Shown: positions 1 through 64,000 of the stretch, piece by piece
Layout of the letters: the number at the start of each line of letters is the position of its first letter
How positions within the stretch are numbered: the stretch's first letter is position 1
Source: Candidozyma auris
Lineage: Eukaryota; Ascomycota; Pichiomycetes; Serinales; Metschnikowiaceae
Reading direction: 5' to 3'
DNA: 64,000 bases
Assembly (NCBI RefSeq): GCF_003013715.1
Contig: NC_072818.1
Coordinates: 682,001-746,000, forward strand
Position numbers and translations under genes: made by a program
Notes under the pieces: model-generated
The model's input: only the letters and a program-made list of their open reading frames with translations
Databases searched by the model: none
What the model was told of the DNA's origin: nothing

Positions 1-509
1 TGTGGGCCCCATTCGATTGCGACCATGTAGTTGTCTGGAGTCAAGAGTGAACCGTCAGAAGTCCAGATGGTGTTGCATACATTTGCCGAAAACGAGTGAC
101 CGTCATACGTTCAGTAAAGTTGTGGACGTGGAGGTGGAGAAGGCGGAAGTGAGTCCATGACTCTGAGGTTGTGTTTGATGGAATTGATACGACGGTGCCG
201 ATTATATGAACGTTTATAATTTTGGGTAAGAATTGAGATTTTGAGATTTAATTTTATTGTCAACCGGCTCTTTAAGAAGATGTTGAAAGTAGGCTAGGTG
301 GTAGGTGCCAGATACATTTGCAACCAATTTCAAACGCAGTAGGAGGATTAGAGGAACGCCGTTCGTGAAGAGGGAGCGAAGGGTTGCCTGATTTGACAGG
401 AATCGTTCAATTTACAAGACTATGATGTTTCTAGCCTCATTCGAGTTTACAAATATTACCTCATTTTGGTGTACCTGAACTCTTGATAGGTTCTATAGGG
501 GCCAGGTAA

Positions 510-520
510 TGGCTGCGAAA
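510..520 (+). promoter_or_regulatory. TGGCTGCGAAA element, exact copy
   Basis: Exact copy of the dispersed 11-mer, about 595 bp before the gene at 1115. Its left flank GGTAA is also found at the 10663 copy, so 16 bases are identical between the two (505..520 and 10658..10673). Function is inferred only from recurrence. Confidence 0.6.
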
Positions 521-633
521 AATGAGATACTAAGGTGGCCAGTGGAGGCATGAAGACATAAAGGGAGATATCTATGGATTCCAATTACTGGAGATAACGC
601 TGGTCAGTTAGTCAGATGATACGATACTATATG

Positions 634-654
634 TTTTTTTTTTTTTTTTTTTTT
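634..654 (+). repeat. Poly-T tract
   Basis: Uninterrupted run of 21 T in the upstream region. Such homopolymers are common nucleosome-depleting promoter elements in yeasts; the exact length is also a likely sequencing weak point. Confidence 0.7.
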
Positions 655-1114
655 CTCATTCTTCATGATATCTTCACATCTCTCTCCAGATTCTGTCCGT
701 TCCTAACAATTTTGCAACTCTCGCTTTCACACCATAGGGAAAAGTGCACATCAAAAATTCAAAAATCAGCTATGACAACCTAAGTAACCAAGTTCAAGGT
801 TAAAATCACCTCTGCTTACCATGCAATTAGCTTTTGGAGAATCTAAAGCTCCGATTTCTACCTGTCTACATCGACCTTACATGGCACAGAGGTAGTATCG
901 GGGCCAACCCACCGGTCACCAATTAAGACTTTCGTCAGAATCGCTCAAAGTGTACAACTTCACCTTCCATGATTCATTAGGTACCTCATCCCCTATCTCA
1001 ATCCCAAAATTGCATTGTCAACTGTGAATCCCCAGATTATCAACGCTAATCATACTACATCGCGGTTCGCATCAACAAACACTACTACTTGAACACCTTC
1101 AACCACATTCCACA

Positions 1115-2065
1115 ATGTCATTCAGCGAAGCGTGTGACGAGCTCCTCAAAACAGGAATCCTCGACCATGAGCACGGAATCCCAAAACTATGGCACAAACT
1201 GGCAGACGAACTCCAGAAACCTCAGGGCCCCCATGATCAGTACTATAATCTCAACAAGAGACTCTTGGCCAATCTAGACGAGATTGTCTACAAAGATAAG
1301 TTCAAACAATTGAGGGCTTTGTCCGCTGACGAAATTGATTCCTTGTACGAGGAAATGATACAGCTGGAGCCGTTGAAGCTGTTGCCTCCTGGTACTGATC
1401 TCGACGCCTTCTTGGAGAACCACACGAAAGCATTCAAAACGGGAGTGCTCATGGGAGACTACCTTCCGTCTGCTTTGCCTATAGTTCGTGCAATCCACCA
1501 TGGAAACAACAATTTGGCTGACCTGGAGATCTCAATCTTAAACAACCTCAAGAGGCTCTACTCGCACTATAACGACCACCCAGCCAATGTGAAATATCTC
1601 ATCAAGGCATACAGAGAGAAGAACAATGTGACAGCAGAGACAGCTTCAGTGGCCGCTGAAGTGCAAAGCTACATCCATTCAGTGTTGCTACCTAAGCTTC
1701 AAAGGTTAGAGAAGCTAAACGCAGAATTACAGGTGCTCCAGAACACATACAACAACCAGGTGGAGGCGAGATCTAGTGCTGCGGAGAAGGCGCCTTTGGA
1801 AACGAAGAAGCTTCGTGCGGAGGTGCTACTGCTCTCTAAAAGACTTACTTCTCTAGCTGTTCTCTGCGACTTTCTTCCGAACTTGATCTTGTGCCAGGCT
1901 TCTAACTGGCACTCAGACAAGCTGCTACGCACCATTCTTGGAGACTGCCAAAACATCGCTGAAGCAATTGAAGGATATATACCCACCCTTCATTACAGAA
2001 AAGCAAAATCCTTGAGAGTTGATGACCTTCTACAAATTGATTTTGAACCGCTTGCGAGCGTGTAG
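1115..2065 (+). CDS. Uncharacterised coiled-coil protein (possible kinetochore CENP-K/Sim4-like)
   Basis: A 316-residue protein beginning at an ATG in a good context (cacaATGtc). It is almost entirely helical by eye. A central heptad-rich stretch at about residues 175-245 (many Leu, Glu, Lys) suggests a coiled coil, followed by a C-terminal domain with hydrophobic helices at about 245-310. No signal peptide, membrane segment or catalytic motif is visible. The arrangement of a long coiled coil before a small C-terminal domain ending in a short beta-like segment loosely recalls inner-kinetochore CENP-K/Sim4 proteins, but this is a guess from architecture. It is convergent with the RSM26-like gene, whose stop lies about 30 bp away. 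Codon use and length support a real gene. Confidence 0.7.
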   Translation: MSFSEACDELLKTGILDHEHGIPKLWHKLADELQKPQGPHDQYYNLNKRLLANLDEIVYKDKFKQLRALSADEIDSLYEEMIQLEPLKLLPPGTDLDAFLENHTKAFKTGVLMGDYLPSALPIVRAIHHGNNNLADLEISILNNLKRLYSHYNDHPANVKYLIKAYREKNNVTAETASVAAEVQSYIHSVLLPKLQRLEKLNAELQVLQNTYNNQVEARSSAAEKAPLETKKLRAEVLLLSKRLTSLAVLCDFLPNLILCQASNWHSDKLLRTILGDCQNIAEAIEGYIPTLHYRKAKSLRVDDLLQIDFEPLASV

Positions 2066-2098
2066 TATATTTACAAGATGAGAGTCTATTTGGTTTCT

Positions 2099-2866
2099 TC
2101 AAATCTCAAACAAACGCTTGTTGATAACTTCCCAATTGATGCAATCCCATACCTTCGACAAGTATTCAGTTTTGCCTGTGATGCCATAATCTGTCAAGTA
2201 GGACACATCCCACACGTTCAACGCTAAAAGGGGCAAAGTCAAATCAAGCTCCTTGTTTCTGCCTTTTTCCTTGAGCGCATTCAACGCATCAAAGCTCTCT
2301 TCCGAAACAGCACCGTTCATGTCCAACAGTTGGTTCTTACCATAAAAGTATGGCGTGCCGTCGTTGTTGCACCGTATAATCTTCATCGACTTATCAGGCA
2401 ACTCCACCAAAAAAACCCAACCTTGGCCGTTGAGCTTTTCCGCTTCCCTGAGCATGCTATTTTTGAACTCCTCCAAAGTAGGAATATCCTGGTCCGCCAA
2501 ACGGTCCATGATAAATCTGGACGGCCTGGTGTGCTTCACTGCTTCCTTGTCACCTAGCTGCTGGAAGAAGAAATGGTTGTTATGGGCCTGAGAAGCGTAA
2601 TGGAAAGTGTGCTGCTCTGTGGTCTGCTTTGCTGTGTTCAACAAGATGAAGTACGCTGTTCTCGTTTCGTTGGCTGTGCCCACAGTTTGTAACGTGAGGT
2701 TTGTCGTCAAAAACTTCTGGTAATCGAGCCAAGCGGTTTTGAAGCCTTCCGGCGAGTACAAACCTTCAATGCCGTTTTTCGCATAGTGGCTCTGATTTTT
2801 TAAAATGGGAACAGTGTGGATTCCACGAGTAGCTCGGCGTATCGTAAATCCTAGCCGGCGGAACAT
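2099..2866 (-). CDS. RSM26: Mitochondrial small-subunit ribosomal protein, SOD-like (mS42/mS43 family)
   Basis: A 255-residue protein when started at the ATG at 2866. The open frame runs further upstream, but that extension is Cys-rich and unlike a coding sequence. The N-terminus (MFRRLGFTIRRATRG) is basic and Ser/Thr-containing, like a mitochondrial presequence. The segment FHYASQAHNNHFF at about residue 90 matches the helix of iron/manganese superoxide dismutases that carries a metal ligand, and NVWDVSYLTDYG near the C-terminus corresponds to the SOD D-x-W-x-H-x-Y-x-x-D-Y motif with metal ligands lost. This degeneration is characteristic of the mitoribosomal pair Rsm26/Mrp1. Length is closer to yeast Rsm26 (about 266 residues) than Mrp1 (about 321), so RSM26 is preferred; MRP1 is the alternative. 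Confidence 0.78.
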   Translation of the reverse strand: MFRRLGFTIRRATRGIHTVPILKNQSHYAKNGIEGLYSPEGFKTAWLDYQKFLTTNLTLQTVGTANETRTAYFILLNTAKQTTEQHTFHYASQAHNNHFFFQQLGDKEAVKHTRPSRFIMDRLADQDIPTLEEFKNSMLREAEKLNGQGWVFLVELPDKSMKIIRCNNDGTPYFYGKNQLLDMNGAVSEESFDALNALKEKGRNKELDLTLPLLALNVWDVSYLTDYGITGKTEYLSKVWDCINWEVINKRLFEI

Positions 2867-3274
2867 GACTAGGTTTATATATTCAAGGTGTGTTCTGCCT
2901 ATGGAGTGAAAAATGCTGCAACACCTACAAGTTTTTTTGATACTGTCGCGTGCACGACCTACAAGGATGTAAGGACAAACAGCACTACAAATGAAATTGA
3001 GTAGCTTATACATGCTTTGATTGGTTGAAATGACTAGTGGGGAATCTCTAAGACATTAAATTTGTTTCGAATTGTAGTACCGAGCTCGTCGTATGGTGGT
3101 CTCCTTTTCAAAGGAGCCACACCGATACTGCGAAGGAGGCCATGAAGACTACTTCAACTTCACGAGATAAATGTCCGGACACACGATCTTGAAAATGAGA
3201 CTATAACTGTTTTCATAGTCTGAATGATGAGCCAATGCTTATCACTAAGGTAATATGGCATAATTTTGTGCCCT
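2867..3274. other. Intergenic region RSM26-TIP41
   Basis: About 400 bp holding the RSM26-like promoter and the TIP41 3' flank. Short AT-rich stretches are present. No conserved element or ORF of note was seen. Confidence 0.5.
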
Positions 3275-4543
3275 TCAGGACTGTAGACTGGCTTCTTTAC
3301 TCAGCTCACCTACGAGCTCTTCTATTTCACGATTCACTAGAGGCATGTTTTGGGAGACCCAACCAGCGTCCCGCAAATGTCTCTTTGGATCAGCTGTTCT
3401 GGGTAGTTTCTGGCACATATCATCGTACAGAGCCTCCTGGGTCTTGTACTCTCTCAACACTTCGTTCGACTCAAAGTCAATGAAAACCCTCGTGTCTCTG
3501 ATTCTGAAGGCCACATCATCCACACGCAAGAAGAACCGACACAAGAGAAGCAAGCACAGGTGCATCACTCTAACTTTGGTGGAGAGCATCGAAATGCCAT
3601 TGTCGCCTAGCTCGTCCTCGAACAAGATGGACTCATCAAAGAACAAGATGGGGTCGGGTCGAAGAAGCTTCTGCACCGGAATAGCCTTTTCTGTAGGTTT
3701 AAATTGAGCCTTCGTTAGTGTGCCCTTGTAGTTTGTAGAGTAGGTCCAATCGTAAGGTTTCACAGATTCAAGCTCTGACCCCGATACCGAGCCAGACCCA
3801 GATGCGGGACCGGATCCTGATAAAGCCTCTTTGTTCACGGCATCAGCTTTAGCCTTGGGCCGCGTGCTGAGCCACTCTTCATAGTAACTGACCTTAAAAT
3901 CGGCCTCTTCGTTTAGTGAGTCCAACGCATCCAAGGTGTTGAATTCAATAGCTGCGCCCGTCTTGTCGTTGACCAATCGCACGTGGTTATTGCCAAATAT
4001 CATCTCTGGCAAAGGAAACTCGAACCTCGTGTCATTCAAGTGGTCCAATTCGTCCAGCAGGAGAATTGGACCCTTCATCGTGTATATGCTCCAATCGTTT
4101 ACTGTAATCGAGGGGTTCTGCTCAAACGGAAACGACGCCTTCGGCAGAGGAATGATCACAGTGCCACAATGGCCACACTGTGGGTTCTCACATTTCCCAT
4201 TGTGACTTTTCGCTGGCACCGAAACTTGTGCCTTTGTGTAATGATTGTGATGGGGATCACTGTAGTTTGGAGCAGCTGTAGTACCTAGAGAGGGGTTCCT
4301 CAAGGGCACTCTGGCATGAAGGTCCTGGGTATTCTGAATAACTGTGTTTGCAGTATGTTCTGGACCTCTGGCTACAGCACTGGCGCTAGCGGTAGGCGGT
4401 AAACGGCCCAGTGTGTGAAGCTTTACTTGTTCTCTTGCTTGGTTTATATGGAAGGCGCTGATACCGTGTTGCGAAGCCGAGGTCGGAGGCACTTTCGGGT
4501 CTGGAGGGTGATCGGGTTTGGAGAATTGCTCTGGCAGAGACAT
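3275..4543 (-). CDS. TIP41: TIP41-like TOR signalling regulator
   Basis: A 422-residue member of the TIP41/TIPRL family, which binds PP2A-type phosphatase catalytic subunits and in yeast interacts with Tap42 to modulate TORC1 output. Family hallmarks are visible: GPILLLDELDHLND and FEFPLPEMIFGNN at about residues 158-186, and the C-terminal RFFLRVDDVAFRIRDTRVF segment at about 340-358. The first 110 residues are a low-complexity Pro/Ser/Thr/His extension, and a Gly-Ser-rich insert (about 243-258) separates the two conserved blocks, making it longer than yeast Tip41 (356 residues). A CTG codon at 3557..3559 falls where orthologues have Ser (VM-P-S), supporting CTG-Ser decoding. The ATG at 4543 is the only reasonable start. 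Confidence 0.93.
   Translation of the reverse strand: MSLPEQFSKPDHPPDPKVPPTSASQHGISAFHINQAREQVKLHTLGRLPPTASASAVARGPEHTANTVIQNTQDLHARVPLRNPSLGTTAAPNYSDPHHNHYTKAQVSVPAKSHNGKCENPQCGHCGTVIIPLPKASFPFEQNPSITVNDWSIYTMKGPILLLDELDHLNDTRFEFPLPEMIFGNNHVRLVNDKTGAAIEFNTLDALDSLNEEADFKVSYYEEWLSTRPKAKADAVNKEALSGSGPASGSGSVSGSELESVKPYDWTYSTNYKGTLTKAQFKPTEKAIPVQKLLRPDPILFFDESILFEDELGDNGISMLSTKVRVMHLCLLLLCRFFLRVDDVAFRIRDTRVFIDFESNEVLREYKTQEALYDDMCQKLPRTADPKRHLRDAGWVSQNMPLVNREIEELVGELSKEASLQS
3557..3559 (-). other. CTG codon at a conserved Ser of TIP41
   Basis: The codon read on the minus strand as CTG follows VMH. TIPRL/Tip41 proteins usually have V-M-P-S here, so Ser is the expected residue. It is one of the in-sequence indicators of the alternative yeast code. 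Confidence 0.65.
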
Positions 4544-4965
4544 GGAAAATGGTATATAAGGATGTAGGAGATGAGGTTCGGAAGACTGGCGGAAGAAGGT
4601 AGGTGTTGAGGTTACTTACTGTCTGGGGTGCCCTTAGTACAGGAAAGGGTAGTTGTACGAAGAGGCTATGGAGATGGGAATAGGAGACGGGAATAGTGGT
4701 AAGAGAAGACAATTTTTCTGAATGATGTAAATTCGTCTAAATAAAACTCTAGAAAATAGATGGGGAAGATTCGGGGTGGTGTATGAGATTGTAGGTGAAG
4801 GTTAATCAAATGGTGATGATGGTGAGAAATGGTTGCAAAACTCTTTATGAGTCGTCTCACTATGTGGCCAAATAACAATGAGGAATGAGCCGTAGACCCC
4901 TATGAGGAAGCAATGAACAGTTGAAGAGGATAGTGTTTACTCTGTTGATACAATCAACCTTTATT
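4544..4965. other. TIP41 promoter and GDE1 3' flank
   Basis: Purine-rich upstream region of TIP41 with a TATATAAG at 4553..4560 only about 10 bp from the ATG, probably too close to act as a TATA box. One TGGTTGCAAAA element lies at 4830..4840. No ORF is credible. Confidence 0.5.
4830..4840 (+). promoter_or_regulatory. TGGTTGCAAAA element (TGGYTGCRAAA family)
   Basis: Variant copy of the dispersed motif (Y=T, R=A), about 290 bp upstream of the TIP41 start codon. Confidence 0.45.
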
Positions 4966-7900
4966 CTAGTACACTGCCTCTTCTTCCTTTCTAAGTCCCT
5001 CTCTCACCGCCAACACAGAGTCAGCGATCACAGCATCGACACCAGCCTTCATCTGGATCTTGCATGCCTCTGGATCGTTGTTTTCCACGCCGTAAGTCAC
5101 GCAAACCAAACCGGAGCTCTTGACAACCTGGGCAAGTCTAGGCGTCTTGACCAACGTTTTGGCATTGCTGACAATACCCAATAGATTCCACTTTTTGGCA
5201 AATCTGATGGCGTTTTGCAACGAAGATGCTCTGATGTCGGCCATAGGCTCAGTGCCTGCTTCAGTCAAGTATAAAATCGGCATCGTTGGCTGCTTCAAAG
5301 AGAGCAAGAGACATATATCAGGATGGAACGACGAGAACAAAATGTCTCTTCCACTATTGTTCTCCTCGTAAACTGTCTTCAAGATGGTATCGACATAGAA
5401 GTTCATATCGTAGGCAACCTCTCCCATACTCTCATGCTGAGCCTCATCCAACATAGGGTACTTGAGTTCGATGTTGAAGCCAACATTCTTGGGTAATTTC
5501 TGGAATAGCCTTTTCAAGGTGACAAAGTTCGACGCAACAGACAAACCTCTTGCGTTACCCTTGAAGCCCTTCTCCTTCCAAGTTTTCGTAAGCTTCATTC
5601 GGTTGGATATCTGGCTCTGAAATTCTCTGTCCAACTCATCCTCCTCTGCTCTGGATGCGAAGTTGGGCGCCGATGGGTACGACGACATCGATCTAGGTCT
5701 GTTGTATTTTCCTAAAAGCTCGTCATCAAGGGCGAAGTTTTTTGTGATGTTCAAGTTGTTGTTGACCTTGTCGTAACTCAAAAATTTGGCATTCTTCTTT
5801 GTGGATGCCTCATGCTCACTGAGACCCAAGAACTGCTCTTCCGTCAATGCATGCATTGGAATATCGACACCAGACTCCGCAACCAAAAAGTCGTGGTAAA
5901 TAACAGGAACATGATCTTTGGTGAGTTGGACATCAAACTCTACGTACGAAGCACCCAAAGAAGCAGCGGCGATGAAAGACTCGACCGTGTTTTCACCCAA
6001 CTGTAAAGAGTCTCTTTTGTTCATGTTTTTGCCCAAACCTCTGTGGCCTATAACTCTTGTGGAAACCAACTGCTTCCAATAAGTGTCAGAGCGAGTGATG
6101 GAAATCTGATGGTGGTCGAACGACTTGGCGCACATGTACTCACATTTGAGAGTGCCCAACATCTCAAGTGAGTCCAATTCCAAAATTGGAACGGTGATAG
6201 TGTTGTGAAGCGAACGCAATTTTTCGCCCACCTTCGTGTAAGCACTATTCAACAAAGCGACACCTCTGCCCAAAATCTTGCCCTTCATGGCACCCTTGTG
6301 TGTGTTCTGAAGGTTACTCGTAGGATACTGATACGTTGGCACGATGTCAAAGTTTACCACCATATCGTCAGCGCAGAAGCCAGCATCGAGCTTAAATGTG
6401 ATTGGATCGGTGGCACTGCCATGCTGATCTTCCAATGGCAAATCAACCACAACGGGAGCTTCGATCACATCTTTTGTAACTTTATGACGACAAGTGACAA
6501 CCAACGAAAGAGCAGTATCAAGTTCAGTAAAGAAACTCTGAGACATGGAGATCTTGTTGAGATCAATAGGTTTCAGCTGGTCACGCAAATCTGTTGTACC
6601 TAAAGTGATCAAGATCAACAGCTCACCCTTAGCCAAGTATCTATGACCAAAGGACTTGATGGGTTTCATCTTACGACGGCTAGCAGGAGATCTTGATCTG
6701 GAATGACTTCTGGCACGCGAGCGGTCTCTGCCATGACCATTCAGACCCCCATTGTTGATGTTGCTGGTTGAGCTGCTGTCGATCTGCTTGAACTGACGGT
6801 AAACCTCGTTCACAGCGTTTCTGTTCAGCTCTGGAAGCTTTTCAATAGAAGAAGTTGACATGAGCATTTCCTCGCTAGTTGGATGCAAGAAGGGCGACGT
6901 AGTGTTTGATCCATTTCTTGAAGACGGGTTGTGAGTTCTTGGGGTATTCTTTGAAGGGTCGTCGATGTTGTACAAAAGCAAGTTGTCGTCGGAGGGCTTC
7001 AACAAGTCTGCAACAGCTAAATGACCACGCAAGGAAGCGTGCTCCATAGGCAACCAACCAGAATCGTCCACCAAATCGTATCTGGCTGCATAATCAATCA
7101 AGGTCTTGACGACATCTTCAAAACCTTCTGCGGCAGCAATGAAAATAGGTGTCCATCCAAAAACACACTCACCCAATTCTGTATCAGCACCTTTTTGCAA
7201 TAAGTACTTGACAGTGTTCAATTGGTTGAGCTTGGAAGCAACATAAAGAGCAGTCTCCTCATTGTTCTCAGCATCAGTGTAGTTGATGTCAACAAGATTA
7301 CATTCAAGAAGATTGCGAAGAATGTCCTCACAATCAAGCCTAGTTGCCAAGAGCAACAAGTTTGGACACGACAAAGGCAGACTATTCACAGCAAGAAGGT
7401 TTGCTGTCGTCTTGGGATGCTTTCCAATGATAGAGAGGTGCAAAGGAGTCAAACCTTCTTGGTCACCCCATGCTTCCACCAGGTCAATAGGAATAGCAGG
7501 ATCAATCAAGTTCCATTTTTTCATGTACTCCAAAAGCAAAGAAGTGACGTCTTTGGTACCGTATTGAGCAGCATAGTGGACAGGTGTTCGTAAATAGGTA
7601 TCCTTGGCTATAAGGAGACTTTGATACTCAGGGTATTTCTCTACCTTCTGCAAGATGTGAGCCAAACCATCGATACGAACAGGGGAAAGCTGAGATCCGT
7701 CAGGTCCACTCTCGTTTCCGTACAAACGCTTGATGTCGCTCGATTCTCCAGGATTAGTCTGCTTCTGCTCCTTGATTAGCTGCTTCTTGCCCAAAGAAAC
7801 AACATGTTGATGGAAGAAGTTTCTGCCGGAAATATCTATTGAGTCAAACAAAGCATTACTATCACCCACCTCTGCAGCGTGCGTTTTGGTGAAATCGACT

Positions 7901-8835
7901 AAATAATCGAAAAGGCGATCAGTACACGTTACCGAGTTAGCGAGAGTGGCCTTGTTGAGCAACGAGAGAAACAACTTGACAGACTTTTGGCCCCAGTCCA
8001 AAGCGTCGAGCTCAGCAATAAGCTTGTCTGCTTCGTTCTGGTAGATGAGCTCATAGAAGTTCTCCATAAACTCCTTATCGAATGAATAGCGCCTGTTACC
8101 ACCAATCTTCAACACGTTCAAGTTCTGCGTTGTTTTCGATACCTCCTTCTCGGCCTCTAAGGTATTCTCCAACTCAATTTGCTGGTCGCCCAATTGGTTC
8201 AAGATCTCATTGATCGTATCCAAGCCGGCCTGAAGTTCGACGCCGTTGGCAAAGGGCAAAGCGTCAACTCTGGTGGTCAAGTAGATTTCTTTGTTGTTAT
8301 TAGGCAAATTCACCTGGGGCACGTTCTCCTGATTGTCTTCATCGGAGCCCAGCGCATCTACACGCAATTGGTCGTTGGCCAAGTTTGTCAAGTAGAGCAA
8401 CTTCTTATCGAGCTTCTTTAAGATCTTGATGAAACCCTTGTGATTCAACTCGCCGAACCACTTCAAGTTCCTGTAAATTGCACGAAGCTCCAACGAGATC
8501 GACACGATCTCATCAAGCTCATCTGTGGTGTCGACCTGGTGGGTGATTTTCCCATTGGTGTAGCCCAACACATGGACAATCCGGGCGGTTCTTCTGGAGT
8601 ACTCATTATACTTGGCGTTGTAAAATTCAGACACTCTTTCGATATCTCTATCAAGCTCGTAAAAAAATTGGGAAAGGACTGTCAGAATAAGCTCCGGGAG
8701 CTCCAAGGGCGAGTAGGTGTGGTAGTTGATGAATTTGTCGATGGTTTTGATCACTTTCTTCAAGTGCTTATAATTCATGTAATGGACCGACCATTCTGGA
8801 ATCTGGTGGGACAAGAAGGTCTTGCCGAATTTCAT
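4966..8835 (-). CDS. GDE1: Glycerophosphocholine phosphodiesterase, SPX-ankyrin-GDPD
   Basis: A 1289-residue protein that hydrolyses glycerophosphocholine to choline and glycerol-3-phosphate in the cytosol. Three parts are visible. The SPX domain is at residues 1-220 (MKFGKTFLSHQIPEWSVHYMNYKHLKK start, inositol-pyrophosphate/phosphate sensing; stated as residues 1-20 plus the YKHLKK motif). Ankyrin repeats run at about 410-605 (RTPVHYAAQYG, GLTPLHLSIIGKH, TALYVASKLNQ). A C-terminal GDPD domain starts at about residue 927 with HRGLG, GENT and VEFDVQLTKD, then YHDF with the catalytic His. A Ser/Arg-rich linker lies at about 690-730. Length fits the yeast orthologue (1223). The ATG at 8835 directly begins the SPX domain. 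The upstream region contains two CACGTG boxes, one CACGTGGG, as expected for Pho4 control of this phosphate-scavenging gene. Confidence 0.95.
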   Translation of the reverse strand: MKFGKTFLSHQIPEWSVHYMNYKHLKKVIKTIDKFINYHTYSPLELPELILTVLSQFFYELDRDIERVSEFYNAKYNEYSRRTARIVHVLGYTNGKITHQVDTTDELDEIVSISLELRAIYRNLKWFGELNHKGFIKILKKLDKKLLYLTNLANDQLRVDALGSDEDNQENVPQVNLPNNNKEIYLTTRVDALPFANGVELQAGLDTINEILNQLGDQQIELENTLEAEKEVSKTTQNLNVLKIGGNRRYSFDKEFMENFYELIYQNEADKLIAELDALDWGQKSVKLFLSLLNKATLANSVTCTDRLFDYLVDFTKTHAAEVGDSNALFDSIDISGRNFFHQHVVSLGKKQLIKEQKQTNPGESSDIKRLYGNESGPDGSQLSPVRIDGLAHILQKVEKYPEYQSLLIAKDTYLRTPVHYAAQYGTKDVTSLLLEYMKKWNLIDPAIPIDLVEAWGDQEGLTPLHLSIIGKHPKTTANLLAVNSLPLSCPNLLLLATRLDCEDILRNLLECNLVDINYTDAENNEETALYVASKLNQLNTVKYLLQKGADTELGECVFGWTPIFIAAAEGFEDVVKTLIDYAARYDLVDDSGWLPMEHASLRGHLAVADLLKPSDDNLLLYNIDDPSKNTPRTHNPSSRNGSNTTSPFLHPTSEEMLMSTSSIEKLPELNRNAVNEVYRQFKQIDSSSTSNINNGGLNGHGRDRSRARSHSRSRSPASRRKMKPIKSFGHRYLAKGELLILITLGTTDLRDQLKPIDLNKISMSQSFFTELDTALSLVVTCRHKVTKDVIEAPVVVDLPLEDQHGSATDPITFKLDAGFCADDMVVNFDIVPTYQYPTSNLQNTHKGAMKGKILGRGVALLNSAYTKVGEKLRSLHNTITVPILELDSLEMLGTLKCEYMCAKSFDHHQISITRSDTYWKQLVSTRVIGHRGLGKNMNKRDSLQLGENTVESFIAAASLGASYVEFDVQLTKDHVPVIYHDFLVAESGVDIPMHALTEEQFLGLSEHEASTKKNAKFLSYDKVNNNLNITKNFALDDELLGKYNRPRSMSSYPSAPNFASRAEEDELDREFQSQISNRMKLTKTWKEKGFKGNARGLSVASNFVTLKRLFQKLPKNVGFNIELKYPMLDEAQHESMGEVAYDMNFYVDTILKTVYEENNSGRDILFSSFHPDICLLLSLKQPTMPILYLTEAGTEPMADIRASSLQNAIRFAKKWNLLGIVSNAKTLVKTPRLAQVVKSSGLVCVTYGVENNDPEACKIQMKAGVDAVIADSVLAVREGLRKEEEAVY

Positions 8836-9021
8836 GAAGGACGATACAAGCTTTTTTTTCTTTTACTTTCTGTTGTTGTTGGTGTGTCTACGAGTGATAT
8901 ATAGGCATGGCGCTTTCCCGATGCCATTCCTACACTTTGTGCTCGCTGTGGGGGAGGGCGAGCAGAGAAGGATAGACGGGCTCAAAGGAGAAAGCAAAAG
9001 CGGGCTGGTTCGGCAAAGCGT

Positions 9022-9027
9022 CACGTG
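9022..9027. promoter_or_regulatory. CACGTGGG Pho4-type site upstream of GDE1
   Basis: CACGTG followed by GG, about 187 bp upstream of the GDE1 ATG. CACGTGGG is the preferred high-affinity form for Pho4 in yeasts; GDE1 is a known phosphate-responsive gene in S. cerevisiae. The regulatory role here is inferred. Confidence 0.6.
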
Positions 9028-9129
9028 GGTGGCAAGGGTCCTCCTGAGCCAGGGAAAAAAGTATAAATAGAGAGGAATTTCCCACACTTTTATTCCAAGC
9101 TCGTTGTTTTTCGTAGCTTTTCTTCTCGC

Positions 9130-9135
9130 CACGTG
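9130..9135. promoter_or_regulatory. Second CACGTG box upstream of GDE1
   Basis: A second E-box (CCACGTGGT) about 108 bp further from GDE1 than the first. Paired CACGTG sites are typical of Pho4-driven promoters; Cbf1 could use the same core. Confidence 0.5.
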
Positions 9136-9175
9136 GTGGCCATGTGTGTCACTCCTCGTGGCCCTGGAGCTGTTT

Positions 9176-9186
9176 TGGTTGCAAAA
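9176..9186 (+). promoter_or_regulatory. TGGTTGCAAAA element (TGGYTGCRAAA family)
   Basis: Variant copy of the dispersed motif, about 340 bp upstream of the GDE1 start codon and next to the two CACGTG boxes. Confidence 0.45.
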
Positions 9187-10662
9187 AGTCTCAGTGGCAC
9201 ACTCCGTTCGCGCCACGGGGACCCTCGCGGCCCTCGCAGAAACGGTTGGCTTCAGCGTGGAGTAAGGGAGAAGACGAAGTGGGAATAAGATTTGAAAAAC
9301 GAAAAAAAAAAAAAAAGAGGGATTTGATATTCAGTGAGTTGGGGGTTCACTCATTACTTTTGCTTTTGGCTTTCTGACAAAAGCAAGGGTTCGGTTGAGT
9401 GCTCAGGTCTCGGAGGGTGCTCGGTGGAGTGGCCGAAAAAAACGTGGTCCAAGCGGGCGCCTGGAGGCATTGACCCTGACAAACAGGGAGTCCAGGGGGA
9501 ATTCGAAGATTCAAAGATCACTTTACTTCCAAAAGGTGGTCAGTACTTTTTGGAATGTAACTATAATACATCGTGGGTTTTGTGGCTTTGTGGCTTTGTG
9601 TGTCTCTTGCTGGTGGACGCTTCTCTGAGATAAAGTATTCTCCACCGTAGAAGTCAAACTTTAAATTTGCAGGAGATTCTGGTGACTCACCTTCACTATG
9701 AGTTTGAGCTTTGATTTTTCTGCTTTTTTCTCTTTCTTCATATATTTTTATATATATTTATTTCTTTTTGTCAGAAGTGCTTTCATTAAAGACTCTAATT
9801 TCCAGCGACCGATGTGGTTTTGGTGCTGCAAAATGGAGACCAATTGGCACTTTGACGATTCTCGGGGATCTCTGCAACTATGTCGTCATTTTTCAAATCA
9901 AACTTGAGATCCACTTTTTTCGACTCTATCATCTATAATAGCCTTGCTGGAGTTGATTTCACGGAGAGTACGGGTACCAATCGTAGAATGAATACTTTTC
10001 AGAAAGTATAAAAGGTAATGATATGAGATTCAGCGTGTCGTTCAGCTTAAAGGTGTGGGGCTCTCCCAAGAAAGCAACCGAAGGTTTAATGCGTAGGGTC
10101 AGTCACTTAAGCTTACAGTTAGCGTTCTAATAATGCTCGAAGAGGTACTTTGGGAGCTTGATTTTTGCATTCAGATTGAAGATAGAGGGTTACGAATGGG
10201 GAGCTACGAACAAAGATATGATCTCAAATGCTCCAGCAGGCTTCAGTCCGCCGTTCAGTGATAAGAAGCACATTCTTAGTACTATTAGTGAAAGGAGGCC
10301 AATCTCCATTAGAGAGGGTAACATCAACGAGCCATTCAACAAGTTTCTTTTCCGTTGTCGATTTTAAATGAACCTTCAGGTGAGATAGTTTTGCTTGACA
10401 TTTCTTCTTAGACAGATACTTTTTTTTACATTAGGTCTTGTGGGTAGATGAAATTTTAAGCTTGTATGTTAGGTGACTCCGGGCCTGTCGTAAAATCTAC
10501 CAGTCCCGAAAAATTGTGTACGAACCTGGGACATTAGGCTGAGCACACTAAGCATGGTCAAGAATGTTGCGTAAAAATGTATCCTTTCAATAAACAAACC
10601 TTTGTAATTAGCAACTTCGAGACTTAGCATTCTCGAGCTTGGAGCACTTCTTGGATAGGTAA

Positions 10663-10673
10663 TGGCTGCGAAA
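10663..10673 (+). promoter_or_regulatory. TGGCTGCGAAA element, exact copy
   Basis: Exact copy about 337 bp upstream of the YIP1 ATG. It shares the extended left flank GGTAA with the copy at 510. Confidence 0.6.
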
Positions 10674-10779
10674 TAGTGTTCGAGCAACTTCTGAACAAAG
10701 CAGGGGCAGAGTATCACTAAGGTCTGCCGTGTTTCAGGAACTATTATTGAAAAGTTGAGGACTCAAGGATGGACGTCAA

Positions 10780-10824
10780 TTTTTTTTTTTTTTTTTTTCT
10801 TTTTTTTTCAATTTTTTTTTTTTT
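10780..10824 (+). repeat. Interrupted poly-T tracts
   Basis: Three T runs (about 19, 8 and 12 bases) broken by CT and CAA, 190-230 bp before the YIP1 ATG. This is probably a nucleosome-excluding promoter element. Confidence 0.65.
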
Positions 10825-10946
10825 GGACTCAGAGAGTTTATCCCACACATCGAAGACCCTACATCGGTGCTCTACAATCACGACCGGCATATAGCCCATC
10901 AACAACACTTCAGATTTCGCTCGATACACTAAGTCAGGTCAACGTC

Positions 10947-10957
10947 TATAATAAATA
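10947..10957 (+). promoter_or_regulatory. TATA-like element of YIP1
   Basis: TATAATAAATA lies about 53 bp before the YIP1 ATG, followed by a C-rich then A-rich leader. It is the only TATA-like sequence in that interval. Confidence 0.4.
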
Positions 10958-11009
10958 CCCCCCAATCTAAGCACATTATACTCGACACTCAGAGCAATCT
11001 CTCCTCACC

Positions 11010-11774
11010 ATGTCATACTATCAGCATAATCAACCAGATAATATGCAATTCTACCAGTCAAACTATGCCAATGCCGCGTTTCAGCAACCGAACGTCGCCA
11101 GCCCCAACTTGGGCTCGATGGACCTGATGTTTGGGGCTCATTTCGACGTCTCTGGCGATATGGGTGGTGAGCTCACGCCAGGCATAATTGCTGCTTTCGG
11201 TACCTCGGGATACCCGGGAGAACCGCCATTGTTGGAGGAGTTGGGGATAAACTTTCTGCATATCAAGGGCAAAACGCTAGCGGTGTTGAATCCCATCAGG
11301 AGGGACGTGAACCCGGAAATTATGGCTGACTCCGACTTGGCCGGGCCAATCTTGTTTGTGTTGTTGTTTGGCACTTTGCTACTATTATCCGGCAAGCGAC
11401 AATTCGGTTATGTGTACGGTGTGGGTGTGTTTGGCATTGTCAGTTTGCATTACCTTTTCAAATTGATGAGTAGAGACGTTCAAATTGACTTGACACGCTC
11501 AGCGTCGATTGTTGGCTACTGTCTATTACCATTGGTGTTCATATGTGCTTTGGGTCTCGTCATATCATTGGACTCGACAATTGGCTACTTGTTGAGTGCA
11601 TTTGCCGTTTCTTGGTGCACCTTTAGTGCCTCTGGTCTTTTCATTACTGCTTTGAAATTGCACAACATGCGTTCCTTGATCGCTTACCCCCTCGGCCTTT
11701 TCTACTCAGTTTTTGCCTTGATGGCTATCTTCGTCGACTCTAAGCACGGCGACATCAAAATGCTGGCCACGTAG
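11010..11774 (+). CDS. YIP1: YIP1-family Golgi/ER Rab-interacting membrane protein
   Basis: A 254-residue protein with a Gln/Asn-rich cytosolic N-terminus (residues 1-65), the conserved EPPLLEELGINFLHIKGKTL motif at about 71-90 and five hydrophobic segments between about 115 and 250 (for example FVLLFGTLLLLSGK, VGYCLLPLVFICALGLVI, LSAFAVSWCTFSASGLFI). This is the standard Yip1 layout. Yip1 binds prenylated Ypt GTPases and acts in COPII vesicle biogenesis and ER-Golgi transport. Length matches S. cerevisiae Yip1 (248). The ATG has an ACC context (tcaccATGtc). MSM1 follows on the same strand after about 100-140 bp, so the two genes share a tight tandem arrangement. Confidence 0.93.
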   Translation: MSYYQHNQPDNMQFYQSNYANAAFQQPNVASPNLGSMDLMFGAHFDVSGDMGGELTPGIIAAFGTSGYPGEPPLLEELGINFLHIKGKTLAVLNPIRRDVNPEIMADSDLAGPILFVLLFGTLLLLSGKRQFGYVYGVGVFGIVSLHYLFKLMSRDVQIDLTRSASIVGYCLLPLVFICALGLVISLDSTIGYLLSAFAVSWCTFSASGLFITALKLHNMRSLIAYPLGLFYSVFALMAIFVDSKHGDIKMLAT

Positions 11775-11912
11775 CCGCTTTTTATAGAGCTATTTAACAA
11801 AAAATCGAGCACATCTTCGATTAAGAGTTGACTTCTACTTCTTGGTGAATACGACCTGCATACGTTGTCTATGTGTGTTGATTTCCACTATACCCATATC
11901 ACAGCTCTTCCC

Positions 11913-13607
11913 ATGAAATCGAGCATTCTACGTCATTTTAGCCGACATAGCTCTTCTAAGCCATTCTATTGTACCACTCCCATATTCTATGTGAATGCCA
12001 GCCCTCATCTAGGGCACCTTTATTCGATGCTTCTAGCAGACACAAGAGTGAGGTGGGAAAAGCTCAAGAAGGGCCAGAAATCGTACTTTCTCACAGGGAC
12101 GGACGAACACGGATTGAAGATTCAGGGAGTAGCAGAAAAGCAAAATGTCGAACCCAAGGCTTTAGTCGACAGTGTCTCACAGAATTTCAAGCACATGGCC
12201 CGTAAGATGAAGATAGACTATCTGCGATTCATCAGAACCACAGACGATGATCATGTCGAGGCCGTCAAGCATTTCTGGAATGTCATGATGCAGAAAGGGC
12301 TTATCTACAAAGGCATACATGATGGGTGGTACTCGGTGAGCGACGAAGCATTCTACACTGAGGCCCAGATAGAGGAAGTGAGTGATGGTAGTGGAGGAGC
12401 CCGTAGAGTTTCTAAAGAAACAGGAAGTGAGGTTGTGTACCAAGAAGAAGAAAACTATTTTTTTCGGTTATCTGCTTTCCAGGATAGACTTATCCAGTAC
12501 ATTGAGGAGAATCCCACGTTGATTCAGCCGCAGCACAAGATGAAGCAGGTGTTAGAAGAACTTAAGTCAGAGCCACTCAAGGATTTATCTGTGTCACGCC
12601 ACACTTCGCGTCTACAATGGGGAATTGAAGTGCCGAATGATCCAACGCAGAAAGTGTATGTATGGTTTGATGCCCTCCTCAACTACTTGACTGCTGCCGG
12701 ATACCCACACAGAGATCTCAAGGCGCCAAACAACATCTGGCCCGCATGCCACGTTCTTGGGAAGGACATCATGAGGTTCCACTGTATATATTGGCCAATT
12801 TTTCTCATGGCCGCCGAAATCGACCTCCCCAAGATGATCTTCGTTCACTCACACTGGCTCTGTGATGGCAAAAAGATGAGCAAGAGCATTGGCAACGTGG
12901 TCGATCCCTACCTTATGGCAGACTACTATGGCGTAGATCCGTTGCGGTTTTTCTTGATGGAGCAGTCGAATATCAATACCGACAGCAACTTCAGTGAGGA
13001 TGCCCTATTCAACCATAGAGGTATGCTTCTTAACAAGTTCGCCAACTTGACATCTCGAGTGTGTGCGCCAAAATTTGAGATAGCGGAGGGTCTAAGACAA
13101 GCAAACAATGGTGTCTTCAACGATATAGATAGCCTCTTGTTGGCTGATACCGTCACATCGACAGACAAGAAGAGAACCATTGAGTTAAGAAACGAATTGG
13201 TGGTTGCAATTGACAGCTTGAAAGAGGAAATGGATGCTCCACTTCAGCAATTTGATCACATGAAGGCACTTAAATTGTGGTGGAACGTGGTGGAGCTCAT
13301 CAATGGGTTTTTTCAGGCAACTGAGCCATGGGCATACAACAAGTTTGCGGAAGCAGAGAAGGAAAGAGCTATCAGAAATTACTTGGTGTACGTTGCAACT
13401 GAAGGTATTAGAGTGACTACGCTTTGCATCCAGCCATATATGCCAGACTTGTCTGCTGCAATTTTGCACCGTCTTGCTGTTAGCAAGGACAAGAGAGCAC
13501 TAGACTATGCGAAGTTGGGCGGGGACGCAGACTACGGGAAGGGTTCCAACCGACAGCACAAGGACAAGTTGATGCAAAAAATCGAGCCCAGAACTGAAAA
13601 CTTGTAA
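11913..13607 (+). CDS. MSM1: Mitochondrial methionyl-tRNA synthetase
   Basis: A 564-residue class I aminoacyl-tRNA synthetase from the ATG at 11913. Motifs are the HIGH-type HLGH at residues 32-35 (TPIFYVNASPHLGHLYS context), FLTGTDEHGLKIQ at about 65-77 typical of MetRS, WFDALLNYLTAAGYP at about 250-264, HVLGKDIMRFH at about 280-290 and KMSKS at 321-325. The C-terminal half is the helical anticodon-binding domain. No EMAP or cytosolic-type extension is present, which, with the length (yeast Msm1 575), favours the organellar enzyme. The start at 11913 gives MKSSILRHFSRHSSSK, a plausible presequence; an in-frame ATG at 11871 would add 14 residues. It charges mitochondrial tRNA-Met. Confidence 0.93.
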   Translation: MKSSILRHFSRHSSSKPFYCTTPIFYVNASPHLGHLYSMLLADTRVRWEKLKKGQKSYFLTGTDEHGLKIQGVAEKQNVEPKALVDSVSQNFKHMARKMKIDYLRFIRTTDDDHVEAVKHFWNVMMQKGLIYKGIHDGWYSVSDEAFYTEAQIEEVSDGSGGARRVSKETGSEVVYQEEENYFFRLSAFQDRLIQYIEENPTLIQPQHKMKQVLEELKSEPLKDLSVSRHTSRLQWGIEVPNDPTQKVYVWFDALLNYLTAAGYPHRDLKAPNNIWPACHVLGKDIMRFHCIYWPIFLMAAEIDLPKMIFVHSHWLCDGKKMSKSIGNVVDPYLMADYYGVDPLRFFLMEQSNINTDSNFSEDALFNHRGMLLNKFANLTSRVCAPKFEIAEGLRQANNGVFNDIDSLLLADTVTSTDKKRTIELRNELVVAIDSLKEEMDAPLQQFDHMKALKLWWNVVELINGFFQATEPWAYNKFAEAEKERAIRNYLVYVATEGIRVTTLCIQPYMPDLSAAILHRLAVSKDKRALDYAKLGGDADYGKGSNRQHKDKLMQKIEPRTENL

Positions 13608-14530
13608 ATAGATTGTATAGAGGTGATTGCAGTTGACGGAGGATTTGAAGCACCGTGGATGTGGCGGTGCGCGCACGACCACAAAAACACCCACCCCCGA
13701 GCTTGTTCTGAGCAACGTAGACAAGCTACCACCGCCAACCAAAAGCAAAATTTGCCAAAGAAAATGACCTATTTGATTTGTTACCCGGATGCTGCTGCCC
13801 ATGTGTCCAAAAATCAGAAACCTTCTTTGATATCGGCGAAAACACTATATTCTCTTCGAATCCCCTTCACCAACGGCCCACTTCAACATTTCGTTACTAT
13901 ATCACCTTTTTCTTAGTCAAATGGCAATGTGCATCAGCGTAAGCAGGGGTCTCGTATTTGTCGATAAGCGACAAGGAGGTGGAAAAAAACTAGAGGCGAA
14001 AACCTTCGGTGCTTGGGTTTTCTGCAGGACCAACAGCACCGCCGTTAAACAACAGACGTCAACTGTACATATAAATCTGTCTATTTTGACGTGGGTCGAG
14101 TTTAATCGAGGTGAGGCGAGCAAGGGGACACGTTCGAGTGGGAGGAAGGAAACTGCAGACAAGACAGCAAACCGGGTAAATTTTGGTACCGTTTGAATCA
14201 GCGGCGTCTGAAAATGATGTTTAAGTTTTTAAAATTTCAAAAAGTTGCAATATTTCCCTGTTTTGTCTTGGGGTGTCGGTGACTGGTCACAAAGAGACCC
14301 GCCGAGAGGCTTTCGCACGTGACCTAAGCGACAGTGCGGGAGGTTCCTTTCATTTTGTACAGTGCAACTTCTCAAAAACACCCTAAAGCGATCAAGGCAA
14401 AGAGCAGTCCAGAAAGTAAATCTACCTGGGTTGTTCATTTCCCCAGATTCAGCTTCATTTCCCGTTTGCACTACTTTCCACCATAATTGTTCCTGTCACA
14501 TTATCGTACAACCCAGCCAGAGCTAGTAAA
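13608..14530. other. YTA7 upstream region
   Basis: About 920 bp between the tandem genes MSM1 and YTA7. Short ORFs on both strands show no coding character. A CACGTG box sits at 14316..14321, and the last 100 bp are pyrimidine-rich. Nothing else was recognised. Confidence 0.5.
14316..14321. promoter_or_regulatory. GCACGTGAC (Cbf1-like E-box) upstream of YTA7
   Basis: CACGTG flanked as GCACGTGAC, 210 bp before the YTA7 ATG. RTCACGTG-type cores are the Cbf1 consensus in Candida species; binding is inferred. Confidence 0.45.
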
Positions 14531-17500
14531 ATGGCAAGATCTAAAAGAGGCTCTAGGCACTTGCCCAGCAGCGACGACGAAATGGAAGAAGGTGGCCGCC
14601 GGCTGAGAAGACCAGTTTCATACTTGGAAGAATCAGACGATGCGTTTGACGAAATCAAAGAAGAAGATGTTCAAAAAGAAGAGGACGGTGTGAAAGAAGA
14701 AGACGGAGAGGTCAATGCAGAGCCGGAGGCTGATGCAGAGGAGCCAGAGGAGCCAGAGGAGCCAGAGGAACCTGACTCCCCCGAGGAAGACAATTTAAAA
14801 GATGAGGATTTCGATGAAGATGACGAGATCATCCCCGCTAAAAGACTGCGGTCGCTGAGGAGAGTGTCGAGGCGGCTCAGGCAGAGTAAAGGCAGCGACG
14901 ATTCTGACTTCAAGGAAGATGAAGTCAGTGGAGGCTCCGACAACGAAAGCGATGCTTTTGAGGAAGAAGACGACTACATGGAGAGGCTACGAGAAAAGCA
15001 ATTTGTGGCGTCTGACGAAGATGGCGAAGAAGACAACTACTATGGCTATTCCTCTACAAGCAAGAGTCGGCTGCGGAGGAAACCAAAATCAAGATCACGA
15101 TCTGCAGAAGCAAGACGACTGAGGAAGCGCATGAGGCGTGCTGCTGATGATGACGAGGAGGAGGATGCAGAAGACAATGACGACGATGTCGGCGACATCC
15201 AACAGGAGATCCAGGAATTGTACGACTCATCGCCCGAGGAAGAGAGCCCGGTCAAGCATAAGCTCCGAGAGCGTGGTGAGAAGGTCAATTACACTATTCC
15301 TCCCGCAATCACCAACGAGCAGGACCTCGATGCTTTAAGTGCAGCTAGATATACACCTCCGCTGAAGAGAATCCGGAGAAATGTGGGCAACAAGAGCGAT
15401 TTCAGAAAACTTCTTTTCCCCACTGCTGGTCCTTTTGGTGGTAGCGACGTCATTTCTCTTTTGGGTCAAAATATTCCTCCTGGCGGAATTCCCATTCCGG
15501 GCATGCCAGCTGACGCTCGTAATAACTTGATTGCAGACAACGATTCAGATTCTTCAGATGAGGAGTTCGTGCCTTCGTCGGCTGCTGGAGCCCAACCAAG
15601 ACCTTCGGTGAGTGGGTCCATGGGCAAGGTGCCAATGGCTGCTAACAACGCAGCGCCAGCCCCTTCAGGTATGCTCAATAATACAAAAATTGTCGGGGCG
15701 CTGTCAGTTGGCGATAAGGGCAAGAAAAAAAGCACTCTCAGTGACACAGATCCATTGGGTGTTGATATGAACATTGATTTCTCAGCGGTCGGCGGCCTTG
15801 ATGGCTACATCGACCAGCTTAAAGAAATGGTTGCACTTCCCCTTCTATATCCTGAGCTTTATCAGAATTTCTCAATTACTCCACCTCGAGGAGTATTGTT
15901 CCACGGCCCTCCAGGTACTGGTAAAACTTTGATGGCTAGAGCACTAGCTGCTAGTTGCTCCACCCCGTCTCGAAAAATCACATTTTTCATGCGCAAAGGT
16001 GCCGACTGTTTGAGTAAATGGGTTGGTGAGGCAGAGCGTCAGTTGAGATTGTTATTTGAAGAGGCGAAAAATCAGCAACCGTCCATCATTTTCTTCGATG
16101 AGATTGATGGCTTGGCTCCAGTCAGATCATCTAAGCAGGAACAGATTCACGCCAGTATCGTGTCTACTTTGCTTGCATTGATGGATGGTATGGATAACAG
16201 AGGACAGGTTATAGTCATTGGTGCAACCAATAGGCCAGACTCTGTTGATCCCGCCTTAAGAAGACCAGGCCGTTTTGACAGGGAATTTTACTTCCCACTT
16301 CCTGGCTTGGATGCTAGAAAGCAAATTCTCTCAATTCACACAAGAAAATGGGATCCTCCTTTGTCGCCTGTATTCCTTGACAAGATTGCAGGTCTTACTA
16401 AGGGTTATGGAGGTGCAGATTTACGTGCTCTTTGCACTGAAGCGGCATTGAACTCTATTCAAAGAAAATATCCTCAAATCTACCGTTCCTCAGACAAACT
16501 TAAAGTGGACCCAACGAAGGTCAAGGTGATTGCAAAAGATTTTATGAGAGCAATAGAGAGAATAGTTCCATCAAGTGCGAGGTCAACATCGACGGGTTCT
16601 TCGCCTCTTCCAGAGCGTTTGCAGCCTCTTTTACAAGGCTCTCTCGAGCAAATAGTTGAGAAGTTGACCACTTTGCTTCCAGATTCAATCAGCTTAGGTG
16701 GCAAGAAGAAGTTGACTAATTTGGAAGAAGCAATGTACCTAGACCCGACTGTCAAAGATGCCGACGGCGGTTTTTCAAAACACGAATTACTTAGAAGCTT
16801 AGAGGGCTCGAGAATTTGCAAGCCTCACTTACTTATCTGTGGCGAGGCTGGCGCCGGCCAACAATATCTTGGTGCAGCAATTTTGAACGCTCTCGAAGGC
16901 TTTCAAGTGCAGAATTTGGATCTAGCTACGATTTTTGGTGATGTGACTAGAACACCAGAGCTGTGCATTGTGCAGACGTTTATCGAGGCAAGAAGACATC
17001 AACCATCGATCGTATTTATTCCAAACATCGACACATGGTTTGACGTCATGACACATTCAGCCAAAGCAACACTTGCCGGCCTTCTTCGGAACTTGAAAAG
17101 TAATGAAAAGATTCTTCTACTCGGCATCGCCGAAAGACTGTTCGACGACCTTGATCCCGAAGTCAAGCACACTCTTGGAATTCTGGGTGACAGCAACAAC
17201 GTGTACCTTGAGAATCCTGACATCGTGGCAAGAAAGAATTTCTTCCAGATTGCCGAAAAAGCTTTGAAAATGAAGCCATATGAGTTTGTGAATGATTTGA
17301 GCAATAGACCAAAGAGGAAACTCAAAGAGCTTCCCGTAGTACCACAGGAGACTGTCAGTGTTGCACTGCTAGGTAAGAAGCGTGACAAGCAGCAGGAATA
17401 TGAAGACAAGAGACTCAAGAACTTGCTCAAGATTAAACTTGCAGGACTTATGGATCTCTTCAAAAACCGCTACAAGCGTTTCAGGAAGCCAATTATCGAT

Positions 17501-18478
17501 GAAGGCTACTTGCACCACTTATTTGAGCCCTCAATTCTTGATAATCCAATGATCACATATGAAGTGGCTTACACAATTTCGGAGGATCCAAAACATCCCA
17601 ACATGATCAAAGAGCTCAGCACAGGTAAGTTTTTCTTCAACATGGACTTGGACACTATTGAGGAGAGAATCTGGAATGGATTCTACTCTGAAGCTAAACA
17701 GTTTCTCAAGGATATTCGGATGATTGTGAAAGATGCTATCCAATCTGGGGATAGAGAGCGGATCCTCAAGGCAAATGAAATGATGACCAACGCCCAGTTT
17801 GGCATTGATGATTTCAATAATCCGGAGTTTGCAAAAGCTTGCAAGGACCTAAGAGCCAGAGAAATCGAGAAGCAGGCGAAATTACTTGAAGACTATAAAA
17901 AACTCAAGGCCGAATATGAAAAGCAGCAAGCCGCAACTTCACAGGTGGAAGGAGAGCGTCCCAACGGCACAGCACCCATGCAGCTTCTTGGGGACTCTGA
18001 TCAAGCTACATTGGTAGGTGCTAATGGACACACACACGAGGCTACTGAAAACTCTGTCGAAGACAAACCAGAGGAAATTGATGAGCGAACAATGGAAGAC
18101 GCTAAGGGGGCTTCTGAGAATGCACCTCAGAATGAGGTGAGGTTCGATGGGGCAGTGGAAGAAGAAGCAACAGACGTCGTCGACGAGTCTCCAAAACTGC
18201 AAAAAGTTGTGCCTGTCACGCAGCCTCCAGAGAGTGAGTCTGAGGCGGAAGAGGAGACTCTCACTGACGCCACCCAAGAGTTGGTCATTCCGCCCGAAGC
18301 CTATGACTTCTTTGAGGACCGCATCGTCAAGCTCACCGAGGGCTTCACAGTGGAAAAGCTCGAGTTCACCATGGCCAAAATCATGGATATTATCTGGGCA
18401 GACCGGTCGCAGTGGAACAAGGCCCAAACCACAGAAAAGCTCTACAAGGTCGCCGAAACACTACACCACTACATTTGA
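14531..18478 (+). CDS. YTA7: Chromatin-associated AAA ATPase with bromodomain-like region
   Basis: A 1315-residue homologue of yeast Yta7 (human ATAD2), a nuclear AAA ATPase that acts on histone H3 and limits nucleosome density. The N-terminal 330 residues are highly acidic and Arg/Ser-rich. AAA1 has Walker A GPPGTGKT at about 458-465, Walker B IIFFDEIDG at about 518 and the arginine-finger context RRPGRFDREF near 576. AAA2 is degenerate (GEAGAGQQYL at about 771 replaces a Walker A), as known for the family. A bromodomain-like segment follows at about 960-1110, then an acidic tail and a conserved C-terminal helix region. Several CTG codons sit in the Arg/Ser stretches (for example 15070 region, KSR-CTG-RRK), where Ser reads more naturally. 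The ATG context aaaATGgc is good. Confidence 0.94.
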   Translation: MARSKRGSRHLPSSDDEMEEGGRRLRRPVSYLEESDDAFDEIKEEDVQKEEDGVKEEDGEVNAEPEADAEEPEEPEEPEEPDSPEEDNLKDEDFDEDDEIIPAKRLRSLRRVSRRLRQSKGSDDSDFKEDEVSGGSDNESDAFEEEDDYMERLREKQFVASDEDGEEDNYYGYSSTSKSRLRRKPKSRSRSAEARRLRKRMRRAADDDEEEDAEDNDDDVGDIQQEIQELYDSSPEEESPVKHKLRERGEKVNYTIPPAITNEQDLDALSAARYTPPLKRIRRNVGNKSDFRKLLFPTAGPFGGSDVISLLGQNIPPGGIPIPGMPADARNNLIADNDSDSSDEEFVPSSAAGAQPRPSVSGSMGKVPMAANNAAPAPSGMLNNTKIVGALSVGDKGKKKSTLSDTDPLGVDMNIDFSAVGGLDGYIDQLKEMVALPLLYPELYQNFSITPPRGVLFHGPPGTGKTLMARALAASCSTPSRKITFFMRKGADCLSKWVGEAERQLRLLFEEAKNQQPSIIFFDEIDGLAPVRSSKQEQIHASIVSTLLALMDGMDNRGQVIVIGATNRPDSVDPALRRPGRFDREFYFPLPGLDARKQILSIHTRKWDPPLSPVFLDKIAGLTKGYGGADLRALCTEAALNSIQRKYPQIYRSSDKLKVDPTKVKVIAKDFMRAIERIVPSSARSTSTGSSPLPERLQPLLQGSLEQIVEKLTTLLPDSISLGGKKKLTNLEEAMYLDPTVKDADGGFSKHELLRSLEGSRICKPHLLICGEAGAGQQYLGAAILNALEGFQVQNLDLATIFGDVTRTPELCIVQTFIEARRHQPSIVFIPNIDTWFDVMTHSAKATLAGLLRNLKSNEKILLLGIAERLFDDLDPEVKHTLGILGDSNNVYLENPDIVARKNFFQIAEKALKMKPYEFVNDLSNRPKRKLKELPVVPQETVSVALLGKKRDKQQEYEDKRLKNLLKIKLAGLMDLFKNRYKRFRKPIIDEGYLHHLFEPSILDNPMITYEVAYTISEDPKHPNMIKELSTGKFFFNMDLDTIEERIWNGFYSEAKQFLKDIRMIVKDAIQSGDRERILKANEMMTNAQFGIDDFNNPEFAKACKDLRAREIEKQAKLLEDYKKLKAEYEKQQAATSQVEGERPNGTAPMQLLGDSDQATLVGANGHTHEATENSVEDKPEEIDERTMEDAKGASENAPQNEVRFDGAVEEEATDVVDESPKLQKVVPVTQPPESESEAEEETLTDATQELVIPPEAYDFFEDRIVKLTEGFTVEKLEFTMAKIMDIIWADRSQWNKAQTTEKLYKVAETLHHYI
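14738..14770 (+). repeat. 9-bp repeat encoding Glu-Glu-Pro in YTA7
   Basis: A unit like gaggagcca is repeated about four times, giving EEPEEPEEPEEP in the acidic N-terminus. It is likely to vary in copy number between strains. Confidence 0.6.
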
Positions 18479-18569
18479 AGGTAAAAGGCAATGTGCTCCA
18501 GTTCCAAACTTTTCCGTTACTATGTAATATAATACAAAACATTTACTTCTTCTTGACATGTCTTCCCCA

Positions 18570-18908
18570 CTAATCTTCGGCACTGCCGTCTCTGGGTCTA
18601 TAACTGATATTCTGATCCTCCAATTCACTGATGATATGTGGCGGCAACTTACCATTCACTTTCACAGCGTACAACCCAGCGACAAAGGAGTCGATACGGA
18701 GCCAGCGTGCCACCCACGATGCCTTGTTGTCGTCACCTAAAGCGACCAATCCTTCAAATGCTGGGGACGTGCAATCTTGGATCTGCCCATCTTCGTTGTC
18801 GGCGTAATGCAAAACAGACTCGCAGTTCGGGCACCCTACTTCAAGAAATCGCCTATATGGCTGGATTATGCCACAGAGCATGCACGCTCTTTCTGTTTTT
18901 GAAGACAT
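18570..18908 (-). CDS. SPT4: Transcription elongation factor Spt4 (DSIF small subunit)
   Basis: A 112-residue protein from the ATG at 18908; the frame stays open upstream but loses all similarity. The four-cysteine zinc ribbon is clear: ACMLCG near residues 8-13 and GCPNCESVLHY near 28-38. It is followed by the Spt4 core (CTSPAFEGLVALGDD, SWVARWLRIDSFVAGLYAVKVNGKLP). Spt4 pairs with the NGN domain of Spt5 to form DSIF, which stimulates RNA polymerase II processivity. Length is near the yeast protein (102). It is divergent from COX18 with about 300 bp between start codons, and convergent with YTA7 (91 bp between stops). Confidence 0.95.
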   Translation of the reverse strand: MSSKTERACMLCGIIQPYRRFLEVGCPNCESVLHYADNEDGQIQDCTSPAFEGLVALGDDNKASWVARWLRIDSFVAGLYAVKVNGKLPPHIISELEDQNISYRPRDGSAED

Positions 18909-18964
18909 GGGTGGATGTAGAAAGTGTAGATGCTGGAGAAGAACACTGAAAATAGGTCCGCCAT

Positions 18965-18970
18965 CACGTG
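18965..18970. promoter_or_regulatory. TCACGTGAC (Cbf1 consensus) in the SPT4/COX18 divergent promoter
   Basis: Palindromic TCACGTGA 57 bp upstream of SPT4 and 236 bp upstream of COX18. It matches the Cbf1 consensus exactly. A role at COX18 (mitochondrial) or SPT4 is inferred from position. Confidence 0.55.
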
Positions 18971-19205
18971 ACCGACTAAGGAATTGGGTCGGTTGCCTTT
19001 GCCAGAGGGCCAATTGAGGAACGACAAAAAATGAAATATGAAATGTATATGAAGTCTTCCGCATAGACTGCAAAACCTCTTGAAACACCCAGTTGTTAAA
19101 GAAACTCATGGTGGTCTTACCTTTCATGCTCTCTGCTTTCTCTGCAGGCCCTGCTGTGTGAGTAACTAAATCTCAGTCCATCTAAGGCAACAATCCATAG
19201 TCTAT

Positions 19206-20219
19206 ATGCTACGATTGCCAGTTTCTAGTGTCTATGGGTATTCCCTGAGGTCCACAACTTCTCTACTGCGAGCCTCACCTGCGGTATCTACGGTTTTTAA
19301 ACAACAGCGTCGAAGCTTCTCGGTGGAGCCTACCACCATAGTCAATGTGCTTACAGAATCAGTCGAACATATACATGCTTTCACAGGATTGCCTTGGTGG
19401 GCAGTCATACCGTTGACGACGTTCACGCTTCGAGGAGTGTGGACACTTCCGTTGGCAGTGATGCAAAGGCTTCGAGTACAGAAGCAGAACGCTCTCAGGC
19501 CCATAGTGGCAGCAACAGGACCCATCTTGAGGTCAAAATTGGCCAAAGAGGCCGCCAAGGCAGCTAAGGTGGCCACGAAACTGACCACCGCTGCTCTTTC
19601 GATGTCTCCCACAAAGAATATGAAGTATGATGAAATCATGGTGCTCTCAGCGAAAGAGACCAGGAAAAGACAGAAGAAGCTATTCAAAGACCACGGCGTG
19701 CAGCTATACAAGAACTTTTTTCTTCCTGCTGCTCAGGTTCCTCTTTGGGTATGCATGTCGTTGACATTCCGAAACTTGAGCGGATGGTCGACGTGGGACA
19801 GTCTTGCAAACAAACCACTAGACCCCACACTTTATAACGAGGGAGCGCTCTGGTTTAATGATCTCACATCTCTCGACCCTTTGCATGCATTTCCTATTGC
19901 CATAGGTATAGTGGCTTTGCTCAACGTAGAGTGGACTTTCAAGACGTTTCAGATGATGAAGCCGCCAGGGCGCAAGCGGGCATCTCGACCCACCATCTTC
20001 GACTCCTTGGGCAACTTGTCTCGAATGGGTGTTGTGTTTCTTATGGCCATCTCCTTGCACGCTCCCACGGCACTTACGCTATACTGGCTCAGCTCACAAA
20101 TATTTTCGTTGATTCAAAACGTTTTATTGGATCTTGTTTTCCCATTGAACTACACTCCATATAAGCGTGTGGACTTCAAGCAGCTGAAATCCCCCACCGC
20201 CAAGCTGGTGATTCTGTAA
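19206..20219 (+). CDS. COX18: Mitochondrial inner-membrane insertase, Oxa1/Cox18 family
   Basis: A 337-residue Oxa1/YidC/Alb3 superfamily protein. Residues 1-40 form a Ser/Arg-rich mitochondrial presequence (RRSFSVEPT). Hydrophobic segments occur at about 60-90 (GLPWWAVIPLTTFTLRGVWTLPL), 170-190 (FFLPAAQVPLWVCMSLTFRNLS), 222-245, 270-290 and 295-310. The PWW and ALTLYWLSS signatures are family hallmarks. The charged Lys/Ala-rich loop at about 108-150 is the matrix loop between the first two segments. No long C-terminal ribosome-binding coiled coil is present, which separates it from OXA1 and fits Cox18 (316 residues), needed to export the Cox2 C-terminus. Confidence 0.85.
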   Translation: MLRLPVSSVYGYSLRSTTSLLRASPAVSTVFKQQRRSFSVEPTTIVNVLTESVEHIHAFTGLPWWAVIPLTTFTLRGVWTLPLAVMQRLRVQKQNALRPIVAATGPILRSKLAKEAAKAAKVATKLTTAALSMSPTKNMKYDEIMVLSAKETRKRQKKLFKDHGVQLYKNFFLPAAQVPLWVCMSLTFRNLSGWSTWDSLANKPLDPTLYNEGALWFNDLTSLDPLHAFPIAIGIVALLNVEWTFKTFQMMKPPGRKRASRPTIFDSLGNLSRMGVVFLMAISLHAPTALTLYWLSSQIFSLIQNVLLDLVFPLNYTPYKRVDFKQLKSPTAKLVIL

Positions 20220-20303
20220 ATACATATAACCACGAAGACGACCATATAGAATTTAAAAATGACCTAGATTCTGATTTTGAGTACTCGAGATGTCTTATTT
20301 ACA

Positions 20304-20314
20304 TTTTGCAGCCA
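20304..20314 (-). promoter_or_regulatory. TGGCTGCAAAA element (TGGYTGCRAAA family)
   Basis: Variant copy on the minus strand only 45 bp before the ATG of the gene at 20359, the closest spacing in the window. Confidence 0.5.
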
Positions 20315-20331
20315 ATTCTGCTGATTACTAG

Positions 20332-20336
20332 ACGCG
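20332..20336. promoter_or_regulatory. ACGCG (MCB-like core) upstream of the HhH gene
   Basis: GACGCGCGC about 25 bp before the ATG contains the MluI cell-cycle box core. It suggests G1/S expression; a single short core is weak evidence, and the site may lie in the transcribed leader. Confidence 0.3.
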
Positions 20337-20358
20337 CGCATTAGTTACCATCTATACT

Positions 20359-21219
20359 ATGGTTGACTACAAGTTCTCTTTGACTAAAGCTGCTGAAACA
20401 CTTTACCCTAAAATCATAGATGAGCTATCTTCACAAATTCTGAAAAAGTACTCGCAAGAAAAATGGGACTTTTCGCAATTGGACAAATGGCGAAGTGTGG
20501 ACTTTCCGAAAGTGCTCGCTAAGAGACACGCCAAGGGAGACTTGAACATCAAAAAGGACGAATTGGCCTTGCTCATGGACTGGAAACTTGCTAAAGGAAA
20601 GTTCAGACCAGCTCTTCCGAAACTTATACGAGATAATGCAGAAAGTACGGTTGAAAATGTTACAAGGGAAGGTTTTGAAGCTTTCATCAAGTATGCGCTA
20701 ACGATATCAAGCTGGAATGACATTGATGTATCACACTATTGTGCTGCTCTTCGCTTGAGCTTGAAGAAATTGACCGAATTAAGAGGCGTGGGACCTGCTA
20801 CTGCCAGCTTGCTTTTGTCCTTACTTGCCGAAGTGACACCGCTGGCACCGGCTTTTTTCAGTGATGAAGCATTCATGTATTTTGTTCAAGAGCCTCTTCA
20901 CCCTGGCCAATCGATAAAGTATAATCTCAAGGAATACGTTGATGAATACATTTCTTTGCTTATTTCAGTAGCGAGAAAATTCCAAATTACTTCGCTAAAC
21001 GAGCTAGAGAGGGGCGCATGGGCATTGAAACTGTACGATTTACATCATATAAACAAGTATGCTGCAGTCGAGCTTCCCTCAGACATCGATATAGGTGCTA
21101 CTGAAAAGTTTGCTATAGCAAGTGAGTTTGCAGTTGATGCATCAAAAACGTCGACAAAGAAACGCAAGACTTCAACAAAAAGTGAAGCCGCAAACAAAAA
21201 GGTGAAAAAGGAAACCTAG
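20359..21219 (+). CDS. Uncharacterised helix-hairpin-helix-like protein
   Basis: A 286-residue protein I cannot assign to a named yeast gene. The core is helical with a segment LTELRGVGPATASLLLSLL at about residues 138-156 that fits the helix-hairpin-helix pattern (hydrophobic-x-G-hydrophobic-G-x-x-x-A) of DNA glycosylases and DNA-binding HhH proteins. Upstream, DWKLAKGKFRPALPKLI (about 74-90) looks like a conserved block. The C-terminal 40 residues are Lys/Ser/Thr-rich (KKRKTSTKSEAANKKVKK) and resemble a nuclear localisation signal. No Fe-S cysteine cluster or catalytic Lys/Asp could be assigned with confidence. The stop codon overlaps that of VID30 on the other strand. A nuclear nucleic-acid-related role is inferred only. 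Confidence 0.7.
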   Translation: MVDYKFSLTKAAETLYPKIIDELSSQILKKYSQEKWDFSQLDKWRSVDFPKVLAKRHAKGDLNIKKDELALLMDWKLAKGKFRPALPKLIRDNAESTVENVTREGFEAFIKYALTISSWNDIDVSHYCAALRLSLKKLTELRGVGPATASLLLSLLAEVTPLAPAFFSDEAFMYFVQEPLHPGQSIKYNLKEYVDEYISLLISVARKFQITSLNELERGAWALKLYDLHHINKYAAVELPSDIDIGATEKFAIASEFAVDASKTSTKKRKTSTKSEAANKKVKKET

Positions 21220-23693
21220 ATGTCAATATACTGATGCTCGTAATTCACAAGCTTGTAAGTATTGTCATTCTCGGCGCAAAGACTGTTGATATTGTTGCCA
21301 GCACTTTGTATCAAGTGTTCTAATTTAGAAACCTTTTCAAAGTTGAGCAGCTCTAGTATCGCAGCATTAAGCCTCCCTGCTAGTTTTTCCACTTCATTAT
21401 CCTGAGAGTCAAGCTGTTTTTGAGCTAATGGCATTTCGCTCAACTGCTCTCTGTTTTGTATTAAAACAACTCCTGAAAACTTTGCAATTCTCGCTTCTAC
21501 GGCAGCGTTACCTGAGGCCAGCTTAGATAACATTTCTCCATATTTGACAATGGCCTTCAAGAGTTCTTCTTCCGACATTTCTCCCGAACTGAAATTGAAC
21601 TCATGACCATATTTTAGGTTGAGGTATTTTTTCACAAGTGAAACATAGTGCTGAAAGCGTAAATCGAACAAAAATTGGTCTAATGATTTGAGATTAGGAT
21701 AGGTTTGAGCGAGAAATTCAGCTGCCTGTAAAAAGTAGTGCTCGCTTATCATCTTTCGGATCTTTTGCCTTTCGACAGCGTGCGATTCTTCCACAAGAGT
21801 GTCCTGTTGGCCATTCATTTCCATTGGCACATCGTCTCGTGTATGGGATGTGAGGTCCTGAATATCTGAATTAAAAGCTTGTAGTGTTTCCAAATATCCA
21901 TGTTGAATCAAATACCCCTTTATGAATTCGTTCAATACCTCTGGATCATTTCGGATGTCAGAAACGGCTTTCTCAAACGAGTGGTCATTGGCGAACGTCA
22001 AATCTGGGCCTGATTGGCCCTCTTCAACAAGCTTACTTGAAAGCTCCTCAGCTTGCATCTCGGTGAACTTTTGAACGTAGCGATTGATATTGAACTCAAA
22101 CTCCTTCAATCCAAAGTTAGTTCTCACAACTGTCTCGGGAAGTTCTCCTTCGGCGAGCTCCTTAGGAAGCTCTGAGAGCTGAAAGCCTATCATAGGGAAT
22201 AAAGAGCCCATTTTCATATCATGCTCGAAGATGCTATCTTTGTGTCTGTTGGATTCGATCATCTCTTTTGCAGTGATTTCTTTGACAATGATGCCATTCA
22301 ATGTGATGAAAAGCGTTTTATTGATAAAATTCACACCACAGCCAACTATGTCTGTCTTGTAGCGTTTCTTTACTCTGTCATTGCTGCTGGAGTGAACACT
22401 GAAGGGTACTTCAACGTCAATCTTGCTTGTATCTTGGTCGGCTGGGGTCTGTCTATTGAATTGCGAAAACCTTCTGTTGGTATTTAACGAAGACGTTCTG
22501 TAAGTGCTGTCTCCGTGTTTAATGGATGCATATGAGCACGTGTTATTGAAATTAACAGCAAAGCTGCCTTCGAAAGACACTCCAGGCTCAGCCCCGAGAA
22601 AAGTGAGGGTATCGTCATCGATCCTTTTGTTGTAAACATTTTGGTTATAATATGAGATCTTGCTTTGTACATCTTTCAAATCCAAACTCTGGTGGTTTAT
22701 CCCGGTGGTTGTGTTGGTAGGCATCTTGTCGAAACGAACTTTGCGCTTTGTGTATCCAAGGGTGAAGAGCAAGGATGAACCAGCGGCCAACAGTGAGCCA
22801 TTAAGACATATTAACGGCTTATAATCTGAAGCTGCAGTGGCAATCTGATCCACCAGCACCTCATAGTAATAAATGCCACATTTCTCTTGCACGTCATTGT
22901 TAGCAAGGAAGTTGAAGTAGCGTTTCTTACGGTAGAGGTCCTCCAAGGGTAGTCTATCACGCTGTAGCTTAAATTTTAGCAAGGAGTACCCCGTGGAGGT
23001 GTCGATCTCCATAGCCAAATTCTTTTCCAAATGCTCTAAATGCTTATCAACGGAGAGTGGTGTCCAGTACATTGGCAAGGGAGAAAGAAACGACTGCTGT
23101 CCCACCATCAATGAAGGAAAAAACGAGTATTTGTGTTCAGAGCTCTCCTTTGCCCAATTTATTAGCGCTTCCAAAGAGTAATTGGACAAGCACGAGTTGA
23201 TATTGCCCAAGAACAGGGGCCCGAACGTGACTTCCCCAAGCTTTGACGACCAAAACGCCGATTTTTTGTGCACAGCATCACCCAGCCCATTGGTAGAGTG
23301 ATCAGGAGTGGCATTTCGTGAGTTTCCAGTCATATTAGCCTCATTGGACGACCCGTTTTCCTGTGCCATACTAAGTCTTTCCTTGAAGATCTCATACAAT
23401 TCATACAAGTAGTCGTCAGGGACTTTGTCGGCCGGAGACAGACCTAGCATGCCCAACACAGCAAACTTATCCATGAGTTTCTCCTTGATCATACTGTTGA
23501 CCGTCGGATCGTTGCAAAAACCGTGTTTTGAAGTTTCAATGTCGCTGGGTTGTCTAAAGTGTACCTGTTTCAGAGGCGAGAACACATTCCTTGCCGCCAA
23601 ATTGGCATCGATTGCCGCCACTTCCCGCTGAAGATCGAGTCCCACGCATGTATTGAGAAGGTAAGGAGGAACTACGTAAACGAGTTCAGCCAT
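21216..23693 (-). CDS. VID30: GID/CTLH ubiquitin ligase subunit, RanBPM homologue
   Basis: An 825-residue protein related to yeast Vid30/Gid1 and human RanBPM. An N-terminal region precedes a SPRY-type domain spread over about residues 210-520 (KCGIYYYEVLVDQIA, GVNFINKTLFITLNG, LFPMIGFQLSE). A LisH motif follows at about 584-616 (EFIKGYLIQHGYLETLQAF), then CTLH and CRA helices to the C-terminus (RKMISEHYFLQAAEFLAQTYP, LLFDLRFQHYV-like). Gid1 is the scaffold of the GID E3 complex that degrades gluconeogenic enzymes on glucose addition. It is somewhat shorter than the S. cerevisiae protein (958). The start at 23693 is the first ATG of the frame. It ends tail-to-tail with the HhH gene, with overlapping stop codons. 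Confidence 0.92.
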   Translation of the reverse strand: MAELVYVVPPYLLNTCVGLDLQREVAAIDANLAARNVFSPLKQVHFRQPSDIETSKHGFCNDPTVNSMIKEKLMDKFAVLGMLGLSPADKVPDDYLYELYEIFKERLSMAQENGSSNEANMTGNSRNATPDHSTNGLGDAVHKKSAFWSSKLGEVTFGPLFLGNINSCLSNYSLEALINWAKESSEHKYSFFPSLMVGQQSFLSPLPMYWTPLSVDKHLEHLEKNLAMEIDTSTGYSLLKFKLQRDRLPLEDLYRKKRYFNFLANNDVQEKCGIYYYEVLVDQIATAASDYKPLICLNGSLLAAGSSLLFTLGYTKRKVRFDKMPTNTTTGINHQSLDLKDVQSKISYYNQNVYNKRIDDDTLTFLGAEPGVSFEGSFAVNFNNTCSYASIKHGDSTYRTSSLNTNRRFSQFNRQTPADQDTSKIDVEVPFSVHSSSNDRVKKRYKTDIVGCGVNFINKTLFITLNGIIVKEITAKEMIESNRHKDSIFEHDMKMGSLFPMIGFQLSELPKELAEGELPETVVRTNFGLKEFEFNINRYVQKFTEMQAEELSSKLVEEGQSGPDLTFANDHSFEKAVSDIRNDPEVLNEFIKGYLIQHGYLETLQAFNSDIQDLTSHTRDDVPMEMNGQQDTLVEESHAVERQKIRKMISEHYFLQAAEFLAQTYPNLKSLDQFLFDLRFQHYVSLVKKYLNLKYGHEFNFSSGEMSEEELLKAIVKYGEMLSKLASGNAAVEARIAKFSGVVLIQNREQLSEMPLAQKQLDSQDNEVEKLAGRLNAAILELLNFEKVSKLEHLIQSAGNNINSLCAENDNTYKLVNYEHQYIDI

Positions 23694-24377
23694 TGTGGGT
23701 GGGAGGTGGTAAGGTGACTTGGTGGTGATGGTGGTACTATACAGCGGAAGCGGTATCTGGTCGCACTACACAGGAGGCACCAATGGCTGCAAAAGTTGTT
23801 AAAGTGTGACAGAAGCAGAGAACGCTGATGCGACTAATTGAAATCGGGGAAGTTTCGAATGGCACTTTGAAAACAAGGAATTGGAGAGATTTTGGGAGTT
23901 TTCATCCCTCAACTATAAATCGATCCAGTTTCGCTGTATCTGTGACGTCTTGGCATTATAAGAAGAGGCATATTTATAGTTCAGCTGTGCAGTTTCATGA
24001 ATAGAGTACCCCATTCACTCAAAGGTAAGAGGTATAAATAATTTGAGTCGAGATCATTAGGGGCTCGTTTTATGGCCAAAATGTGCCCTGAGAATAATTG
24101 AGCACCACCTACATTTGACTTCAGGCATGATCTGTGCGTAGAGAACAGCAACAAGTCATAGTTTGTTTTGATGAAATCCTGACCATTTGTCAATTTCCTG
24201 GATTTCACCTTCTTGAAGTACAAGAAAAATCAATAAAAGGATTATTCGAATTTCTATGCTATACTCAATTGGCCAGACATTTGGAGCACCTCACTCTCTC
24301 TAGTTTCTCTCTCGCGCTGCTAAGTGGTTTCTCCAATCTACATCTCCAACTAACAACCAACACCTTCAATTCATTCC
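23694..24377. other. Divergent promoter region VID30/BUD32
   Basis: About 680 bp between divergent genes. A TGGCTGCAAAA element lies at 23784..23794 close to VID30. The BUD32 side is CT- and A-rich with 'ctctctctagtttctctctc' at about 24292-24311. Short antisense ORFs appear non-coding. Confidence 0.5.
23784..23794 (+). promoter_or_regulatory. TGGCTGCAAAA element (TGGYTGCRAAA family)
   Basis: Variant copy 91 bp upstream of the VID30 ATG and about 580 bp from BUD32. Confidence 0.5.
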
Positions 24378-25153
24378 ATGACGGACGCCATTCTCAAACA
24401 AGTTCAGCAAGCAATCCCCAACATCCCACTAAGCATTGTTTCGCAAGGCGCTGAAGCTCTCGTTTTCTCCACAGATGTGCACCCATATCTGCCCGAGCCA
24501 AGGGCATCGCAATTCATAGTGAAGTTCCGCCCGCAAAACCGTACAGACACCCAAAGATCGATGGACTCATTACGAAGTCACGGACAGTGGGTGAGGCCAA
24601 GTTCATGGCGAAGTTGGCGAAAATCGGCGTATCTGCTCCAACGCTCATTCTGCTAGATGCTCCTAATGGAGTGATCTGGATGGAGCATGTAGGAAAGGAT
24701 CTCCCGAATGGGACGGTGTCGCTGATCAAAAATTACTTGTGGTACTTGGAAAAGGATGTGGGAAGAGAGGCATGTTTATCTGGCGAAGTGGAGCAGGTCT
24801 TGAAACGAACAGGGTCTGTCATTGCCAAATTGCATTTGAACGATATGATCCACGGCGACTTGACCACGCTGAACTTGGTTTTGCAAGATGATGATGTCTA
24901 CCTTATTGACTTTGGGCTTTCGTCGTACTCAAATCTTCCAGAGGACAAAGCCGTTGACTTGTACGTGATGGAAAGGGCCGTGTTGAGCACCCACTCAGAC
25001 TTTGCCGAACAGTATAACCAGTGGCTCTTAAAAGGGTATGAGGAGCTTCACGAGAGTATGGCTAGCACGGGAGGAAGAAAAAAGTACAAAGAAACGATCA
25101 ATAAGCTAGAAGATGTCAGGTTGCGTGGACGCAAGAGATCCATGTTGGGCTGA
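24378..25153 (+). CDS. BUD32: KEOPS/EKC protein kinase-like ATPase Bud32, apparent -1 frameshift
   Basis: Encodes Bud32/PRPK, the atypical small kinase of the KEOPS complex needed for cytosolic tRNA t6A synthesis. The first frame (from ATG 24378) gives SQGAEALVF and the ATP-binding lysine in IVKFRP. Homology then continues, with no gap, in the -1 frame: AKPYRHPKID, RTVGEAKFMAKL, HGDLTT-x-N (catalytic loop), LIDFGLS (DFG), VDLYVMERA and the C-terminal RLRGRKRSMLG. The switch falls at about 24531-24533, and one missing base there would give a continuous protein of about 258 residues, the normal family size. A CTG in the catalytic loop stands for the invariant Ser. No canonical slippery heptamer is present, so an assembly or sequencing error is most likely, with a true mutation possible. 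Convergent with MMM1 (46 bp). Confidence 0.9.
24869..24871 (+). other. CTG codon at the invariant Ser of the BUD32 catalytic loop
   Basis: The motif HGDLT-[ST]-S-N is strongly conserved in Bud32/PRPK. Here the codon before Asn is CTG, so it must mean Ser for the motif to be intact. This is the clearest single indicator of CTG-Ser decoding in the window. Confidence 0.85.
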
Positions 25154-25199
25154 ACCTTTATACACATATATACCCTTTATTTATGCATGATGATCATTT

Positions 25200-26252
25200 C
25201 TAGTCCTCCCTGGCTTGCACAGGCTCCCTGGTGTTCTTGCGTCTGGGCCACATTGACGGCAACCGAATCACCTGAAACCGGGGCTCCACACAGCGGTCTT
25301 TGAACCAGGAACGCAATTTGCTCTCTATAAGCTCCAGGATCTTGGGCACATCTTGAAGCTTTGCCCTGGACCCAATAAGCGACTTTACGGAGAATTCTAG
25401 TCTGTAATCGGGAGAAAATGAGAACATGAGCGCAGTGCCGCCCGAATCTGAGTCCTTGCTGCCACCAACAAAGCCAGTCTCGTTGGTGTTCACCAACGAT
25501 ACAGTAAGACAACCAGAGAAACGCACAATCGACACAGAAATCAGCACTGGCAACGCAGCAGTAAGCGGACGTGGATGGTTGAGCAAAAGACGTGTCTCAA
25601 TGCCCAATGTGAGCGTGTCAGAGAGGTCCACGTCTATACGTGCCTCTAAGCGCCCAAAGTCGTCTCCACTATGCTTTATACGGCAATTGGAGAAGATGGG
25701 GAAGTCGTCCCCGATATCGATCTCGACGAGCCTGATTTTGTCCAAATAATCTGGCGTTTCCAGCTTTTCAAGGAATGCATTCAACAGGTGGTATATATTG
25801 TCAGAGAGAAGAGCTTCAGCACGAAGCTGAGAAATCGTCTGAGCCACAAGTACATTGAACCAGTCCAACGACTCTGGCGCATGGTTTTCCACATCGTAGT
25901 ACGTTTTCTCCAAAATCGCAGCCACTTTCGCTGCATTGTTGCTGCTCTCATCGCCGACTTCCTCCTTTGGTTTATCTCTTTTCACAATCACTGCCGCCAC
26001 ATCTCTTTTTGTAGATTTGCTCAGCGCCGAAGGAGGCGAGCCTTCAGCGAAAACAAAGAATTTAATAAATATCAATATCACGAAAACAACACTCACCTGG
26101 CCACATATTAGACCCTGCGTGAACGACCAGGCATTATTGGAAGACGATGCTTGTATCATGGGCATGGGCATTACAGGCGGCTGTTGTTGCTGTTGCTGGA
26201 ACTCTTTGGGCTGCTCTTGAGCCCATGTCCTCAGAAGGTCTGTATCCTCCAT
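25200..26252 (-). CDS. MMM1: ERMES subunit Mmm1, SMP domain protein
   Basis: A 350-residue protein of the ER-mitochondria encounter structure. A short Gln/Pro-rich lumenal N-terminus (residues 1-40, with a run of Gln) precedes one membrane segment at about 47-70 (GLICGQVSVVFVILIFIKFFVF). A linker follows, then the SMP lipid-transfer domain at about 120-335 (WFNVLVAQTISQLRAEAL, FPIFSNCRIKHSGDDFGRLEARIDVDLSD in two blocks, FSVKSLIGSRAKLQDVPKI). The domain binds phospholipids and pairs with Mdm12. It is shorter than S. cerevisiae Mmm1 (426) mainly in the N-terminus. The start at 26252 is the first ATG; the promoter interval up to PCT1's 3' end is only about 285 bp. Confidence 0.95.
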   Translation of the reverse strand: MEDTDLLRTWAQEQPKEFQQQQQQPPVMPMPMIQASSSNNAWSFTQGLICGQVSVVFVILIFIKFFVFAEGSPPSALSKSTKRDVAAVIVKRDKPKEEVGDESSNNAAKVAAILEKTYYDVENHAPESLDWFNVLVAQTISQLRAEALLSDNIYHLLNAFLEKLETPDYLDKIRLVEIDIGDDFPIFSNCRIKHSGDDFGRLEARIDVDLSDTLTLGIETRLLLNHPRPLTAALPVLISVSIVRFSGCLTVSLVNTNETGFVGGSKDSDSGGTALMFSFSPDYRLEFSVKSLIGSRAKLQDVPKILELIESKLRSWFKDRCVEPRFQVIRLPSMWPRRKNTREPVQARED

Positions 26253-26537
26253 GGTGAAGGCAGTATATGTGGATTGATGATGCTTGGAGTTTTAAGTAGT
26301 GAGATTGAAATCTCGATATTATTTCGCACCCAAGTCTGGGGAACCTTAGCAAGGAAGCACTACAATTGGAGATGGGAAAATACATTCAAAGACCACAAAT
26401 ATTGAACTCGATACGCTCTACACTTGGCTGATGAAATAATATTACTCTCATATACAACCGATAGTGGCCGGCACATGCAGTTGAATGGTGCTGAGGACCT
26501 CATATATGGGTAGCTCCACGTATCAGTGTTTTTTCAT

Positions 26538-27815
26538 CTAATGCTGCTTTCTTGATCTGGGTCTCTTGATCTTGCGGGGCAGAAGAGGTGCCGCTGGCGC
26601 CAGCATCGTCGTTTTCATGCTGGCACTGGAGTTGCTTTTCCTTTCCTCGGCCGACTCCTCATTGTGCGACTCGTCTCTGGAAATCCAGCTATTGAGGTTG
26701 AACCCTTTGAATAGCAGGCGCCCTGGTTTCTCGTTTTTGTTGACAATGTATTTGGAGGCAAACTCCGTCAAGGGACTCGACCCACGCGAGGCTTCGTCCA
26801 GGTCGCTCACGAGACTAGGGGTGCTGTTGCTGTGGGGCAAATGATTAGCAAGATTAAATGGAAGCTCTGATTTTTTGCCTCTGAGGTACTCTCTCACTTC
26901 GAAATAGAGATCTTTGGAAACATTGTTGATGTTGGCCTTGTTGCGCACCCAGTAGGTTCTGAAGTCGTTGATGTGTTTCTTGAAGTCCAACTCGTTTTTC
27001 TTCAACCACGACACATTGAGCTCTTTTCTCGTGGCGCCACGAGCGAAGTTTCTCATCAAATACTTGTCGTAGTCTCTGATGATCTTGGTGATGATGTCGG
27101 ACGTTGAGATGCCTTCGGTTCTCTGGGTGGTCAAGAACATGCCTCGCTCCTTGATGGGCTTGTAAATATCGTCAGAGTCAGCAGAGGCGTACGGCAAGTC
27201 GTCATGAGCCACGTAGTCGATCTTGTGCTTCAACAAGAAATCAGCAGTAACACACCACGGAGCATCGGGGATCACCTCGTCTACCCAACGGCAATGCTTG
27301 AGGGTATCAATTCTCTGTTTGTCGGTAAGCACCGTGAGCCCCTTTCGCTTGTGGGTTTCCTTGTCTGAGGGAATACCACACACCAATTCGACGTTTTCAA
27401 AGCTCTTCTTCGCCTGCTCCAACTGGCGCATGTGGCCCAAGTGGAACAAGTCGAACACACCGTCGGCATAGATTCTCACCGGCCGATCGGTAGGAGGAAG
27501 GTTGAATTTGTGACCCTTGGGCCTGAACTTGCGAAGATGTTCGGGCAATTCCGCCTCGTACTGCTTATCTCTTCTCTCAAACTCTTCCTGGGCCTTGGAC
27601 TTCTCCACCTTCCGCTTCTTAACACTGGCTTCGTCCAGGTCAGAGTCGCTGCCCAGATCAGATGAGTTGTGCCTGTCCAGGTCGGACGAAGACGCCGATC
27701 TCTTTCTTTTGCGGAAAAATGACGTCAACGTGGGCGCCAACAGGTCCACCAGAAGAGTTTTCTTGAGGTGGCCGTCGCCCTTGTCTGTGTCTGAGTCAGG
27801 CAGCAGCTTCAGCAT
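26538..27815 (-). CDS. PCT1: Choline-phosphate cytidylyltransferase
   Basis: A 425-residue CTP:phosphocholine cytidylyltransferase, the rate-limiting enzyme of the CDP-choline (Kennedy) route to phosphatidylcholine. The catalytic domain starts with [19 protein letters not shown]; the HxGH signature lies at about residues 125-128, and [11 protein letters not shown], the second CTP-binding motif, at about 231-241. A conserved amphipathic membrane-sensing helix follows ([18 protein letters not shown]). The N-terminus has an acidic/basic Ser-rich region with KKRKVEKS, a possible nuclear signal, and the C-terminus ends in a very basic stretch. Length equals the yeast protein (424). The same window carries GDE1, which supplies choline from glycerophosphocholine. 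Confidence 0.96.
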
Positions 27816-28049
27816 GATGGGTAGGGTTTAGAGAAAAAAAGTGTCTCAGGTTCTCACTGAGGTGATTCTTCGCCCAACGTGGTGCAGGATCCAGGGTCTT
27901 CTCACTTTGGGAAGAATAAACGGTGAATTTGTGAATTGTTGTGGAAAAATAGATGAAATAGCGAAAAGGAGAGGACTTGAGGTGTTAGAGTCATTGCTTG
28001 GTCTCGTGGGCCATGTGGAAGCAAGGTCGCTTAACGGAAAAGCTATTAC

Positions 28050-28060
28050 TGGTTGCGAAT
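28050..28060 (+). promoter_or_regulatory. TGGTTGCGAAT element, first of a direct pair
   Basis: One mismatch (final T) to the TGGYTGCRAAA consensus. The second copy begins exactly 14 bp downstream. About 235 bp upstream of PCT1. Confidence 0.4.
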
Positions 28061-28063
28061 GTG

Positions 28064-28074
28064 TGGTTGCGAAA
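28064..28074 (+). promoter_or_regulatory. TGGTTGCGAAA element, second of a direct pair
   Basis: Matches TGGYTGCRAAA. Together with the neighbour at 28050 it forms a direct repeat about 235-260 bp upstream of the PCT1 ATG, the only clustered direct occurrence in the window. Confidence 0.5.
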
Positions 28075-28370
28075 AAGATCCGGGCAGATGGGGTACAGAG
28101 AGGGAGAGAGAAGCTGGGAAGATTTTATGGATTTTGTGTGGTGATGTTGTCTTTTGTTTCTATATCGACGCTAATGTATTTTGGGAAGCAAATGACTCAA
28201 CACTATGGTGTAAATCGTGATTGCTATGTGGTAGGTGCTAGACCATTATGTAGGAGGCTGTTCAGGTCAGCAACTAGGCTAATGCTCTCTTTTTATTGAT
28301 CCAAAAAAAGGTTCGTCTTGTAGTGATTTTGCACAATTGCGTCTGAGTATTCTATTATATTTGATTCGTT

Positions 28371-28565
28371 TCACTTCGACTTCCTGCCTTCGGTAATCTG
28401 AGCGTACTTGTGGCAGTTCACACAGTTGCTCGAATAAGTATGCGCTTTAATCATTGGATGATGAGCTTTTCGTTTCAGATGCTCCTTAAAGATTGGCTGC
28501 AAGTAGATCTCCGCTGAGAAGGTAACATTCACATTGTTTGTTGGGCTTTCTTTCTCCAGGTTCAT
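28371..28565 (-). CDS. Possible small protein with C-x2-C-H motif
   Basis: A 64-residue frame from the ATG at 28565. Codon choice resembles neighbouring genes (AAG, TTC, ATC, TAC), and the C-terminus carries NCVNCHKY, a C-x2-C-H arrangement that could bind metal or heme. It also has HLKRKAHHP with clustered His. It matches no family I recognise. An exact TGGCTGCGAAA element lies 22 bp before its start. It could be a chance ORF in the YCH1 upstream region, so confidence is low. Confidence 0.3.
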   Translation of the reverse strand: MNLEKESPTNNVNVTFSAEIYLQPIFKEHLKRKAHHPMIKAHTYSSNCVNCHKYAQITEGRKSK

Positions 28566-28586
28566 CCTCACATCGGGTGGTTCTCA

Positions 28587-28597
28587 TTTCGCAGCCA
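28587..28597 (-). promoter_or_regulatory. TGGCTGCGAAA element, exact copy
   Basis: Minus-strand copy about 317 bp upstream of the YCH1 ATG. The right flank (ATGAG after the A run) resembles that of the copy at 510. Confidence 0.6.
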
Positions 28598-28913
28598 TTA
28601 CAGCCCTATCCTGCCAAAACACATACCCTGATTTCTCTTCCAATAATGTTCCCTCCATTTGCATGCCTCCCGCTAACGTGACAAACACCCTTCATGTTTG
28701 CACCATCTCATATATCTCCATCAACTTTATCACCATCAACACTATCTATCCCCTAGACCCTATGCGAAGGCGTCTGGCATAAAGCAAAAGCAACCGCCAT
28801 CGCCAAATACAACCCACACCCTCCACATTCAACATCCACTTGCAGTTTTGTCGCCTATTCGTTTCCTCAACCAACTCAATCCCTTTAGACCATTTTCATT
28901 CAAACCTGCCCGC

Positions 28914-29327
28914 ATGAGCAACGTCACTCTTTCCGACCTCAAGTTCGTGAAACCTTCCACAGTGAAGTCGTGGTTTGATCAAGGCGCCAACTTTGCTGTG
29001 GTTGACGTGAGAGACTCCGATTTTGCTGGCGGCCATATCCGCGGGTGCTGGCACTACCCAGCCAATGAGTTTCCTTCAAAGCTAGCTGAGGTTCGACTGA
29101 GGCTAGAGGAGAAGGAAGTGGAGAATGTAGTTTTCCACTGTGCTCTATCGCAGGTTCGGGGCCCCAAAGCAGCCCTCTTGTTCTTGAGGTTTCTTGAAGA
29201 CCAGCCTGACGACCACAAAAATGTCAATGTGTATGTGTTGGAAGGAGGTTTCACCAGGTGGGCCCGGAAGTACGGAGAGGATGCTTCTGTGACAGAGGGT
29301 TTTGCGTCAGACATATGGAACGAATGA
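28914..29327 (+). CDS. YCH1: Rhodanese-like Cdc25-type phosphatase (Ych1/Acr2 family)
   Basis: A 137-residue single rhodanese domain protein. The start is taken at ATG 28914 (MSNVTLSDLKFV); the longer upstream frame is low-complexity and unlike a protein. Motifs are VVDVRDSDFAGGHIRGCWHYP at residues 24-44 (given as VVDVRDSDFAGGHIRG then CWHYP) and the active-site loop HCALSQVRGPKAA with Cys76 and Arg82, a C-x5-R loop of Cdc25/Acr2 size rather than the four-residue loop of sulfurtransferases. It most resembles yeast Ych1 (148 residues), which has phosphatase activity in vitro; arsenate reductase Acr2 is the alternative. Confidence 0.85.
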   Translation: MSNVTLSDLKFVKPSTVKSWFDQGANFAVVDVRDSDFAGGHIRGCWHYPANEFPSKLAEVRLRLEEKEVENVVFHCALSQVRGPKAALLFLRFLEDQPDDHKNVNVYVLEGGFTRWARKYGEDASVTEGFASDIWNE

Positions 29328-30027
29328 AGGCGGAAACGGACCCGCTCAAATGCGTTGGATCGGGCACTTAGGTCCTCAGAGAAACGGCGTTGACGCCATG
29401 CTTGAAGCCTAGGTTTTGAGCCTGGAATTGGGCTTCTCTAGCGCAAAAATATTTGAGACTCTGTGCCCTTGGAGTGGGTTCGTTTGAGACTCTGGAGGAC
29501 CAGCGTTGGCTTGAGCTCGCTGTATATAGCTCGTACATCAGCAGGATTGAAATAGGGAAACCTGAGTATGAAGCCATGGTAGTTTGTCTCTCAAGACCAC
29601 AGGCAGCAAGTGCCAGCACCTTGTTTGAATCAAGAAGCTTATTGACACTTCTGCTCTTGATGCTCAAAGTTCACGGCATCAGGATGTGCTGACTCTGATT
29701 CTGTACCCCATTCCCTTTGTGGAACACAAAACACACATGTTGAAAGGTCGTGAATACCTTCCAGGAGGCTGGTTGCTTGATTGCCCTACTCAGAGGGGAA
29801 TAGTGATTACAGGGACCTTGCAAAGTCAATCACCAAGTGCCTTTTGACTTTCAAGAGCTTGAGGTTAGAAGCTTGACTTTCACGACATTTTGACTTTGAT
29901 GTTTTCAATTTACCCAGATAGTTCAACCAGCAATCAAATCCTAAGGGGCATTCTTCTATTATTATCACCGACGACGATCAATTGAAGATGGAAGAGCTCG
30001 AGGACGCCGGTACTCACTGGTCAGCAC

Positions 30028-30038
30028 TGGCTGCGAAA
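30028..30038 (+). promoter_or_regulatory. TGGCTGCGAAA element, exact copy
   Basis: Exact copy midway between YCH1 and the CRH gene, about 800 bp upstream of the latter. It is the most distant copy from a start codon. Confidence 0.55.
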
Positions 30039-30608
30039 AAGGCTTCATTTTGTCAAGCCCTCCGCCAAGCAGCGCCCTTTACGAATTCTTTGTTTCGCCC
30101 GACAATGCCTTATCTGAATCTCATCATAGTTTAAGCTTCCACTGTTGTGGAACTATGTCCCTTGTTCTACGCTCAATGACCTGTGCTCCATGGGAAGTGC
30201 TGGCTCATCTTCCCGAATAGTACAATCTCTGGATGTGCCCAGGAAGAGATCCGCAAAAGGCCACCTCCTTCGAGCTTTTTTCAAATGAGCCTCTTCAACC
30301 CCCATATTCTAGACTTTTCCACCGAGCCAATGCCATTTCCTCTCAATGCGGTTAATTGTGCTCTTGCAACCGTCTAAGCCAGACCATGGGCTACAGTGAA
30401 GCTATGGCGCGGAGGTGCCTGATACGCGATGAAGAAGCGTGAAGTTGAATTTTGGCTGGAAGGTGAATCACGACAAAATGTAAACCAGTTTGCTTCGAGA
30501 AAAAAATTTCACACCGAAACCGACCTTGAAAATTACGCTGGTGTGCTTATTTTTTTTACGGTTATAGGTTAAACTTCATTTAGGCGGGGGCCTTTTTTGG
30601 CGACCATT

Positions 30609-30630
30609 GGCGTCACTGGCGTCACTGGCG
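30609..30630 (+). repeat. Tandem 9-bp repeat GGCGTCACT
   Basis: The unit occurs twice in full and then partially (GGCG), ending immediately before CTCGGCTGCGAAC, a near match to the dispersed element. It lies about 210-230 bp before the CRH gene ATG and could be a compound regulatory site. Confidence 0.45.
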
Positions 30631-30740
30631 CTCGGCTGCGAACATTTTTTCTATTTTTGGCCGCGTCACTCAGCCCTCCCCAGTGACTCCTTCGTCAAAA
30701 GCGTGTTCAGGCTCTGGTCATGGACCTGACCAGAACATAA

Positions 30741-30747
30741 TATAAAG
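30741..30747 (+). promoter_or_regulatory. TATA box of the CRH-family gene
   Basis: TATAAAG about 95 bp upstream of the ATG, in an AT-rich local setting (acataatataaag). Cell-wall stress genes are often TATA-containing. Confidence 0.5.
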
Positions 30748-30841
30748 AAACACGAATTTCCTCCGGCGAAGGCACCTCAGCGGAAAGTTTGAACCTGCTA
30801 CTTTTCATCCATAGCCCCATTCTCCACAAAAACATCCAACC

Positions 30842-32104
30842 ATGCTATTCTTCCTAGCGTTGATTGCAAATTTCGCAGCCATTTTGGCAGCCACCTCTGC
30901 GCTGTGCAACCCGTTGTCGTCGTCTTGTTCGCCCGACAAGGCCTTGGGAACGGGTCTTGTTGAGCTGTTTACATCGGAAAGCGACCAATTTAGCGTTGTG
31001 GCCGTGCCCTCGGGCGTATCGTACACAGACGACGGGTTGGAGTTGACCTTGAAAAAGAAAGGCGACAACCCTGGCATCAAGTCGAACTTCTACATCATGT
31101 TTGGACGTGTGGAGGTGATCATGAAGGCAGCGCCCGGCAGAGGCATTGTGTCTTCGTTCTTTATGATGTCGGACGATTTGGACGAAATCGACATTGAGTT
31201 GTTGGGCGCCGACGACACTCAGTTCCAGTCGAACTACTTCTCCAAGGGCAACACCACCACATATGACAGAGGCGAGTACCACTCTACACCAGGTTCTCCT
31301 CAGGACAATTTCTTCAACTACACCATTGTGTGGACAGAAAACGAGTGTGTGTGGTATTTGGAAGGCACCCCAGTAAGAACCCTCTCGAGCGACAACAGCC
31401 AGGGTTACCCTCAAACACCCATGTACATCAAAGCAGGCATTTGGGCAGGCGGTGACGACACCAACGAGCCTGGAACCATTGAGTGGGCAGGCGGGTCGAC
31501 TGATTACAGCCAGGCGCCCTTCACGATGCACATCAAGAAGTTGGTGGTGGATGACTACTCCACTGGCGATAAGTATGAGTATGGCGACAAGTCTGGAAGC
31601 TGGAAGTCGATCAAGGCGGAAAATGGAGAAGTGAACGGGAGAAGCGGGTCCTCCTCCACTAACAAGCAAGGCGACGCAAACAAGTCGAAGTCCAGTTCTT
31701 CCAGTTCTTCCAGTTCCTCCAGTTCCTCCAGTTCCTCCAGTTCTTCCAGTTCCTCTAGCTCAAGCTCTTCAGCTGTCTCTTCGAAGAATTCTCCTACGTC
31801 TTCGGCTGCCTCATCTACCAGCACGGTTTCTGCTTCCTCTGCCAATGCCGTTGCAGCTTCCACTCACAAAGCTTCGTCGACATCTGGTGATTCCGTGTCT
31901 ACGAGGCTGCCCTCCACATTGAACACTGTGTTAGCTGCTTCTTCTGGCTCTGGCTCTGGCGGCAGCGATGCCTCATCTACTACAGAAGCTTCTTCCGCTT
32001 CTTCCTCGGGTGCTTCGGTGGCCACTGTCTCTTCTGGGGACTTGGCTGCGTCTACTTTCGTTTCTGGTGTGCTTGTGTTTGTCGCTATGGCATTAAACTT
32101 TTAG
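30842..32104 (+). CDS. CRH1: GPI-anchored cell-wall transglycosylase (GH16, CRH family)
   Basis: A 420-residue cell-wall protein of the Crh family, which transfers chitin chains onto beta-1,6/beta-1,3-glucan. An N-terminal signal peptide (about residues 1-20, LALIANFAAILAATSA) is followed by the GH16 domain with catalytic DEIDIELLG at 114-122 (Glu115 nucleophile, Glu119 acid/base; the family consensus is DEIDxExxG). Then come a long Ser-rich region (about 275-400) with a near-pure Ser run, and a hydrophobic C-terminal GPI signal ending VSGVLVFVAMALNF. There is no chitin-binding module between signal and GH16, so it is CRH1/CRH11-like rather than UTR2. Convergent with the AP180 gene, 20 bp between stops. 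Confidence 0.9.
   Translation: MLFFLALIANFAAILAATSALCNPLSSSCSPDKALGTGLVELFTSESDQFSVVAVPSGVSYTDDGLELTLKKKGDNPGIKSNFYIMFGRVEVIMKAAPGRGIVSSFFMMSDDLDEIDIELLGADDTQFQSNYFSKGNTTTYDRGEYHSTPGSPQDNFFNYTIVWTENECVWYLEGTPVRTLSSDNSQGYPQTPMYIKAGIWAGGDDTNEPGTIEWAGGSTDYSQAPFTMHIKKLVVDDYSTGDKYEYGDKSGSWKSIKAENGEVNGRSGSSSTNKQGDANKSKSSSSSSSSSSSSSSSSSSSSSSSSSSSAVSSKNSPTSSAASSTSTVSASSANAVAASTHKASSTSGDSVSTRLPSTLNTVLAASSGSGSGGSDASSTTEASSASSSGASVATVSSGDLAASTFVSGVLVFVAMALNF
30871..30881 (-). promoter_or_regulatory. TGGCTGCGAAA match inside the CRH1 signal-peptide coding region
   Basis: An exact minus-strand match lies within codons 10-14 of CRH1. It may be a coincidence of coding sequence (FAAIL), or a functional intragenic site just downstream of the promoter. 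Confidence 0.25.
31691..31753 (+). repeat. 9-bp minisatellite encoding Ser in CRH1
   Basis: Seven tandem units of TCCAGTTCY, all encoding Ser-Ser-Ser, within the Ser-rich stalk. Such repeats in yeast cell-wall genes expand and contract, changing stalk length. Confidence 0.75.
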
Positions 32105-32124
32105 AGGCCGTATATAGAATAATA

Positions 32125-32261
32125 TCAAATTAAGCTGGGTTCGCTGTAAAATGCCTGCTGCTGCTGCTGCTGCTGCTGCTGTTGTTGTTGTTGTTGTTGT
32201 AATTGTTGTTGCTGCTGCTGCTGTTGTTGTAATTGTTGTAATTGTTGTTGTAATTGTTGTA

Positions 32262-32306
<45 letters not shown>

Positions 32307-34257
32307 GCTGCTGCTGCTGTTGCTGTTGAAATTGCTGCTGAAAAAATGTATTCTGAACACTCTGCGGCTGATGCTGTAGATGTGGTTGGCCGTATTGCTG
32401 AGTTTGTCCCGAGAATCCTTGTTGACCAGTAGCTTGCAGTATCAAGTTCGCCTGGGCATTCTGAACATAGGCGTTTTTCACTTGCTCACGCTGTGTTTCA
32501 GGAAATGCTGGGATCGTGGGCAAGTTCTCCAACCCGCCAGCGGTCGGTTGTTTTTGTAACGCTTGCGTCCGATTGTTCTTCTCTGCCTGATCGAATACAT
32601 TTGTTGTGGTTTGTGATACCTTGAAAGGGTTGCTTCCCGTGGCCGTCACCGAGACTCGTTTGTCTCTATCCTGCGAAAACGAGTATGGTGTAGTCTGCGG
32701 ATTGGCGAACCTTGTATTGCCAAATGGGTTGGTAGAATTGACCGCCACAGGCTGACCAGTAGGGTTACTGACCAACTCTGAGAACGGGTTCCTGTTATTA
32801 GCTTGTACAGCCTGTTGGACGTGGTTTTGCTGTCCCGTTGGTGCAGCTTGGAATTGCTGAGGCTGGAACTGCTGAGTCTGTTGAACTTGTGGTAAGTTAT
32901 GCTGCGGGAAAGTCTGTGTTTGTTGCTGTTGCAACTGGTTTTGCGCCGGTTGTGCTTGGTGGAACAGACCATTGTAGTTGGCTGTGTTGTTTTGCATGAA
33001 GGGATTAGAGCCGGTGGCTTGTGGTTGGGCACCGTAACCACCAAAACCGACTCCAGTAAAAGTTGGATTGATTTGCGTGGTTTGTTGAGGAATGAAGGTG
33101 TACTGCGAGGGGCTGGCCACACTTTGAGCCCATGGATTAAAAGTTGATTGCTGCACCAAAAGAGTGCCCGACCTCTGCAAGCCAACGTCGTGTTGAAGTG
33201 GCTGAAATTGGCCGTTATTTGGCACCGGAGCCCCAGGAGCGAAAACTTGGTTCTGAGCGGGTTCTTGCTGCTGCTGCTGCTGTTGCTGCTGCAGAGCCTG
33301 TGAAGCCTGGCCTCGCACCTGGCTTTGGAGATCTCTATTAGTTCCCTCGCCGGAGCCCTTAGGCTTATCCTTCTGGTTCTTTTCCAAGATGTAACGGCGC
33401 CTGTTCTCCTCGAAATTAGGATCGTTGAGATACTCCTCCAAAGACGAGGTCAATGCTGTGGGCGCATGCTTTATTGTAGGGACATGCAACTCCGTGGCGT
33501 ATTCAAGGTGCTTGGCAACCCGCAAGTAGTCAATAACGTACTTAGTCTGATCCACAAACTTCACGTACACCTTTAAAGCTCTCTCTGCGTCAAAGCGGGA
33601 CATCTCGAAGTAGTGCTCCAAAAGGTTGATGACTCCCTCGTTGAGTTCCTGGAACAACGCCAAAAGGTCGTTCACCAACAGTCGGAAAGCCGTCAAGACA
33701 ATGTCGTTCTTTATTTCGTTTTCCATGAAGCTGTTCTTCAAAAGCGCATCGATCTGCTTCTGCAAGCCTTCCAGCTCCCGTATCAAGCCCTTTTCCACCG
33801 GCAACGTTCTCAACCGCCCACCTTGCTGGTCTGTCAGGTTTTTGACTCTCTCGTCCCTCACGTAATCGACGTGAGTCTCACCAAACAGCTTCACTCGCGT
33901 GTGCAAATACCGTGAGTAGCGCATGATAAACCTGACGTCGCTGTTTCCCTGGATCCTGGCGATATTAGAGTGGCTCAAGTTTAGCATCCCTGGAGCTTGT
34001 GTCGAAAGGTAATCCAACGTCACGTCTCCATCGCCTTCTCTGATCATTATATGGATCACAATAAGCGCCTTGTATACCACCAGCCACGAGCTGTCCTGAA
34101 GCCTTGTTCTCAATGTTCTCATGATGGTGTTGAAGTTCTCCAGCGACACCAGATGATTCATGGACGTGGCCATGAGAATAGGCTCGATGTACTTTGGCTT
34201 GGGCGCCGCCACCTTGACTTTCGTGGCGCCCTTAACGATCTTTTCGTATGTGGTCAT
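32125..34257 (-). CDS. YAP1802: Clathrin adaptor of the AP180/YAP180 family
   Basis: A 710-residue endocytic adaptor. The ANTH domain occupies residues 1-280, starting TTYEKIVKGATKVKVAAPK with the PtdIns(4,5)P2-binding K-x(n)-K-x-K cluster, and includes MATSMNHLVSLENFNTIM. The rest is Gln/Asn/Pro-rich with four NPF motifs (SNPFMQ, RNPFSE, TNPFGN, SNPFKV) that bind EH-domain proteins such as Pan1 and Ede1. A polyQ tail of about 60 residues interrupted by Leu precedes the C-terminus AFYSEPSLI, perhaps a reduced clathrin box (yeast Yap180 proteins end near LIDI). YAP1801 and YAP1802 cannot be separated here. The start ATG at 34257 directly precedes the ANTH domain. Confidence 0.92.
32154..32339 (-). 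repeat. Long CAG/CAA repeat (polyQ) in the AP180 gene
   Basis: About 185 bp of GTT/GCT on the plus strand (CAA/CAG on the coding strand), periodically interrupted by TTA Leu codons. It encodes the Gln-rich tail. Mixed CAA/CAG use should dampen slippage, but length polymorphism is likely. Confidence 0.85.
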
Positions 34258-35203
34258 GGAGCGTGGAGGCGAAGAATCAGAAGTGAAAAATGAAGCCTGT
34301 TGAGGTTCAAGATTATAGAAACTTGTTTATTCGGAGAGTGCGGGAAATGCAGTCCCGGGTAAAGAGTGGAACTGACGAGGCGTTGAGATTGGACAGCGGG
34401 CATGGAGAAATTGGGGCTAAAGAGGAATTACTTGAGTTGATTTAGAGGAATTGAGGCCTTGGTCATAGTTATTTTGTTGTTGGAAGGTTTGCGTGTGTGG
34501 ATTTGCAGCTGGTGCCCGTGGTAGTCGTTTGGGTGCAAATGTCTCAGATAGATGTGGGGCGGAGCAACCAAAGTTAGTTCTTCAGGTGATTTGAAGATGA
34601 GACTACGAGGGGCTGAGAACCTTTGTGATAACTGGGGCTGAAGGGGAAGAGCTGCTTTTTGCTTGTGTTTATTTTTTGTAAAGAAAAATTTTCTAAGGGG
34701 ATTGGCGGTAGGGATCCACCTTATTCGCAACCGTGGACAAGGACACTGTATAGGAGAAGGAAGGGTGTTATACAAGAAGGTTACTTCATCTGAAGTGGGA
34801 TCGGATCAAACTATGCAATGGGTTGAAGTGGAACGAGATCCAGTGGAAATCAAAACGCTATAGTCATGCCAGACAATTTATCCGCCAACATGTTGTATAC
34901 TAACACCACAATGAATTTGGCACCCTCAAGCAGTACAGGACTTCTGTAAAGATTCCCGATTTCTTTTGGTAGCTTTCAGTACACCATAGTTTCAGAATTT
35001 GACGACACACATTCGAAGTTCGGCAATGCACTATTTACCGTAGTTCGCTCAACTACAAACATGTAATCGATATATGTATAAGCTCACTACAAGCCCTCTG
35101 ATCAGATTATGCCAACACCAAAAGAATATTCACCAGTAAATTTGAAGTGCAACTCGGCTTTCTGCCAAGCATCCTCGGTCTATACTATTTACACGCTTGT
35201 ATC
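34258..35203. other. YAP1802 upstream region and PAM18 3' flank
   Basis: About 950 bp. A near match to the dispersed element (CGGTTGCGAAT, minus strand, 34723..34733) lies about 470 bp from the YAP1802 start. The rest is A/G-rich promoter-like sequence and AT-rich 3' flank. No gene was recognised. Confidence 0.5.
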
Positions 35204-35665
35204 TTATTTATCCTTCATGCCGCCTCTCTTCTCCAAAAAGTCCTTTGCCTCGTTCACTTTCGTGGCCAAAAAGGCCGACCCACCTTTATCCGGGTGGTTT
35301 GCCATCATCAACTTCCTATGCTGCTCCTTCAACCTGGCTTTTGACAAGTTTGTCTCTTTCAAGTTCAAGATCTGGAGGGCCTCCTTCGCCGTCATCTTTG
35401 GGCCAAACGAGCCCTTGATAAATGCTTTCCCGTGTAGTCCCGGTTGGTTCAGTTTGAACATGCCTGCGGCCACGTAAGCCAACCCGAAAGCTCCAAGTCC
35501 CGTGAGCCATGGGTGGTCGCCCATCCAGTCACATGTCCTGTCGAAGTACCACTCAACCGAACCTTCGGGAGCTTTCTTTTTTTGTAACTGGCCCGTGTAT
35601 GTGGGCTGCTGATACACCTGCTGGGGGTGCTGCAGGTCTGCTGGGGGTTGTAGGGCAGAGTTCAT
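35204..35665 (-). CDS. PAM18: TIM23 import-motor J-protein Pam18/Tim14
   Basis: A 153-residue protein with a Gln/Pro-rich intermembrane-space N-terminus (1-45), one membrane segment at about 53-70 (WLTGLGAFGLAYVAAGMF) and a C-terminal J-domain (about 90-150). The J-domain has the essential HPD in ANHPDKGGS and the terminal helix VNEAKDFLEKRG. This layout and the sequence SFGPKMTAKEALQILNL match Pam18, which stimulates mitochondrial Hsp70 ATPase at the TIM23 translocon. Mdj2, a paralogue of similar size, is less likely. The start at 35665 gives a normal length (yeast 168). A CACGTG lies 75 bp upstream. Confidence 0.93.
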   Translation of the reverse strand: MNSALQPPADLQHPQQVYQQPTYTGQLQKKKAPEGSVEWYFDRTCDWMGDHPWLTGLGAFGLAYVAAGMFKLNQPGLHGKAFIKGSFGPKMTAKEALQILNLKETNLSKARLKEQHRKLMMANHPDKGGSAFLATKVNEAKDFLEKRGGMKDK

Positions 35666-36187
35666 GTGGATATGGGGGGATCAAAGTTGGAGGTGGTGAT
35701 TTGAAAATCTTCGCCTTTCGCTAATGGTAGTGGTGAAGGCACGTGACTACGGCTGATAAGCTCAACTTTTTCAAGATTGGGCCACTAATTTGGAAATGTA
35801 AGAGTAGAAGACTATTATTCAAGGTAATATAGATGGAGTAGAATAGAAGCTCTTCTGAAGTTGGGTTATGGTGTTTCGCTAGGGTCTGGCTTGGACGTAT
35901 GCTCACACATCAAAGTCGGGCGCACTCAACTTTCTGAACATTCAACCACTTGGGCCAGTACATAAAAAAAAAAATTAAACAAGATCTGTAGAGAACTAGC
36001 AGGGGAACCAATGTCTATTATAATTGTCAGGTCAAATTTGGGAGAAACATTGGGGGAACATATGCTTTGGCCTGCATACAACTTGGAGATAACCATAGTA
36101 CTTTTTTTTTGAATCGCATCTCATCTCTTACAAATCTGCAGCATAAGCCCAAGGGCACTTTTCAAATACATTTAGCATTTTATCACA
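35666..36187. other. Divergent promoter region PAM18/RLP24
   Basis: About 520 bp between divergent genes, with a GCACGTGAC box at 35740..35745 near PAM18, an A9-10 tract near 35964 and a T9 run near 36102. No TGGYTGCRAAA element was found here, unlike most promoters in the window. Confidence 0.5.
35740..35745. promoter_or_regulatory. GCACGTGAC (Cbf1-like E-box) near PAM18
   Basis: CACGTG 75 bp upstream of the PAM18 ATG. In Candida species Cbf1 binds many ribosomal and mitochondrial promoters; the assignment here is by sequence and position. Confidence 0.5.
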
Positions 36188-36787
36188 ATGAGAATCTACT
36201 CGTGCCATTTCTGCTCGTCCCCGGTGTATCCCAGTAAAGGGATCATGTTCGTAAGAAACGATGCCAAAGAATTTAGGTTCTGCAGAGCCAAGTGCCACAA
36301 GGCATTCAAGCAGAGGAGAAACCCTAGAAAGTTGAGATGGACCAAAGCCTTCAGAAAAGCCGCTGGCAAGGAATTGGTTGTGGACTCAACGTTGACGTTC
36401 GCTGCTAGAAGAAACGTCCCTGTCAGGTATAACCGTGAATTGGTGGCCACGACGTTGAAGGCGATGTCGAGAATCGAAGAGATCAGACAGAAGAGAGAGC
36501 GTGCGTTCTACAAGAACAGAATGAGAGGCAACAAGGAGAGGCAGTTGGCTCTCGACAAGAAGTTGGTGGAGCAGAACCCAGAGTTGTTGAGAATGAGAGA
36601 AGTGGAATTGAAGAGAAAGGCAGAGAAGAAGGCGCTCAAGGAAAGTGCCGCCGAGGAGGTGGAGGACGAAGACGAGGACATGATGGATGTGGAGTCCGAG
36701 ATGGAGTCGGAGTCGGAGTCGGAGTCGGAGGCCGAGACTCAGAAACAGAAGGTTGTGTTGAAGGCCAAGAGGAAGGCGAGAGCCTAA
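36188..36787 (+). CDS. RLP24: Pre-60S ribosome biogenesis factor Rlp24
   Basis: A 199-residue protein of the eL24 family. The zinc ribbon is complete (Cys6, Cys9, Cys32, Cys36 in [11 protein letters not shown] and RFCRAKC). The following [20 protein letters not shown] block is typical of Rlp24, which occupies the eL24 site on pre-60S particles and recruits the AAA ATPase Afg2/Drg1 in the cytoplasm. The C-terminal half is a basic helix followed by an acidic Glu/Asp/Ser stretch (about 155-185) and a short basic end; length matches yeast (199). Ribosomal protein eL24 itself would lack this extension. Confidence 0.96.
36703..36730 (+). repeat. 6-bp GAGTCG repeat in RLP24
   Basis: About four to five tandem units encoding alternating Glu-Ser in the acidic C-terminal segment. 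Confidence 0.6.
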
Positions 36788-37068
36788 ACGCACGGGCACT
36801 GGCAAGAGTATGCGCTAAAGCGCTGGTTCAAGCATTTCTCTATTCCTCGGGAGGGCATTTTGGCTCACATAGTTTTCTTCATATCGTCATTCAAGGTTCT
36901 ATAGACAAGGCATCCAGATTTACCGTTGCCCCTGCTGAATTCCAACGGGACCATCTAACGGCCAACTTTCAAGCATTGCTGCGTGGGTCATCATATATAC
37001 ATTTCGGGCTTTCCAGGCTCCGAGTTAAGGAAAATAATGCAAAAGTACAGGGATTCAAGGTTGTAGGC

Positions 37069-37353
37069 TTATCTTCTGGCTGACTGTAGAGCAGGCCAAA
37101 ATGGCTTCTGATAGTAGTTGCATAAATGGCAATCTGTATCACTAGCAGCCTCTTCCTCATCGTCTTGGATCTTGGGAAGCTGTTTTTGGCGTCTCAGAGC
37201 TTCCATGAGGGAATTGACTGTATGGATGTGTACTTCCGTGTGAATCTGATGCTGCTGGAGTTTCTTCGTGGGAGAAGAGAAGTCAATCTCATCTCGTGAC
37301 CGTTTTCGAGATACCGCAGTATCTTGTGACGAGGGAGATGACATGAGCATCAT
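37069..37353 (-). CDS. Small basic/acidic protein of unknown function
   Basis: A 94-residue protein from ATG 37353 with coding-like codon use and no frame extension upstream (a stop lies directly before the ATG). It has an NLS-like SRKRSRDEIDF at about residues 15-25, a CDK-type FSSPTKK at 26-32, a central helix (VNSLMEALRRQKQLP), an acidic patch and a C-terminal CHLCNYYQKPFW with a CxxC. The combination of NLS, SPxK and a short conserved-looking helix suggests a nuclear cell-cycle-regulated peptide, but I recognise no family. RLP24 converges on it from the left. Confidence 0.5.
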   Translation of the reverse strand: MMLMSSPSSQDTAVSRKRSRDEIDFSSPTKKLQQHQIHTEVHIHTVNSLMEALRRQKQLPKIQDDEEEAASDTDCHLCNYYQKPFWPALQSARR

Positions 37354-38303
37354 TCAGGGATGTGTTTGGGAGAAGAAGTAGTAGTTAAGGTGGATACGCG
37401 CCTAACGCGACACTTATAAAAAGATGAGTATGGCAACGATAGATACCATCAAAATCATGAACTCATAAAGGAATCGAAAAATGACTTTTAGCTGCTGATA
37501 AAGATTGATTTCTTACTGCTTTCAAATAGGCATGACACTTAGGGCCAGACCTCCAAGCTGTCTTGAGTTCAGACTAGTACTTTCGCATCTAGACTGAAAC
37601 TCCATGAACGTGCAGTGGGTCTTTACTTTCACGAGATCCTGAATTGTAATTATGTTGATTAATCTATGTTTCAGGTCAAGGGTACTCAGAAATCTGTAAC
37701 CTTCAACCCACTTCTCATTCCAGTCCATGGTGGGCATAGCGGTAAAAGTTCAATAGAAAGAAGACAAACAGAGTTTAATCAATGAGCTCACATTGAAAAG
37801 GATTAGCCAATGCATTTTGTATTAATCTGGGAACTATTTTCTTCTTTCATTTTTTTTTTTCTTTTTCCTTTTAGCCGACTGCTGCCAGATTGATATTCCT
37901 GAGCGGGACTCTAGCAATGATTTTGCAGCCAGACGAAGAAAAACTGTGTTCACAAACCACAGCAGGCCCACAAGATTTTGAAAGCTGTGGAAAGCACTAC
38001 AATCCACCTCAAACATCTTCATCCAATTTCTTCATGGCCATTACTGAGAAACTACTTTCACTGATGCTTTGCTCACTACCACCACACTCCCCATGTGCTG
38101 ACCATCACTATTGGAGACACAATTGAAGCAAATAAGAGTGAATAGAGTTGAATAGATACAAACAAGAAAGTATCTCTTCAGAATCTGCAAGTTTTATGCT
38201 TAAATGTAAACCTGCTTTAAAATCCTTCGCTTTCTGTCTGCTATTCCTTCTTTCCCTCTATACCATACTATATCGCATCGCTACATCAACACTCTCTATC
38301 AGG
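37354..38303. other. Region upstream of POP7
   Basis: About 950 bp. It holds one TGGCTGCAAAA element (37921..37931, minus strand) about 375 bp before POP7. A minus-strand ORF of 71 codons (37522..37737, MPTMDWNEKWVEGYRF) has reasonable composition but no recognisable similarity; I do not call it. A T-rich tract lies at about 37848-37865. Confidence 0.45.
37921..37931 (-). promoter_or_regulatory. TGGCTGCAAAA element (TGGYTGCRAAA family)
   Basis: Variant copy about 373 bp upstream of the POP7 ATG. Confidence 0.45.
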
Positions 38304-38735
38304 ATGGGCACCAAAATTGTGAAACACAACCCAGACACAAAACTTCGAAGCAAAACTGCGCTTGACACGACCTTCCTTGTGAAAGGATCTACTCCGTTTG
38401 TTTCTGCTGTCAAGAGAATTGACAGAATGCTTGAAAAATTCGACACCAATGGAACCGGTTATCGAAAGTATCAGCTGGGAGAGTACAAAAAGGTGAGGTT
38501 TCTCACCATAAAGGGAATGGGTAAAGCTATAGATACGGTGGTGTCTTTGGGTCTTCACTACAAGCACAAGAAGCAGTACAAAGTGGACGTGAAAACAGGA
38601 ACCGTGGAGGTGCTAGATGAGCTCAGGAAACCGCTGGAATACTCGACCAAAGAGAGTGATGACGAGGAGTCAGAGTTCAAGAAAAGAAGTGCAAGCTATG
38701 TAGATGTGAAAATCTGGCTCAAAAGAAACACATGA
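38304..38735 (+). CDS. POP7: RNase P/RNase MRP subunit Pop7 (Rpp20, Alba-like)
   Basis: A 143-residue protein from ATG 38304 (MGTKIVKHNPD). The open frame continues upstream, but that part is a hydrophobic stretch absent from the family. The Alba-like core is evident: TTFLVKGSTPFVSAVKRIDRML near residues 28-50, FLTIKGMGKAIDTVVSLGLHY near 74-94 and VEVLDE, followed by an acidic stretch and the C-terminal KKRSASYVDVKIWL beta strand. Pop7 pairs with Pop6 on the P3 domain of RNase P and MRP RNAs for tRNA and rRNA processing. Length matches yeast Pop7 (140). Confidence 0.92.
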   Translation: MGTKIVKHNPDTKLRSKTALDTTFLVKGSTPFVSAVKRIDRMLEKFDTNGTGYRKYQLGEYKKVRFLTIKGMGKAIDTVVSLGLHYKHKKQYKVDVKTGTVEVLDELRKPLEYSTKESDDEESEFKKRSASYVDVKIWLKRNT

Positions 38736-38787
38736 GAAGGTGAATGTCAACTACTACTAAACAGTGTATGGCATTGACGTATTGAAG

Positions 38788-39291
38788 CTATTGACTACGG
38801 CGCTTCTTTAGACAGGCTTCTTTGATGTGTAGGAGATCCACAACGTGACGTTCCACTTTCAGAGACTTTTTCGTTTTCCTTCCCGCCAGAGCAAAATCGT
38901 TTTTGATGTCCTCGATGTTGTCGCTGGGTGCTACTCCGAAAAGCTTCTCTGCCTGAGCTATTAGCTCAAGGCATTTGTCGTAGTCACGCATGTAATATGC
39001 CTTTTCACACGCATGGAGCATGTGGACTCGATCGGTTTTCTTCAGGTTATCAAGGTTATCTAGGATTTGTTGGTCGTAGAGCCAATCTAGAGTATTGATA
39101 CGGGGTCCCGATTCAAGAAACTGTGCTTTCTGAGCCTGGAATTCTTCTTCAGTCTGCTGCTTACGCTGCTTCTTTTTGGTCACTGTGAGGTTCGCAACGC
39201 CATCTGTGGCTTCCTGTGTTGCTTGGTCTGTGGGTGATGGGGTTGAGGCAGAAGTGTCTATGGATTCTGGTTTTGGTGTCGTTGCGGCCAT
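38788..39291 (-). CDS. Uncharacterised TPR-like small protein
   Basis: A 167-residue protein from ATG 39291; the frame extends 18 codons further to another ATG at 39345, which is possible. Residues 1-45 are Thr/Ser/Pro-rich. The rest is helical with a tetratricopeptide-like pair of helices at about 95-125 (RVHMLHACEKAYYMRDYDKCLELIAQAEKLF), quoted here as HACEKAYYMRDYDKCLELI. The C-terminus is Lys/Arg-rich. I do not recognise the family. Convergent with POP7 (52 bp between stops), which together with codon use supports a real gene. Confidence 0.65.
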   Translation of the reverse strand: MAATTPKPESIDTSASTPSPTDQATQEATDGVANLTVTKKKQRKQQTEEEFQAQKAQFLESGPRINTLDWLYDQQILDNLDNLKKTDRVHMLHACEKAYYMRDYDKCLELIAQAEKLFGVAPSDNIEDIKNDFALAGRKTKKSLKVERHVVDLLHIKEACLKKRRSQ

Positions 39292-40005
39292 TATTCGAAA
39301 TATTCCCGGTAGTTTGTATGTGGTCTGCTTAAATGCTTTTAGCATGAATTTGGCCAGGGAACTGGGTAGTCTTGATGAGTGGAAGCGTCATCGCTTTTGA
39401 ATCTGATTTCGCAGGTGCGATGAGTGTGTACGAATACGGACATCGAAAGGGACATGGGGGATGAACATGGGTGCACTAAACTCAATGAGTGAAGGAAGAA
39501 AATACATTTTTTTGGGCACATTTCATTAAGATCCTGTTGATTTGTGCATTTGGGGGCTGGAGATTCAATTGTATGTTTGGGTGACGAGCGTGGAATGGCT
39601 GCGAAAATTGTCATTCTCCAACCATTTCACCTGATTCCGTCGAATGAGCCGGTAGAGCACATAGACACTTCGAGAGGATTTTCAAAAAACGGAAGACAAG
39701 TTCATAAGGGCTTCGACATTTCTTCATCAACAATTGTGTACGAATGTTCCAGCATTGGCAGAGTACCTCCATCCCTCTCTCTTGGCGACGAAACCAACCT
39801 CAGACCACCTTGAATGAGACAGAAATCATATTCGCTGCAAAGAATATCTTTGCAACACAGCTTTCTTCACGAACACGCTTTTGGCGGTGCCTGTTTTCAT
39901 CCTATGTGGGGCTCCTGCACCCACTATATGGACCATTTATCACCCTAGCAGTTACACATCTCCAGTGCACGTTTCCACACAAACACTTATAGATTTAGCC
40001 CTGAT
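39292..40005. other. Divergent intergenic region
   Basis: About 710 bp between two divergent orphan genes, with an exact TGGCTGCGAAA at 39596..39606 close to the middle. The ORFs within it lack coding character. Confidence 0.5.
39596..39606 (+). promoter_or_regulatory. TGGCTGCGAAA element, exact copy
   Basis: Exact copy about 305 bp from the minus-strand gene start (39291) and 400 bp from the plus-strand one (40006). Confidence 0.6.
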
Positions 40006-40707
40006 ATGAGAGAGAGAATGTTTACAATTTACAGGGAACGGCAAACGACGCGTCCCTTCTTAGTCCGGTTTTTGTGGATCACTCTCTTAGGGGCCATTTT
40101 GCTCTCCAGCTCAGTGGCATTGACTATTTTCGTGAAGACAAAGGAGTCTAAAGCAACAGAAAACCTTTTCTTGGACTATGGAAACACTAATAAAGAATCC
40201 ACGAAACTTCAAGACTGTTTGGGCATCTTTCTAGACCGCATACAAGAGAAGTCGTGTTTAGAGGAATCAGTATTCAGCATCAAGGACCTCCAACATGTTC
40301 AAGAAACGTACATATCCTCCTTAAGAAAGGTCCCTTTGAGCTGGTATCATGCTCTGCTTGACCCCATTCCTGATACTTTGTGCCAAAAAACAGAAGTTCG
40401 TGACCTTACTAAGCTTGTCATAGCGACAAAGGCGGAATTGCAAAACGCCTTACAATTCGTTGAAATCCATATTGCATCAACCCAAAACAATATACGATCA
40501 AGCATGTCAGGTCCTGTTTTCGCCACTTCCCTGGTGGTTGCAAATTGCAACCTTATGGTGGTTACCAGGTACGCTAAAAAGACAGCCGAAGAATTACAGA
40601 CTTTAGTCGAGAAGGGAGATCTAAGTAGCGCCAAAACATTGTTTTGGGAGATCTTCGAAGCTGTTTCAGTGATAAAATTTTTGGGAAAGTTGGCCCAACT
40701 GGATTAG
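40006..40707 (+). CDS. Orphan membrane-anchored protein
   Basis: A 233-residue protein with a short basic N-terminus, then one strong hydrophobic segment at about residues 20-43 (LWITLLGAILLSSSVALTIFV) and a soluble helical remainder with several Cys (DCLGIF, KSCLEES, TLCQKT). It reads as a type II membrane protein or an uncleaved signal anchor. No domain is recognised. Inside the coding region at 40536..40552 is a perfect inverted repeat of the TTGCAACC half-site. Base composition is more AT-rich than neighbouring housekeeping genes. It may be a lineage-specific, fast-evolving gene. Confidence 0.55.
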   Translation: MRERMFTIYRERQTTRPFLVRFLWITLLGAILLSSSVALTIFVKTKESKATENLFLDYGNTNKESTKLQDCLGIFLDRIQEKSCLEESVFSIKDLQHVQETYISSLRKVPLSWYHALLDPIPDTLCQKTEVRDLTKLVIATKAELQNALQFVEIHIASTQNNIRSSMSGPVFATSLVVANCNLMVVTRYAKKTAEELQTLVEKGDLSSAKTLFWEIFEAVSVIKFLGKLAQLD

Positions 40708-40820
40708 ACCTGTTTTTATCAGCGGTGCATTTCCGCACAGGAAAATGCCCATATCCACAGTGGTAATTAAAGTGTCTCACTGAAATTGAGTCACATTGCT
40801 TTTTCCACATACCACCGGCC

Positions 40821-41771
40821 ATGACCAAGAAAGCACTTTCCACGAAGAAAATCAGTACCAAGGAAGAAGCTTTGAAGCTCTTAAATCATTATGACCATTT
40901 CCTCTTTGATTGCGACGGCGTGATCTGGCTTGGGCCGGACATTATCCCCGGGGCAGCCGAGCTCATTGAGCATTTGACCAAAATGAACAAATCGTACGCT
41001 TTTGTTACCAACAACTCTTCTGTTTCCAGAGAGAATTACATGAAAAAGTTTGAGAAGCTTGGAATTTCAAACGTAGCGAAGAACTTGATCTTCCCCTCGT
41101 GCTATGCTGCTGCTCTCATTCTCAAAAGAGACTTGAAAATTCCCGAGGGTTCCAAAGTATGGGTGCTTGGTGACGAGGGAATCGAAACGGAGCTCAAGGA
41201 GGCAGGATATGTGCCTGTAGGAGGTAACGATCCAGCCTTGGACGACGCGTGGCTGCCAGATCATCCTTTGCTTCAAGTGGACGAGGACGTGAAGGCAGTG
41301 GTTGTGGGATCCACGAAGAAGTTCAACTACATGCGTGTATCTACAACGTTGCAGTACCTCTTGCACAAGAACCGGTCTATTCCGTTCATCGGCACAAACA
41401 TCGATAGAACGTACCCTGGGCCCAACGGCACCACGTTGCCTGCTGGAGGGTCGGTTGTCTTTTATATGAAGTTCACCGCTGATAGAGACTTCATTGATGT
41501 TGGCAAGCCCAGCTTGAGACTCCTTGATTCAATCCTCAAGAACTGTCTGTTTGACCGCTGCAAAACTTTGATGGTGGGAGACACTTTGTACACGGATGTA
41601 AAATTTGGCAATGACGGAAAACTTGGTGGAGAAGCCGGCTCTTCGTTGCTCGTGCTCAGTGGAGGCACATCTCAGGAGGAGGTTGACCAGTTGGATGGAG
41701 AAGACCCCTCGACGGTGCCGCTGTACTACATTGAGTCTGTGGGACATCTTGTGGACCTTCTCAGAGGCTAG
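40821..41771 (+). CDS. PHO13: HAD-family phosphatase (Pho13/PGP)
   Basis: A 316-residue 4-nitrophenylphosphatase/2-phosphoglycolate-type phosphatase. HAD motif I DCDGVIW has the nucleophile Asp30 and acid Asp32, then AFVTNNSSVSRENY (motif II, Thr-Asn), a type IIA cap with VVVGSTKKFNYMRVSTTLQYL, GKPS with the motif III Lys and MVGDTLYTDVKFG (motif IV). Orthologues clear damaged glycolytic side products such as 2-phospho-L-lactate and 4-phosphoerythronate. Length matches yeast Pho13 (312). The stop is only 5 bp from the stop of the convergent orphan gene at 41777. Confidence 0.94.
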   Translation: MTKKALSTKKISTKEEALKLLNHYDHFLFDCDGVIWLGPDIIPGAAELIEHLTKMNKSYAFVTNNSSVSRENYMKKFEKLGISNVAKNLIFPSCYAAALILKRDLKIPEGSKVWVLGDEGIETELKEAGYVPVGGNDPALDDAWLPDHPLLQVDEDVKAVVVGSTKKFNYMRVSTTLQYLLHKNRSIPFIGTNIDRTYPGPNGTTLPAGGSVVFYMKFTADRDFIDVGKPSLRLLDSILKNCLFDRCKTLMVGDTLYTDVKFGNDGKLGGEAGSSLLVLSGGTSQEEVDQLDGEDPSTVPLYYIESVGHLVDLLRG

Positions 41772-41776
41772 AGACA

Positions 41777-42229
41777 CTAAAACATATGCACAACGACAAG
41801 CGCATAGAAGGACGCCGCCGTGAATGCCTTGGCTGTTTTACTTTCGGGAAACACGAAGCTGGCGAACAAACTGAACCCAAACGCAGTCAACAAAAGTGCA
41901 ACTGCCTTTTGCCTAAATGTCGAAACATCCTTGCGGGTCACAGAGCGTTTTGGTCGGGTGGTTCTCTTGTGGTGGTGAGGCCCGCTCGAAAGCAAATTGG
42001 GCGTGCTGATGACGATTCTTTGGTCTTTCAAGGTTGATGAAGAGATGCTGCTTTCCACGGCGAAGCTATCTCCCCCGAAGTGACGAGCGTCGCCAAGCGC
42101 CTCTTCTTGATTGAAGGGAACTGGTTTTGTCTTCTTTGAGACGATTTTATTCCATCGCTTGGTGAGAAATATCGGCGGATGGAAACCTGGAACCTTAAGC
42201 TTTAGGTTCTTGAGAGGAAGGTTTGCCAT
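41777..42229 (-). CDS. Orphan protein with C-terminal membrane hairpin
   Basis: A 150-residue protein from ATG 42229. The first 105 residues are basic and Ser-rich (RWNKIVSKKTKP, HHHKRTTRPKRSVTRKD). Two hydrophobic segments follow at about 109-126 (AVALLLTAFGFSLFASFVF) and 133-150 (AFTAASFYALVVVHMF), separated by a short charged turn, and the protein ends right after the second. This suggests a membrane hairpin with both ends on the same side. No family was recognised. Confidence 0.6.
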   Translation of the reverse strand: MANLPLKNLKLKVPGFHPPIFLTKRWNKIVSKKTKPVPFNQEEALGDARHFGGDSFAVESSISSSTLKDQRIVISTPNLLSSGPHHHKRTTRPKRSVTRKDVSTFRQKAVALLLTAFGFSLFASFVFPESKTAKAFTAASFYALVVVHMF

Positions 42230-43034
42230 ATTTGAAGTGATGAAATGGGTGCAAAAAGTCAGAGAGCGCGAAGTGAAGTGTGAGGTAGCTTAGAATGAGG
42301 CGCCAGATAGACATGAGATCCGTGCTTTTAGAAGATTATATTGTTAGAGTTGAATTTCATTAGAAATAGGGTCTACTTTGCTATTGATTTTTATGATTAA
42401 AATAGAATGATATCATCGTTTTTATCATGTTCATCTGGCTCTACACTTGTCTGGTAGGAACTGAAGGCTCTGCCTCATGCCTCCTTGCAAACCTTGAACA
42501 GCGTCGTGCCATTCGCCCAAACTATCAAAATTCAATTGTCTAACAATACAAATTCACCTACTCAAATCAGTGAAACCCTCTGCAGGTGACGTTCCTGCTC
42601 GACAATTGCCCTTCATTTTCACTCCCAGAATACATCCTGGCTGCGAAAAGCGGTTCCCATACTTTGTAATTGAAGGATCCAACACAGACAGGAGGCGGCA
42701 TACTTCAAATAAAATAAAGTGAGAGCAACTCAGCTGAAATTTCTTTCTGACACTCCAAACACCAATCTCCATTCTGGTTCTCCATCTGCGACACCTGGTG
42801 GTGGCACCAGTGATACTATTCTGCAATGTCCCGGTTTAAATATTTAACAACAATTAAATGTAAACTACCAACCCACAACTCTAATATTAACATTATTTCT
42901 ATTAACCACGTTCATCCATCTTTAAACTCCTTTGTTGTACTTCTCTGATCTCAGATCCTCTCGGCTCGGTTCCTTTACATAATCTATATGGGCCCTGAGC
43001 ATATCGGCTCTGATTACCAACCACTTCCTTCTCC
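42230..43034. other. Divergent promoter region before HUL5
   Basis: About 800 bp, AT-rich, with an exact TGGCTGCGAAA at 42638..42648 near the middle. Short ORFs only; the 90-codon minus-strand frame at 42554 does not look coding. Confidence 0.5.
42638..42648 (+). promoter_or_regulatory. TGGCTGCGAAA element, exact copy
   Basis: Exact copy about 387 bp upstream of HUL5 and 409 bp upstream of the orphan gene at 42229, nearly central between the two starts. Confidence 0.6.
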
Positions 43035-45899
43035 ATGCTTAACTTCACTGGCACAACAAAAAAGAGAACGGTCAACTTGGGCGAAAGGCGTGCTGTGCCT
43101 CGAGGGAAGAACTTCCTCGAGCAGACAAAATTACAGAGACAGCAGAGGGACGAGCAGCGTGCTCGAGAACGCAGTGCTACTTTAATTCAGCGATACGTGC
43201 GTAGATGGTTGGAGTTGCACGCTGTCCTGGAGGCGCTAGTGGAGGGTTGGAAAAGTGATGGCGATTGGAACAAATACGCCTTTCAGCTTGAGCTCTTTTC
43301 CAGGTACTGCTCGAAGTCTGGTGATTTGGAGAGTGTTGTTCGGTGGTTTGTGGAGGGTCAGAATGGACAGCTTTCACAAAGAGCAGCGTTGGCTGTGTAC
43401 AAGCTGATCAACAGGCTACTAGGGAAGTCTTCCACTGGAGCTGCTCTCAGCGAATGCCTATATGCTTTGCTAAGGCAATATGGGGCACCGGCAGAACCGC
43501 ATAGCGCGTTCAGCGGGATCATTCTGAAACTACAGGCGGTGGACAGTGACTTGGCGACGAAATGTATCTTCATGATCAACTCTGCAGATCCTGAGGGCCA
43601 ATTTCTCGTTTTTCTTGCGTCGTATCGTCCCGAGGGACCCGATCTGGATCTTGCACAAGTATGTGCCTCGGCGATTCACTCTAGCGATCAACGCAAAATC
43701 ATGTCGCTTTCGAATGAGCAAAAGGTCTCGCTTCTCGTAAACACATTGACTCTTCAGGGAAATCAAGTGGCGCTGCTGAGTGCATACCTTGTTCACGCAA
43801 AGATTCTATCCACAATGTCTACGATTACCTTGTCCACAGAACTTCCTGATGAGGATGAGGAAGAAAGCCATCAAAAGTGCACCTTTGTCTCTCAAAAGGA
43901 TATGGACACTGTACTTAGACTCTTTACTTCCCAGTATGTTTCTATAGTGATGAATCTGTTGGTTAGTATGCATGTGGGCGCTGACGGCGCCAGTATGGCG
44001 TTACAAACAATTGCTACCATGATGCACCTAATTCAGCCACCAACAAAACTCTGCATGCTCATCACAATTACACCAGGCTCACATACCAGGTTCTTTCAAG
44101 AGCTAAAGAGCAGCCCTATCTTCGATTTTTTCGTCTCTGCTGAAGCCTCGAGAGACTACCTACTGGCTGATTACATTGAGCTGAACCGCCAGTTACTAGA
44201 TAACAGTGTTTTTTGGAATATGCTTTACACTTTTCAGGAGATCATGTCGTATTGGTTGTTTGTAAGCAACGATACTGAAAGCTTCAACGAAGATAAGATA
44301 TCTCGAGATGATGCTAGTCAGCTTGCAACTTTCTTGAAGGTCTTATCCCTTACACTCATCTTTAACACCAACAGGCTAGAGCAAGCGAAGATCTTCGGTG
44401 ATCACAACAAATTGAAGTCGTCTTCCTTGGCATTGCTCAATCTGTTGTACTTCAAGAACTTGAGGATCAAGTTCCTTCTGAAATCTTTCTGGAAGCTCAA
44501 GCACCTCAACTTCGACATTGATAGCATGATTGCGCTTGTGTTGGACGATCAAACGTTTACATCTCACGACAACGACGATAACGATTCAGATCATGCAGCA
44601 GTTGGTCATGTGAAGTCCAAGCGGACAAACGATGCAATTGCAAAGCTTGAAGTCTTAGATAAGGCATCATATTTCGTGGACTTCAAGGACCGTGTCAAAG
44701 TATTCCAAAGCTTGATAGAAGAAAATCGTCAGTCGGAGAATCCGTACAGCTTCTTCATGGATAATCCTCCGCTGCGCTTTGAAGCAGACATCTCAAGAAA
44801 TGCTGTCCTTGAGGATGCTTTCAAGAATTTCTTTCCTTTAGGACACAAGTTCAAAGAGAAAATTTCCGTCACTTTTCATAGTGAGCATGGCCCTGAAGCC
44901 GGAATCGATGGGGGTGGCATCACTAAAGAACTTTTGACGTCTGTTGCTATGGAAGGCTTCAATCCACATCTGAAACATGCATTATTCAAGGAAACTCCGT
45001 CACATAATGAGTTGTATCCAAATGATGATATATACATGAGCGTTCATCAGCGGATCGACTTGAAGAGGCAGCAGGAGAGACTTCTATATATTCAGTTTCT
45101 CGGCATGGTAATCGGTAAATGCTTTTACGAGAACGTCTTGGTGGACATCGAGTTTGCTCCGTTCTTTCTTACTAAATGGACTAGTGCTCACAGTGCATCC
45201 CGGAGTTCAGTGAACGACCTTCAGTACTTGGATGTTGATTTGTACAGCAACCTCATGAAGTTGCTAGAGATGAACGACAAGGAGATCAGAGCTCTCGATT
45301 TAAATTTTACCATCAACGAAGTGGTCGATGGCAAAGTTGTGAAGTTTGATCTCCAGCCACCTCATGGAGAGTCTGTGAGTGTCACTTCGACCAATCGACT
45401 CAATTACATCCACGAGGTTGCCAACTTCAAGTTGAACCAATGTCTCTATTTGCCTTCGAGACATTTTCTTGAAGGCTTGCACAAGATCATCGACCGAAAA
45501 TGGCTCAATATGTTTGATCCTTTCGAATTGCAGAAATTGATTAGCGGAGGTGAGAGCAATGTGAATATCGAAGATTGGAAGAACAATGTGAGCTATGGTG
45601 GATACTTTGACGATGATATCACCATCAGGTTGTTCTGGGAAGTTGTTGAAGAGATGAGCCCCAAAGAGCGGTGCCGACTTATCAAATTTGTCACTTCGGT
45701 CTCTAAAGCACCCCTTCTTGGTTTTGGATCTCTCACGCCAAAGTTTGGTATTCGCAACAGCGGCAAGTACCCAGACAGATTGCCCACGGCGTCGACATGC
45801 GTAAACCTTCTCAAGCTTCCCGATTACCAAGACAAAGAGCTCATTCGACAAAAGCTTCTCTACGCCATCAACGTCGATTCCGGTTTTGATTTGTCCTAA
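43035..45899 (+). CDS. HUL5: HECT-type ubiquitin ligase Hul5
   Basis: A 954-residue HECT E3. Near the N-terminus an IQ-like motif (LIQRYVRRWLEL, about residues 50-61) is typical of Hul5/UBE3C. The HECT domain begins at about residue 590 (HKFKEKISVTFHSEHGPEAGIDGGG, quoted in part) and includes FLGMVIGKCFYENVLVDIEFA and ends with PTASTCVNLLKLPDY, placing the catalytic cysteine at about residue 922. The C-terminus FDLS resembles the hydrophobic tail needed for HECT activity. Hul5 extends ubiquitin chains (E4 activity) on proteasome-bound and misfolded proteins. Yeast length is 910. Confidence 0.95.
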   Translation: MLNFTGTTKKRTVNLGERRAVPRGKNFLEQTKLQRQQRDEQRARERSATLIQRYVRRWLELHAVLEALVEGWKSDGDWNKYAFQLELFSRYCSKSGDLESVVRWFVEGQNGQLSQRAALAVYKLINRLLGKSSTGAALSECLYALLRQYGAPAEPHSAFSGIILKLQAVDSDLATKCIFMINSADPEGQFLVFLASYRPEGPDLDLAQVCASAIHSSDQRKIMSLSNEQKVSLLVNTLTLQGNQVALLSAYLVHAKILSTMSTITLSTELPDEDEEESHQKCTFVSQKDMDTVLRLFTSQYVSIVMNLLVSMHVGADGASMALQTIATMMHLIQPPTKLCMLITITPGSHTRFFQELKSSPIFDFFVSAEASRDYLLADYIELNRQLLDNSVFWNMLYTFQEIMSYWLFVSNDTESFNEDKISRDDASQLATFLKVLSLTLIFNTNRLEQAKIFGDHNKLKSSSLALLNLLYFKNLRIKFLLKSFWKLKHLNFDIDSMIALVLDDQTFTSHDNDDNDSDHAAVGHVKSKRTNDAIAKLEVLDKASYFVDFKDRVKVFQSLIEENRQSENPYSFFMDNPPLRFEADISRNAVLEDAFKNFFPLGHKFKEKISVTFHSEHGPEAGIDGGGITKELLTSVAMEGFNPHLKHALFKETPSHNELYPNDDIYMSVHQRIDLKRQQERLLYIQFLGMVIGKCFYENVLVDIEFAPFFLTKWTSAHSASRSSVNDLQYLDVDLYSNLMKLLEMNDKEIRALDLNFTINEVVDGKVVKFDLQPPHGESVSVTSTNRLNYIHEVANFKLNQCLYLPSRHFLEGLHKIIDRKWLNMFDPFELQKLISGGESNVNIEDWKNNVSYGGYFDDDITIRLFWEVVEEMSPKERCRLIKFVTSVSKAPLLGFGSLTPKFGIRNSGKYPDRLPTASTCVNLLKLPDYQDKELIRQKLLYAINVDSGFDLS

Positions 45900-46041
45900 G
45901 TCAGGCAGGCCCTTTTTTATAGACTATATAAACCTTAGGCTTATCAATCTAGATACTGCACGCCCTGCAGGGGACATGCACCGAAACCAGTATATAGTGG
46001 TTTGCCGAAGATTTCCAACGTTTTGTTGATATCGGGTGAAG

Positions 46042-48222
46042 ATGTTCCGACCCGTACTAAGAGCAGCTCGAGTGTCTCCTCGTCTCTCCAGGCAGTTCCA
46101 GCTCAGTGCGCCTAGAAGAATCATCAATCCATTGTTGCCCTTCGATGTCTTGGAGGAATTGCAAGACGATGAGAGTGATGAGAACAAAGATCTTAAGAAG
46201 GACAAGAAGCGACTCATCCAGCAGAAGAAAAAAATTGTGAAGAAGTACAACGACGAAAAGCAGAAGAATGACGACAAGGGCAATGGAGCGCCTTCAACCG
46301 TAACCAAAGACATCACCACCGAGGTGCAGGGACTAGGATGGACAGAAAGCGTCAATGCTGGAGGAGCTGGTGGAGGCGGAAGTGGAGGTGGCGGAAGTGG
46401 AGGTGGAAATGGACCGCCAAATAAAAACGAAGACGAAGAGCACAAGCGTAGAAAGGAAGAGGAAGAACGTAAACGGGAGGAAGAGGCATTGGAAGAAGAA
46501 GGAGAGAACTTAGAGGAAGAGGAGGGGCCACAATCAAAGTTCAAGGAGACCTTGGAGAAGCTTGGGCGGTTTCTTTTCAAATGTTTAGAAACAATTGGCA
46601 TCACATTGAGCTCTGTTGGCATTCTAGGACTCTCTGGCTACTTGTACCACCAATTCTACAACCGACACGTTTTGGAGAAAATGAGCGAGGCTTTCCAAAG
46701 CGGCGACCCAGCGTATCAATTGGCTGTTCACAAAAAGACCAACAAGCGCCCGGAGGCGGAGGAAGATGACAACACTGAGGACGACTTGTCTGCCTTCTGG
46801 GTTGATCGGCCCCAGCAGCGGTTGCTAGATGACATCATGTCAGGGAAGGTCAAGGGGAGATATTTTCTTGTAGTTGGCGAGAAGGGCACGGGCAAGACGA
46901 CGTTGATCATGGAGGCCATGAAAAAGATCGACGGGCGGAACGTTGCCATTTTCGATGCCCACGCAGACCCGGAGATTTTCCGGATTCGGTTGGGGAGAGC
47001 GTTGAATTTCGCCTATTCTGAAGACTACATTGGTTCCTTGTTTAGCATGAGAGGACCTCGTGACACCACTGCCCTTTTGGATATTGAGAGAGCCTTTAAT
47101 AAGTTGGAAACACTTGCAATCGAAAGGAGAATGCTGGGCAAGAGTGATAAGCCGTTGATTATGGTGATCAATAATCTGCACTTGATCAAGGAAAACGAAG
47201 AGGGGATTAAATTATTGGAGCTTCTCCAGCAGAAAGCAGAGGGGCTTAGTGGGAGTGAATTGGTGACCATGGTGTTTAATTCAGACGATTACTGGGTATA
47301 CGAGAAGCTCAAGCGATTGGGCACAAGACTCGAGCTTGTCCATGTACGAGATTTCAATCGTCACGAAACAGTCAAGGTGCTCCAATTTATTCGTGGCAAG
47401 TTCTGGCCCCTGACGAAGTACCCTGAACTCAAGCTCGATCCGAAACTCTGCCATAAAGTGTATGATTTGATTGGTGGGCGTCCTCAGCACATCAGTCAAG
47501 TTGCCAGGCACAAGGATGTGATTGAGGCATGCAATGAGATAATCGACCGGGAAAAGACGTGGTTCCTTAATCAGTGCGGTCTTTTGGGAGAGGACATGGA
47601 CGACGATGTCATGGAGTTTGGCAAGTTTGCAACGAGTGCAATGCTCCTCATGCGGGCTTTTGTGGAGATGGACCGTCAGCGAATGAACACGCTTATCCAG
47701 TCGAAAGCAAGTGATGAGGATGTAGTGTTAGAGCATCATGAAAACCACCATCTACCTGAACTTCCCCTCTGGAGAGCACGGCAAATCATGACCCGGCCAG
47801 ATTACATCCAGCTGTATGACAACCTCAACATTTTCACGGTTGACTCTGATTCACGAGTTCGGGCCGACTCAGTGCCCATGATGCGAGCGTTCCATGAAAT
47901 AGCATCGCAGCCTCACTTTGACGAGCTTCTACAAAACACTGCCGAGAGAGTTGCAGCCATTGAGTCTCTTGGGCGGACGCGAGAATTGGTGATGAAGGAT
48001 TTGGTTCATGGCAACCGGTACGAGATAACCAAGAAAGGCGAGAGTTTTGGCGTCACCATGGACGAAAAGAAGAACGATGAGGAGGAATGTGAAGACCAAA
48101 TGCTTATGGAAGAAGTGAGCAAGAGCGAACATCGCAAGAAGTGGTGGGAGCGACGCATGGGCTCGTTTGACGAGCTGTACATGCCCCGGGAGCCCGACGC
48201 TGGGGATAGTAGACAGGCATAA
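46042..48222 (+). CDS. Mitochondrial P-loop (AAA/STAND-like) membrane protein, uncharacterised
   Basis: A 726-residue protein from ATG 46042 (MFRPVLRAARVSPRLSRQF, a strong presequence); a GTG upstream in frame is not used. After a charged coiled region comes a Gly/Ser linker with two GGGGS units (about residues 107-122), an acidic Glu/Arg stretch, one membrane segment at about 180-203 (ETIGITLSSVGILGLSGYLY) and a P-loop NTPase domain: Walker A GEKGTGKTT at about 279-287, Walker B-like PLIMVINNLHLI at about 372-383 (Asn replaces the usual Asp/Glu pair). A winged-helix-like segment with LIGGRPQHISQVARH follows, as in STAND/Orc-Cdc6-type ATPases. I know no named S. cerevisiae orthologue. An inner-membrane regulator or chaperone role is inferred. 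Confidence 0.65.
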   Translation: MFRPVLRAARVSPRLSRQFQLSAPRRIINPLLPFDVLEELQDDESDENKDLKKDKKRLIQQKKKIVKKYNDEKQKNDDKGNGAPSTVTKDITTEVQGLGWTESVNAGGAGGGGSGGGGSGGGNGPPNKNEDEEHKRRKEEEERKREEEALEEEGENLEEEEGPQSKFKETLEKLGRFLFKCLETIGITLSSVGILGLSGYLYHQFYNRHVLEKMSEAFQSGDPAYQLAVHKKTNKRPEAEEDDNTEDDLSAFWVDRPQQRLLDDIMSGKVKGRYFLVVGEKGTGKTTLIMEAMKKIDGRNVAIFDAHADPEIFRIRLGRALNFAYSEDYIGSLFSMRGPRDTTALLDIERAFNKLETLAIERRMLGKSDKPLIMVINNLHLIKENEEGIKLLELLQQKAEGLSGSELVTMVFNSDDYWVYEKLKRLGTRLELVHVRDFNRHETVKVLQFIRGKFWPLTKYPELKLDPKLCHKVYDLIGGRPQHISQVARHKDVIEACNEIIDREKTWFLNQCGLLGEDMDDDVMEFGKFATSAMLLMRAFVEMDRQRMNTLIQSKASDEDVVLEHHENHHLPELPLWRARQIMTRPDYIQLYDNLNIFTVDSDSRVRADSVPMMRAFHEIASQPHFDELLQNTAERVAAIESLGRTRELVMKDLVHGNRYEITKKGESFGVTMDEKKNDEEECEDQMLMEEVSKSEHRKKWWERRMGSFDELYMPREPDAGDSRQA
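46358..46409 (+). repeat. Gly-Ser linker repeat in the P-loop gene
   Basis: GGA/GGT/GGC triplets with periodic AGT encode AGGGGSGGGGSGGG, the same pattern used in engineered flexible linkers. It separates the N-terminal coiled region from the acidic and membrane segments. Confidence 0.7.
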
Positions 48223-50107
48223 GAAAAGAAGAAAAGTGCAGCCTAGTGAATAAAGTCACAATATGGTGACAATGGCAGTGGCTGAGAAACAAAGAACTGC
48301 TAGGTTTGGTAGCGCAAAGATTGAGGATCGTCAGATGCAACTTAAAGCGAATGTTGATTGCCTATGGGGTAAAGGGAGAGATTGAAGAATTTGATTAAGA
48401 ATAGGCTCTTGATTTACAAAAGAAAACATTGTTCAATTCCTGAAGAAGCTACTTGTCTCGGCAAGAGATTGTTCTAAGGACTCACACGCAAAAAAAAAGC
48501 ATTCCCACGTCAAGTGTTTACAGGCAGGGCATACACCGGCACATTTTCGCTTCCTTAGCGCACAAATCGCTCGGAACATTTCTCGGGTGATTTCAGGTTG
48601 CAGCGCTGGCGCCGGTGCCGCTACTCCATGGGGCGGTCTGTGGTGTGTCGCTCAATAAGCGACTTGCTTCTGGGCCTAGGAGATAACGTGAAACGGTCGT
48701 GTTTTTGTGGCATTTGCGAAGAAAAAGGGAACAAAAAAAAGGCATGGCAAGGATGATGAGCGGCGACAGACACCGTGCCGTATACTATTCAGGATGGCTT
48801 TATGCCTGGCTTTGTTTTGCTGTTTAGCGCAACTTAGCCATTCATACAACATTTATTCCAAGAACACCTAAACCTTAAGAGACTCCAGAGACGTGCCAAG
48901 GCAGTGCTTGCATGCGCGCGCAGAGAAGGGGCCACAAGAAGGTTAACCAGAAGACGTAGTCGGCGAAATCGAGGACAGAGAAGAAGCACATTAAATAGAA
49001 GAAACTCTACTGACGGAGCCAGCTTTTTGTTTTTTTGCAACCTCGTCTCGATTATTGAGGATGTGTCAACAGTGCATGGAGAGTGCGTCAATTACGAGGG
49101 CGGCTGCAGGCAGTGCTTGAAGACACAAGGATGATGATGAGATTAAATCCGAGAAATATTGGGCGGCGTCTAAAAACAAGGGGCTTTTTGCAGTATCCTC
49201 ATAAGTCTGTGCAAGAGCAGTCCCTATAGCGGTATTTATTCTCTGCCCTCTATTCATCTTAGAATCGCATTCCCCTTGGGGGCAGGAAGAAAGAATTACC
49301 AAACCACAAAGACGAGGATTTACGACGGCAACGTTCCATCAGTGGCCCGGGCAATGTCGGCATGCAACTTTAAGAGAAGAGGAGGAGTGGTCTGTATAGG
49401 ATTCTCACACGCAACAAAGCGGTCGATTGAGCAACCCGGTGAAGTGATCATGTTTTAGGGACAACGCAACCGCGGAAATTTCGTGGAAAGTTCACCAGTA
49501 TCGAAGTGACTGCTTCGTTAAATCTAGGGCGGCCCCCAGGCATGTTTTCTTCCACACCTTTGTTGTTGGCTCAGCCATCGCTAACACTTGCTGCACGCTG
49601 CATCTTGTGCGCTTCCTAGGCACCGTATTCCGACAAAGTGCCGTAAAAACAGGTCACCCCAGACAGCCACTAACGAGGAGATTTTCCGCAGAAACTTACA
49701 ACACCAGCCAATCACAGCGTTCCCAGGGCTTTGTCGACTCCCACTCCGTGAACGTCGCTGCCATGCCTCGTATTTCGCTTCGTCGTTTGGTGACCCCCAC
49801 TCGTATATGCTGCGCGCGCCTGCACACAGCTGCCGTTTCCTGGGCATCCTACAGGCCTTGTAATGGACCTGATAGTGTTTTTCCGCCATCTGCGAAAAAC
49901 CGGCACAACGTGAGCCTTTACCCATACGACTCTTTTTCTTCCTGAGGTTTTGTTGAAGCTGGCCTATAAGAAAATAGCCCACGCCGAGAAATCCACCTAC
50001 TCCACACTGCAAATCTAGCAAAAACAGCCTCCCCAGGTGAGCACCTCCAAAAAGTCCCAAATTTCAACCACCTTTGTCCCGGAACAGAGTTGCCGATCTC
50101 CACAGCC
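48223..50107. other. 1.9 kb upstream region of the zinc-cluster gene
   Basis: Long gene-free interval, locally GC-rich towards the right. A near match to the dispersed element (AGGTTGCAAAA, minus strand) is at 49033..49043. A 60-codon ATG frame at 49763..49945 (MPRISLRRLVTPTRICC) looks presequence-like but has no supporting similarity; it could be an upstream ORF. Other overlapping ORFs on both strands at 49580-50270 appear to reflect GC content. Long regulatory leaders are common before yeast transcription-factor genes. Confidence 0.45.
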
Positions 50108-51394
50108 ATGGATGTGTTCAACCTGGCGTTGCGAAACCCGTTGCCTCCAGCACGAAAAGAGGCCGATAAGAGCCCCAAAACACGGAAAAGGGAAAACGGG
50201 AGCGAAATCCCCAAGTCGACCCCTTCCAACGGCTCGTCTCCAGGAAACAGCAACAGTGAAAACGGCAGCACCTCCAGTCAAACCAACCAGAGCAACGCTG
50301 GCGAAACGTCCCACTCTGACGAGGAAGACCCCTACCGCAAGCGCAAGACGTCCAGAAGAAAACACAGAAACTCCCACTTGGGATGTGGCACTTGCAAGAA
50401 GAGAAGAATCAAGTGTGACGAGAACCTCCCGCAGTGCTTCAACTGCGTCAAGGGGAAGTTGCACTGTGCTTATTTGAACTTGGATGCGCCCGCAAGAAAC
50501 GCTCTTCGATTGGCTCAGTACAACCAGAACTTGCGCCAGGATAACGTCAAGGACAAGAAGGACGAGAACGGTAGCAATGGCAACACCAACAATAACACGA
50601 GCAACAACAACAACAATAATAACAAAAACTCAAAAGAACCCATCACCCATATTCTCCTGGGCCACCTCCCGCATCACCCAGTGGCCGCCGTTGCTGGAGC
50701 ACCGCCAGTCGAACACGTCCAAGCATACATGCCCTACCAGATCGTGACTCAGCCGTCGCTGGACCCTCAGGCGCCGCCAACTGCCGTTCCTGTTCCTCAC
50801 CAAGCGCCGCCTGGAACAACGGCCACAATCTTGCAGTCTCCATACGGTCCGCTCTTGTCGTTTCAACCTGTGGGTGCTGTGGCCTACTCGCCAGTGCCGG
50901 TGCAAATTATGGCCCCACAGGTTCCGGTGATGTATGAGGATCCTTCTCTTATGCCACCGATGCAAGCGGCTCCTCATCCACCACCGCCACCTCCTCCTCC
51001 TCCTGCTGCTGCTCCACCTGCTCCAGCAACTACGTCTCCACTCAATCCGTTGCCTAGCCGAGGCACCGCATCGATGACGAATCTGCCGCCCACAAAAAAC
51101 AGCTCATATACTGATTTGAGTCGAGCCAACATGGCGCCTACGCTGCTCCCTTCGCTGCTCCCACTGGTTTCTATTGCTGGAGGAGCCGCTGAAACGGTGC
51201 CTCCACCCCAACTCCCTCAGTTGGTGGTTTCTGATCCAGCACACTATTCGTCGATGTCTTCAGCAAATGGGCTGCCTGCAAACGGGTACGCTCCGGCGAT
51301 CAAACAAGAGCACGAGCCTGTGAAGCTTCCCAGCATCCAGACGCAGCCCCCAAAACTGACTACCCATTCGACGGTGGCCTCTGCAGGGAACTAG
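50108..51394 (+). CDS. Zn2Cys6 transcription factor
   Basis: A 428-residue zinc-cluster protein from ATG 50108; the upstream frame begins only with TTG. The DNA-binding domain has the exact C-x2-C-x6-C-x6-C-x2-C-x6-C pattern (Cys93, 96, 103, 110, 113, 120) preceded by basic RKTSRRKHRN and with the usual CKKRRIKCDE core. The sequence around it (HRNSHLGCGTCKKRRIKCDE) resembles sterol-regulator-type factors (Upc2/Ecm22 group) in the position of HxxS before the first Cys. However, the rest is Asn-, Pro- and Ala-rich low complexity (polyN about 160-180, polyP about 297-305) with no fungal transcription-factor or Upc2 ligand-binding domain. The target is unknown. Confidence 0.8.
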   Translation: MDVFNLALRNPLPPARKEADKSPKTRKRENGSEIPKSTPSNGSSPGNSNSENGSTSSQTNQSNAGETSHSDEEDPYRKRKTSRRKHRNSHLGCGTCKKRRIKCDENLPQCFNCVKGKLHCAYLNLDAPARNALRLAQYNQNLRQDNVKDKKDENGSNGNTNNNTSNNNNNNNKNSKEPITHILLGHLPHHPVAAVAGAPPVEHVQAYMPYQIVTQPSLDPQAPPTAVPVPHQAPPGTTATILQSPYGPLLSFQPVGAVAYSPVPVQIMAPQVPVMYEDPSLMPPMQAAPHPPPPPPPPPAAAPPAPATTSPLNPLPSRGTASMTNLPPTKNSSYTDLSRANMAPTLLPSLLPLVSIAGGAAETVPPPQLPQLVVSDPAHYSSMSSANGLPANGYAPAIKQEHEPVKLPSIQTQPPKLTTHSTVASAGN

Positions 51395-51833
51395 GTTATC
51401 AACTCGCATGCGCCCTCCAAGAACAATTCGGCTGCATCGTCGTCAGTTACATCCCCAGTGCTCCATGGCAACGACAAGGTGCCATCAATCTCGAAGTTGC
51501 TCTCATAAAATGGAAGTTCACTGGGGAGGTGTGACAAAGAGGGTTGATAGAGATGCACCTCTAGGAGGAAATCCTGCGAATAAGCTCATTTTCAATGCCC
51601 TTGCAAAATTGTTTACTTTTCCTCCATCAACTCAGCTATTTATTACGCTGTGACTCAGTGGGCACTGTCTCTTCGGCCTTTTTGCAACCGGTCCGATGCC
51701 TGAAAATATCCGCGCCGTATATGTGTGTCTTAAGAGTGTACCCTTGGCACCAATTTTTTTTAGACGTGGGCATGCGCGCTGATCACCACTTAACGCGCCT
51801 GACAATAACAGCCGAACATCATTTACCATACTC
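51395..51833. other. Intergenic region with promoter of the 51834 gene
   Basis: About 440 bp. A near match to the dispersed element (CGGTTGCAAAA, minus strand, 51680..51690) lies about 145 bp before the next ATG. Otherwise nothing recognised. Confidence 0.5.
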
Positions 51834-53177
51834 ATGGACAAGTCTCGGCTGTATTATTCCAATTCGCTTTTAAGTGCTTATCTTGATGGCAGCAATGAAA
51901 ACGTCTCCGACAATGAGCCGTCAGAACAGGCAGAGCATCACGTGCCGAGAGTCCCAGAAATCTCTGTGGTGGCTCCTCAGGAGGCAATGTCCAACAAAGA
52001 CGCCGGTGCTACATTGAATCCACTAAAGCTGACCCTGTCTCGTCCAGAGTCTTATCGATCACAAGCATCTAGTTGCAATTCGTTGTATTCGTCTCTTTCC
52101 AACTTTTCCGACGATACTGACCTTGAGAGTGTGAAGCTCAAGTTGCAGCATTGTTCTCTTGAAAAACCCCGTGGAAACTTGCACAAGCTTCGGCAGTTTT
52201 TCAAGCGAAATGGGAAGGTTGGCACTTCCGAGCCTGAAGATGACAACGCTTTGTTTCTTCGCCACGTGCATATGTACTGGAATACCAAATTCTACCACTA
52301 CGGCAAGAATGAGACGCTAGATGTGAATTGGTCTGAGTCTTGTGAAGTGTTTCTCTTTGGCGACACGCTTCAAGCGATCCTACCGAATGAAGGAGACTTG
52401 CTACGTTTCATTTCAGAGAGCGAGTATGAGTTGGGGGAAGTCAAATTTTCAAATTTAAGGCGTTATCATGCTTCTGAGCTGGTCATTCCGGAGGCACTTT
52501 TGCAAGACGTTCTTCCTGTGATCAATGATTTCAACCACATTCTTGATCTCTACGCAGAGTCAAAGGCTAATGCCCAAAAGCCTGAGCTCTACGAGAAGCT
52601 CATTCGTGATGCCAACCGGTCATCAGGACTTTGCGTGCCTTTGGCTACTGCCATGTTTGGAAACTGGCTACTTTCATACAAAAAGAGTGATGAGGGAACG
52701 AGCAATTACGACAACGTGCTTATCATGAACTACTTTCGAAAAGCTGCTCGCTTGTCCGTAGCGCTTCGCCATTTGGCGCCGAAGCTCGAGGTTGCCGTGC
52801 CCAATTTTGAACCTCTGGAACAGATTCTTCTACGGCGTTTTCTCAATAAAGATACCGACAGTGCACTTGCGTTGAGTCTACACAATCTTGGCGAATATTA
52901 TCACCACATCGGAGACGAAGACACGGCGGTCACGCTCTGGGAGCTCAATTGTCACCTCACTGGGGACCAGGAGAGCGCCAACTTGGCGATTCTTGGCCTC
53001 ACTGATGGTTTTGGCTTGGGCAATAGACTCAAAGAACGCAACCTGATTGGCAAGAAGTCAAAGACCAATAAGTTTAACACCAAGCGGCGCATCGCCCACA
53101 TATATCGAATTCTCATGAAGCGGCCCGACTACGACGAGTACGGCGTTTCGTGGGCTACAAAAGAGAAATACGACTGA
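51834..53177 (+). CDS. Uncharacterised Sel1/TPR-like helical-repeat protein
   Basis: A 447-residue protein. The first 145 residues are Ser-rich and probably disordered, with a basic KLRQFFKRNGK patch. The rest is helical with features of Sel1/TPR repeats: LCVPLATAMFGNWLLSYKKSDEG, NYFRKAARLSVALRHLAPKL and ALSLHNLGEYYHHIGDEDTAVTLWELN (each quoted up to 20 residues of interest), the last a classic repeat pair. The C-terminus NTKRRIAHIYRILMKRPDYDEYG followed by SWATKEKYD looks conserved and specific. I cannot name the family. Convergent with TMA22, 95 bp between stops. Confidence 0.7.
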   Translation: MDKSRLYYSNSLLSAYLDGSNENVSDNEPSEQAEHHVPRVPEISVVAPQEAMSNKDAGATLNPLKLTLSRPESYRSQASSCNSLYSSLSNFSDDTDLESVKLKLQHCSLEKPRGNLHKLRQFFKRNGKVGTSEPEDDNALFLRHVHMYWNTKFYHYGKNETLDVNWSESCEVFLFGDTLQAILPNEGDLLRFISESEYELGEVKFSNLRRYHASELVIPEALLQDVLPVINDFNHILDLYAESKANAQKPELYEKLIRDANRSSGLCVPLATAMFGNWLLSYKKSDEGTSNYDNVLIMNYFRKAARLSVALRHLAPKLEVAVPNFEPLEQILLRRFLNKDTDSALALSLHNLGEYYHHIGDEDTAVTLWELNCHLTGDQESANLAILGLTDGFGLGNRLKERNLIGKKSKTNKFNTKRRIAHIYRILMKRPDYDEYGVSWATKEKYD

Positions 53178-53272
53178 GTGGTCAGTACTATTATGACGAA
53201 TTTCACCACTAAACCATCATATCATGCATCAATAGAATTCATTACACGCTCCCATAGACATTATATACTGTA

Positions 53273-53875
53273 TTAGTTCTTCCCGCCGGCGGCAGCAGCA
53301 GCAGCAGCGGCCTCCTCCCGCTTCTTCTTCTTCTTATCGTCGATCTGCTCCACCTTGACTTCATCCAAGCCTTTCTCCTCTAACAACTTCTCAATGTACG
53401 CCCTGGCCTCATCGCTCACATCACCCTGAACGACAATTTCGTCTTTCTTCTCGGCGTTCTTCACCACCGAGGCACCTGTGGCAAACTTCTGCGCAAACGT
53501 CTTGGACAATTTCTTCATGTCAATGTTGAACACCTCTAAGCCACCGATGGAAATGACGTGCTTCCTTCTGTTTCTCTCGATCCTCTTGATAACCACCTTT
53601 GAGGCGAGCTTCTTCTTCAACTCCCGCTCCGCCTTGGCCTCCTCCTTTGCCTGCTTCTTCTCCAAGTCCTTGTGGATTTTCTCTTCCTTCTCGATCGACA
53701 ACGTCAGGGTTGCGTTGGCCAACGCTTCATCACTGTACAACTTTTCGAAAATCTCCTTGTGGTTTTGACTGAGCCACTCTCTGCACTTTTTGAACTGGCC
53801 TCCAAACTCGCAGTATTCAGGGGGAAACGAGCAAACTTCGCAATATGTGACAGTCTTGGGAGCAATCTCTGTCAT
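53273..53875 (-). CDS. TMA22: Translation-machinery associated protein, DENR homologue
   Basis: A 200-residue protein from ATG 53875 (MTEIAPKTVTYCEVCSFPPEYC); the upstream frame is a Ser/Leu-rich leader artefact. An N-terminal cysteine motif (YCEVCSFPPEYCEF) is as in DENR. A coiled Lys/Glu-rich middle (about 60-100) and a C-terminal SUI1 domain at about 95-180 (VVIKRIERNRRKHVISIGGLEVF in part, KFATGASVVKNAEKKDEIVVQG in part, then DVSDEARAYIEKLL) are also present. Tma22 with Tma20 removes deacylated tRNA from recycled 40S subunits and limits reinitiation. The end is Lys/Ala-rich with a 9-Ala tract. Length matches yeast (198). Confidence 0.95.
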   Translation of the reverse strand: MTEIAPKTVTYCEVCSFPPEYCEFGGQFKKCREWLSQNHKEIFEKLYSDEALANATLTLSIEKEEKIHKDLEKKQAKEEAKAERELKKKLASKVVIKRIERNRRKHVISIGGLEVFNIDMKKLSKTFAQKFATGASVVKNAEKKDEIVVQGDVSDEARAYIEKLLEEKGLDEVKVEQIDDKKKKKREEAAAAAAAAGGKN

Positions 53876-54665
53876 GGTTGTGTAAGTTGAAGGGTGATGA
53901 TGGAGTTTAAAGATGAAGAGTGAAGCCGATCGGTTCTCGTTATGTGTAGGTCGAAGAGGAGGAAGGAGGAGGCATGAGGTGGACGACTTGGGAGTAAGAC
54001 TTGGCAAAATGGTTTCTTGAATAAGTTTGCAGTAAGGAGTGATGAGTGTTGAGGTCACTTTTAAATTTGTCAGTACTTGTGTGTGCATTGCCGATTTTGA
54101 GCTAGGTTACTTGTTTGCAGACATAGATCAAGGAAAGTAGTGATCAGGGCGTTGGGCCGAACCTACCACTTCGATAACTTTCAAGACATTCAGTGGTGCT
54201 ATGGTGATTTAGAATGATCAAAGATGTTGAAATTTGTAGTTTACGACTCGACCTTCTTACTGAGTAGTGTTTACTCAAAACAACGTGGGTGAATGAGACA
54301 ACACAGGTGAACTCTCATGGTTCTGTGCTGGAAAAATACCAGATCCCGATTCGCTGCAATTTAGCTGACACCGTGAAGTTATTTATAAATTTATATATAG
54401 GTTCAAGTGTGTGGTCCGTTTCTTTCACTCAGTTTTATGGTTATCCTCACGATGAGGTTATTGGCTGCGAAAAGTCATTGCAGCACTTAGATAACGAGTA
54501 GCATCTAAACTAATGAGAATGCTTAATATTACGTTGACATTGCCACATCAAAGCTCTTTTTATTTCATCCTATAATTACACATTCTTTCTTTTGTCTCTT
54601 TCTTCATTTTTTTTCTTTCTTTTTATTTTGGGGATGCCCCTCTCATTGTCACAGTCTATTTAATT
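53876..54665. other. TMA22 upstream region and YPP1 3' flank
   Basis: About 790 bp. An exact TGGCTGCGAAA lies at 54462..54472, about 590 bp before TMA22. A T-rich tract near 54585-54630 probably belongs to the YPP1 3' end. A 70-codon plus-strand ORF at 54289 is not convincing. Confidence 0.5.
54462..54472 (+). promoter_or_regulatory. TGGCTGCGAAA element, exact copy
   Basis: Exact copy about 587 bp upstream of the TMA22 ATG, with a GGTTAT left flank similar to the copies at 510 and 10663. Confidence 0.6.
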
Positions 54666-57467
54666 TCAAACCCAGTCCTCACACACAGAGTATGCTCTCA
54701 CGGGGCGTTGGTTCTCAAGCTCAACACACTTCCAGAGTGCCTCGTTCAACAAGAGCTTGTCGTCAAATTTCTCGTAAATTGCGCTCAAGTAGTACCAAAC
54801 CTCAGGGCAATTGTATCCATATGGCCAACAGTGTGTGTACTCCTCCAAGTAGTTCTTGATACGGATTAGACCGGCATCAACATCCTTGTTGGAGATGAAG
54901 AGAGAGTTGCTTGGATCGTCGTCCTTTAGGAAAAGCTTGCACATGCCAAGTAACGTGACGCCATAGGCTTTTTTGTTGAATTTCTCTTCTGGGTGATGGA
55001 ACTCCTCCAAAGATCTCTCAAACTCCTGGAGTGACAAGAACTTGCGGTATTTGGACGTCAAGAGACCCAAGTACGTATGTGTCTTAACGTTGGGCGGTGA
55101 TACCGTTTCCGCCTCGACGATACACTCCTCGGCCTCCTCCATCGATCCCAATCTGAGGTAGATGGACGCAGCCCATAACCAAATCTCTTGCAAAACACGA
55201 CGGGCGGGCTTAGAAGAGCTAACTGCCTCTTGATGTGCTTTAGTTGAAGTCTTACCGGCGCTGTTGCTCTCAATTCCAACTCTGGACAACCTCTTGATCT
55301 TATCTTTGGCAGCACGGTGCTCTCTCAGAGACGACTTGTCGACCTTGAGCTCTGGCACTGAAGGGTCAACCACACTTGGGCGATGTGACCATTTGCTCTC
55401 GGCTCTTGAATTAACCACGGACAAGCGTGGAGGCTGGAGACTCTTCTGGGGTGGCTCTGGTTTGGAATCGCCCAGTTCAAATAGCTCACGGTATAAGACA
55501 AACACTTCGGCAATAGACTCTAAAATATACTCGATGCCGTGCTTCGCCTCCCACATTGCTAGTTGCGTCATCTTTAATTGCAAAATAGAGTACTTCTTCT
55601 GAAATGAAATACTCGTACCTTTCTGCTGACATTTTTGCATGTAAAGGCCAGCAATGTTCAATGCATCCTCCACAAAACTTTCCAGTTCAGATGACGTTAA
55701 TGGCTCGCTACGAGACTTCTTGAGGTCGTCCAAGACAGCAGCATTATTAGCTTCGTTGGATCTGTCATCAACACTCGATGCCTTTGTTTCATCGGCCGAA
55801 AGTAGCAAGACAAGCAAATTCCACACTTGAAATTGCTCCGGGTACTTCTTCAAGATAAATTTGCACAATTTGATGGCAGGTTCCACGAACCCGTTATACG
55901 ACAACTCCAATGCATAACGGAATAGCAAAGTCGAATTCCCTGTCGAGTTCACAATAAGACTGTTCTTCCAATACTTGAGCACTAAATCGACATTCTTTTT
56001 CATGATTTCCGGAGTTGGCGATTGGTGAGAAGTTAAATAAGAATAAAAGTCACCAATGACAAACCACGCTTTTGCCACAGTTTTGACAAACTTAGACTGG
56101 TCAGACATCACTAAATTCGTGTTATATCTGTGATAAAGGAATGACAATCTGTTGCTTTGCAAACCGGCCTCTTCGTCGTAGTGCAAATCTGCCACTTTTG
56201 CAAGCTCACTCAAGTAATGCAAAAGCTTCTCTGTGAAAACCTTGAGCTGCTCCACTACCGTATACAAATCGTTATACTTGAACTTTTTGGTGATGTCGCC
56301 TTCTCTTGCAACTGGAATGAACGAATGTTTGGGATTGAAGTGTTGGAGACACACGGTATAAACGTCAATGACGTCAAGGATATTGTTTACACGACCGTGG
56401 TTTTGTTCCTGATCTTTCTCAACGTAGTCAATGTAAGTCTTGAGAGCAGCAATGGCTTCATCGTACTCTTCCAAGTCTAGCAAAGTTCTAATCAAGTTAG
56501 AAAGAATCGCAAAACTCTGATATGTCTTTTCCGTCATATTTACCAAAAACTTCTTTGAAAGTTTTGGCTTGAGTACCTGGGCCACGAGCGGTCTCTGTGA
56601 GGAAATGTCATTGATAGACTCGTAAAGAGAGTTGATGAAGGTTTCTTCCTCGCAGTTCTCAACAGAAGCATCTGGGAAGTCTTTTTTTTGCTTCACTTTA
56701 GTGTTGATGAGCTCCGTCAAAAAGACGTTGAAGTCATTTTTGAATTCCTTGATCACGTACTTTTCGTTCTCTGGTCTCAAGCAAAAGCTCGAGATAGCTA
56801 TCACACTGCATGCGTTTTCGCTAAATGATTGAGAGATGATATCTTTGAATCTCAACGGCCTGGCGCCATTGGAGCTCAAAAGGCCAACAACTCTAAGCAA
56901 GATTGTGTCCTGCCACCTGTTAGCAGCAATCTGGCTCTTAGTACCATAATTCGTCAATTTAGCCAAGTACTCGAGCCAGTGCTTGTAGGCACCCTCTCTC
57001 TTGCCCGAGCCGAAAAGAGCGTAGAATCTGGCAGTCAAGTACTCAATGAAGTCAGTTTGTGCTTCAGATTCCAGGTGTGGAGAGCCACTTAACGAGAACA
57101 GCGAAAGCGTTGCCGACATGTTCTCATATTCGAAGCTCAAGTAGTGCAAGTCTGCCAACACAACGGTATAATACAAAGATTCTGAGTAAGATTGGCTCCT
57201 TTTGGAGTAATTGGCATTGACTGAAGTGATGTAATTCTTCAACTCGGCCAATTTTTCAGTGGCTGACCGGGCAGCCTCGGTGTTCTTATTCGACGAAGCA
57301 ATAGCATCGCCTAGATCGTGCTGAATTAGCAACTGAAGTTGATAATCGACAAAAGCAATCTGCTGGAAGAAGTCGGGCGACTCTTGAAAGTCTAACACAT
57401 TTTGTGGGAAACTTCCTAATGAAAGTGTCCTCATATACCTCTCATTTGGAGAGGCCTCGATAAACAT
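54666..57467 (-). CDS. YPP1: Ypp1/TTC7-like subunit of the PI4-kinase Stt4 complex
   Basis: A 933-residue helical-repeat protein from ATG 57467 (MFIEASPNERYMRTLSLGSF); the frame extends 26 codons upstream, but that extension is not protein-like. TPR-like helices run along most of the length (VLADLHYLSFEYENMSATL, WAASIYLRLGSMEEAEECIV, VKTHTYLGLLTSKYRKFL). A charged, probably disordered insert at about 690-780 (HRAAKDKIKRLSR) and a C-terminal block GYNCPEVWYYLSAIYEKFDD then ALWKCVELENQRPVR are typical of the Ypp1/TTC7 family. Ypp1 with Efr3 anchors the PtdIns 4-kinase Stt4 at the plasma membrane and supports endocytosis. Yeast Ypp1 is 817 residues. Confidence 0.88.
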   Translation of the reverse strand: MFIEASPNERYMRTLSLGSFPQNVLDFQESPDFFQQIAFVDYQLQLLIQHDLGDAIASSNKNTEAARSATEKLAELKNYITSVNANYSKRSQSYSESLYYTVVLADLHYLSFEYENMSATLSLFSLSGSPHLESEAQTDFIEYLTARFYALFGSGKREGAYKHWLEYLAKLTNYGTKSQIAANRWQDTILLRVVGLLSSNGARPLRFKDIISQSFSENACSVIAISSFCLRPENEKYVIKEFKNDFNVFLTELINTKVKQKKDFPDASVENCEEETFINSLYESINDISSQRPLVAQVLKPKLSKKFLVNMTEKTYQSFAILSNLIRTLLDLEEYDEAIAALKTYIDYVEKDQEQNHGRVNNILDVIDVYTVCLQHFNPKHSFIPVAREGDITKKFKYNDLYTVVEQLKVFTEKLLHYLSELAKVADLHYDEEAGLQSNRLSFLYHRYNTNLVMSDQSKFVKTVAKAWFVIGDFYSYLTSHQSPTPEIMKKNVDLVLKYWKNSLIVNSTGNSTLLFRYALELSYNGFVEPAIKLCKFILKKYPEQFQVWNLLVLLLSADETKASSVDDRSNEANNAAVLDDLKKSRSEPLTSSELESFVEDALNIAGLYMQKCQQKGTSISFQKKYSILQLKMTQLAMWEAKHGIEYILESIAEVFVLYRELFELGDSKPEPPQKSLQPPRLSVVNSRAESKWSHRPSVVDPSVPELKVDKSSLREHRAAKDKIKRLSRVGIESNSAGKTSTKAHQEAVSSSKPARRVLQEIWLWAASIYLRLGSMEEAEECIVEAETVSPPNVKTHTYLGLLTSKYRKFLSLQEFERSLEEFHHPEEKFNKKAYGVTLLGMCKLFLKDDDPSNSLFISNKDVDAGLIRIKNYLEEYTHCWPYGYNCPEVWYYLSAIYEKFDDKLLLNEALWKCVELENQRPVRAYSVCEDWV

Positions 57468-57803
57468 TATAGCAGTGATAGGGAAAAACTCTCTAGTAGG
57501 AAATGTTCTGAAAATATAAATAAATATCGGGCAAGGACGACTCAAGGAAAGAGGACGCTGAAAAGATCGCTCTCACGGGTAATTTCTTTTACTCGTGCCC
57601 AGCTGTCAAAAAGGTACCCCAAATTTTTAGCACCTCCCTCGCTTTTGTCATGTTCTTCACATAGCCGTGGTTGAATGTGCGCCTGAGAAAAATCACACTA
57701 ATGTCCAGTTCCCTGTTTGGGCAATTTTTCGCAGCCATAGGAAAAAGAAAGTTATGCAAACACATGCTGGGCGCTTCACATGGTTAGAAGTGTGGGGTTC
57801 AGT
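57468..57803. other. YPP1 promoter and MLH1 3' flank
   Basis: About 336 bp with an exact minus-strand TGGCTGCGAAA at 57727..57737, about 260 bp upstream of YPP1. No other element recognised. Confidence 0.5.
57727..57737 (-). promoter_or_regulatory. TGGCTGCGAAA element, exact copy
   Basis: Minus-strand exact copy, 260 bp upstream of the YPP1 ATG and just past the MLH1 3' end. Confidence 0.6.
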
Positions 57804-59780
57804 TTAGCATCTTTCGAATACTTTGTAAAGGCCCGGGAGATCGGCTAACTGGACAATATGGTCCATGAGCGTTGCAGGGGCAACGAGACGCAGTCTCACT
57901 TGGGGAAACACAAAGTTCTCTAGCAGATCGCTTATGGGATTGCAGTGGATTTGGTCCACTGGTGGTGGAACGTACAAAAGGGCCAACTCGTGTAAGATTT
58001 GTGAAAGACAGATTTTCTCGTTCAGGTAGTCGACTTTCGTGCCTAACCTGTAGAGGAAAAAAGGCAACTTCGATGGGGCTGGTTCTGCGCCGGCCAAGAG
58101 CAAGGGCACGCAACGAAGTATTCCTTCACTCACGTCGATTTGGAAGTATTCTCTGAACATATCGGTCATAGAAGTAATAGTAGACACAACATCCTGGCGG
58201 GGAACGAGGTCAGTGCGCTTATCATAGAGGGGGCTCAATATCTCCTCCAACAGCATGGCTGGCTCAAGTATGAAGCGGCCAAAGTTTGCAAACTCAGTGA
58301 GGCCAACCTGGTAGTAAAATTCCGCAAGCACGGCAGCGTAGTCACATAAGAAAAGTTTTACATCGTATTGGAAACAACAAAGTCTTCGCGTGCTATCCAC
58401 CACTCCCACATACACCAAATTATTAAACACGTTGGTAAGGGGACGGTCCACTTTATCTCGCACTTCTTGACGAAGCTCTCTGATACTGTCAAGATCAATC
58501 TCTTTTCGCTCTGTTTCTTGAGAGCTCTCACTTGCTTCATCCTCCGTGTGTCTTGCCTCGTCTAAAATGCTGGTAATGCTCCGGGGTTCCTTGGACACAA
58601 AAGCCTCTAGTTTAGGTTGAGATGCATCAACTCGAACAAGCTTATTCTCTTGTCTATACTTCTTCGCCTGGGTGGCCACATCGTCAACACCCTCAGTGAC
58701 TCTCTTGAACGTGCTTTGTTTGAATGTTCGTGAAGTGTCGTGTGATGAAAGCGTATCGTGAACAAGGCCCGTAATCCACTCAATGATCTCTTCCTCGTGT
58801 AAAAAGCGTACTTCACGCTTCGTAGGATGAATGTTGACATCAACGTTTTGTGGTTTGATCTCCAAACTCAAGTAGAAGAACGGATAATTGCCTTTAGGTA
58901 GAAATACCAGGTATAAGGAGAGAAGAGCCCTTTTGAGAGGATCACACGTCACAAGCCTGTTATTTATGAAAAACACAGGTATGGCTCTTCTTTTGTTGTT
59001 GTAGTTTAGTCCAGTAATGGCTCCGCTGACTTTGGCAAGCCCGTACTCTTCCAAGGGACCGTCCTTCGAGAACTCAATTATATCACTGGCCACACTCACG
59101 CCAAAAACAGTTCGCAAGCGCTCTTTGAGCGCTGCCTGTGGTCTCGTGGCTAAAGCTGGTGTCGACTCCCCAAATTTCTTGCAGCTGAACCCCACACCAT
59201 CAGTATGGATTGCGTACTTGCCCACAACGTCCAAGATCAGAGCAAATTCGTCCAGCTTCAGTTTCATCAGACGAAGACGGGAGGGAACATTGTAGAATAA
59301 ATCCTCCACGGTGATTTGTGTTCCGTCTTTTCCGGCAACCGGTCTAGGAGCAGTCTTGTCGCTGCTTTCCACTTTGAACTTTGGTGTGGCCAATTGACCG
59401 CCCGTATAAAACGCCTTATAAGCCAATTGAGACCCTGGGGTCTTCAGCACCACGCTCAACCTTGCAATGTGCGAAATGGACGCCAATGCCTCGCCACGAA
59501 ACCCGTAAGTGGCCAAACTTTCAAGATCATCGAACAGCGAGAGCTTCGATGTAGCAAATCGTTCACAAAGCAAAGGCATATCCTCCACGGCAATACCGCA
59601 GCCGTTATCTGTGATCTGTAGAAGTTTCAAGCCGCCATCCTTGACAAGAATGTCGACACTTGTAGCACCAGCGTCTATCGAGTTCTCGAGTAACTCTTTG
59701 AGCGCGTTCGATGGCTGGATGATGATCTCTCCAGCGGCAATCCTGTTGATCACCAGGGGGTCGAGTTTTTTGATTGCCAT
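57804..59780 (-). CDS. MLH1: DNA mismatch repair protein Mlh1
   Basis: A 658-residue MutL homologue. The GHKL ATPase motifs are intact: ELLENSIDAGAT (motif I, about residues 29-40), ITDNGCGI (motif II, about 57-64) and YGFRGEALASISH (motif III, about 93-105). The transducer domain includes FFINNRLV and PTKREVRFLHEEEI. A charged linker (about 370-440) is shorter than in yeast Mlh1 (769), and the C-terminal domain ends in the invariant FERC, whose cysteine contributes to the Pms1 endonuclease site. Mlh1 partners with Pms1/Mlh2/Mlh3 in nuclear mismatch repair and recombination. The ATG at 59780 starts directly before the ATPase domain. It is divergent from NSE4 with only 153 bp between starts. 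Confidence 0.96.
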   Translation of the reverse strand: MAIKKLDPLVINRIAAGEIIIQPSNALKELLENSIDAGATSVDILVKDGGLKLLQITDNGCGIAVEDMPLLCERFATSKLSLFDDLESLATYGFRGEALASISHIARLSVVLKTPGSQLAYKAFYTGGQLATPKFKVESSDKTAPRPVAGKDGTQITVEDLFYNVPSRLRLMKLKLDEFALILDVVGKYAIHTDGVGFSCKKFGESTPALATRPQAALKERLRTVFGVSVASDIIEFSKDGPLEEYGLAKVSGAITGLNYNNKRRAIPVFFINNRLVTCDPLKRALLSLYLVFLPKGNYPFFYLSLEIKPQNVDVNIHPTKREVRFLHEEEIIEWITGLVHDTLSSHDTSRTFKQSTFKRVTEGVDDVATQAKKYRQENKLVRVDASQPKLEAFVSKEPRSITSILDEARHTEDEASESSQETERKEIDLDSIRELRQEVRDKVDRPLTNVFNNLVYVGVVDSTRRLCCFQYDVKLFLCDYAAVLAEFYYQVGLTEFANFGRFILEPAMLLEEILSPLYDKRTDLVPRQDVVSTITSMTDMFREYFQIDVSEGILRCVPLLLAGAEPAPSKLPFFLYRLGTKVDYLNEKICLSQILHELALLYVPPPVDQIHCNPISDLLENFVFPQVRLRLVAPATLMDHIVQLADLPGLYKVFERC

Positions 59781-59933
59781 TCCACAAATGTGCTTAGTTT
59801 ATCAAATCAACTCTACTCTGAAAGGACTCTGCTATTAAGCGTGGGTGATAGCGGCTGCAAGGATATTAGCAGTATATGAGCATCGCGTACCCCATAATTC
59901 GCACCGAATCATTCACCGAAGCTACTACTCAAT

Positions 59934-60956
59934 ATGAGCGAATCTGATCTCGAGAGTGTGGCCCAAAACATCGACAATATCTCTAACAACCTCAAGACCC
60001 GCGGGATCGGTGTAATTGCTGAGGCATATGAGCAATATCAGAAAGAGGTGGCAAAGGCAGAGGCCTTAGCATACAAGGGGGAGGCAGGAAAGGTTGTCAT
60101 GGATAAGATCAATGAATTAGCGCAGATCTTTGCCCAAGTGACACAGAACGATATCAAGGAATTGCCCATGTTCATGAAGGATTCAGAGGCGTTGAAGAAG
60201 ACAGCGGCGTTTGCTGCGTTGAACGCTGAACATATACGGTTTGGAGACTACAGCGAGTCCATCACTGTCGAAGAGTTTGTTGATGCTGCTAAGAAGTACA
60301 TGAACCCTGATCACTTTGAGGAAGGAGAGAGAGCGGTGGAGGAAGCTGTCAATAGTGACCAAGCAGCGGCCAATGAGTTATTTAATTCGTTTGACTGGAG
60401 GAAGTTGGGCACGATGTTCTACCTGTTGGGGTATAAGCCTATCCAGTCGCAGTTTCTCTACGGGCCTTTGGCTACTCAAAGGAGGAGATTGGGTCCCAGA
60501 ACAAGGAATGTGGATGATACACTAAATACACAGGGGAAAACCACAGCGCAGAAGGTGTCGGTGGAGGAAATCCATACAGACCCAGAACAGAGCACATCTC
60601 ATATGGTGAGAAGCATATACAGACAATTGGTGACGAAGAGCGCCGAAGAGAAATTGAATTTCTTCGTATTCTTCTTGAACCCATTTTCATTCGCGCAGCT
60701 GGTGGAGAACTTGTTTTATATTAGTTTCCTTGTCAGAGATGGAAAGATCCGTCTAGATAGCGACGAAGACGGCACCCCCTATGTGGAGGTGCTTGACGAG
60801 GGAGATACAGCTGACGACGGTGCTCCCATTTCACATCATATTGCCACTTTTGACCACACCACATGGAGGCAGCTTGTTGCTCAGTACAACATCACCGAGC
60901 CTTTCATTCCTCATCGGGATGTTCCTGAAGACGAGGATCTTCCGTCCACCCCGTGA
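59934..60956 (+). CDS. NSE4: Smc5-Smc6 complex kleisin Nse4
   Basis: A 340-residue kleisin. The N-terminal helix-rich domain contains AEALAYKGEAGKVVMDKINEL at about 43-63 and the FGDYSESITVEEFVDAAKKYM region at about 103-123 (each a conserved block). The C-terminal winged-helix domain has FFVFFLNPFSFAQ followed by a CTG codon and VENLFYISFLVRDG at about 248-270. Orthologues have Q-[TS]-VEN here, so CTG must be Ser. Nse4 bridges Smc5 and Smc6 heads and is essential for DNA repair and segregation. It shares a 153-bp divergent promoter with MLH1, another DNA repair gene. Its last 53 bp overlap the QRI7 coding region on the other strand. Confidence 0.93.
   Translation: MSESDLESVAQNIDNISNNLKTRGIGVIAEAYEQYQKEVAKAEALAYKGEAGKVVMDKINELAQIFAQVTQNDIKELPMFMKDSEALKKTAAFAALNAEHIRFGDYSESITVEEFVDAAKKYMNPDHFEEGERAVEEAVNSDQAAANELFNSFDWRKLGTMFYLLGYKPIQSQFLYGPLATQRRRLGPRTRNVDDTLNTQGKTTAQKVSVEEIHTDPEQSTSHMVRSIYRQLVTKSAEEKLNFFVFFLNPFSFAQLVENLFYISFLVRDGKIRLDSDEDGTPYVEVLDEGDTADDGAPISHHIATFDHTTWRQLVAQYNITEPFIPHRDVPEDEDLPSTP
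60699..60701 (+). other. CTG codon at the conserved Ser/Thr of NSE4
   Basis: The motif FxQ-[TS]-VENLF is strongly conserved in Nse4 proteins. A CTG codon occupies the Ser/Thr position, supporting CTG-Ser decoding independently of the BUD32 site. Confidence 0.75.
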
Positions 60957-62184
60957 CTTTTTCAAATTCATAATTATCAACGCTTTCCCAACCGCCTGCG
61001 TCTATAAGCTGATCGAGGGGCCACTTCCTTATGGGCAATACGTCTAAAGTGGACTTGAGCCTCAATTGCTCGAAAATTCCCATTCCGGCAACGCCAATCA
61101 TCAGAGCATTGTCAGTACAGATTTTGAGGTCGGGAAAATGAAAATTGAGCCTGCTTCCAGGCTTCAACTCGGTGAAAAGCCTCCGTCGAAGTTCCTGATT
61201 GGCTGCAACGCCTCCAGAACAGACAAAATCTTCGACGCCAGCAAACTCGCCATCTGCCAAATGCTTTTGAAAGGCCAAATTGACCCTATCTATCAAATGC
61301 TCAAATACCAGATCCTGAATTTTGTACGCTAGGAATTGTTTGGTATGCTCGTCTATATCGTGACGAGCCATGTGGTCCTTGATCGAGCTGAGAAGAAATG
61401 CAAATGTGAAAGTAATTGTGTCAGGCACTTTCTGATGTTTGGCCTTCCGCAAAGGTGGCTTTAGTTTGAAGTTAAAGTGGTTATTTCTATCTAGAGTGCG
61501 AATTGTTTGAAACTGTTCTAGTGTGCTCGATGGTATTGATGCAACATACTTTTCAAGCTCGGGTCCTATCATGTTGCCTCTCATTCCCAACTCTCGAGCT
61601 GCTTTGTCAATTGCATCGCCACAGGCAATGTCCATCGTGTTTATGATAATCCTGTGATCTGTGAAAGATTTCAGCAAAACTAGCATCGTGTGACCCCCAC
61701 TACATAGGAGACTGAGAAATGGATATTGTGGAGGAGCCTGCTGGGGATTATGGATGCTAGGCAAATGCAGCGCTAGTATGTGGCCTAGCATATGGTGAGT
61801 CCCGATGAAAGGCACATCCCACGCTAAAGAGAGCCCTTTGGCAAATTGCAAAGCCAGGCTTAAGGAACCGACCATTCCTGGTCCTCGTGTGACACATAGT
61901 AGATCAGGCTTGTTTTGGGCGTCAATCTTATGTTTCCGGCAAAAGTCTCTTACCAAATCGGGCATCACCTTCAGATGAAACTCATGTGCTGCCGTAGGAA
62001 TCACTCCTCCAGCCTCAACTGATCTAAGGGTCCTCTTCATCTCATCAATCACCACTGGTTGCGAAGACGGATGCTGCTTCTCAAGCAAAGCCACGCAAGA
62101 ATCATCACACGACGACTCAAGCGCAAGGGCCCGATAACTTCTAGCAGCAAGACGTTTATTCAAGAACCGTCTCGAAGGAAGCAT
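60904..62184 (-). CDS. QRI7: Mitochondrial t6A synthase Qri7 (Kae1/TsaD family)
   Basis: A 426-residue protein from ATG 62184, giving MLPSRRFLNKRLAARSYRAL, which parallels the yeast Qri7 presequence; the frame stays open to an ATG at 62241 (19 more residues), but a CACGTG at 62232..62237 lies inside that extension. Family motifs: LESSCDDSCVALL, VEAGGVIPTAAHEFHLK, the metal-binding HHMLGH, CSGGHTMLV, GDAIDKAARELGMR, FVCSGGVAANQELRRRL and CTDNALMIG. Qri7 makes N6-threonylcarbamoyl-adenosine in mitochondrial tRNAs without KEOPS partners. Its last 53 bp overlap NSE4 tail to tail. Confidence 0.94.
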   Translation of the reverse strand: MLPSRRFLNKRLAARSYRALALESSCDDSCVALLEKQHPSSQPVVIDEMKRTLRSVEAGGVIPTAAHEFHLKVMPDLVRDFCRKHKIDAQNKPDLLCVTRGPGMVGSLSLALQFAKGLSLAWDVPFIGTHHMLGHILALHLPSIHNPQQAPPQYPFLSLLCSGGHTMLVLLKSFTDHRIIINTMDIACGDAIDKAARELGMRGNMIGPELEKYVASIPSSTLEQFQTIRTLDRNNHFNFKLKPPLRKAKHQKVPDTITFTFAFLLSSIKDHMARHDIDEHTKQFLAYKIQDLVFEHLIDRVNLAFQKHLADGEFAGVEDFVCSGGVAANQELRRRLFTELKPGSRLNFHFPDLKICTDNALMIGVAGMGIFEQLRLKSTLDVLPIRKWPLDQLIDAGGWESVDNYEFEKVTGWTEDPRLQEHPDEE

Positions 62185-62778
62185 ACATGAGACAGTTGAT
62201 TGATGATGAGCTAATGTGGGGCGCTTGAAGTCACGTGACATGGACTCAGATCATGACAACGATTTTTTGCATAGCCCGGGGTTAACACATTCTTCGGGGT
62301 TATTGCTTGGACATTCTTTGCCTTGGAATTCGAAATTTCATCCATCATCGTGGAATTTATTTTGTTCCGTATTATTCGGCCGAAACGTCAATCGCGCCAA
62401 TCACCGTCTGCTAAGCGAGATCGCTAGTTGAAGCTCCTACACCACACATCTTACACTCCAAAAACAAAAAACAAAAAAACCATAGAAAACCGCATCCTAA
62501 GAATAGCAGTTTTTTGTGATATCCTCCTCGATTTCCACCTTCCTTCCTTGGGTATGCTGCTTCGTCAATGACCTCTTCATGAGTTGGTGTAAAGGTGTGG
62601 CCTCGAAAATCTTCACTCGCTGAGCTCTGTTATTAGGATTCCCTTTTCCATTCCATTTGCAGCTTTCTCGACAACTAACGCCGTCACGGCGCCATTTCAT
62701 TAATTGTTTGCCCCACGCATGAAAGCTTCTTCAAGTAAGGCTGCCATTATTTATTCCTTCGCATTTCCCATCACATAA
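62185..62778. other. Divergent promoter region QRI7/MME1
   Basis: About 590 bp. A TCACGTGAC box sits at 62232..62237 near QRI7. A minus-strand 67-codon ORF (62497..62700, MKWRRDGVSCRESCKW) has acceptable codons but no known similarity. A short A-rich tract lies at about 62459-62480. Confidence 0.45.
62232..62237. promoter_or_regulatory. TCACGTGAC (Cbf1 consensus) upstream of QRI7
   Basis: Palindromic Cbf1-type site 48 bp upstream of the preferred QRI7 start at 62184. Its position inside the longer frame favours the shorter protein. Confidence 0.5.
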
Positions 62779-63873
62779 ATGTCACAGTCGTTGACAACGT
62801 CCGCTATACCGACGCCGTTCCAGCCCCATCGAGAAGTTCATATCCATCATGAAAAAACGCCACCCTCATCAGAAAGAGAACCATCGAAATCGCCAGAAAC
62901 TGAAACCGGCTCTCCTCTATTGAGTTGTATGTTGGCTGGTGGCTTCGGCGGCGCTATCGGCGACTCGGCCATGCACTCTTTGGACACAGTGAAGACGAGG
63001 CAACAAGGGTTGCTGTTCAATCCGAAATATAAGAATATGGTGCCTGCGTACCTAACGATTTTTAAAGAAGAAGGATTTTTCAGAGGTCTCTACGGAGGTT
63101 ACACACCAGCGATATTGGGATCTTTTCCATCTACAGCGACGTTTTTCGGCACTTATGAATTCTCCAAACGTTTCATGATAAACACATTGCACATGAACGA
63201 TACTGTTTCGTACTTCATTGCAGGGATTTTGGGTGATTTGGCCCTGAGTGTATTTTATGTGCCTTCCGAGGTTCTCAAAACGAGATTGCAGTTACAGGGC
63301 CGCTACAATAACCCATTTACACAAGGATGCGGATACAATTATAGAAACCTTCGGGACGCCGTCAGGCTGATAGCCAGATCAGAAGGAACGTCGGCTTTGG
63401 CGTACGGGTATAAGGAAACACTTTTGAGAGACTTGCCTTTTAGCGCCTTACAGTTTGCGTTTTACGAGCGGTTCAGGAAATGGGCCATCTTATACAACAA
63501 TTCAGATCAAGATTTATCCTTTGCGCTAGAGTTACTGACAGGTGCGGCGGCAGGTGGGTTGGCGGGTGTACTCACTACTCCCTTGGACGTGATCAAGACG
63601 AGAATCCAGACTGCCACCGTTGCCACTGCAGGGTCCCACGCACCATACATCACGTCATCTAAAGGTGTCATTGGCAAATTCCTTCATAAATTCTCCACCA
63701 TTAGTGCTTTGCATTCAATCTATAGAAACGAGGGCATCTACGGGATGTTCTCTGGCGTGGGACCCCGGTTTATCTGGACGGGTATCCAGAGCTCGATTAT
63801 GCTCTTGCTTTACCAGATGACACTCAAACGATTAGACGCTGTGTTTACTTCCGAAGATCTGTTGGAAGCTTAA
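62779..63873 (+). CDS. MME1: Mitochondrial carrier, Mme1 type
   Basis: A 364-residue mitochondrial carrier family protein. After a 45-residue polar N-terminus, three repeats of about 100 residues each carry the signature P-x-[DE]-x-x-[KR] or a variant: SLDTVKTRQQG (first, with Ser for Pro), VPSEVLKTRLQ (second) and TPLDVIKTRIQ (third). The third repeat end SGVGPRFIWTGIQSSIMLLLYQ and RDLPFSALQFAFYERF match the YMR166C/Mme1 subgroup, reported as a mitochondrial magnesium exporter (yeast 368 residues). Two CTG codons (in AVR-x-IARSEG and EL-x-TGAA) read as Ser under the clade's code; the second is Leu in the yeast homologue, so it is not discriminating. The substrate is inferred from the family. 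Confidence 0.85.
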   Translation: MSQSLTTSAIPTPFQPHREVHIHHEKTPPSSEREPSKSPETETGSPLLSCMLAGGFGGAIGDSAMHSLDTVKTRQQGLLFNPKYKNMVPAYLTIFKEEGFFRGLYGGYTPAILGSFPSTATFFGTYEFSKRFMINTLHMNDTVSYFIAGILGDLALSVFYVPSEVLKTRLQLQGRYNNPFTQGCGYNYRNLRDAVRLIARSEGTSALAYGYKETLLRDLPFSALQFAFYERFRKWAILYNNSDQDLSFALELLTGAAAGGLAGVLTTPLDVIKTRIQTATVATAGSHAPYITSSKGVIGKFLHKFSTISALHSIYRNEGIYGMFSGVGPRFIWTGIQSSIMLLLYQMTLKRLDAVFTSEDLLEA

Positions 63874-63940
63874 CAACAGCCACATGTATATATATGGGCA
63901 CACAGGTAATACACAACAATAAAGATCCAGTGGGGCGTTA

Positions 63941-63951
63941 TGGTTGCAAAT
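63941..63951 (+). promoter_or_regulatory. TGGTTGCAAAT near-match element
   Basis: One mismatch (final T) to TGGYTGCRAAA, about 70 bp past the MME1 stop, perhaps upstream of the next gene outside the window. Confidence 0.35.
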
Positions 63952-64000
63952 TATTATATGCAGGCCGATTGTCTCCCAAGGTATATAAGCTCCCCTTCAA

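Follow-up and report, generated by a model that had tools for sequence, protein, structure and literature searches.

Promoters of this CTG-reading yeast, whose family is probably Metschnikowiaceae, carry many copies of a short element, TGGBTGCRAAW. The element is quite probably bound by a single abundant promoter protein that recognizes this sequence and serves as a general regulatory factor of new specificity. General regulatory factors determine which promoters are open. The word occurs upstream of about half of the sampled genes and in a base composition of the nucleosome-free type, which suggests that promoters are opened there by a DNA-binding protein; binding at TGGBTGCRAAW is what we infer from the DNA sequence. 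What is new here is a composition switch that is centered on the sites, whatever the strand of the motif, the direction of the gene, or the sequence variant.

Sequence, copy number, and variants of the element

In the 64-kb window (the whole stretch of DNA analyzed, 64,000 nucleotides), the strict pattern TGGYTGCRAAA occurs 15 times, compared with a mean of 0.26 in dinucleotide shuffles and a maximum of 2 in 100 shuffles. A preliminary description of this DNA had claimed enrichment far above chance, with nine exact copies of TGGCTGCGAAA and six additional degenerate matches, and all 15 were recovered at the positions it gave. Of the seven one-mismatch forms that it listed, those at 316, 28050, 49033, 51680, and 63941 are as described, and those at 30633 (CGGCTGCGAAC) and 34723 (CGGTTGCGAAT) carry two mismatches. 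The enrichment extends to the 12.25-Mb genome, which holds 1,878 strict matches (966 + 912) versus 21 (12 + 9) for the reversed pattern. Genome-wide, TGGGTGCRAAA adds 285 further matches (11 in the control), and TGGATGCRAAA occurs only 60 times (9 in the control).

A profile derived from a 314-kb sample has the consensus AATGG[C/T/G]TGC[A/G]AA[A/T], spans approximately 13 bp, and contains 15 bits. The flanks are featureless, with every column outside −2 to +10 at or below 0.1 bit, which agrees with the divergence of flanks reported earlier. The profile used for bit scoring was trained on the same sites; the strict pattern and the broader pattern TGGBTGCRAAW (82 matches in 314 kb) give counts that are independent of it. 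Among the words left after count and low-complexity filters, the element was the top intergenic word at k = 7–10. In the promoter gaps of the 314-kb sample, the strict pattern matched 41 times (0.3 in shuffles) and the broader pattern 63 times (0.6 in shuffles), and the new word reached 154-fold over shuffled expectation in the sampled promoters. Genome-wide, the base at position 4 of the 11-mer is correlated with the base at position 8 (C-G 926, C-A 528, T-G 94, and T-A 330, the last number obtained by subtraction from the strict total), with an odds ratio of 6.2.

Placement relative to genes

The 30% of the 314-kb sample that lies outside ORFs contains 48 of the 54 strict sites, so that the density there is 18.8-fold (approximately 19-fold) higher. 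Profile matches above 12 bits numbered 56 in 75 tandem gaps, 35 in 37 divergent gaps, and 1 in 28 convergent gaps, the convergent depletion (P = 0.02) being based on just 5.3 kb. At least one such match was present in 61 of 112 promoter-containing gaps. The numbers of gaps with zero, one, two, three, and four sites were 51, 40, 15, 3, and 3, compared with 59, 30, 13, 5, and 2 under a Poisson distribution, which by raw counts is close. In tandem gaps, the two orientations relative to the gene occur equally often (27 and 29).

Distances from site to ATG ranged from 8 bp to more than 1 kb in this larger sample. The bin at 250–300 bp was the densest (3.3 sites/kb; most others 0.5–1.8, two about 2.5), in rough agreement with the positional bias proposed earlier, but the whole range from 0 to more than 800 bp contains sites. 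TATA boxes were about as frequent in tandem promoters that have a site as in those that lack one (4/32 versus 6/30).

Strand composition around the sites

The sites sit on a switch in strand composition, with T-rich DNA on the 5′ side and A-rich DNA on the 3′ side, reversing approximately 100 bp out. The mean skew step over 73 TGGBTGCRAAW sites was +0.304, with positive values at 64 of them; when promoter positions were drawn at random 5,000 times, no draw gave a step this large. For 44 of 72 sites, the step fell in the top quarter of the positions in the site's own gap, where 18 were expected. The step is present whichever strand carries the motif and whether the gap is tandem or divergent. 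It is also seen both toward the gene and away from it, and for each of the six B/R variants (0.21–0.40, n = 3 to 30 each).

No such switch was seen at coding matches, at random promoter positions, or at 9 of 11 control words; the control word GCGAAA, which overlaps the motif, showed a weaker step of 0.126 (P = 0.003). At weak sites (9–15 bits), the step was small and not significant (P = 0.05 and 0.09). The A/T runs near the sites differ from those in matched controls in orientation, not in length (5.8 versus 6.0). In S. cerevisiae, poly-T and poly-A tracts in the order T-site-A are reported to give the most robust nucleosome-free region (PMC4212969). The composition around the sites is of a kind compatible with a nucleosome-free stretch.

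Sites in the 64-kb window

Fourteen of the 15 strict window sites lie outside called ORFs, and the earlier statement that all but one are intergenic therefore holds. The exception is the TGGCTGCGAAA copy at 30871–30881 (−), 29 bp past the ATG of ORF 30842–32104; a one-mismatch copy lies beside it at 30883 (−). A distance of 250–400 bp upstream of an ATG, also proposed earlier, applies to 10 of the 15 (248–408 bp) but not to those at 44, 90, 594, and 803 bp or to the site inside the ORF.

The remaining copies of TGGCTGCGAAA are at 510–520 (+; skew step +0.42); 10663–10673 (+), upstream of a Yip1-domain gene (11010–11774, +); 28587–28597 (−), 316 bp upstream of ORF 28914–29327 (+); 30028–30038 (+), 803 bp upstream of ORF 30842–32104 (+); 39596–39606 (+) and 42638–42648 (+), in the divergent gaps 39345–40006 and 42229–43035; 54462–54472 (+), upstream of a DENR/SUI1-type gene (53273–54088, −); and 57727–57737 (−), upstream of ORF 54666–57467 (−). 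The strict form TGGTTGCAAAA is found at 4830–4840 (+), upstream of a TIP41-like gene (3275–4543, −), and at 9176–9186 (+), 340 bp from the ATG of ORF 4966–8835 (−). The form TGGCTGCAAAA occurs at 20304–20314 (−), 44 bp upstream of ORF 20359–21219 (+); at 23784–23794 (+), upstream of a CTLH-domain gene (21216–23693, −); and at 37921–37931 (−), upstream of an Rpp20-family gene (38196–38735, +). The last strict site, TGGTTGCGAAA at 28064–28074 (+), lies in a divergent gap beside a cytidylyltransferase gene (26538–27815, −) and forms a same-strand pair, 14 bp apart, with the variant TGGTTGCGAAT at 28050–28060 (+).

Other variant matches are TGGTTGCAAAT at 316–326 (−; skew step +0.33), at 63941–63951 (+) near the window end, and at 40535–40545 (+) inside ORF 40006–40707, where it is probably a chance match; TGGGTGCGAAA at 26322–26332 (−), upstream of MMM1 (25200–26252, −); TGGGTGCAAAT at 34530–34540 (+), upstream of an ANTH-domain gene (32125–34257, −); and TGGGTGCAAAA at 42246–42256 (+), just upstream of ORF 41777–42229 (−). 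Among these 22 matches, the largest step (+0.92) is at 37921, and the step is negative at a few sites (30028, −0.38; 20304, −0.23; and 30871).

Genes behind the sites

A site lies within 700 bp of 56 genes, of which 40 were scanned and 34 received a Pfam family; the families are varied. Among 59 genes that have no site at this distance, 30 were scanned and 28 received a family, and these are varied too. Target families include TIP41, MMM1, TAFII55, Lon, Sec23/24, deoxyhypusine synthase, Hus1, NOB1, and Mgm101, and no common pathway was obvious among the 34. Fourteen proteasome genes were found. For four of them, the 500 bp preceding the domain start was read as the promoter, and none of the four carries the site. 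Since these four and 51 of the 112 sampled promoter gaps lack it, the element is not universal. CACGTG is present in three of the same four proteasome promoters.

A proposed general regulatory factor and alternative explanations

The element has a large promoter share (1,878 strict sites; 61 of 112 sampled promoter gaps), is confined to promoter gaps in either orientation, and has targets beyond one pathway. The preliminary description had proposed either a general regulatory factor or an origin-associated factor. The first proposal is favored by the genome-wide excess, the promoter-gap restriction, the use of both orientations, the varied targets, and the symmetric T-rich/A-rich flanks, but site-bearing promoters showed neither the lower frequency of TATA boxes nor the greater length of A/T runs that it led us to expect. 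A putative protein would bind the word and hold nucleosomes off or recruit remodelers; the flanking T-rich and A-rich DNA could let remodelers push nucleosomes outward, which would leave a nucleosome-free region about 200 bp wide, and initiation would take place on one side of it or on both.

An origin element bound by ORC, the second proposal, would likewise be intergenic and orientation-free with A-rich DNA on its 3′ side, but it is highly improbable: a yeast genome has a few hundred origins, and the 1,878 strict sites, or approximately 3,200 TGGBTGCRAAW sites extrapolated to 12.25 Mb, are several times that need, and convergent gaps are avoided. Proximity to gene starts would also suit a signal read in RNA (for processing or termination, or as a motif in an untranslated region) or an element of the core promoter, for example an initiator. 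To this we give even less credence, given the equal strands in tandem gaps (27 and 29) and ATG distances that vary from 8 bp to more than 1 kb. Least plausible of all are dispersed repeat or transposon-end copies, or a base-composition artifact. The 314-kb sample does contain a Tc5-type transposase ORF, but the sites in that sample share no homologous flanks (columns below 0.1 bit), as the preliminary description had argued against a transposon, and shuffles and reversed controls yield almost no matches.

It is unlikely, but worth more weight, that an ordinary transcription factor of the Ndt80, RFX, Aft, Rpn4, or APSES type has changed its specificity and come to control a very wide regulon; it would activate or repress genes without organizing chromatin. 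The genome has three Ndt80-type and two RFX-type DNA-binding domains, and TATA boxes and A/T runs are no different at site-bearing promoters. In a crude column comparison with 61 consensus sequences, Aft1, Rpn4, and YY1 were nearest (none of 200 column shuffles did as well), followed by Ndt80, the RFX half-site, RRPE, and Sok2 (2 of 200 each). The RFX half-site/X-box shares GGTTGC with the motif, whose position 4 is most often C, and most columns of the Ndt80 middle sporulation element, GNCRCAAAW, align with it. In the sampled promoters, however, the X-box word matched once (0.1 expected) and the Ndt80 word 8 times (13.2 expected), the 34 Pfam-assigned targets lack an obvious common pathway, and the symmetry of the switch in composition is a sign of promoter architecture more than of a regulon. 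An X-box was rejected, as there is no paired half-site and no information outside −2 to +10. The Rpn4 proteasome element, GGTGGCAAA or, in C. albicans, GAAGGCAAAA, resembles the right half of the new word, GC[A/G]AAA; it was rejected because the four proteasome promoters read lack the site and the sites are far too many. Somewhat less likely than an ordinary factor are two paralogous factors, one for TGGCTGCGAAA and one for TGG[T/G]TGCAAAA, an explanation that overlaps with a general factor. The coupling of positions 4 and 8 (odds ratio 6.2) fits this, but non-additive recognition by one protein also explains it, the composition step is similar in all variants, and five of the six variants avoid ORFs alike (T-A less, with 4/14 in ORFs).

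Comparison with factors and signals of other yeasts

No published description of the word was found. Like the sites of the S. cerevisiae general regulatory factors Reb1, Abf1, and Rap1, the element is short, orientation-free, and promoter-restricted, has a large promoter share and diverse targets, and lies in DNA of the kind that one would expect in a nucleosome-free region. The word differs, and TTACCCGG occurs here 116 times genome-wide versus 360 in the reversed control. Words for Reb1, Abf1, Tbf1, Cbf1, and Rsc3 were each at 0.7- to 1.6-fold of shuffled expectation in the sampled promoters; sites of these factors were rejected on this ground and because the words differ, and the mismatch with named factors noted in the preliminary description is confirmed as far as tested. 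The role proposed here has been proposed for Cbf1 (CACGTG) in other yeasts, and Tsankov et al. (2010, PMC2897762) describe it as a major ancestral factor. Here, TCACGTGA occurs 265 times versus 159 in the control, and CACGTG is at 1.6-fold in the sampled promoters. The poly-T/poly-A turnstile of de Boer and Hughes (2014, PMC4212969) likewise has T-rich then A-rich flanks at the center of the yeast nucleosome-free region; the switch described here is centered on one word, a feature absent from the part of that account consulted here.

Which protein holds the general-factor role outside Saccharomyces is largely an open question. For D. hansenii, C. albicans, and Y. lipolytica, Tsankov et al. (2010, PMC2897762) hypothesized other factors; their strain list includes no species of this yeast's family. 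With approximately 1,900 strict copies of a single dominant word, the question becomes open to direct testing, and each copy predicts the center of a nucleosome-free region. A bolder proposal, which we regard as possible rather than probable, is that promoter opening in a whole lineage of CTG-reading yeasts was handed to one previously undescribed factor reading TGGBTGCRAAW at about half of promoters, that the flanks co-evolved with the site into a symmetric T-rich/site/A-rich module, approximately 200 bp long, which builds bidirectional nucleosome-free regions, and that Reb1-type sites were purged. If confirmed, the general-factor role of the word would show clearly how one chromatin-organizing factor can be replaced by another; we know of no single classical factor with as large a promoter share as about half. 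The family includes emerging opportunistic yeasts, so a promoter grammar would aid the reading of regulatory variants there.

Rap1 or another telomere-repeat binder was rejected because the word is absent from the telomeric repeat of this yeast, which is CTTAGGTGGTGTCTGGGTTT-like in the 160 bp inspected at each end (12 of 14 contig ends). The S. cerevisiae Rap1 word has 4 promoter matches versus 0.7 expected. Nine TGGBTGCRAA matches lie elsewhere in the terminal 1.5 kb, at 8 of the 14 contig ends.

An abundant promoter element and its sequence

The element that the preliminary description of the window reported as dispersed and intergenic is real, dominant, and centered on promoters. All 15 matches to TGGYTGCRAAA were found where that description had placed them, against a chance expectation of 0.26; of the seven one-mismatch forms that it added, five are right and two carry two mismatches. 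Scanning of the whole genome (12.25 Mb; seven contigs, the largest 3.15 Mb and the smallest 0.88 Mb) gave 966 + 912 matches to this strict word, compared with 12 + 9 matches to its reversal.

Variants and placement were analyzed in a 314-kb sample, consisting of the window and 25 further stretches of the same genome, which is 70% coding and contains 172 ORFs of at least 100 codons (in the window, ORFs were called with translation table 12). The sample is not random, and leaving out three stretches that had been picked in view of hits left the figures nearly unchanged. An iterated profile built from this sample has the consensus AATGG[C.59/T.26/G.14]TGC[A.56/G.39]AA[A/T] and contains 15 bits over 13 columns, with no column outside the element exceeding 0.1 bit.

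Genome-wide counts at position 4 of the 11-mer, taken with R at position 8, agree with the sample profile (C 1,454, T 424, G 285, A 60), and all three sample matches with A at position 4 lie inside ORFs. Positions 4 and 8 are coupled genome-wide (C–G 926, C–A 528, T–G 94, T–A 330; odds ratio 6.2), which may reflect non-additive recognition or two paralogous readers. A single reader protein would be expected to rank the variants TGGCTGCGAAA > TGGCTGCAAAA > TGG[T/G]TGCAAAA >> TGGATGCRAAA, with coupling between positions 4 and 8. Eight pairs of profile sites (>9 bits) in the sample are less than 80 bp apart, too few for a spacing preference to be derived; same-strand pairs occur at positions 28050–28074 (14 bp apart) and 30871–30893 (12 bp apart) of the window.

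Placement relative to genes

Strict sites in the sample lie outside ORFs in 48 of 54 cases, at a density 18.8-fold that inside ORFs. Profile matches above 12 bits occur in 40 of 75 tandem and 21 of 37 divergent intergenic gaps, and in 1 of 28 convergent gaps. In tandem gaps, the sites are split 27/29 between the two strands relative to the gene, and the distance to the ATG is broadly distributed with a peak at 250 to 300 bp (19 sites in 5.8 kb). For word lengths of k = 7 to 10, the top over-represented intergenic word among those passing filters on count and low complexity belongs to the element, and in the 112 promoter gaps (tandem plus divergent) the strict word is 154 times more frequent than expected from shuffles.

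The element is most likely the site of a general regulatory factor with a new specificity. Counting against this reading, 51 of the 112 promoter gaps are site-free, and the number of sites per gap looks close to Poisson.

A composition switch around the sites

The sites are flanked by a switch in A–T skew that is absent from the preliminary description. With both sides pooled and read outward from 97 profile sites (>13 bits), the first 80 bp are A-rich (+0.13, +0.17, +0.15, and +0.07 in 20-bp bins), the skew crosses zero near 100 bp, and the sequence is T-rich at 120 to 180 bp (−0.13, −0.12, and −0.12). Farther out, the skew is approximately zero with the single exception of the 420–440 bp bin (−0.08). 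At 1,292 control positions, the skew never deviates from zero by more than 0.03. The A+T content at 60 to 140 bp from the sites is 0.61 to 0.62, versus 0.56 to 0.57 for the control.

Expressed as a change in skew across the site, from T-rich on the 5′ side to A-rich on the 3′ side, the mean step at 73 TGGBTGCRAAW sites is 0.304, with positive values in 64 of 73, and the highest mean step among 5,000 draws of random promoter positions is 0.148. Ranked within its own gap, the site falls at the 83rd percentile (median) and in the top quarter for 44 of 72. The step is present for both motif strands, for tandem and divergent gaps, and for each variant; in tandem gaps, it is found on the gene side and is weaker on the far side. 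Runs of at least five nucleotides beside the sites follow the same pattern (left, 13 of T and 5 of A; right, 23 of A and 7 of T). Coding matches lack the step (20 in one test and 7 in another), as do 9 of 11 control words, the others being GATAAG, with an opposite step (P 0.02), and GCGAAA, which overlaps the motif and has a concordant but weaker step (P 0.003).

In Saccharomyces cerevisiae, the most robust nucleosome-free region is reported to arise from poly-T/poly-A (PMC4212969). Taken together with this report, the T-rich/A-rich switch suggests that the sites are placed where the center of a nucleosome-free region would be expected. The gene side is pyrimidine-rich at approximately 130 to 190 bp from the sites (0.57–0.58, with C reaching 0.31 at 158–188 bp), a composition that would be compatible with a transcription start zone; combined with the 250 to 300 bp peak, such a zone would imply 5′ leaders of approximately 100 nt. 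Three further results count against the reading as a general regulatory factor site: the step at sites below 15 bits is small and non-significant, TATA frequency does not differ between site-bearing and other promoters (a depletion was sought), and A/T runs are not longer near sites.

Comparison with known words and factors

Text searches with whole-word forms returned no paper, and those with shorter and IUPAC forms returned few, all unrelated by listing, which is weak evidence of novelty given the poor coverage of subscription papers. Nor is the word named in the available text of PMC7565893, PMC2897762, PMC7559329, PMC12607694, PMC9925049, PMC5063960, PMC3814328, and PMC4212969, a comparison limited to running text. 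As far as these searches show, the kind of element is already known, and the word and its scale are new within the literature searched.

Known words were counted in the 112 promoter gaps against shuffled expectation, using 29 words plus poly-A. Reb1, Cbf1, Abf1, Tbf1, Rsc3, MCB, SCB, Mcm1, PAC, Ume6, and other words are near or below background (CACGTG 1.6-fold, TTACCCG 1.6, the Abf1 word 0.9, ARCCCTAA 0.7, and CGCGCG 0.7). Above background are poly-A (9.5-fold with overlapping counts; 33 gaps versus 12), TATA (2.5-fold), and, upstream of called ORFs, TACTAAC (2.2-fold; for example, in stretches L050 and L051). The TACTAAC excess is as expected for intron branch points near gene starts, so part of the “intergenic” DNA is probably intron. 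Smaller excesses were found for the Aft-type word YRCACCC (1.7-fold), which has sequence in common with the motif's G variant, and for CACAAA (1.3-fold); the Rap1-type (6-fold, 4 copies), S. cerevisiae Rpn4-type (5-fold, 3 copies), and X-box (1 copy) words have low counts.

Rpn4 was rejected because the site is missing from all four proteasome promoters examined, out of 14 proteasome genes. Three of them, in stretches L048, L050, and L051, carry the Cbf1-type word CACGTG, and the fourth, in L049, carries TCACATGA. A telomere-type Rap1 site is disfavored, since the word is absent from the telomere repeat, as seen at 12 of 14 contig ends. This repeat is approximately 20 to 21 bp long, CTTAGGTGGTGTCTGGGTTT, with small length variation (ends L034, L035, L037–L044, L046, and L047). 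Genome-wide, the Cbf1-type word TCACGTGA occurs 265 times versus 159 for the control, and the Reb1 word TTACCCGG has about one third as many matches as the reversed pattern (116 versus 360).

The genome encodes DNA-binding domains of Ndt80 type (three) and RFX type (two). The corresponding words have columns in common with the element, which establishes no link to either protein type; a rough comparison of its columns with those of 61 consensus sequences identifies no factor. ChEC-seq of the Candida albicans Reb1 orthologue is reported to yield TTACCCGG (PMC7565893), C. albicans Rep1 is reported to prefer an adenine-rich motif and Ndt80 to prefer CACAAA (PMC9925049), and Mrr1 of Clavispora lusitaniae binds CGGAGWTAR, which differs from the new word (PMC12607694).

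Target genes and other features

Fifty-six genes have a site within 700 bp upstream; a Pfam scan of 40 of them (E ≤ 1e-8) assigned a family to 34. These include TIP41, Yip1, CTLH, MMM1, CTP transferase, ANTH, Rpp20, DENR/SUI1, FIT, HAD, TAFII55, Kre9, Mgm101, MAS20, CPSF73, Hus1, NOB1, HDA2-3, PNPOx, Snf7, Lon, deoxyhypusine synthase, Sec23/24, rhomboid, alcohol dehydrogenase, Pho86, and LSM, among others, and no dominant single pathway was seen among the scanned target genes. Among 59 genes without a site, 30 were scanned, all with a site-free gap, and 28 gave a family, including SOD, MetRS, Spt4, 60KD_IMP, ribosomal L24e, DBP10, TIP49, tRNA synthetase class II, ATP synthase C, and MFS, among others. 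Ribosome-making families look more frequent among the site-free genes, in numbers too small for testing.

The window contains no Rfam match at gathering scores and no tRNA gene in a tRNA scan. Elsewhere in the sample, an 824-residue ORF (L010, 6251–8725, plus strand) encodes Tc5-type DNA-binding and DDE_1 transposase domains. The source is probably a yeast of the Metschnikowiaceae, and its genome size, contig number, and GC content of 46% would suit the Candida auris/haemulonii group. For the Mlh1-type protein of the window, the best named relatives among the 120 matches listed are from Sungouiella intermedia (66%, with 64% of the query covered) and Metschnikowia bicuspidata (58%, with 100% covered), with other CTG-clade yeasts next among the named matches listed; proteins of “lgn” source are more similar still, with 77 and 76% for the top two.
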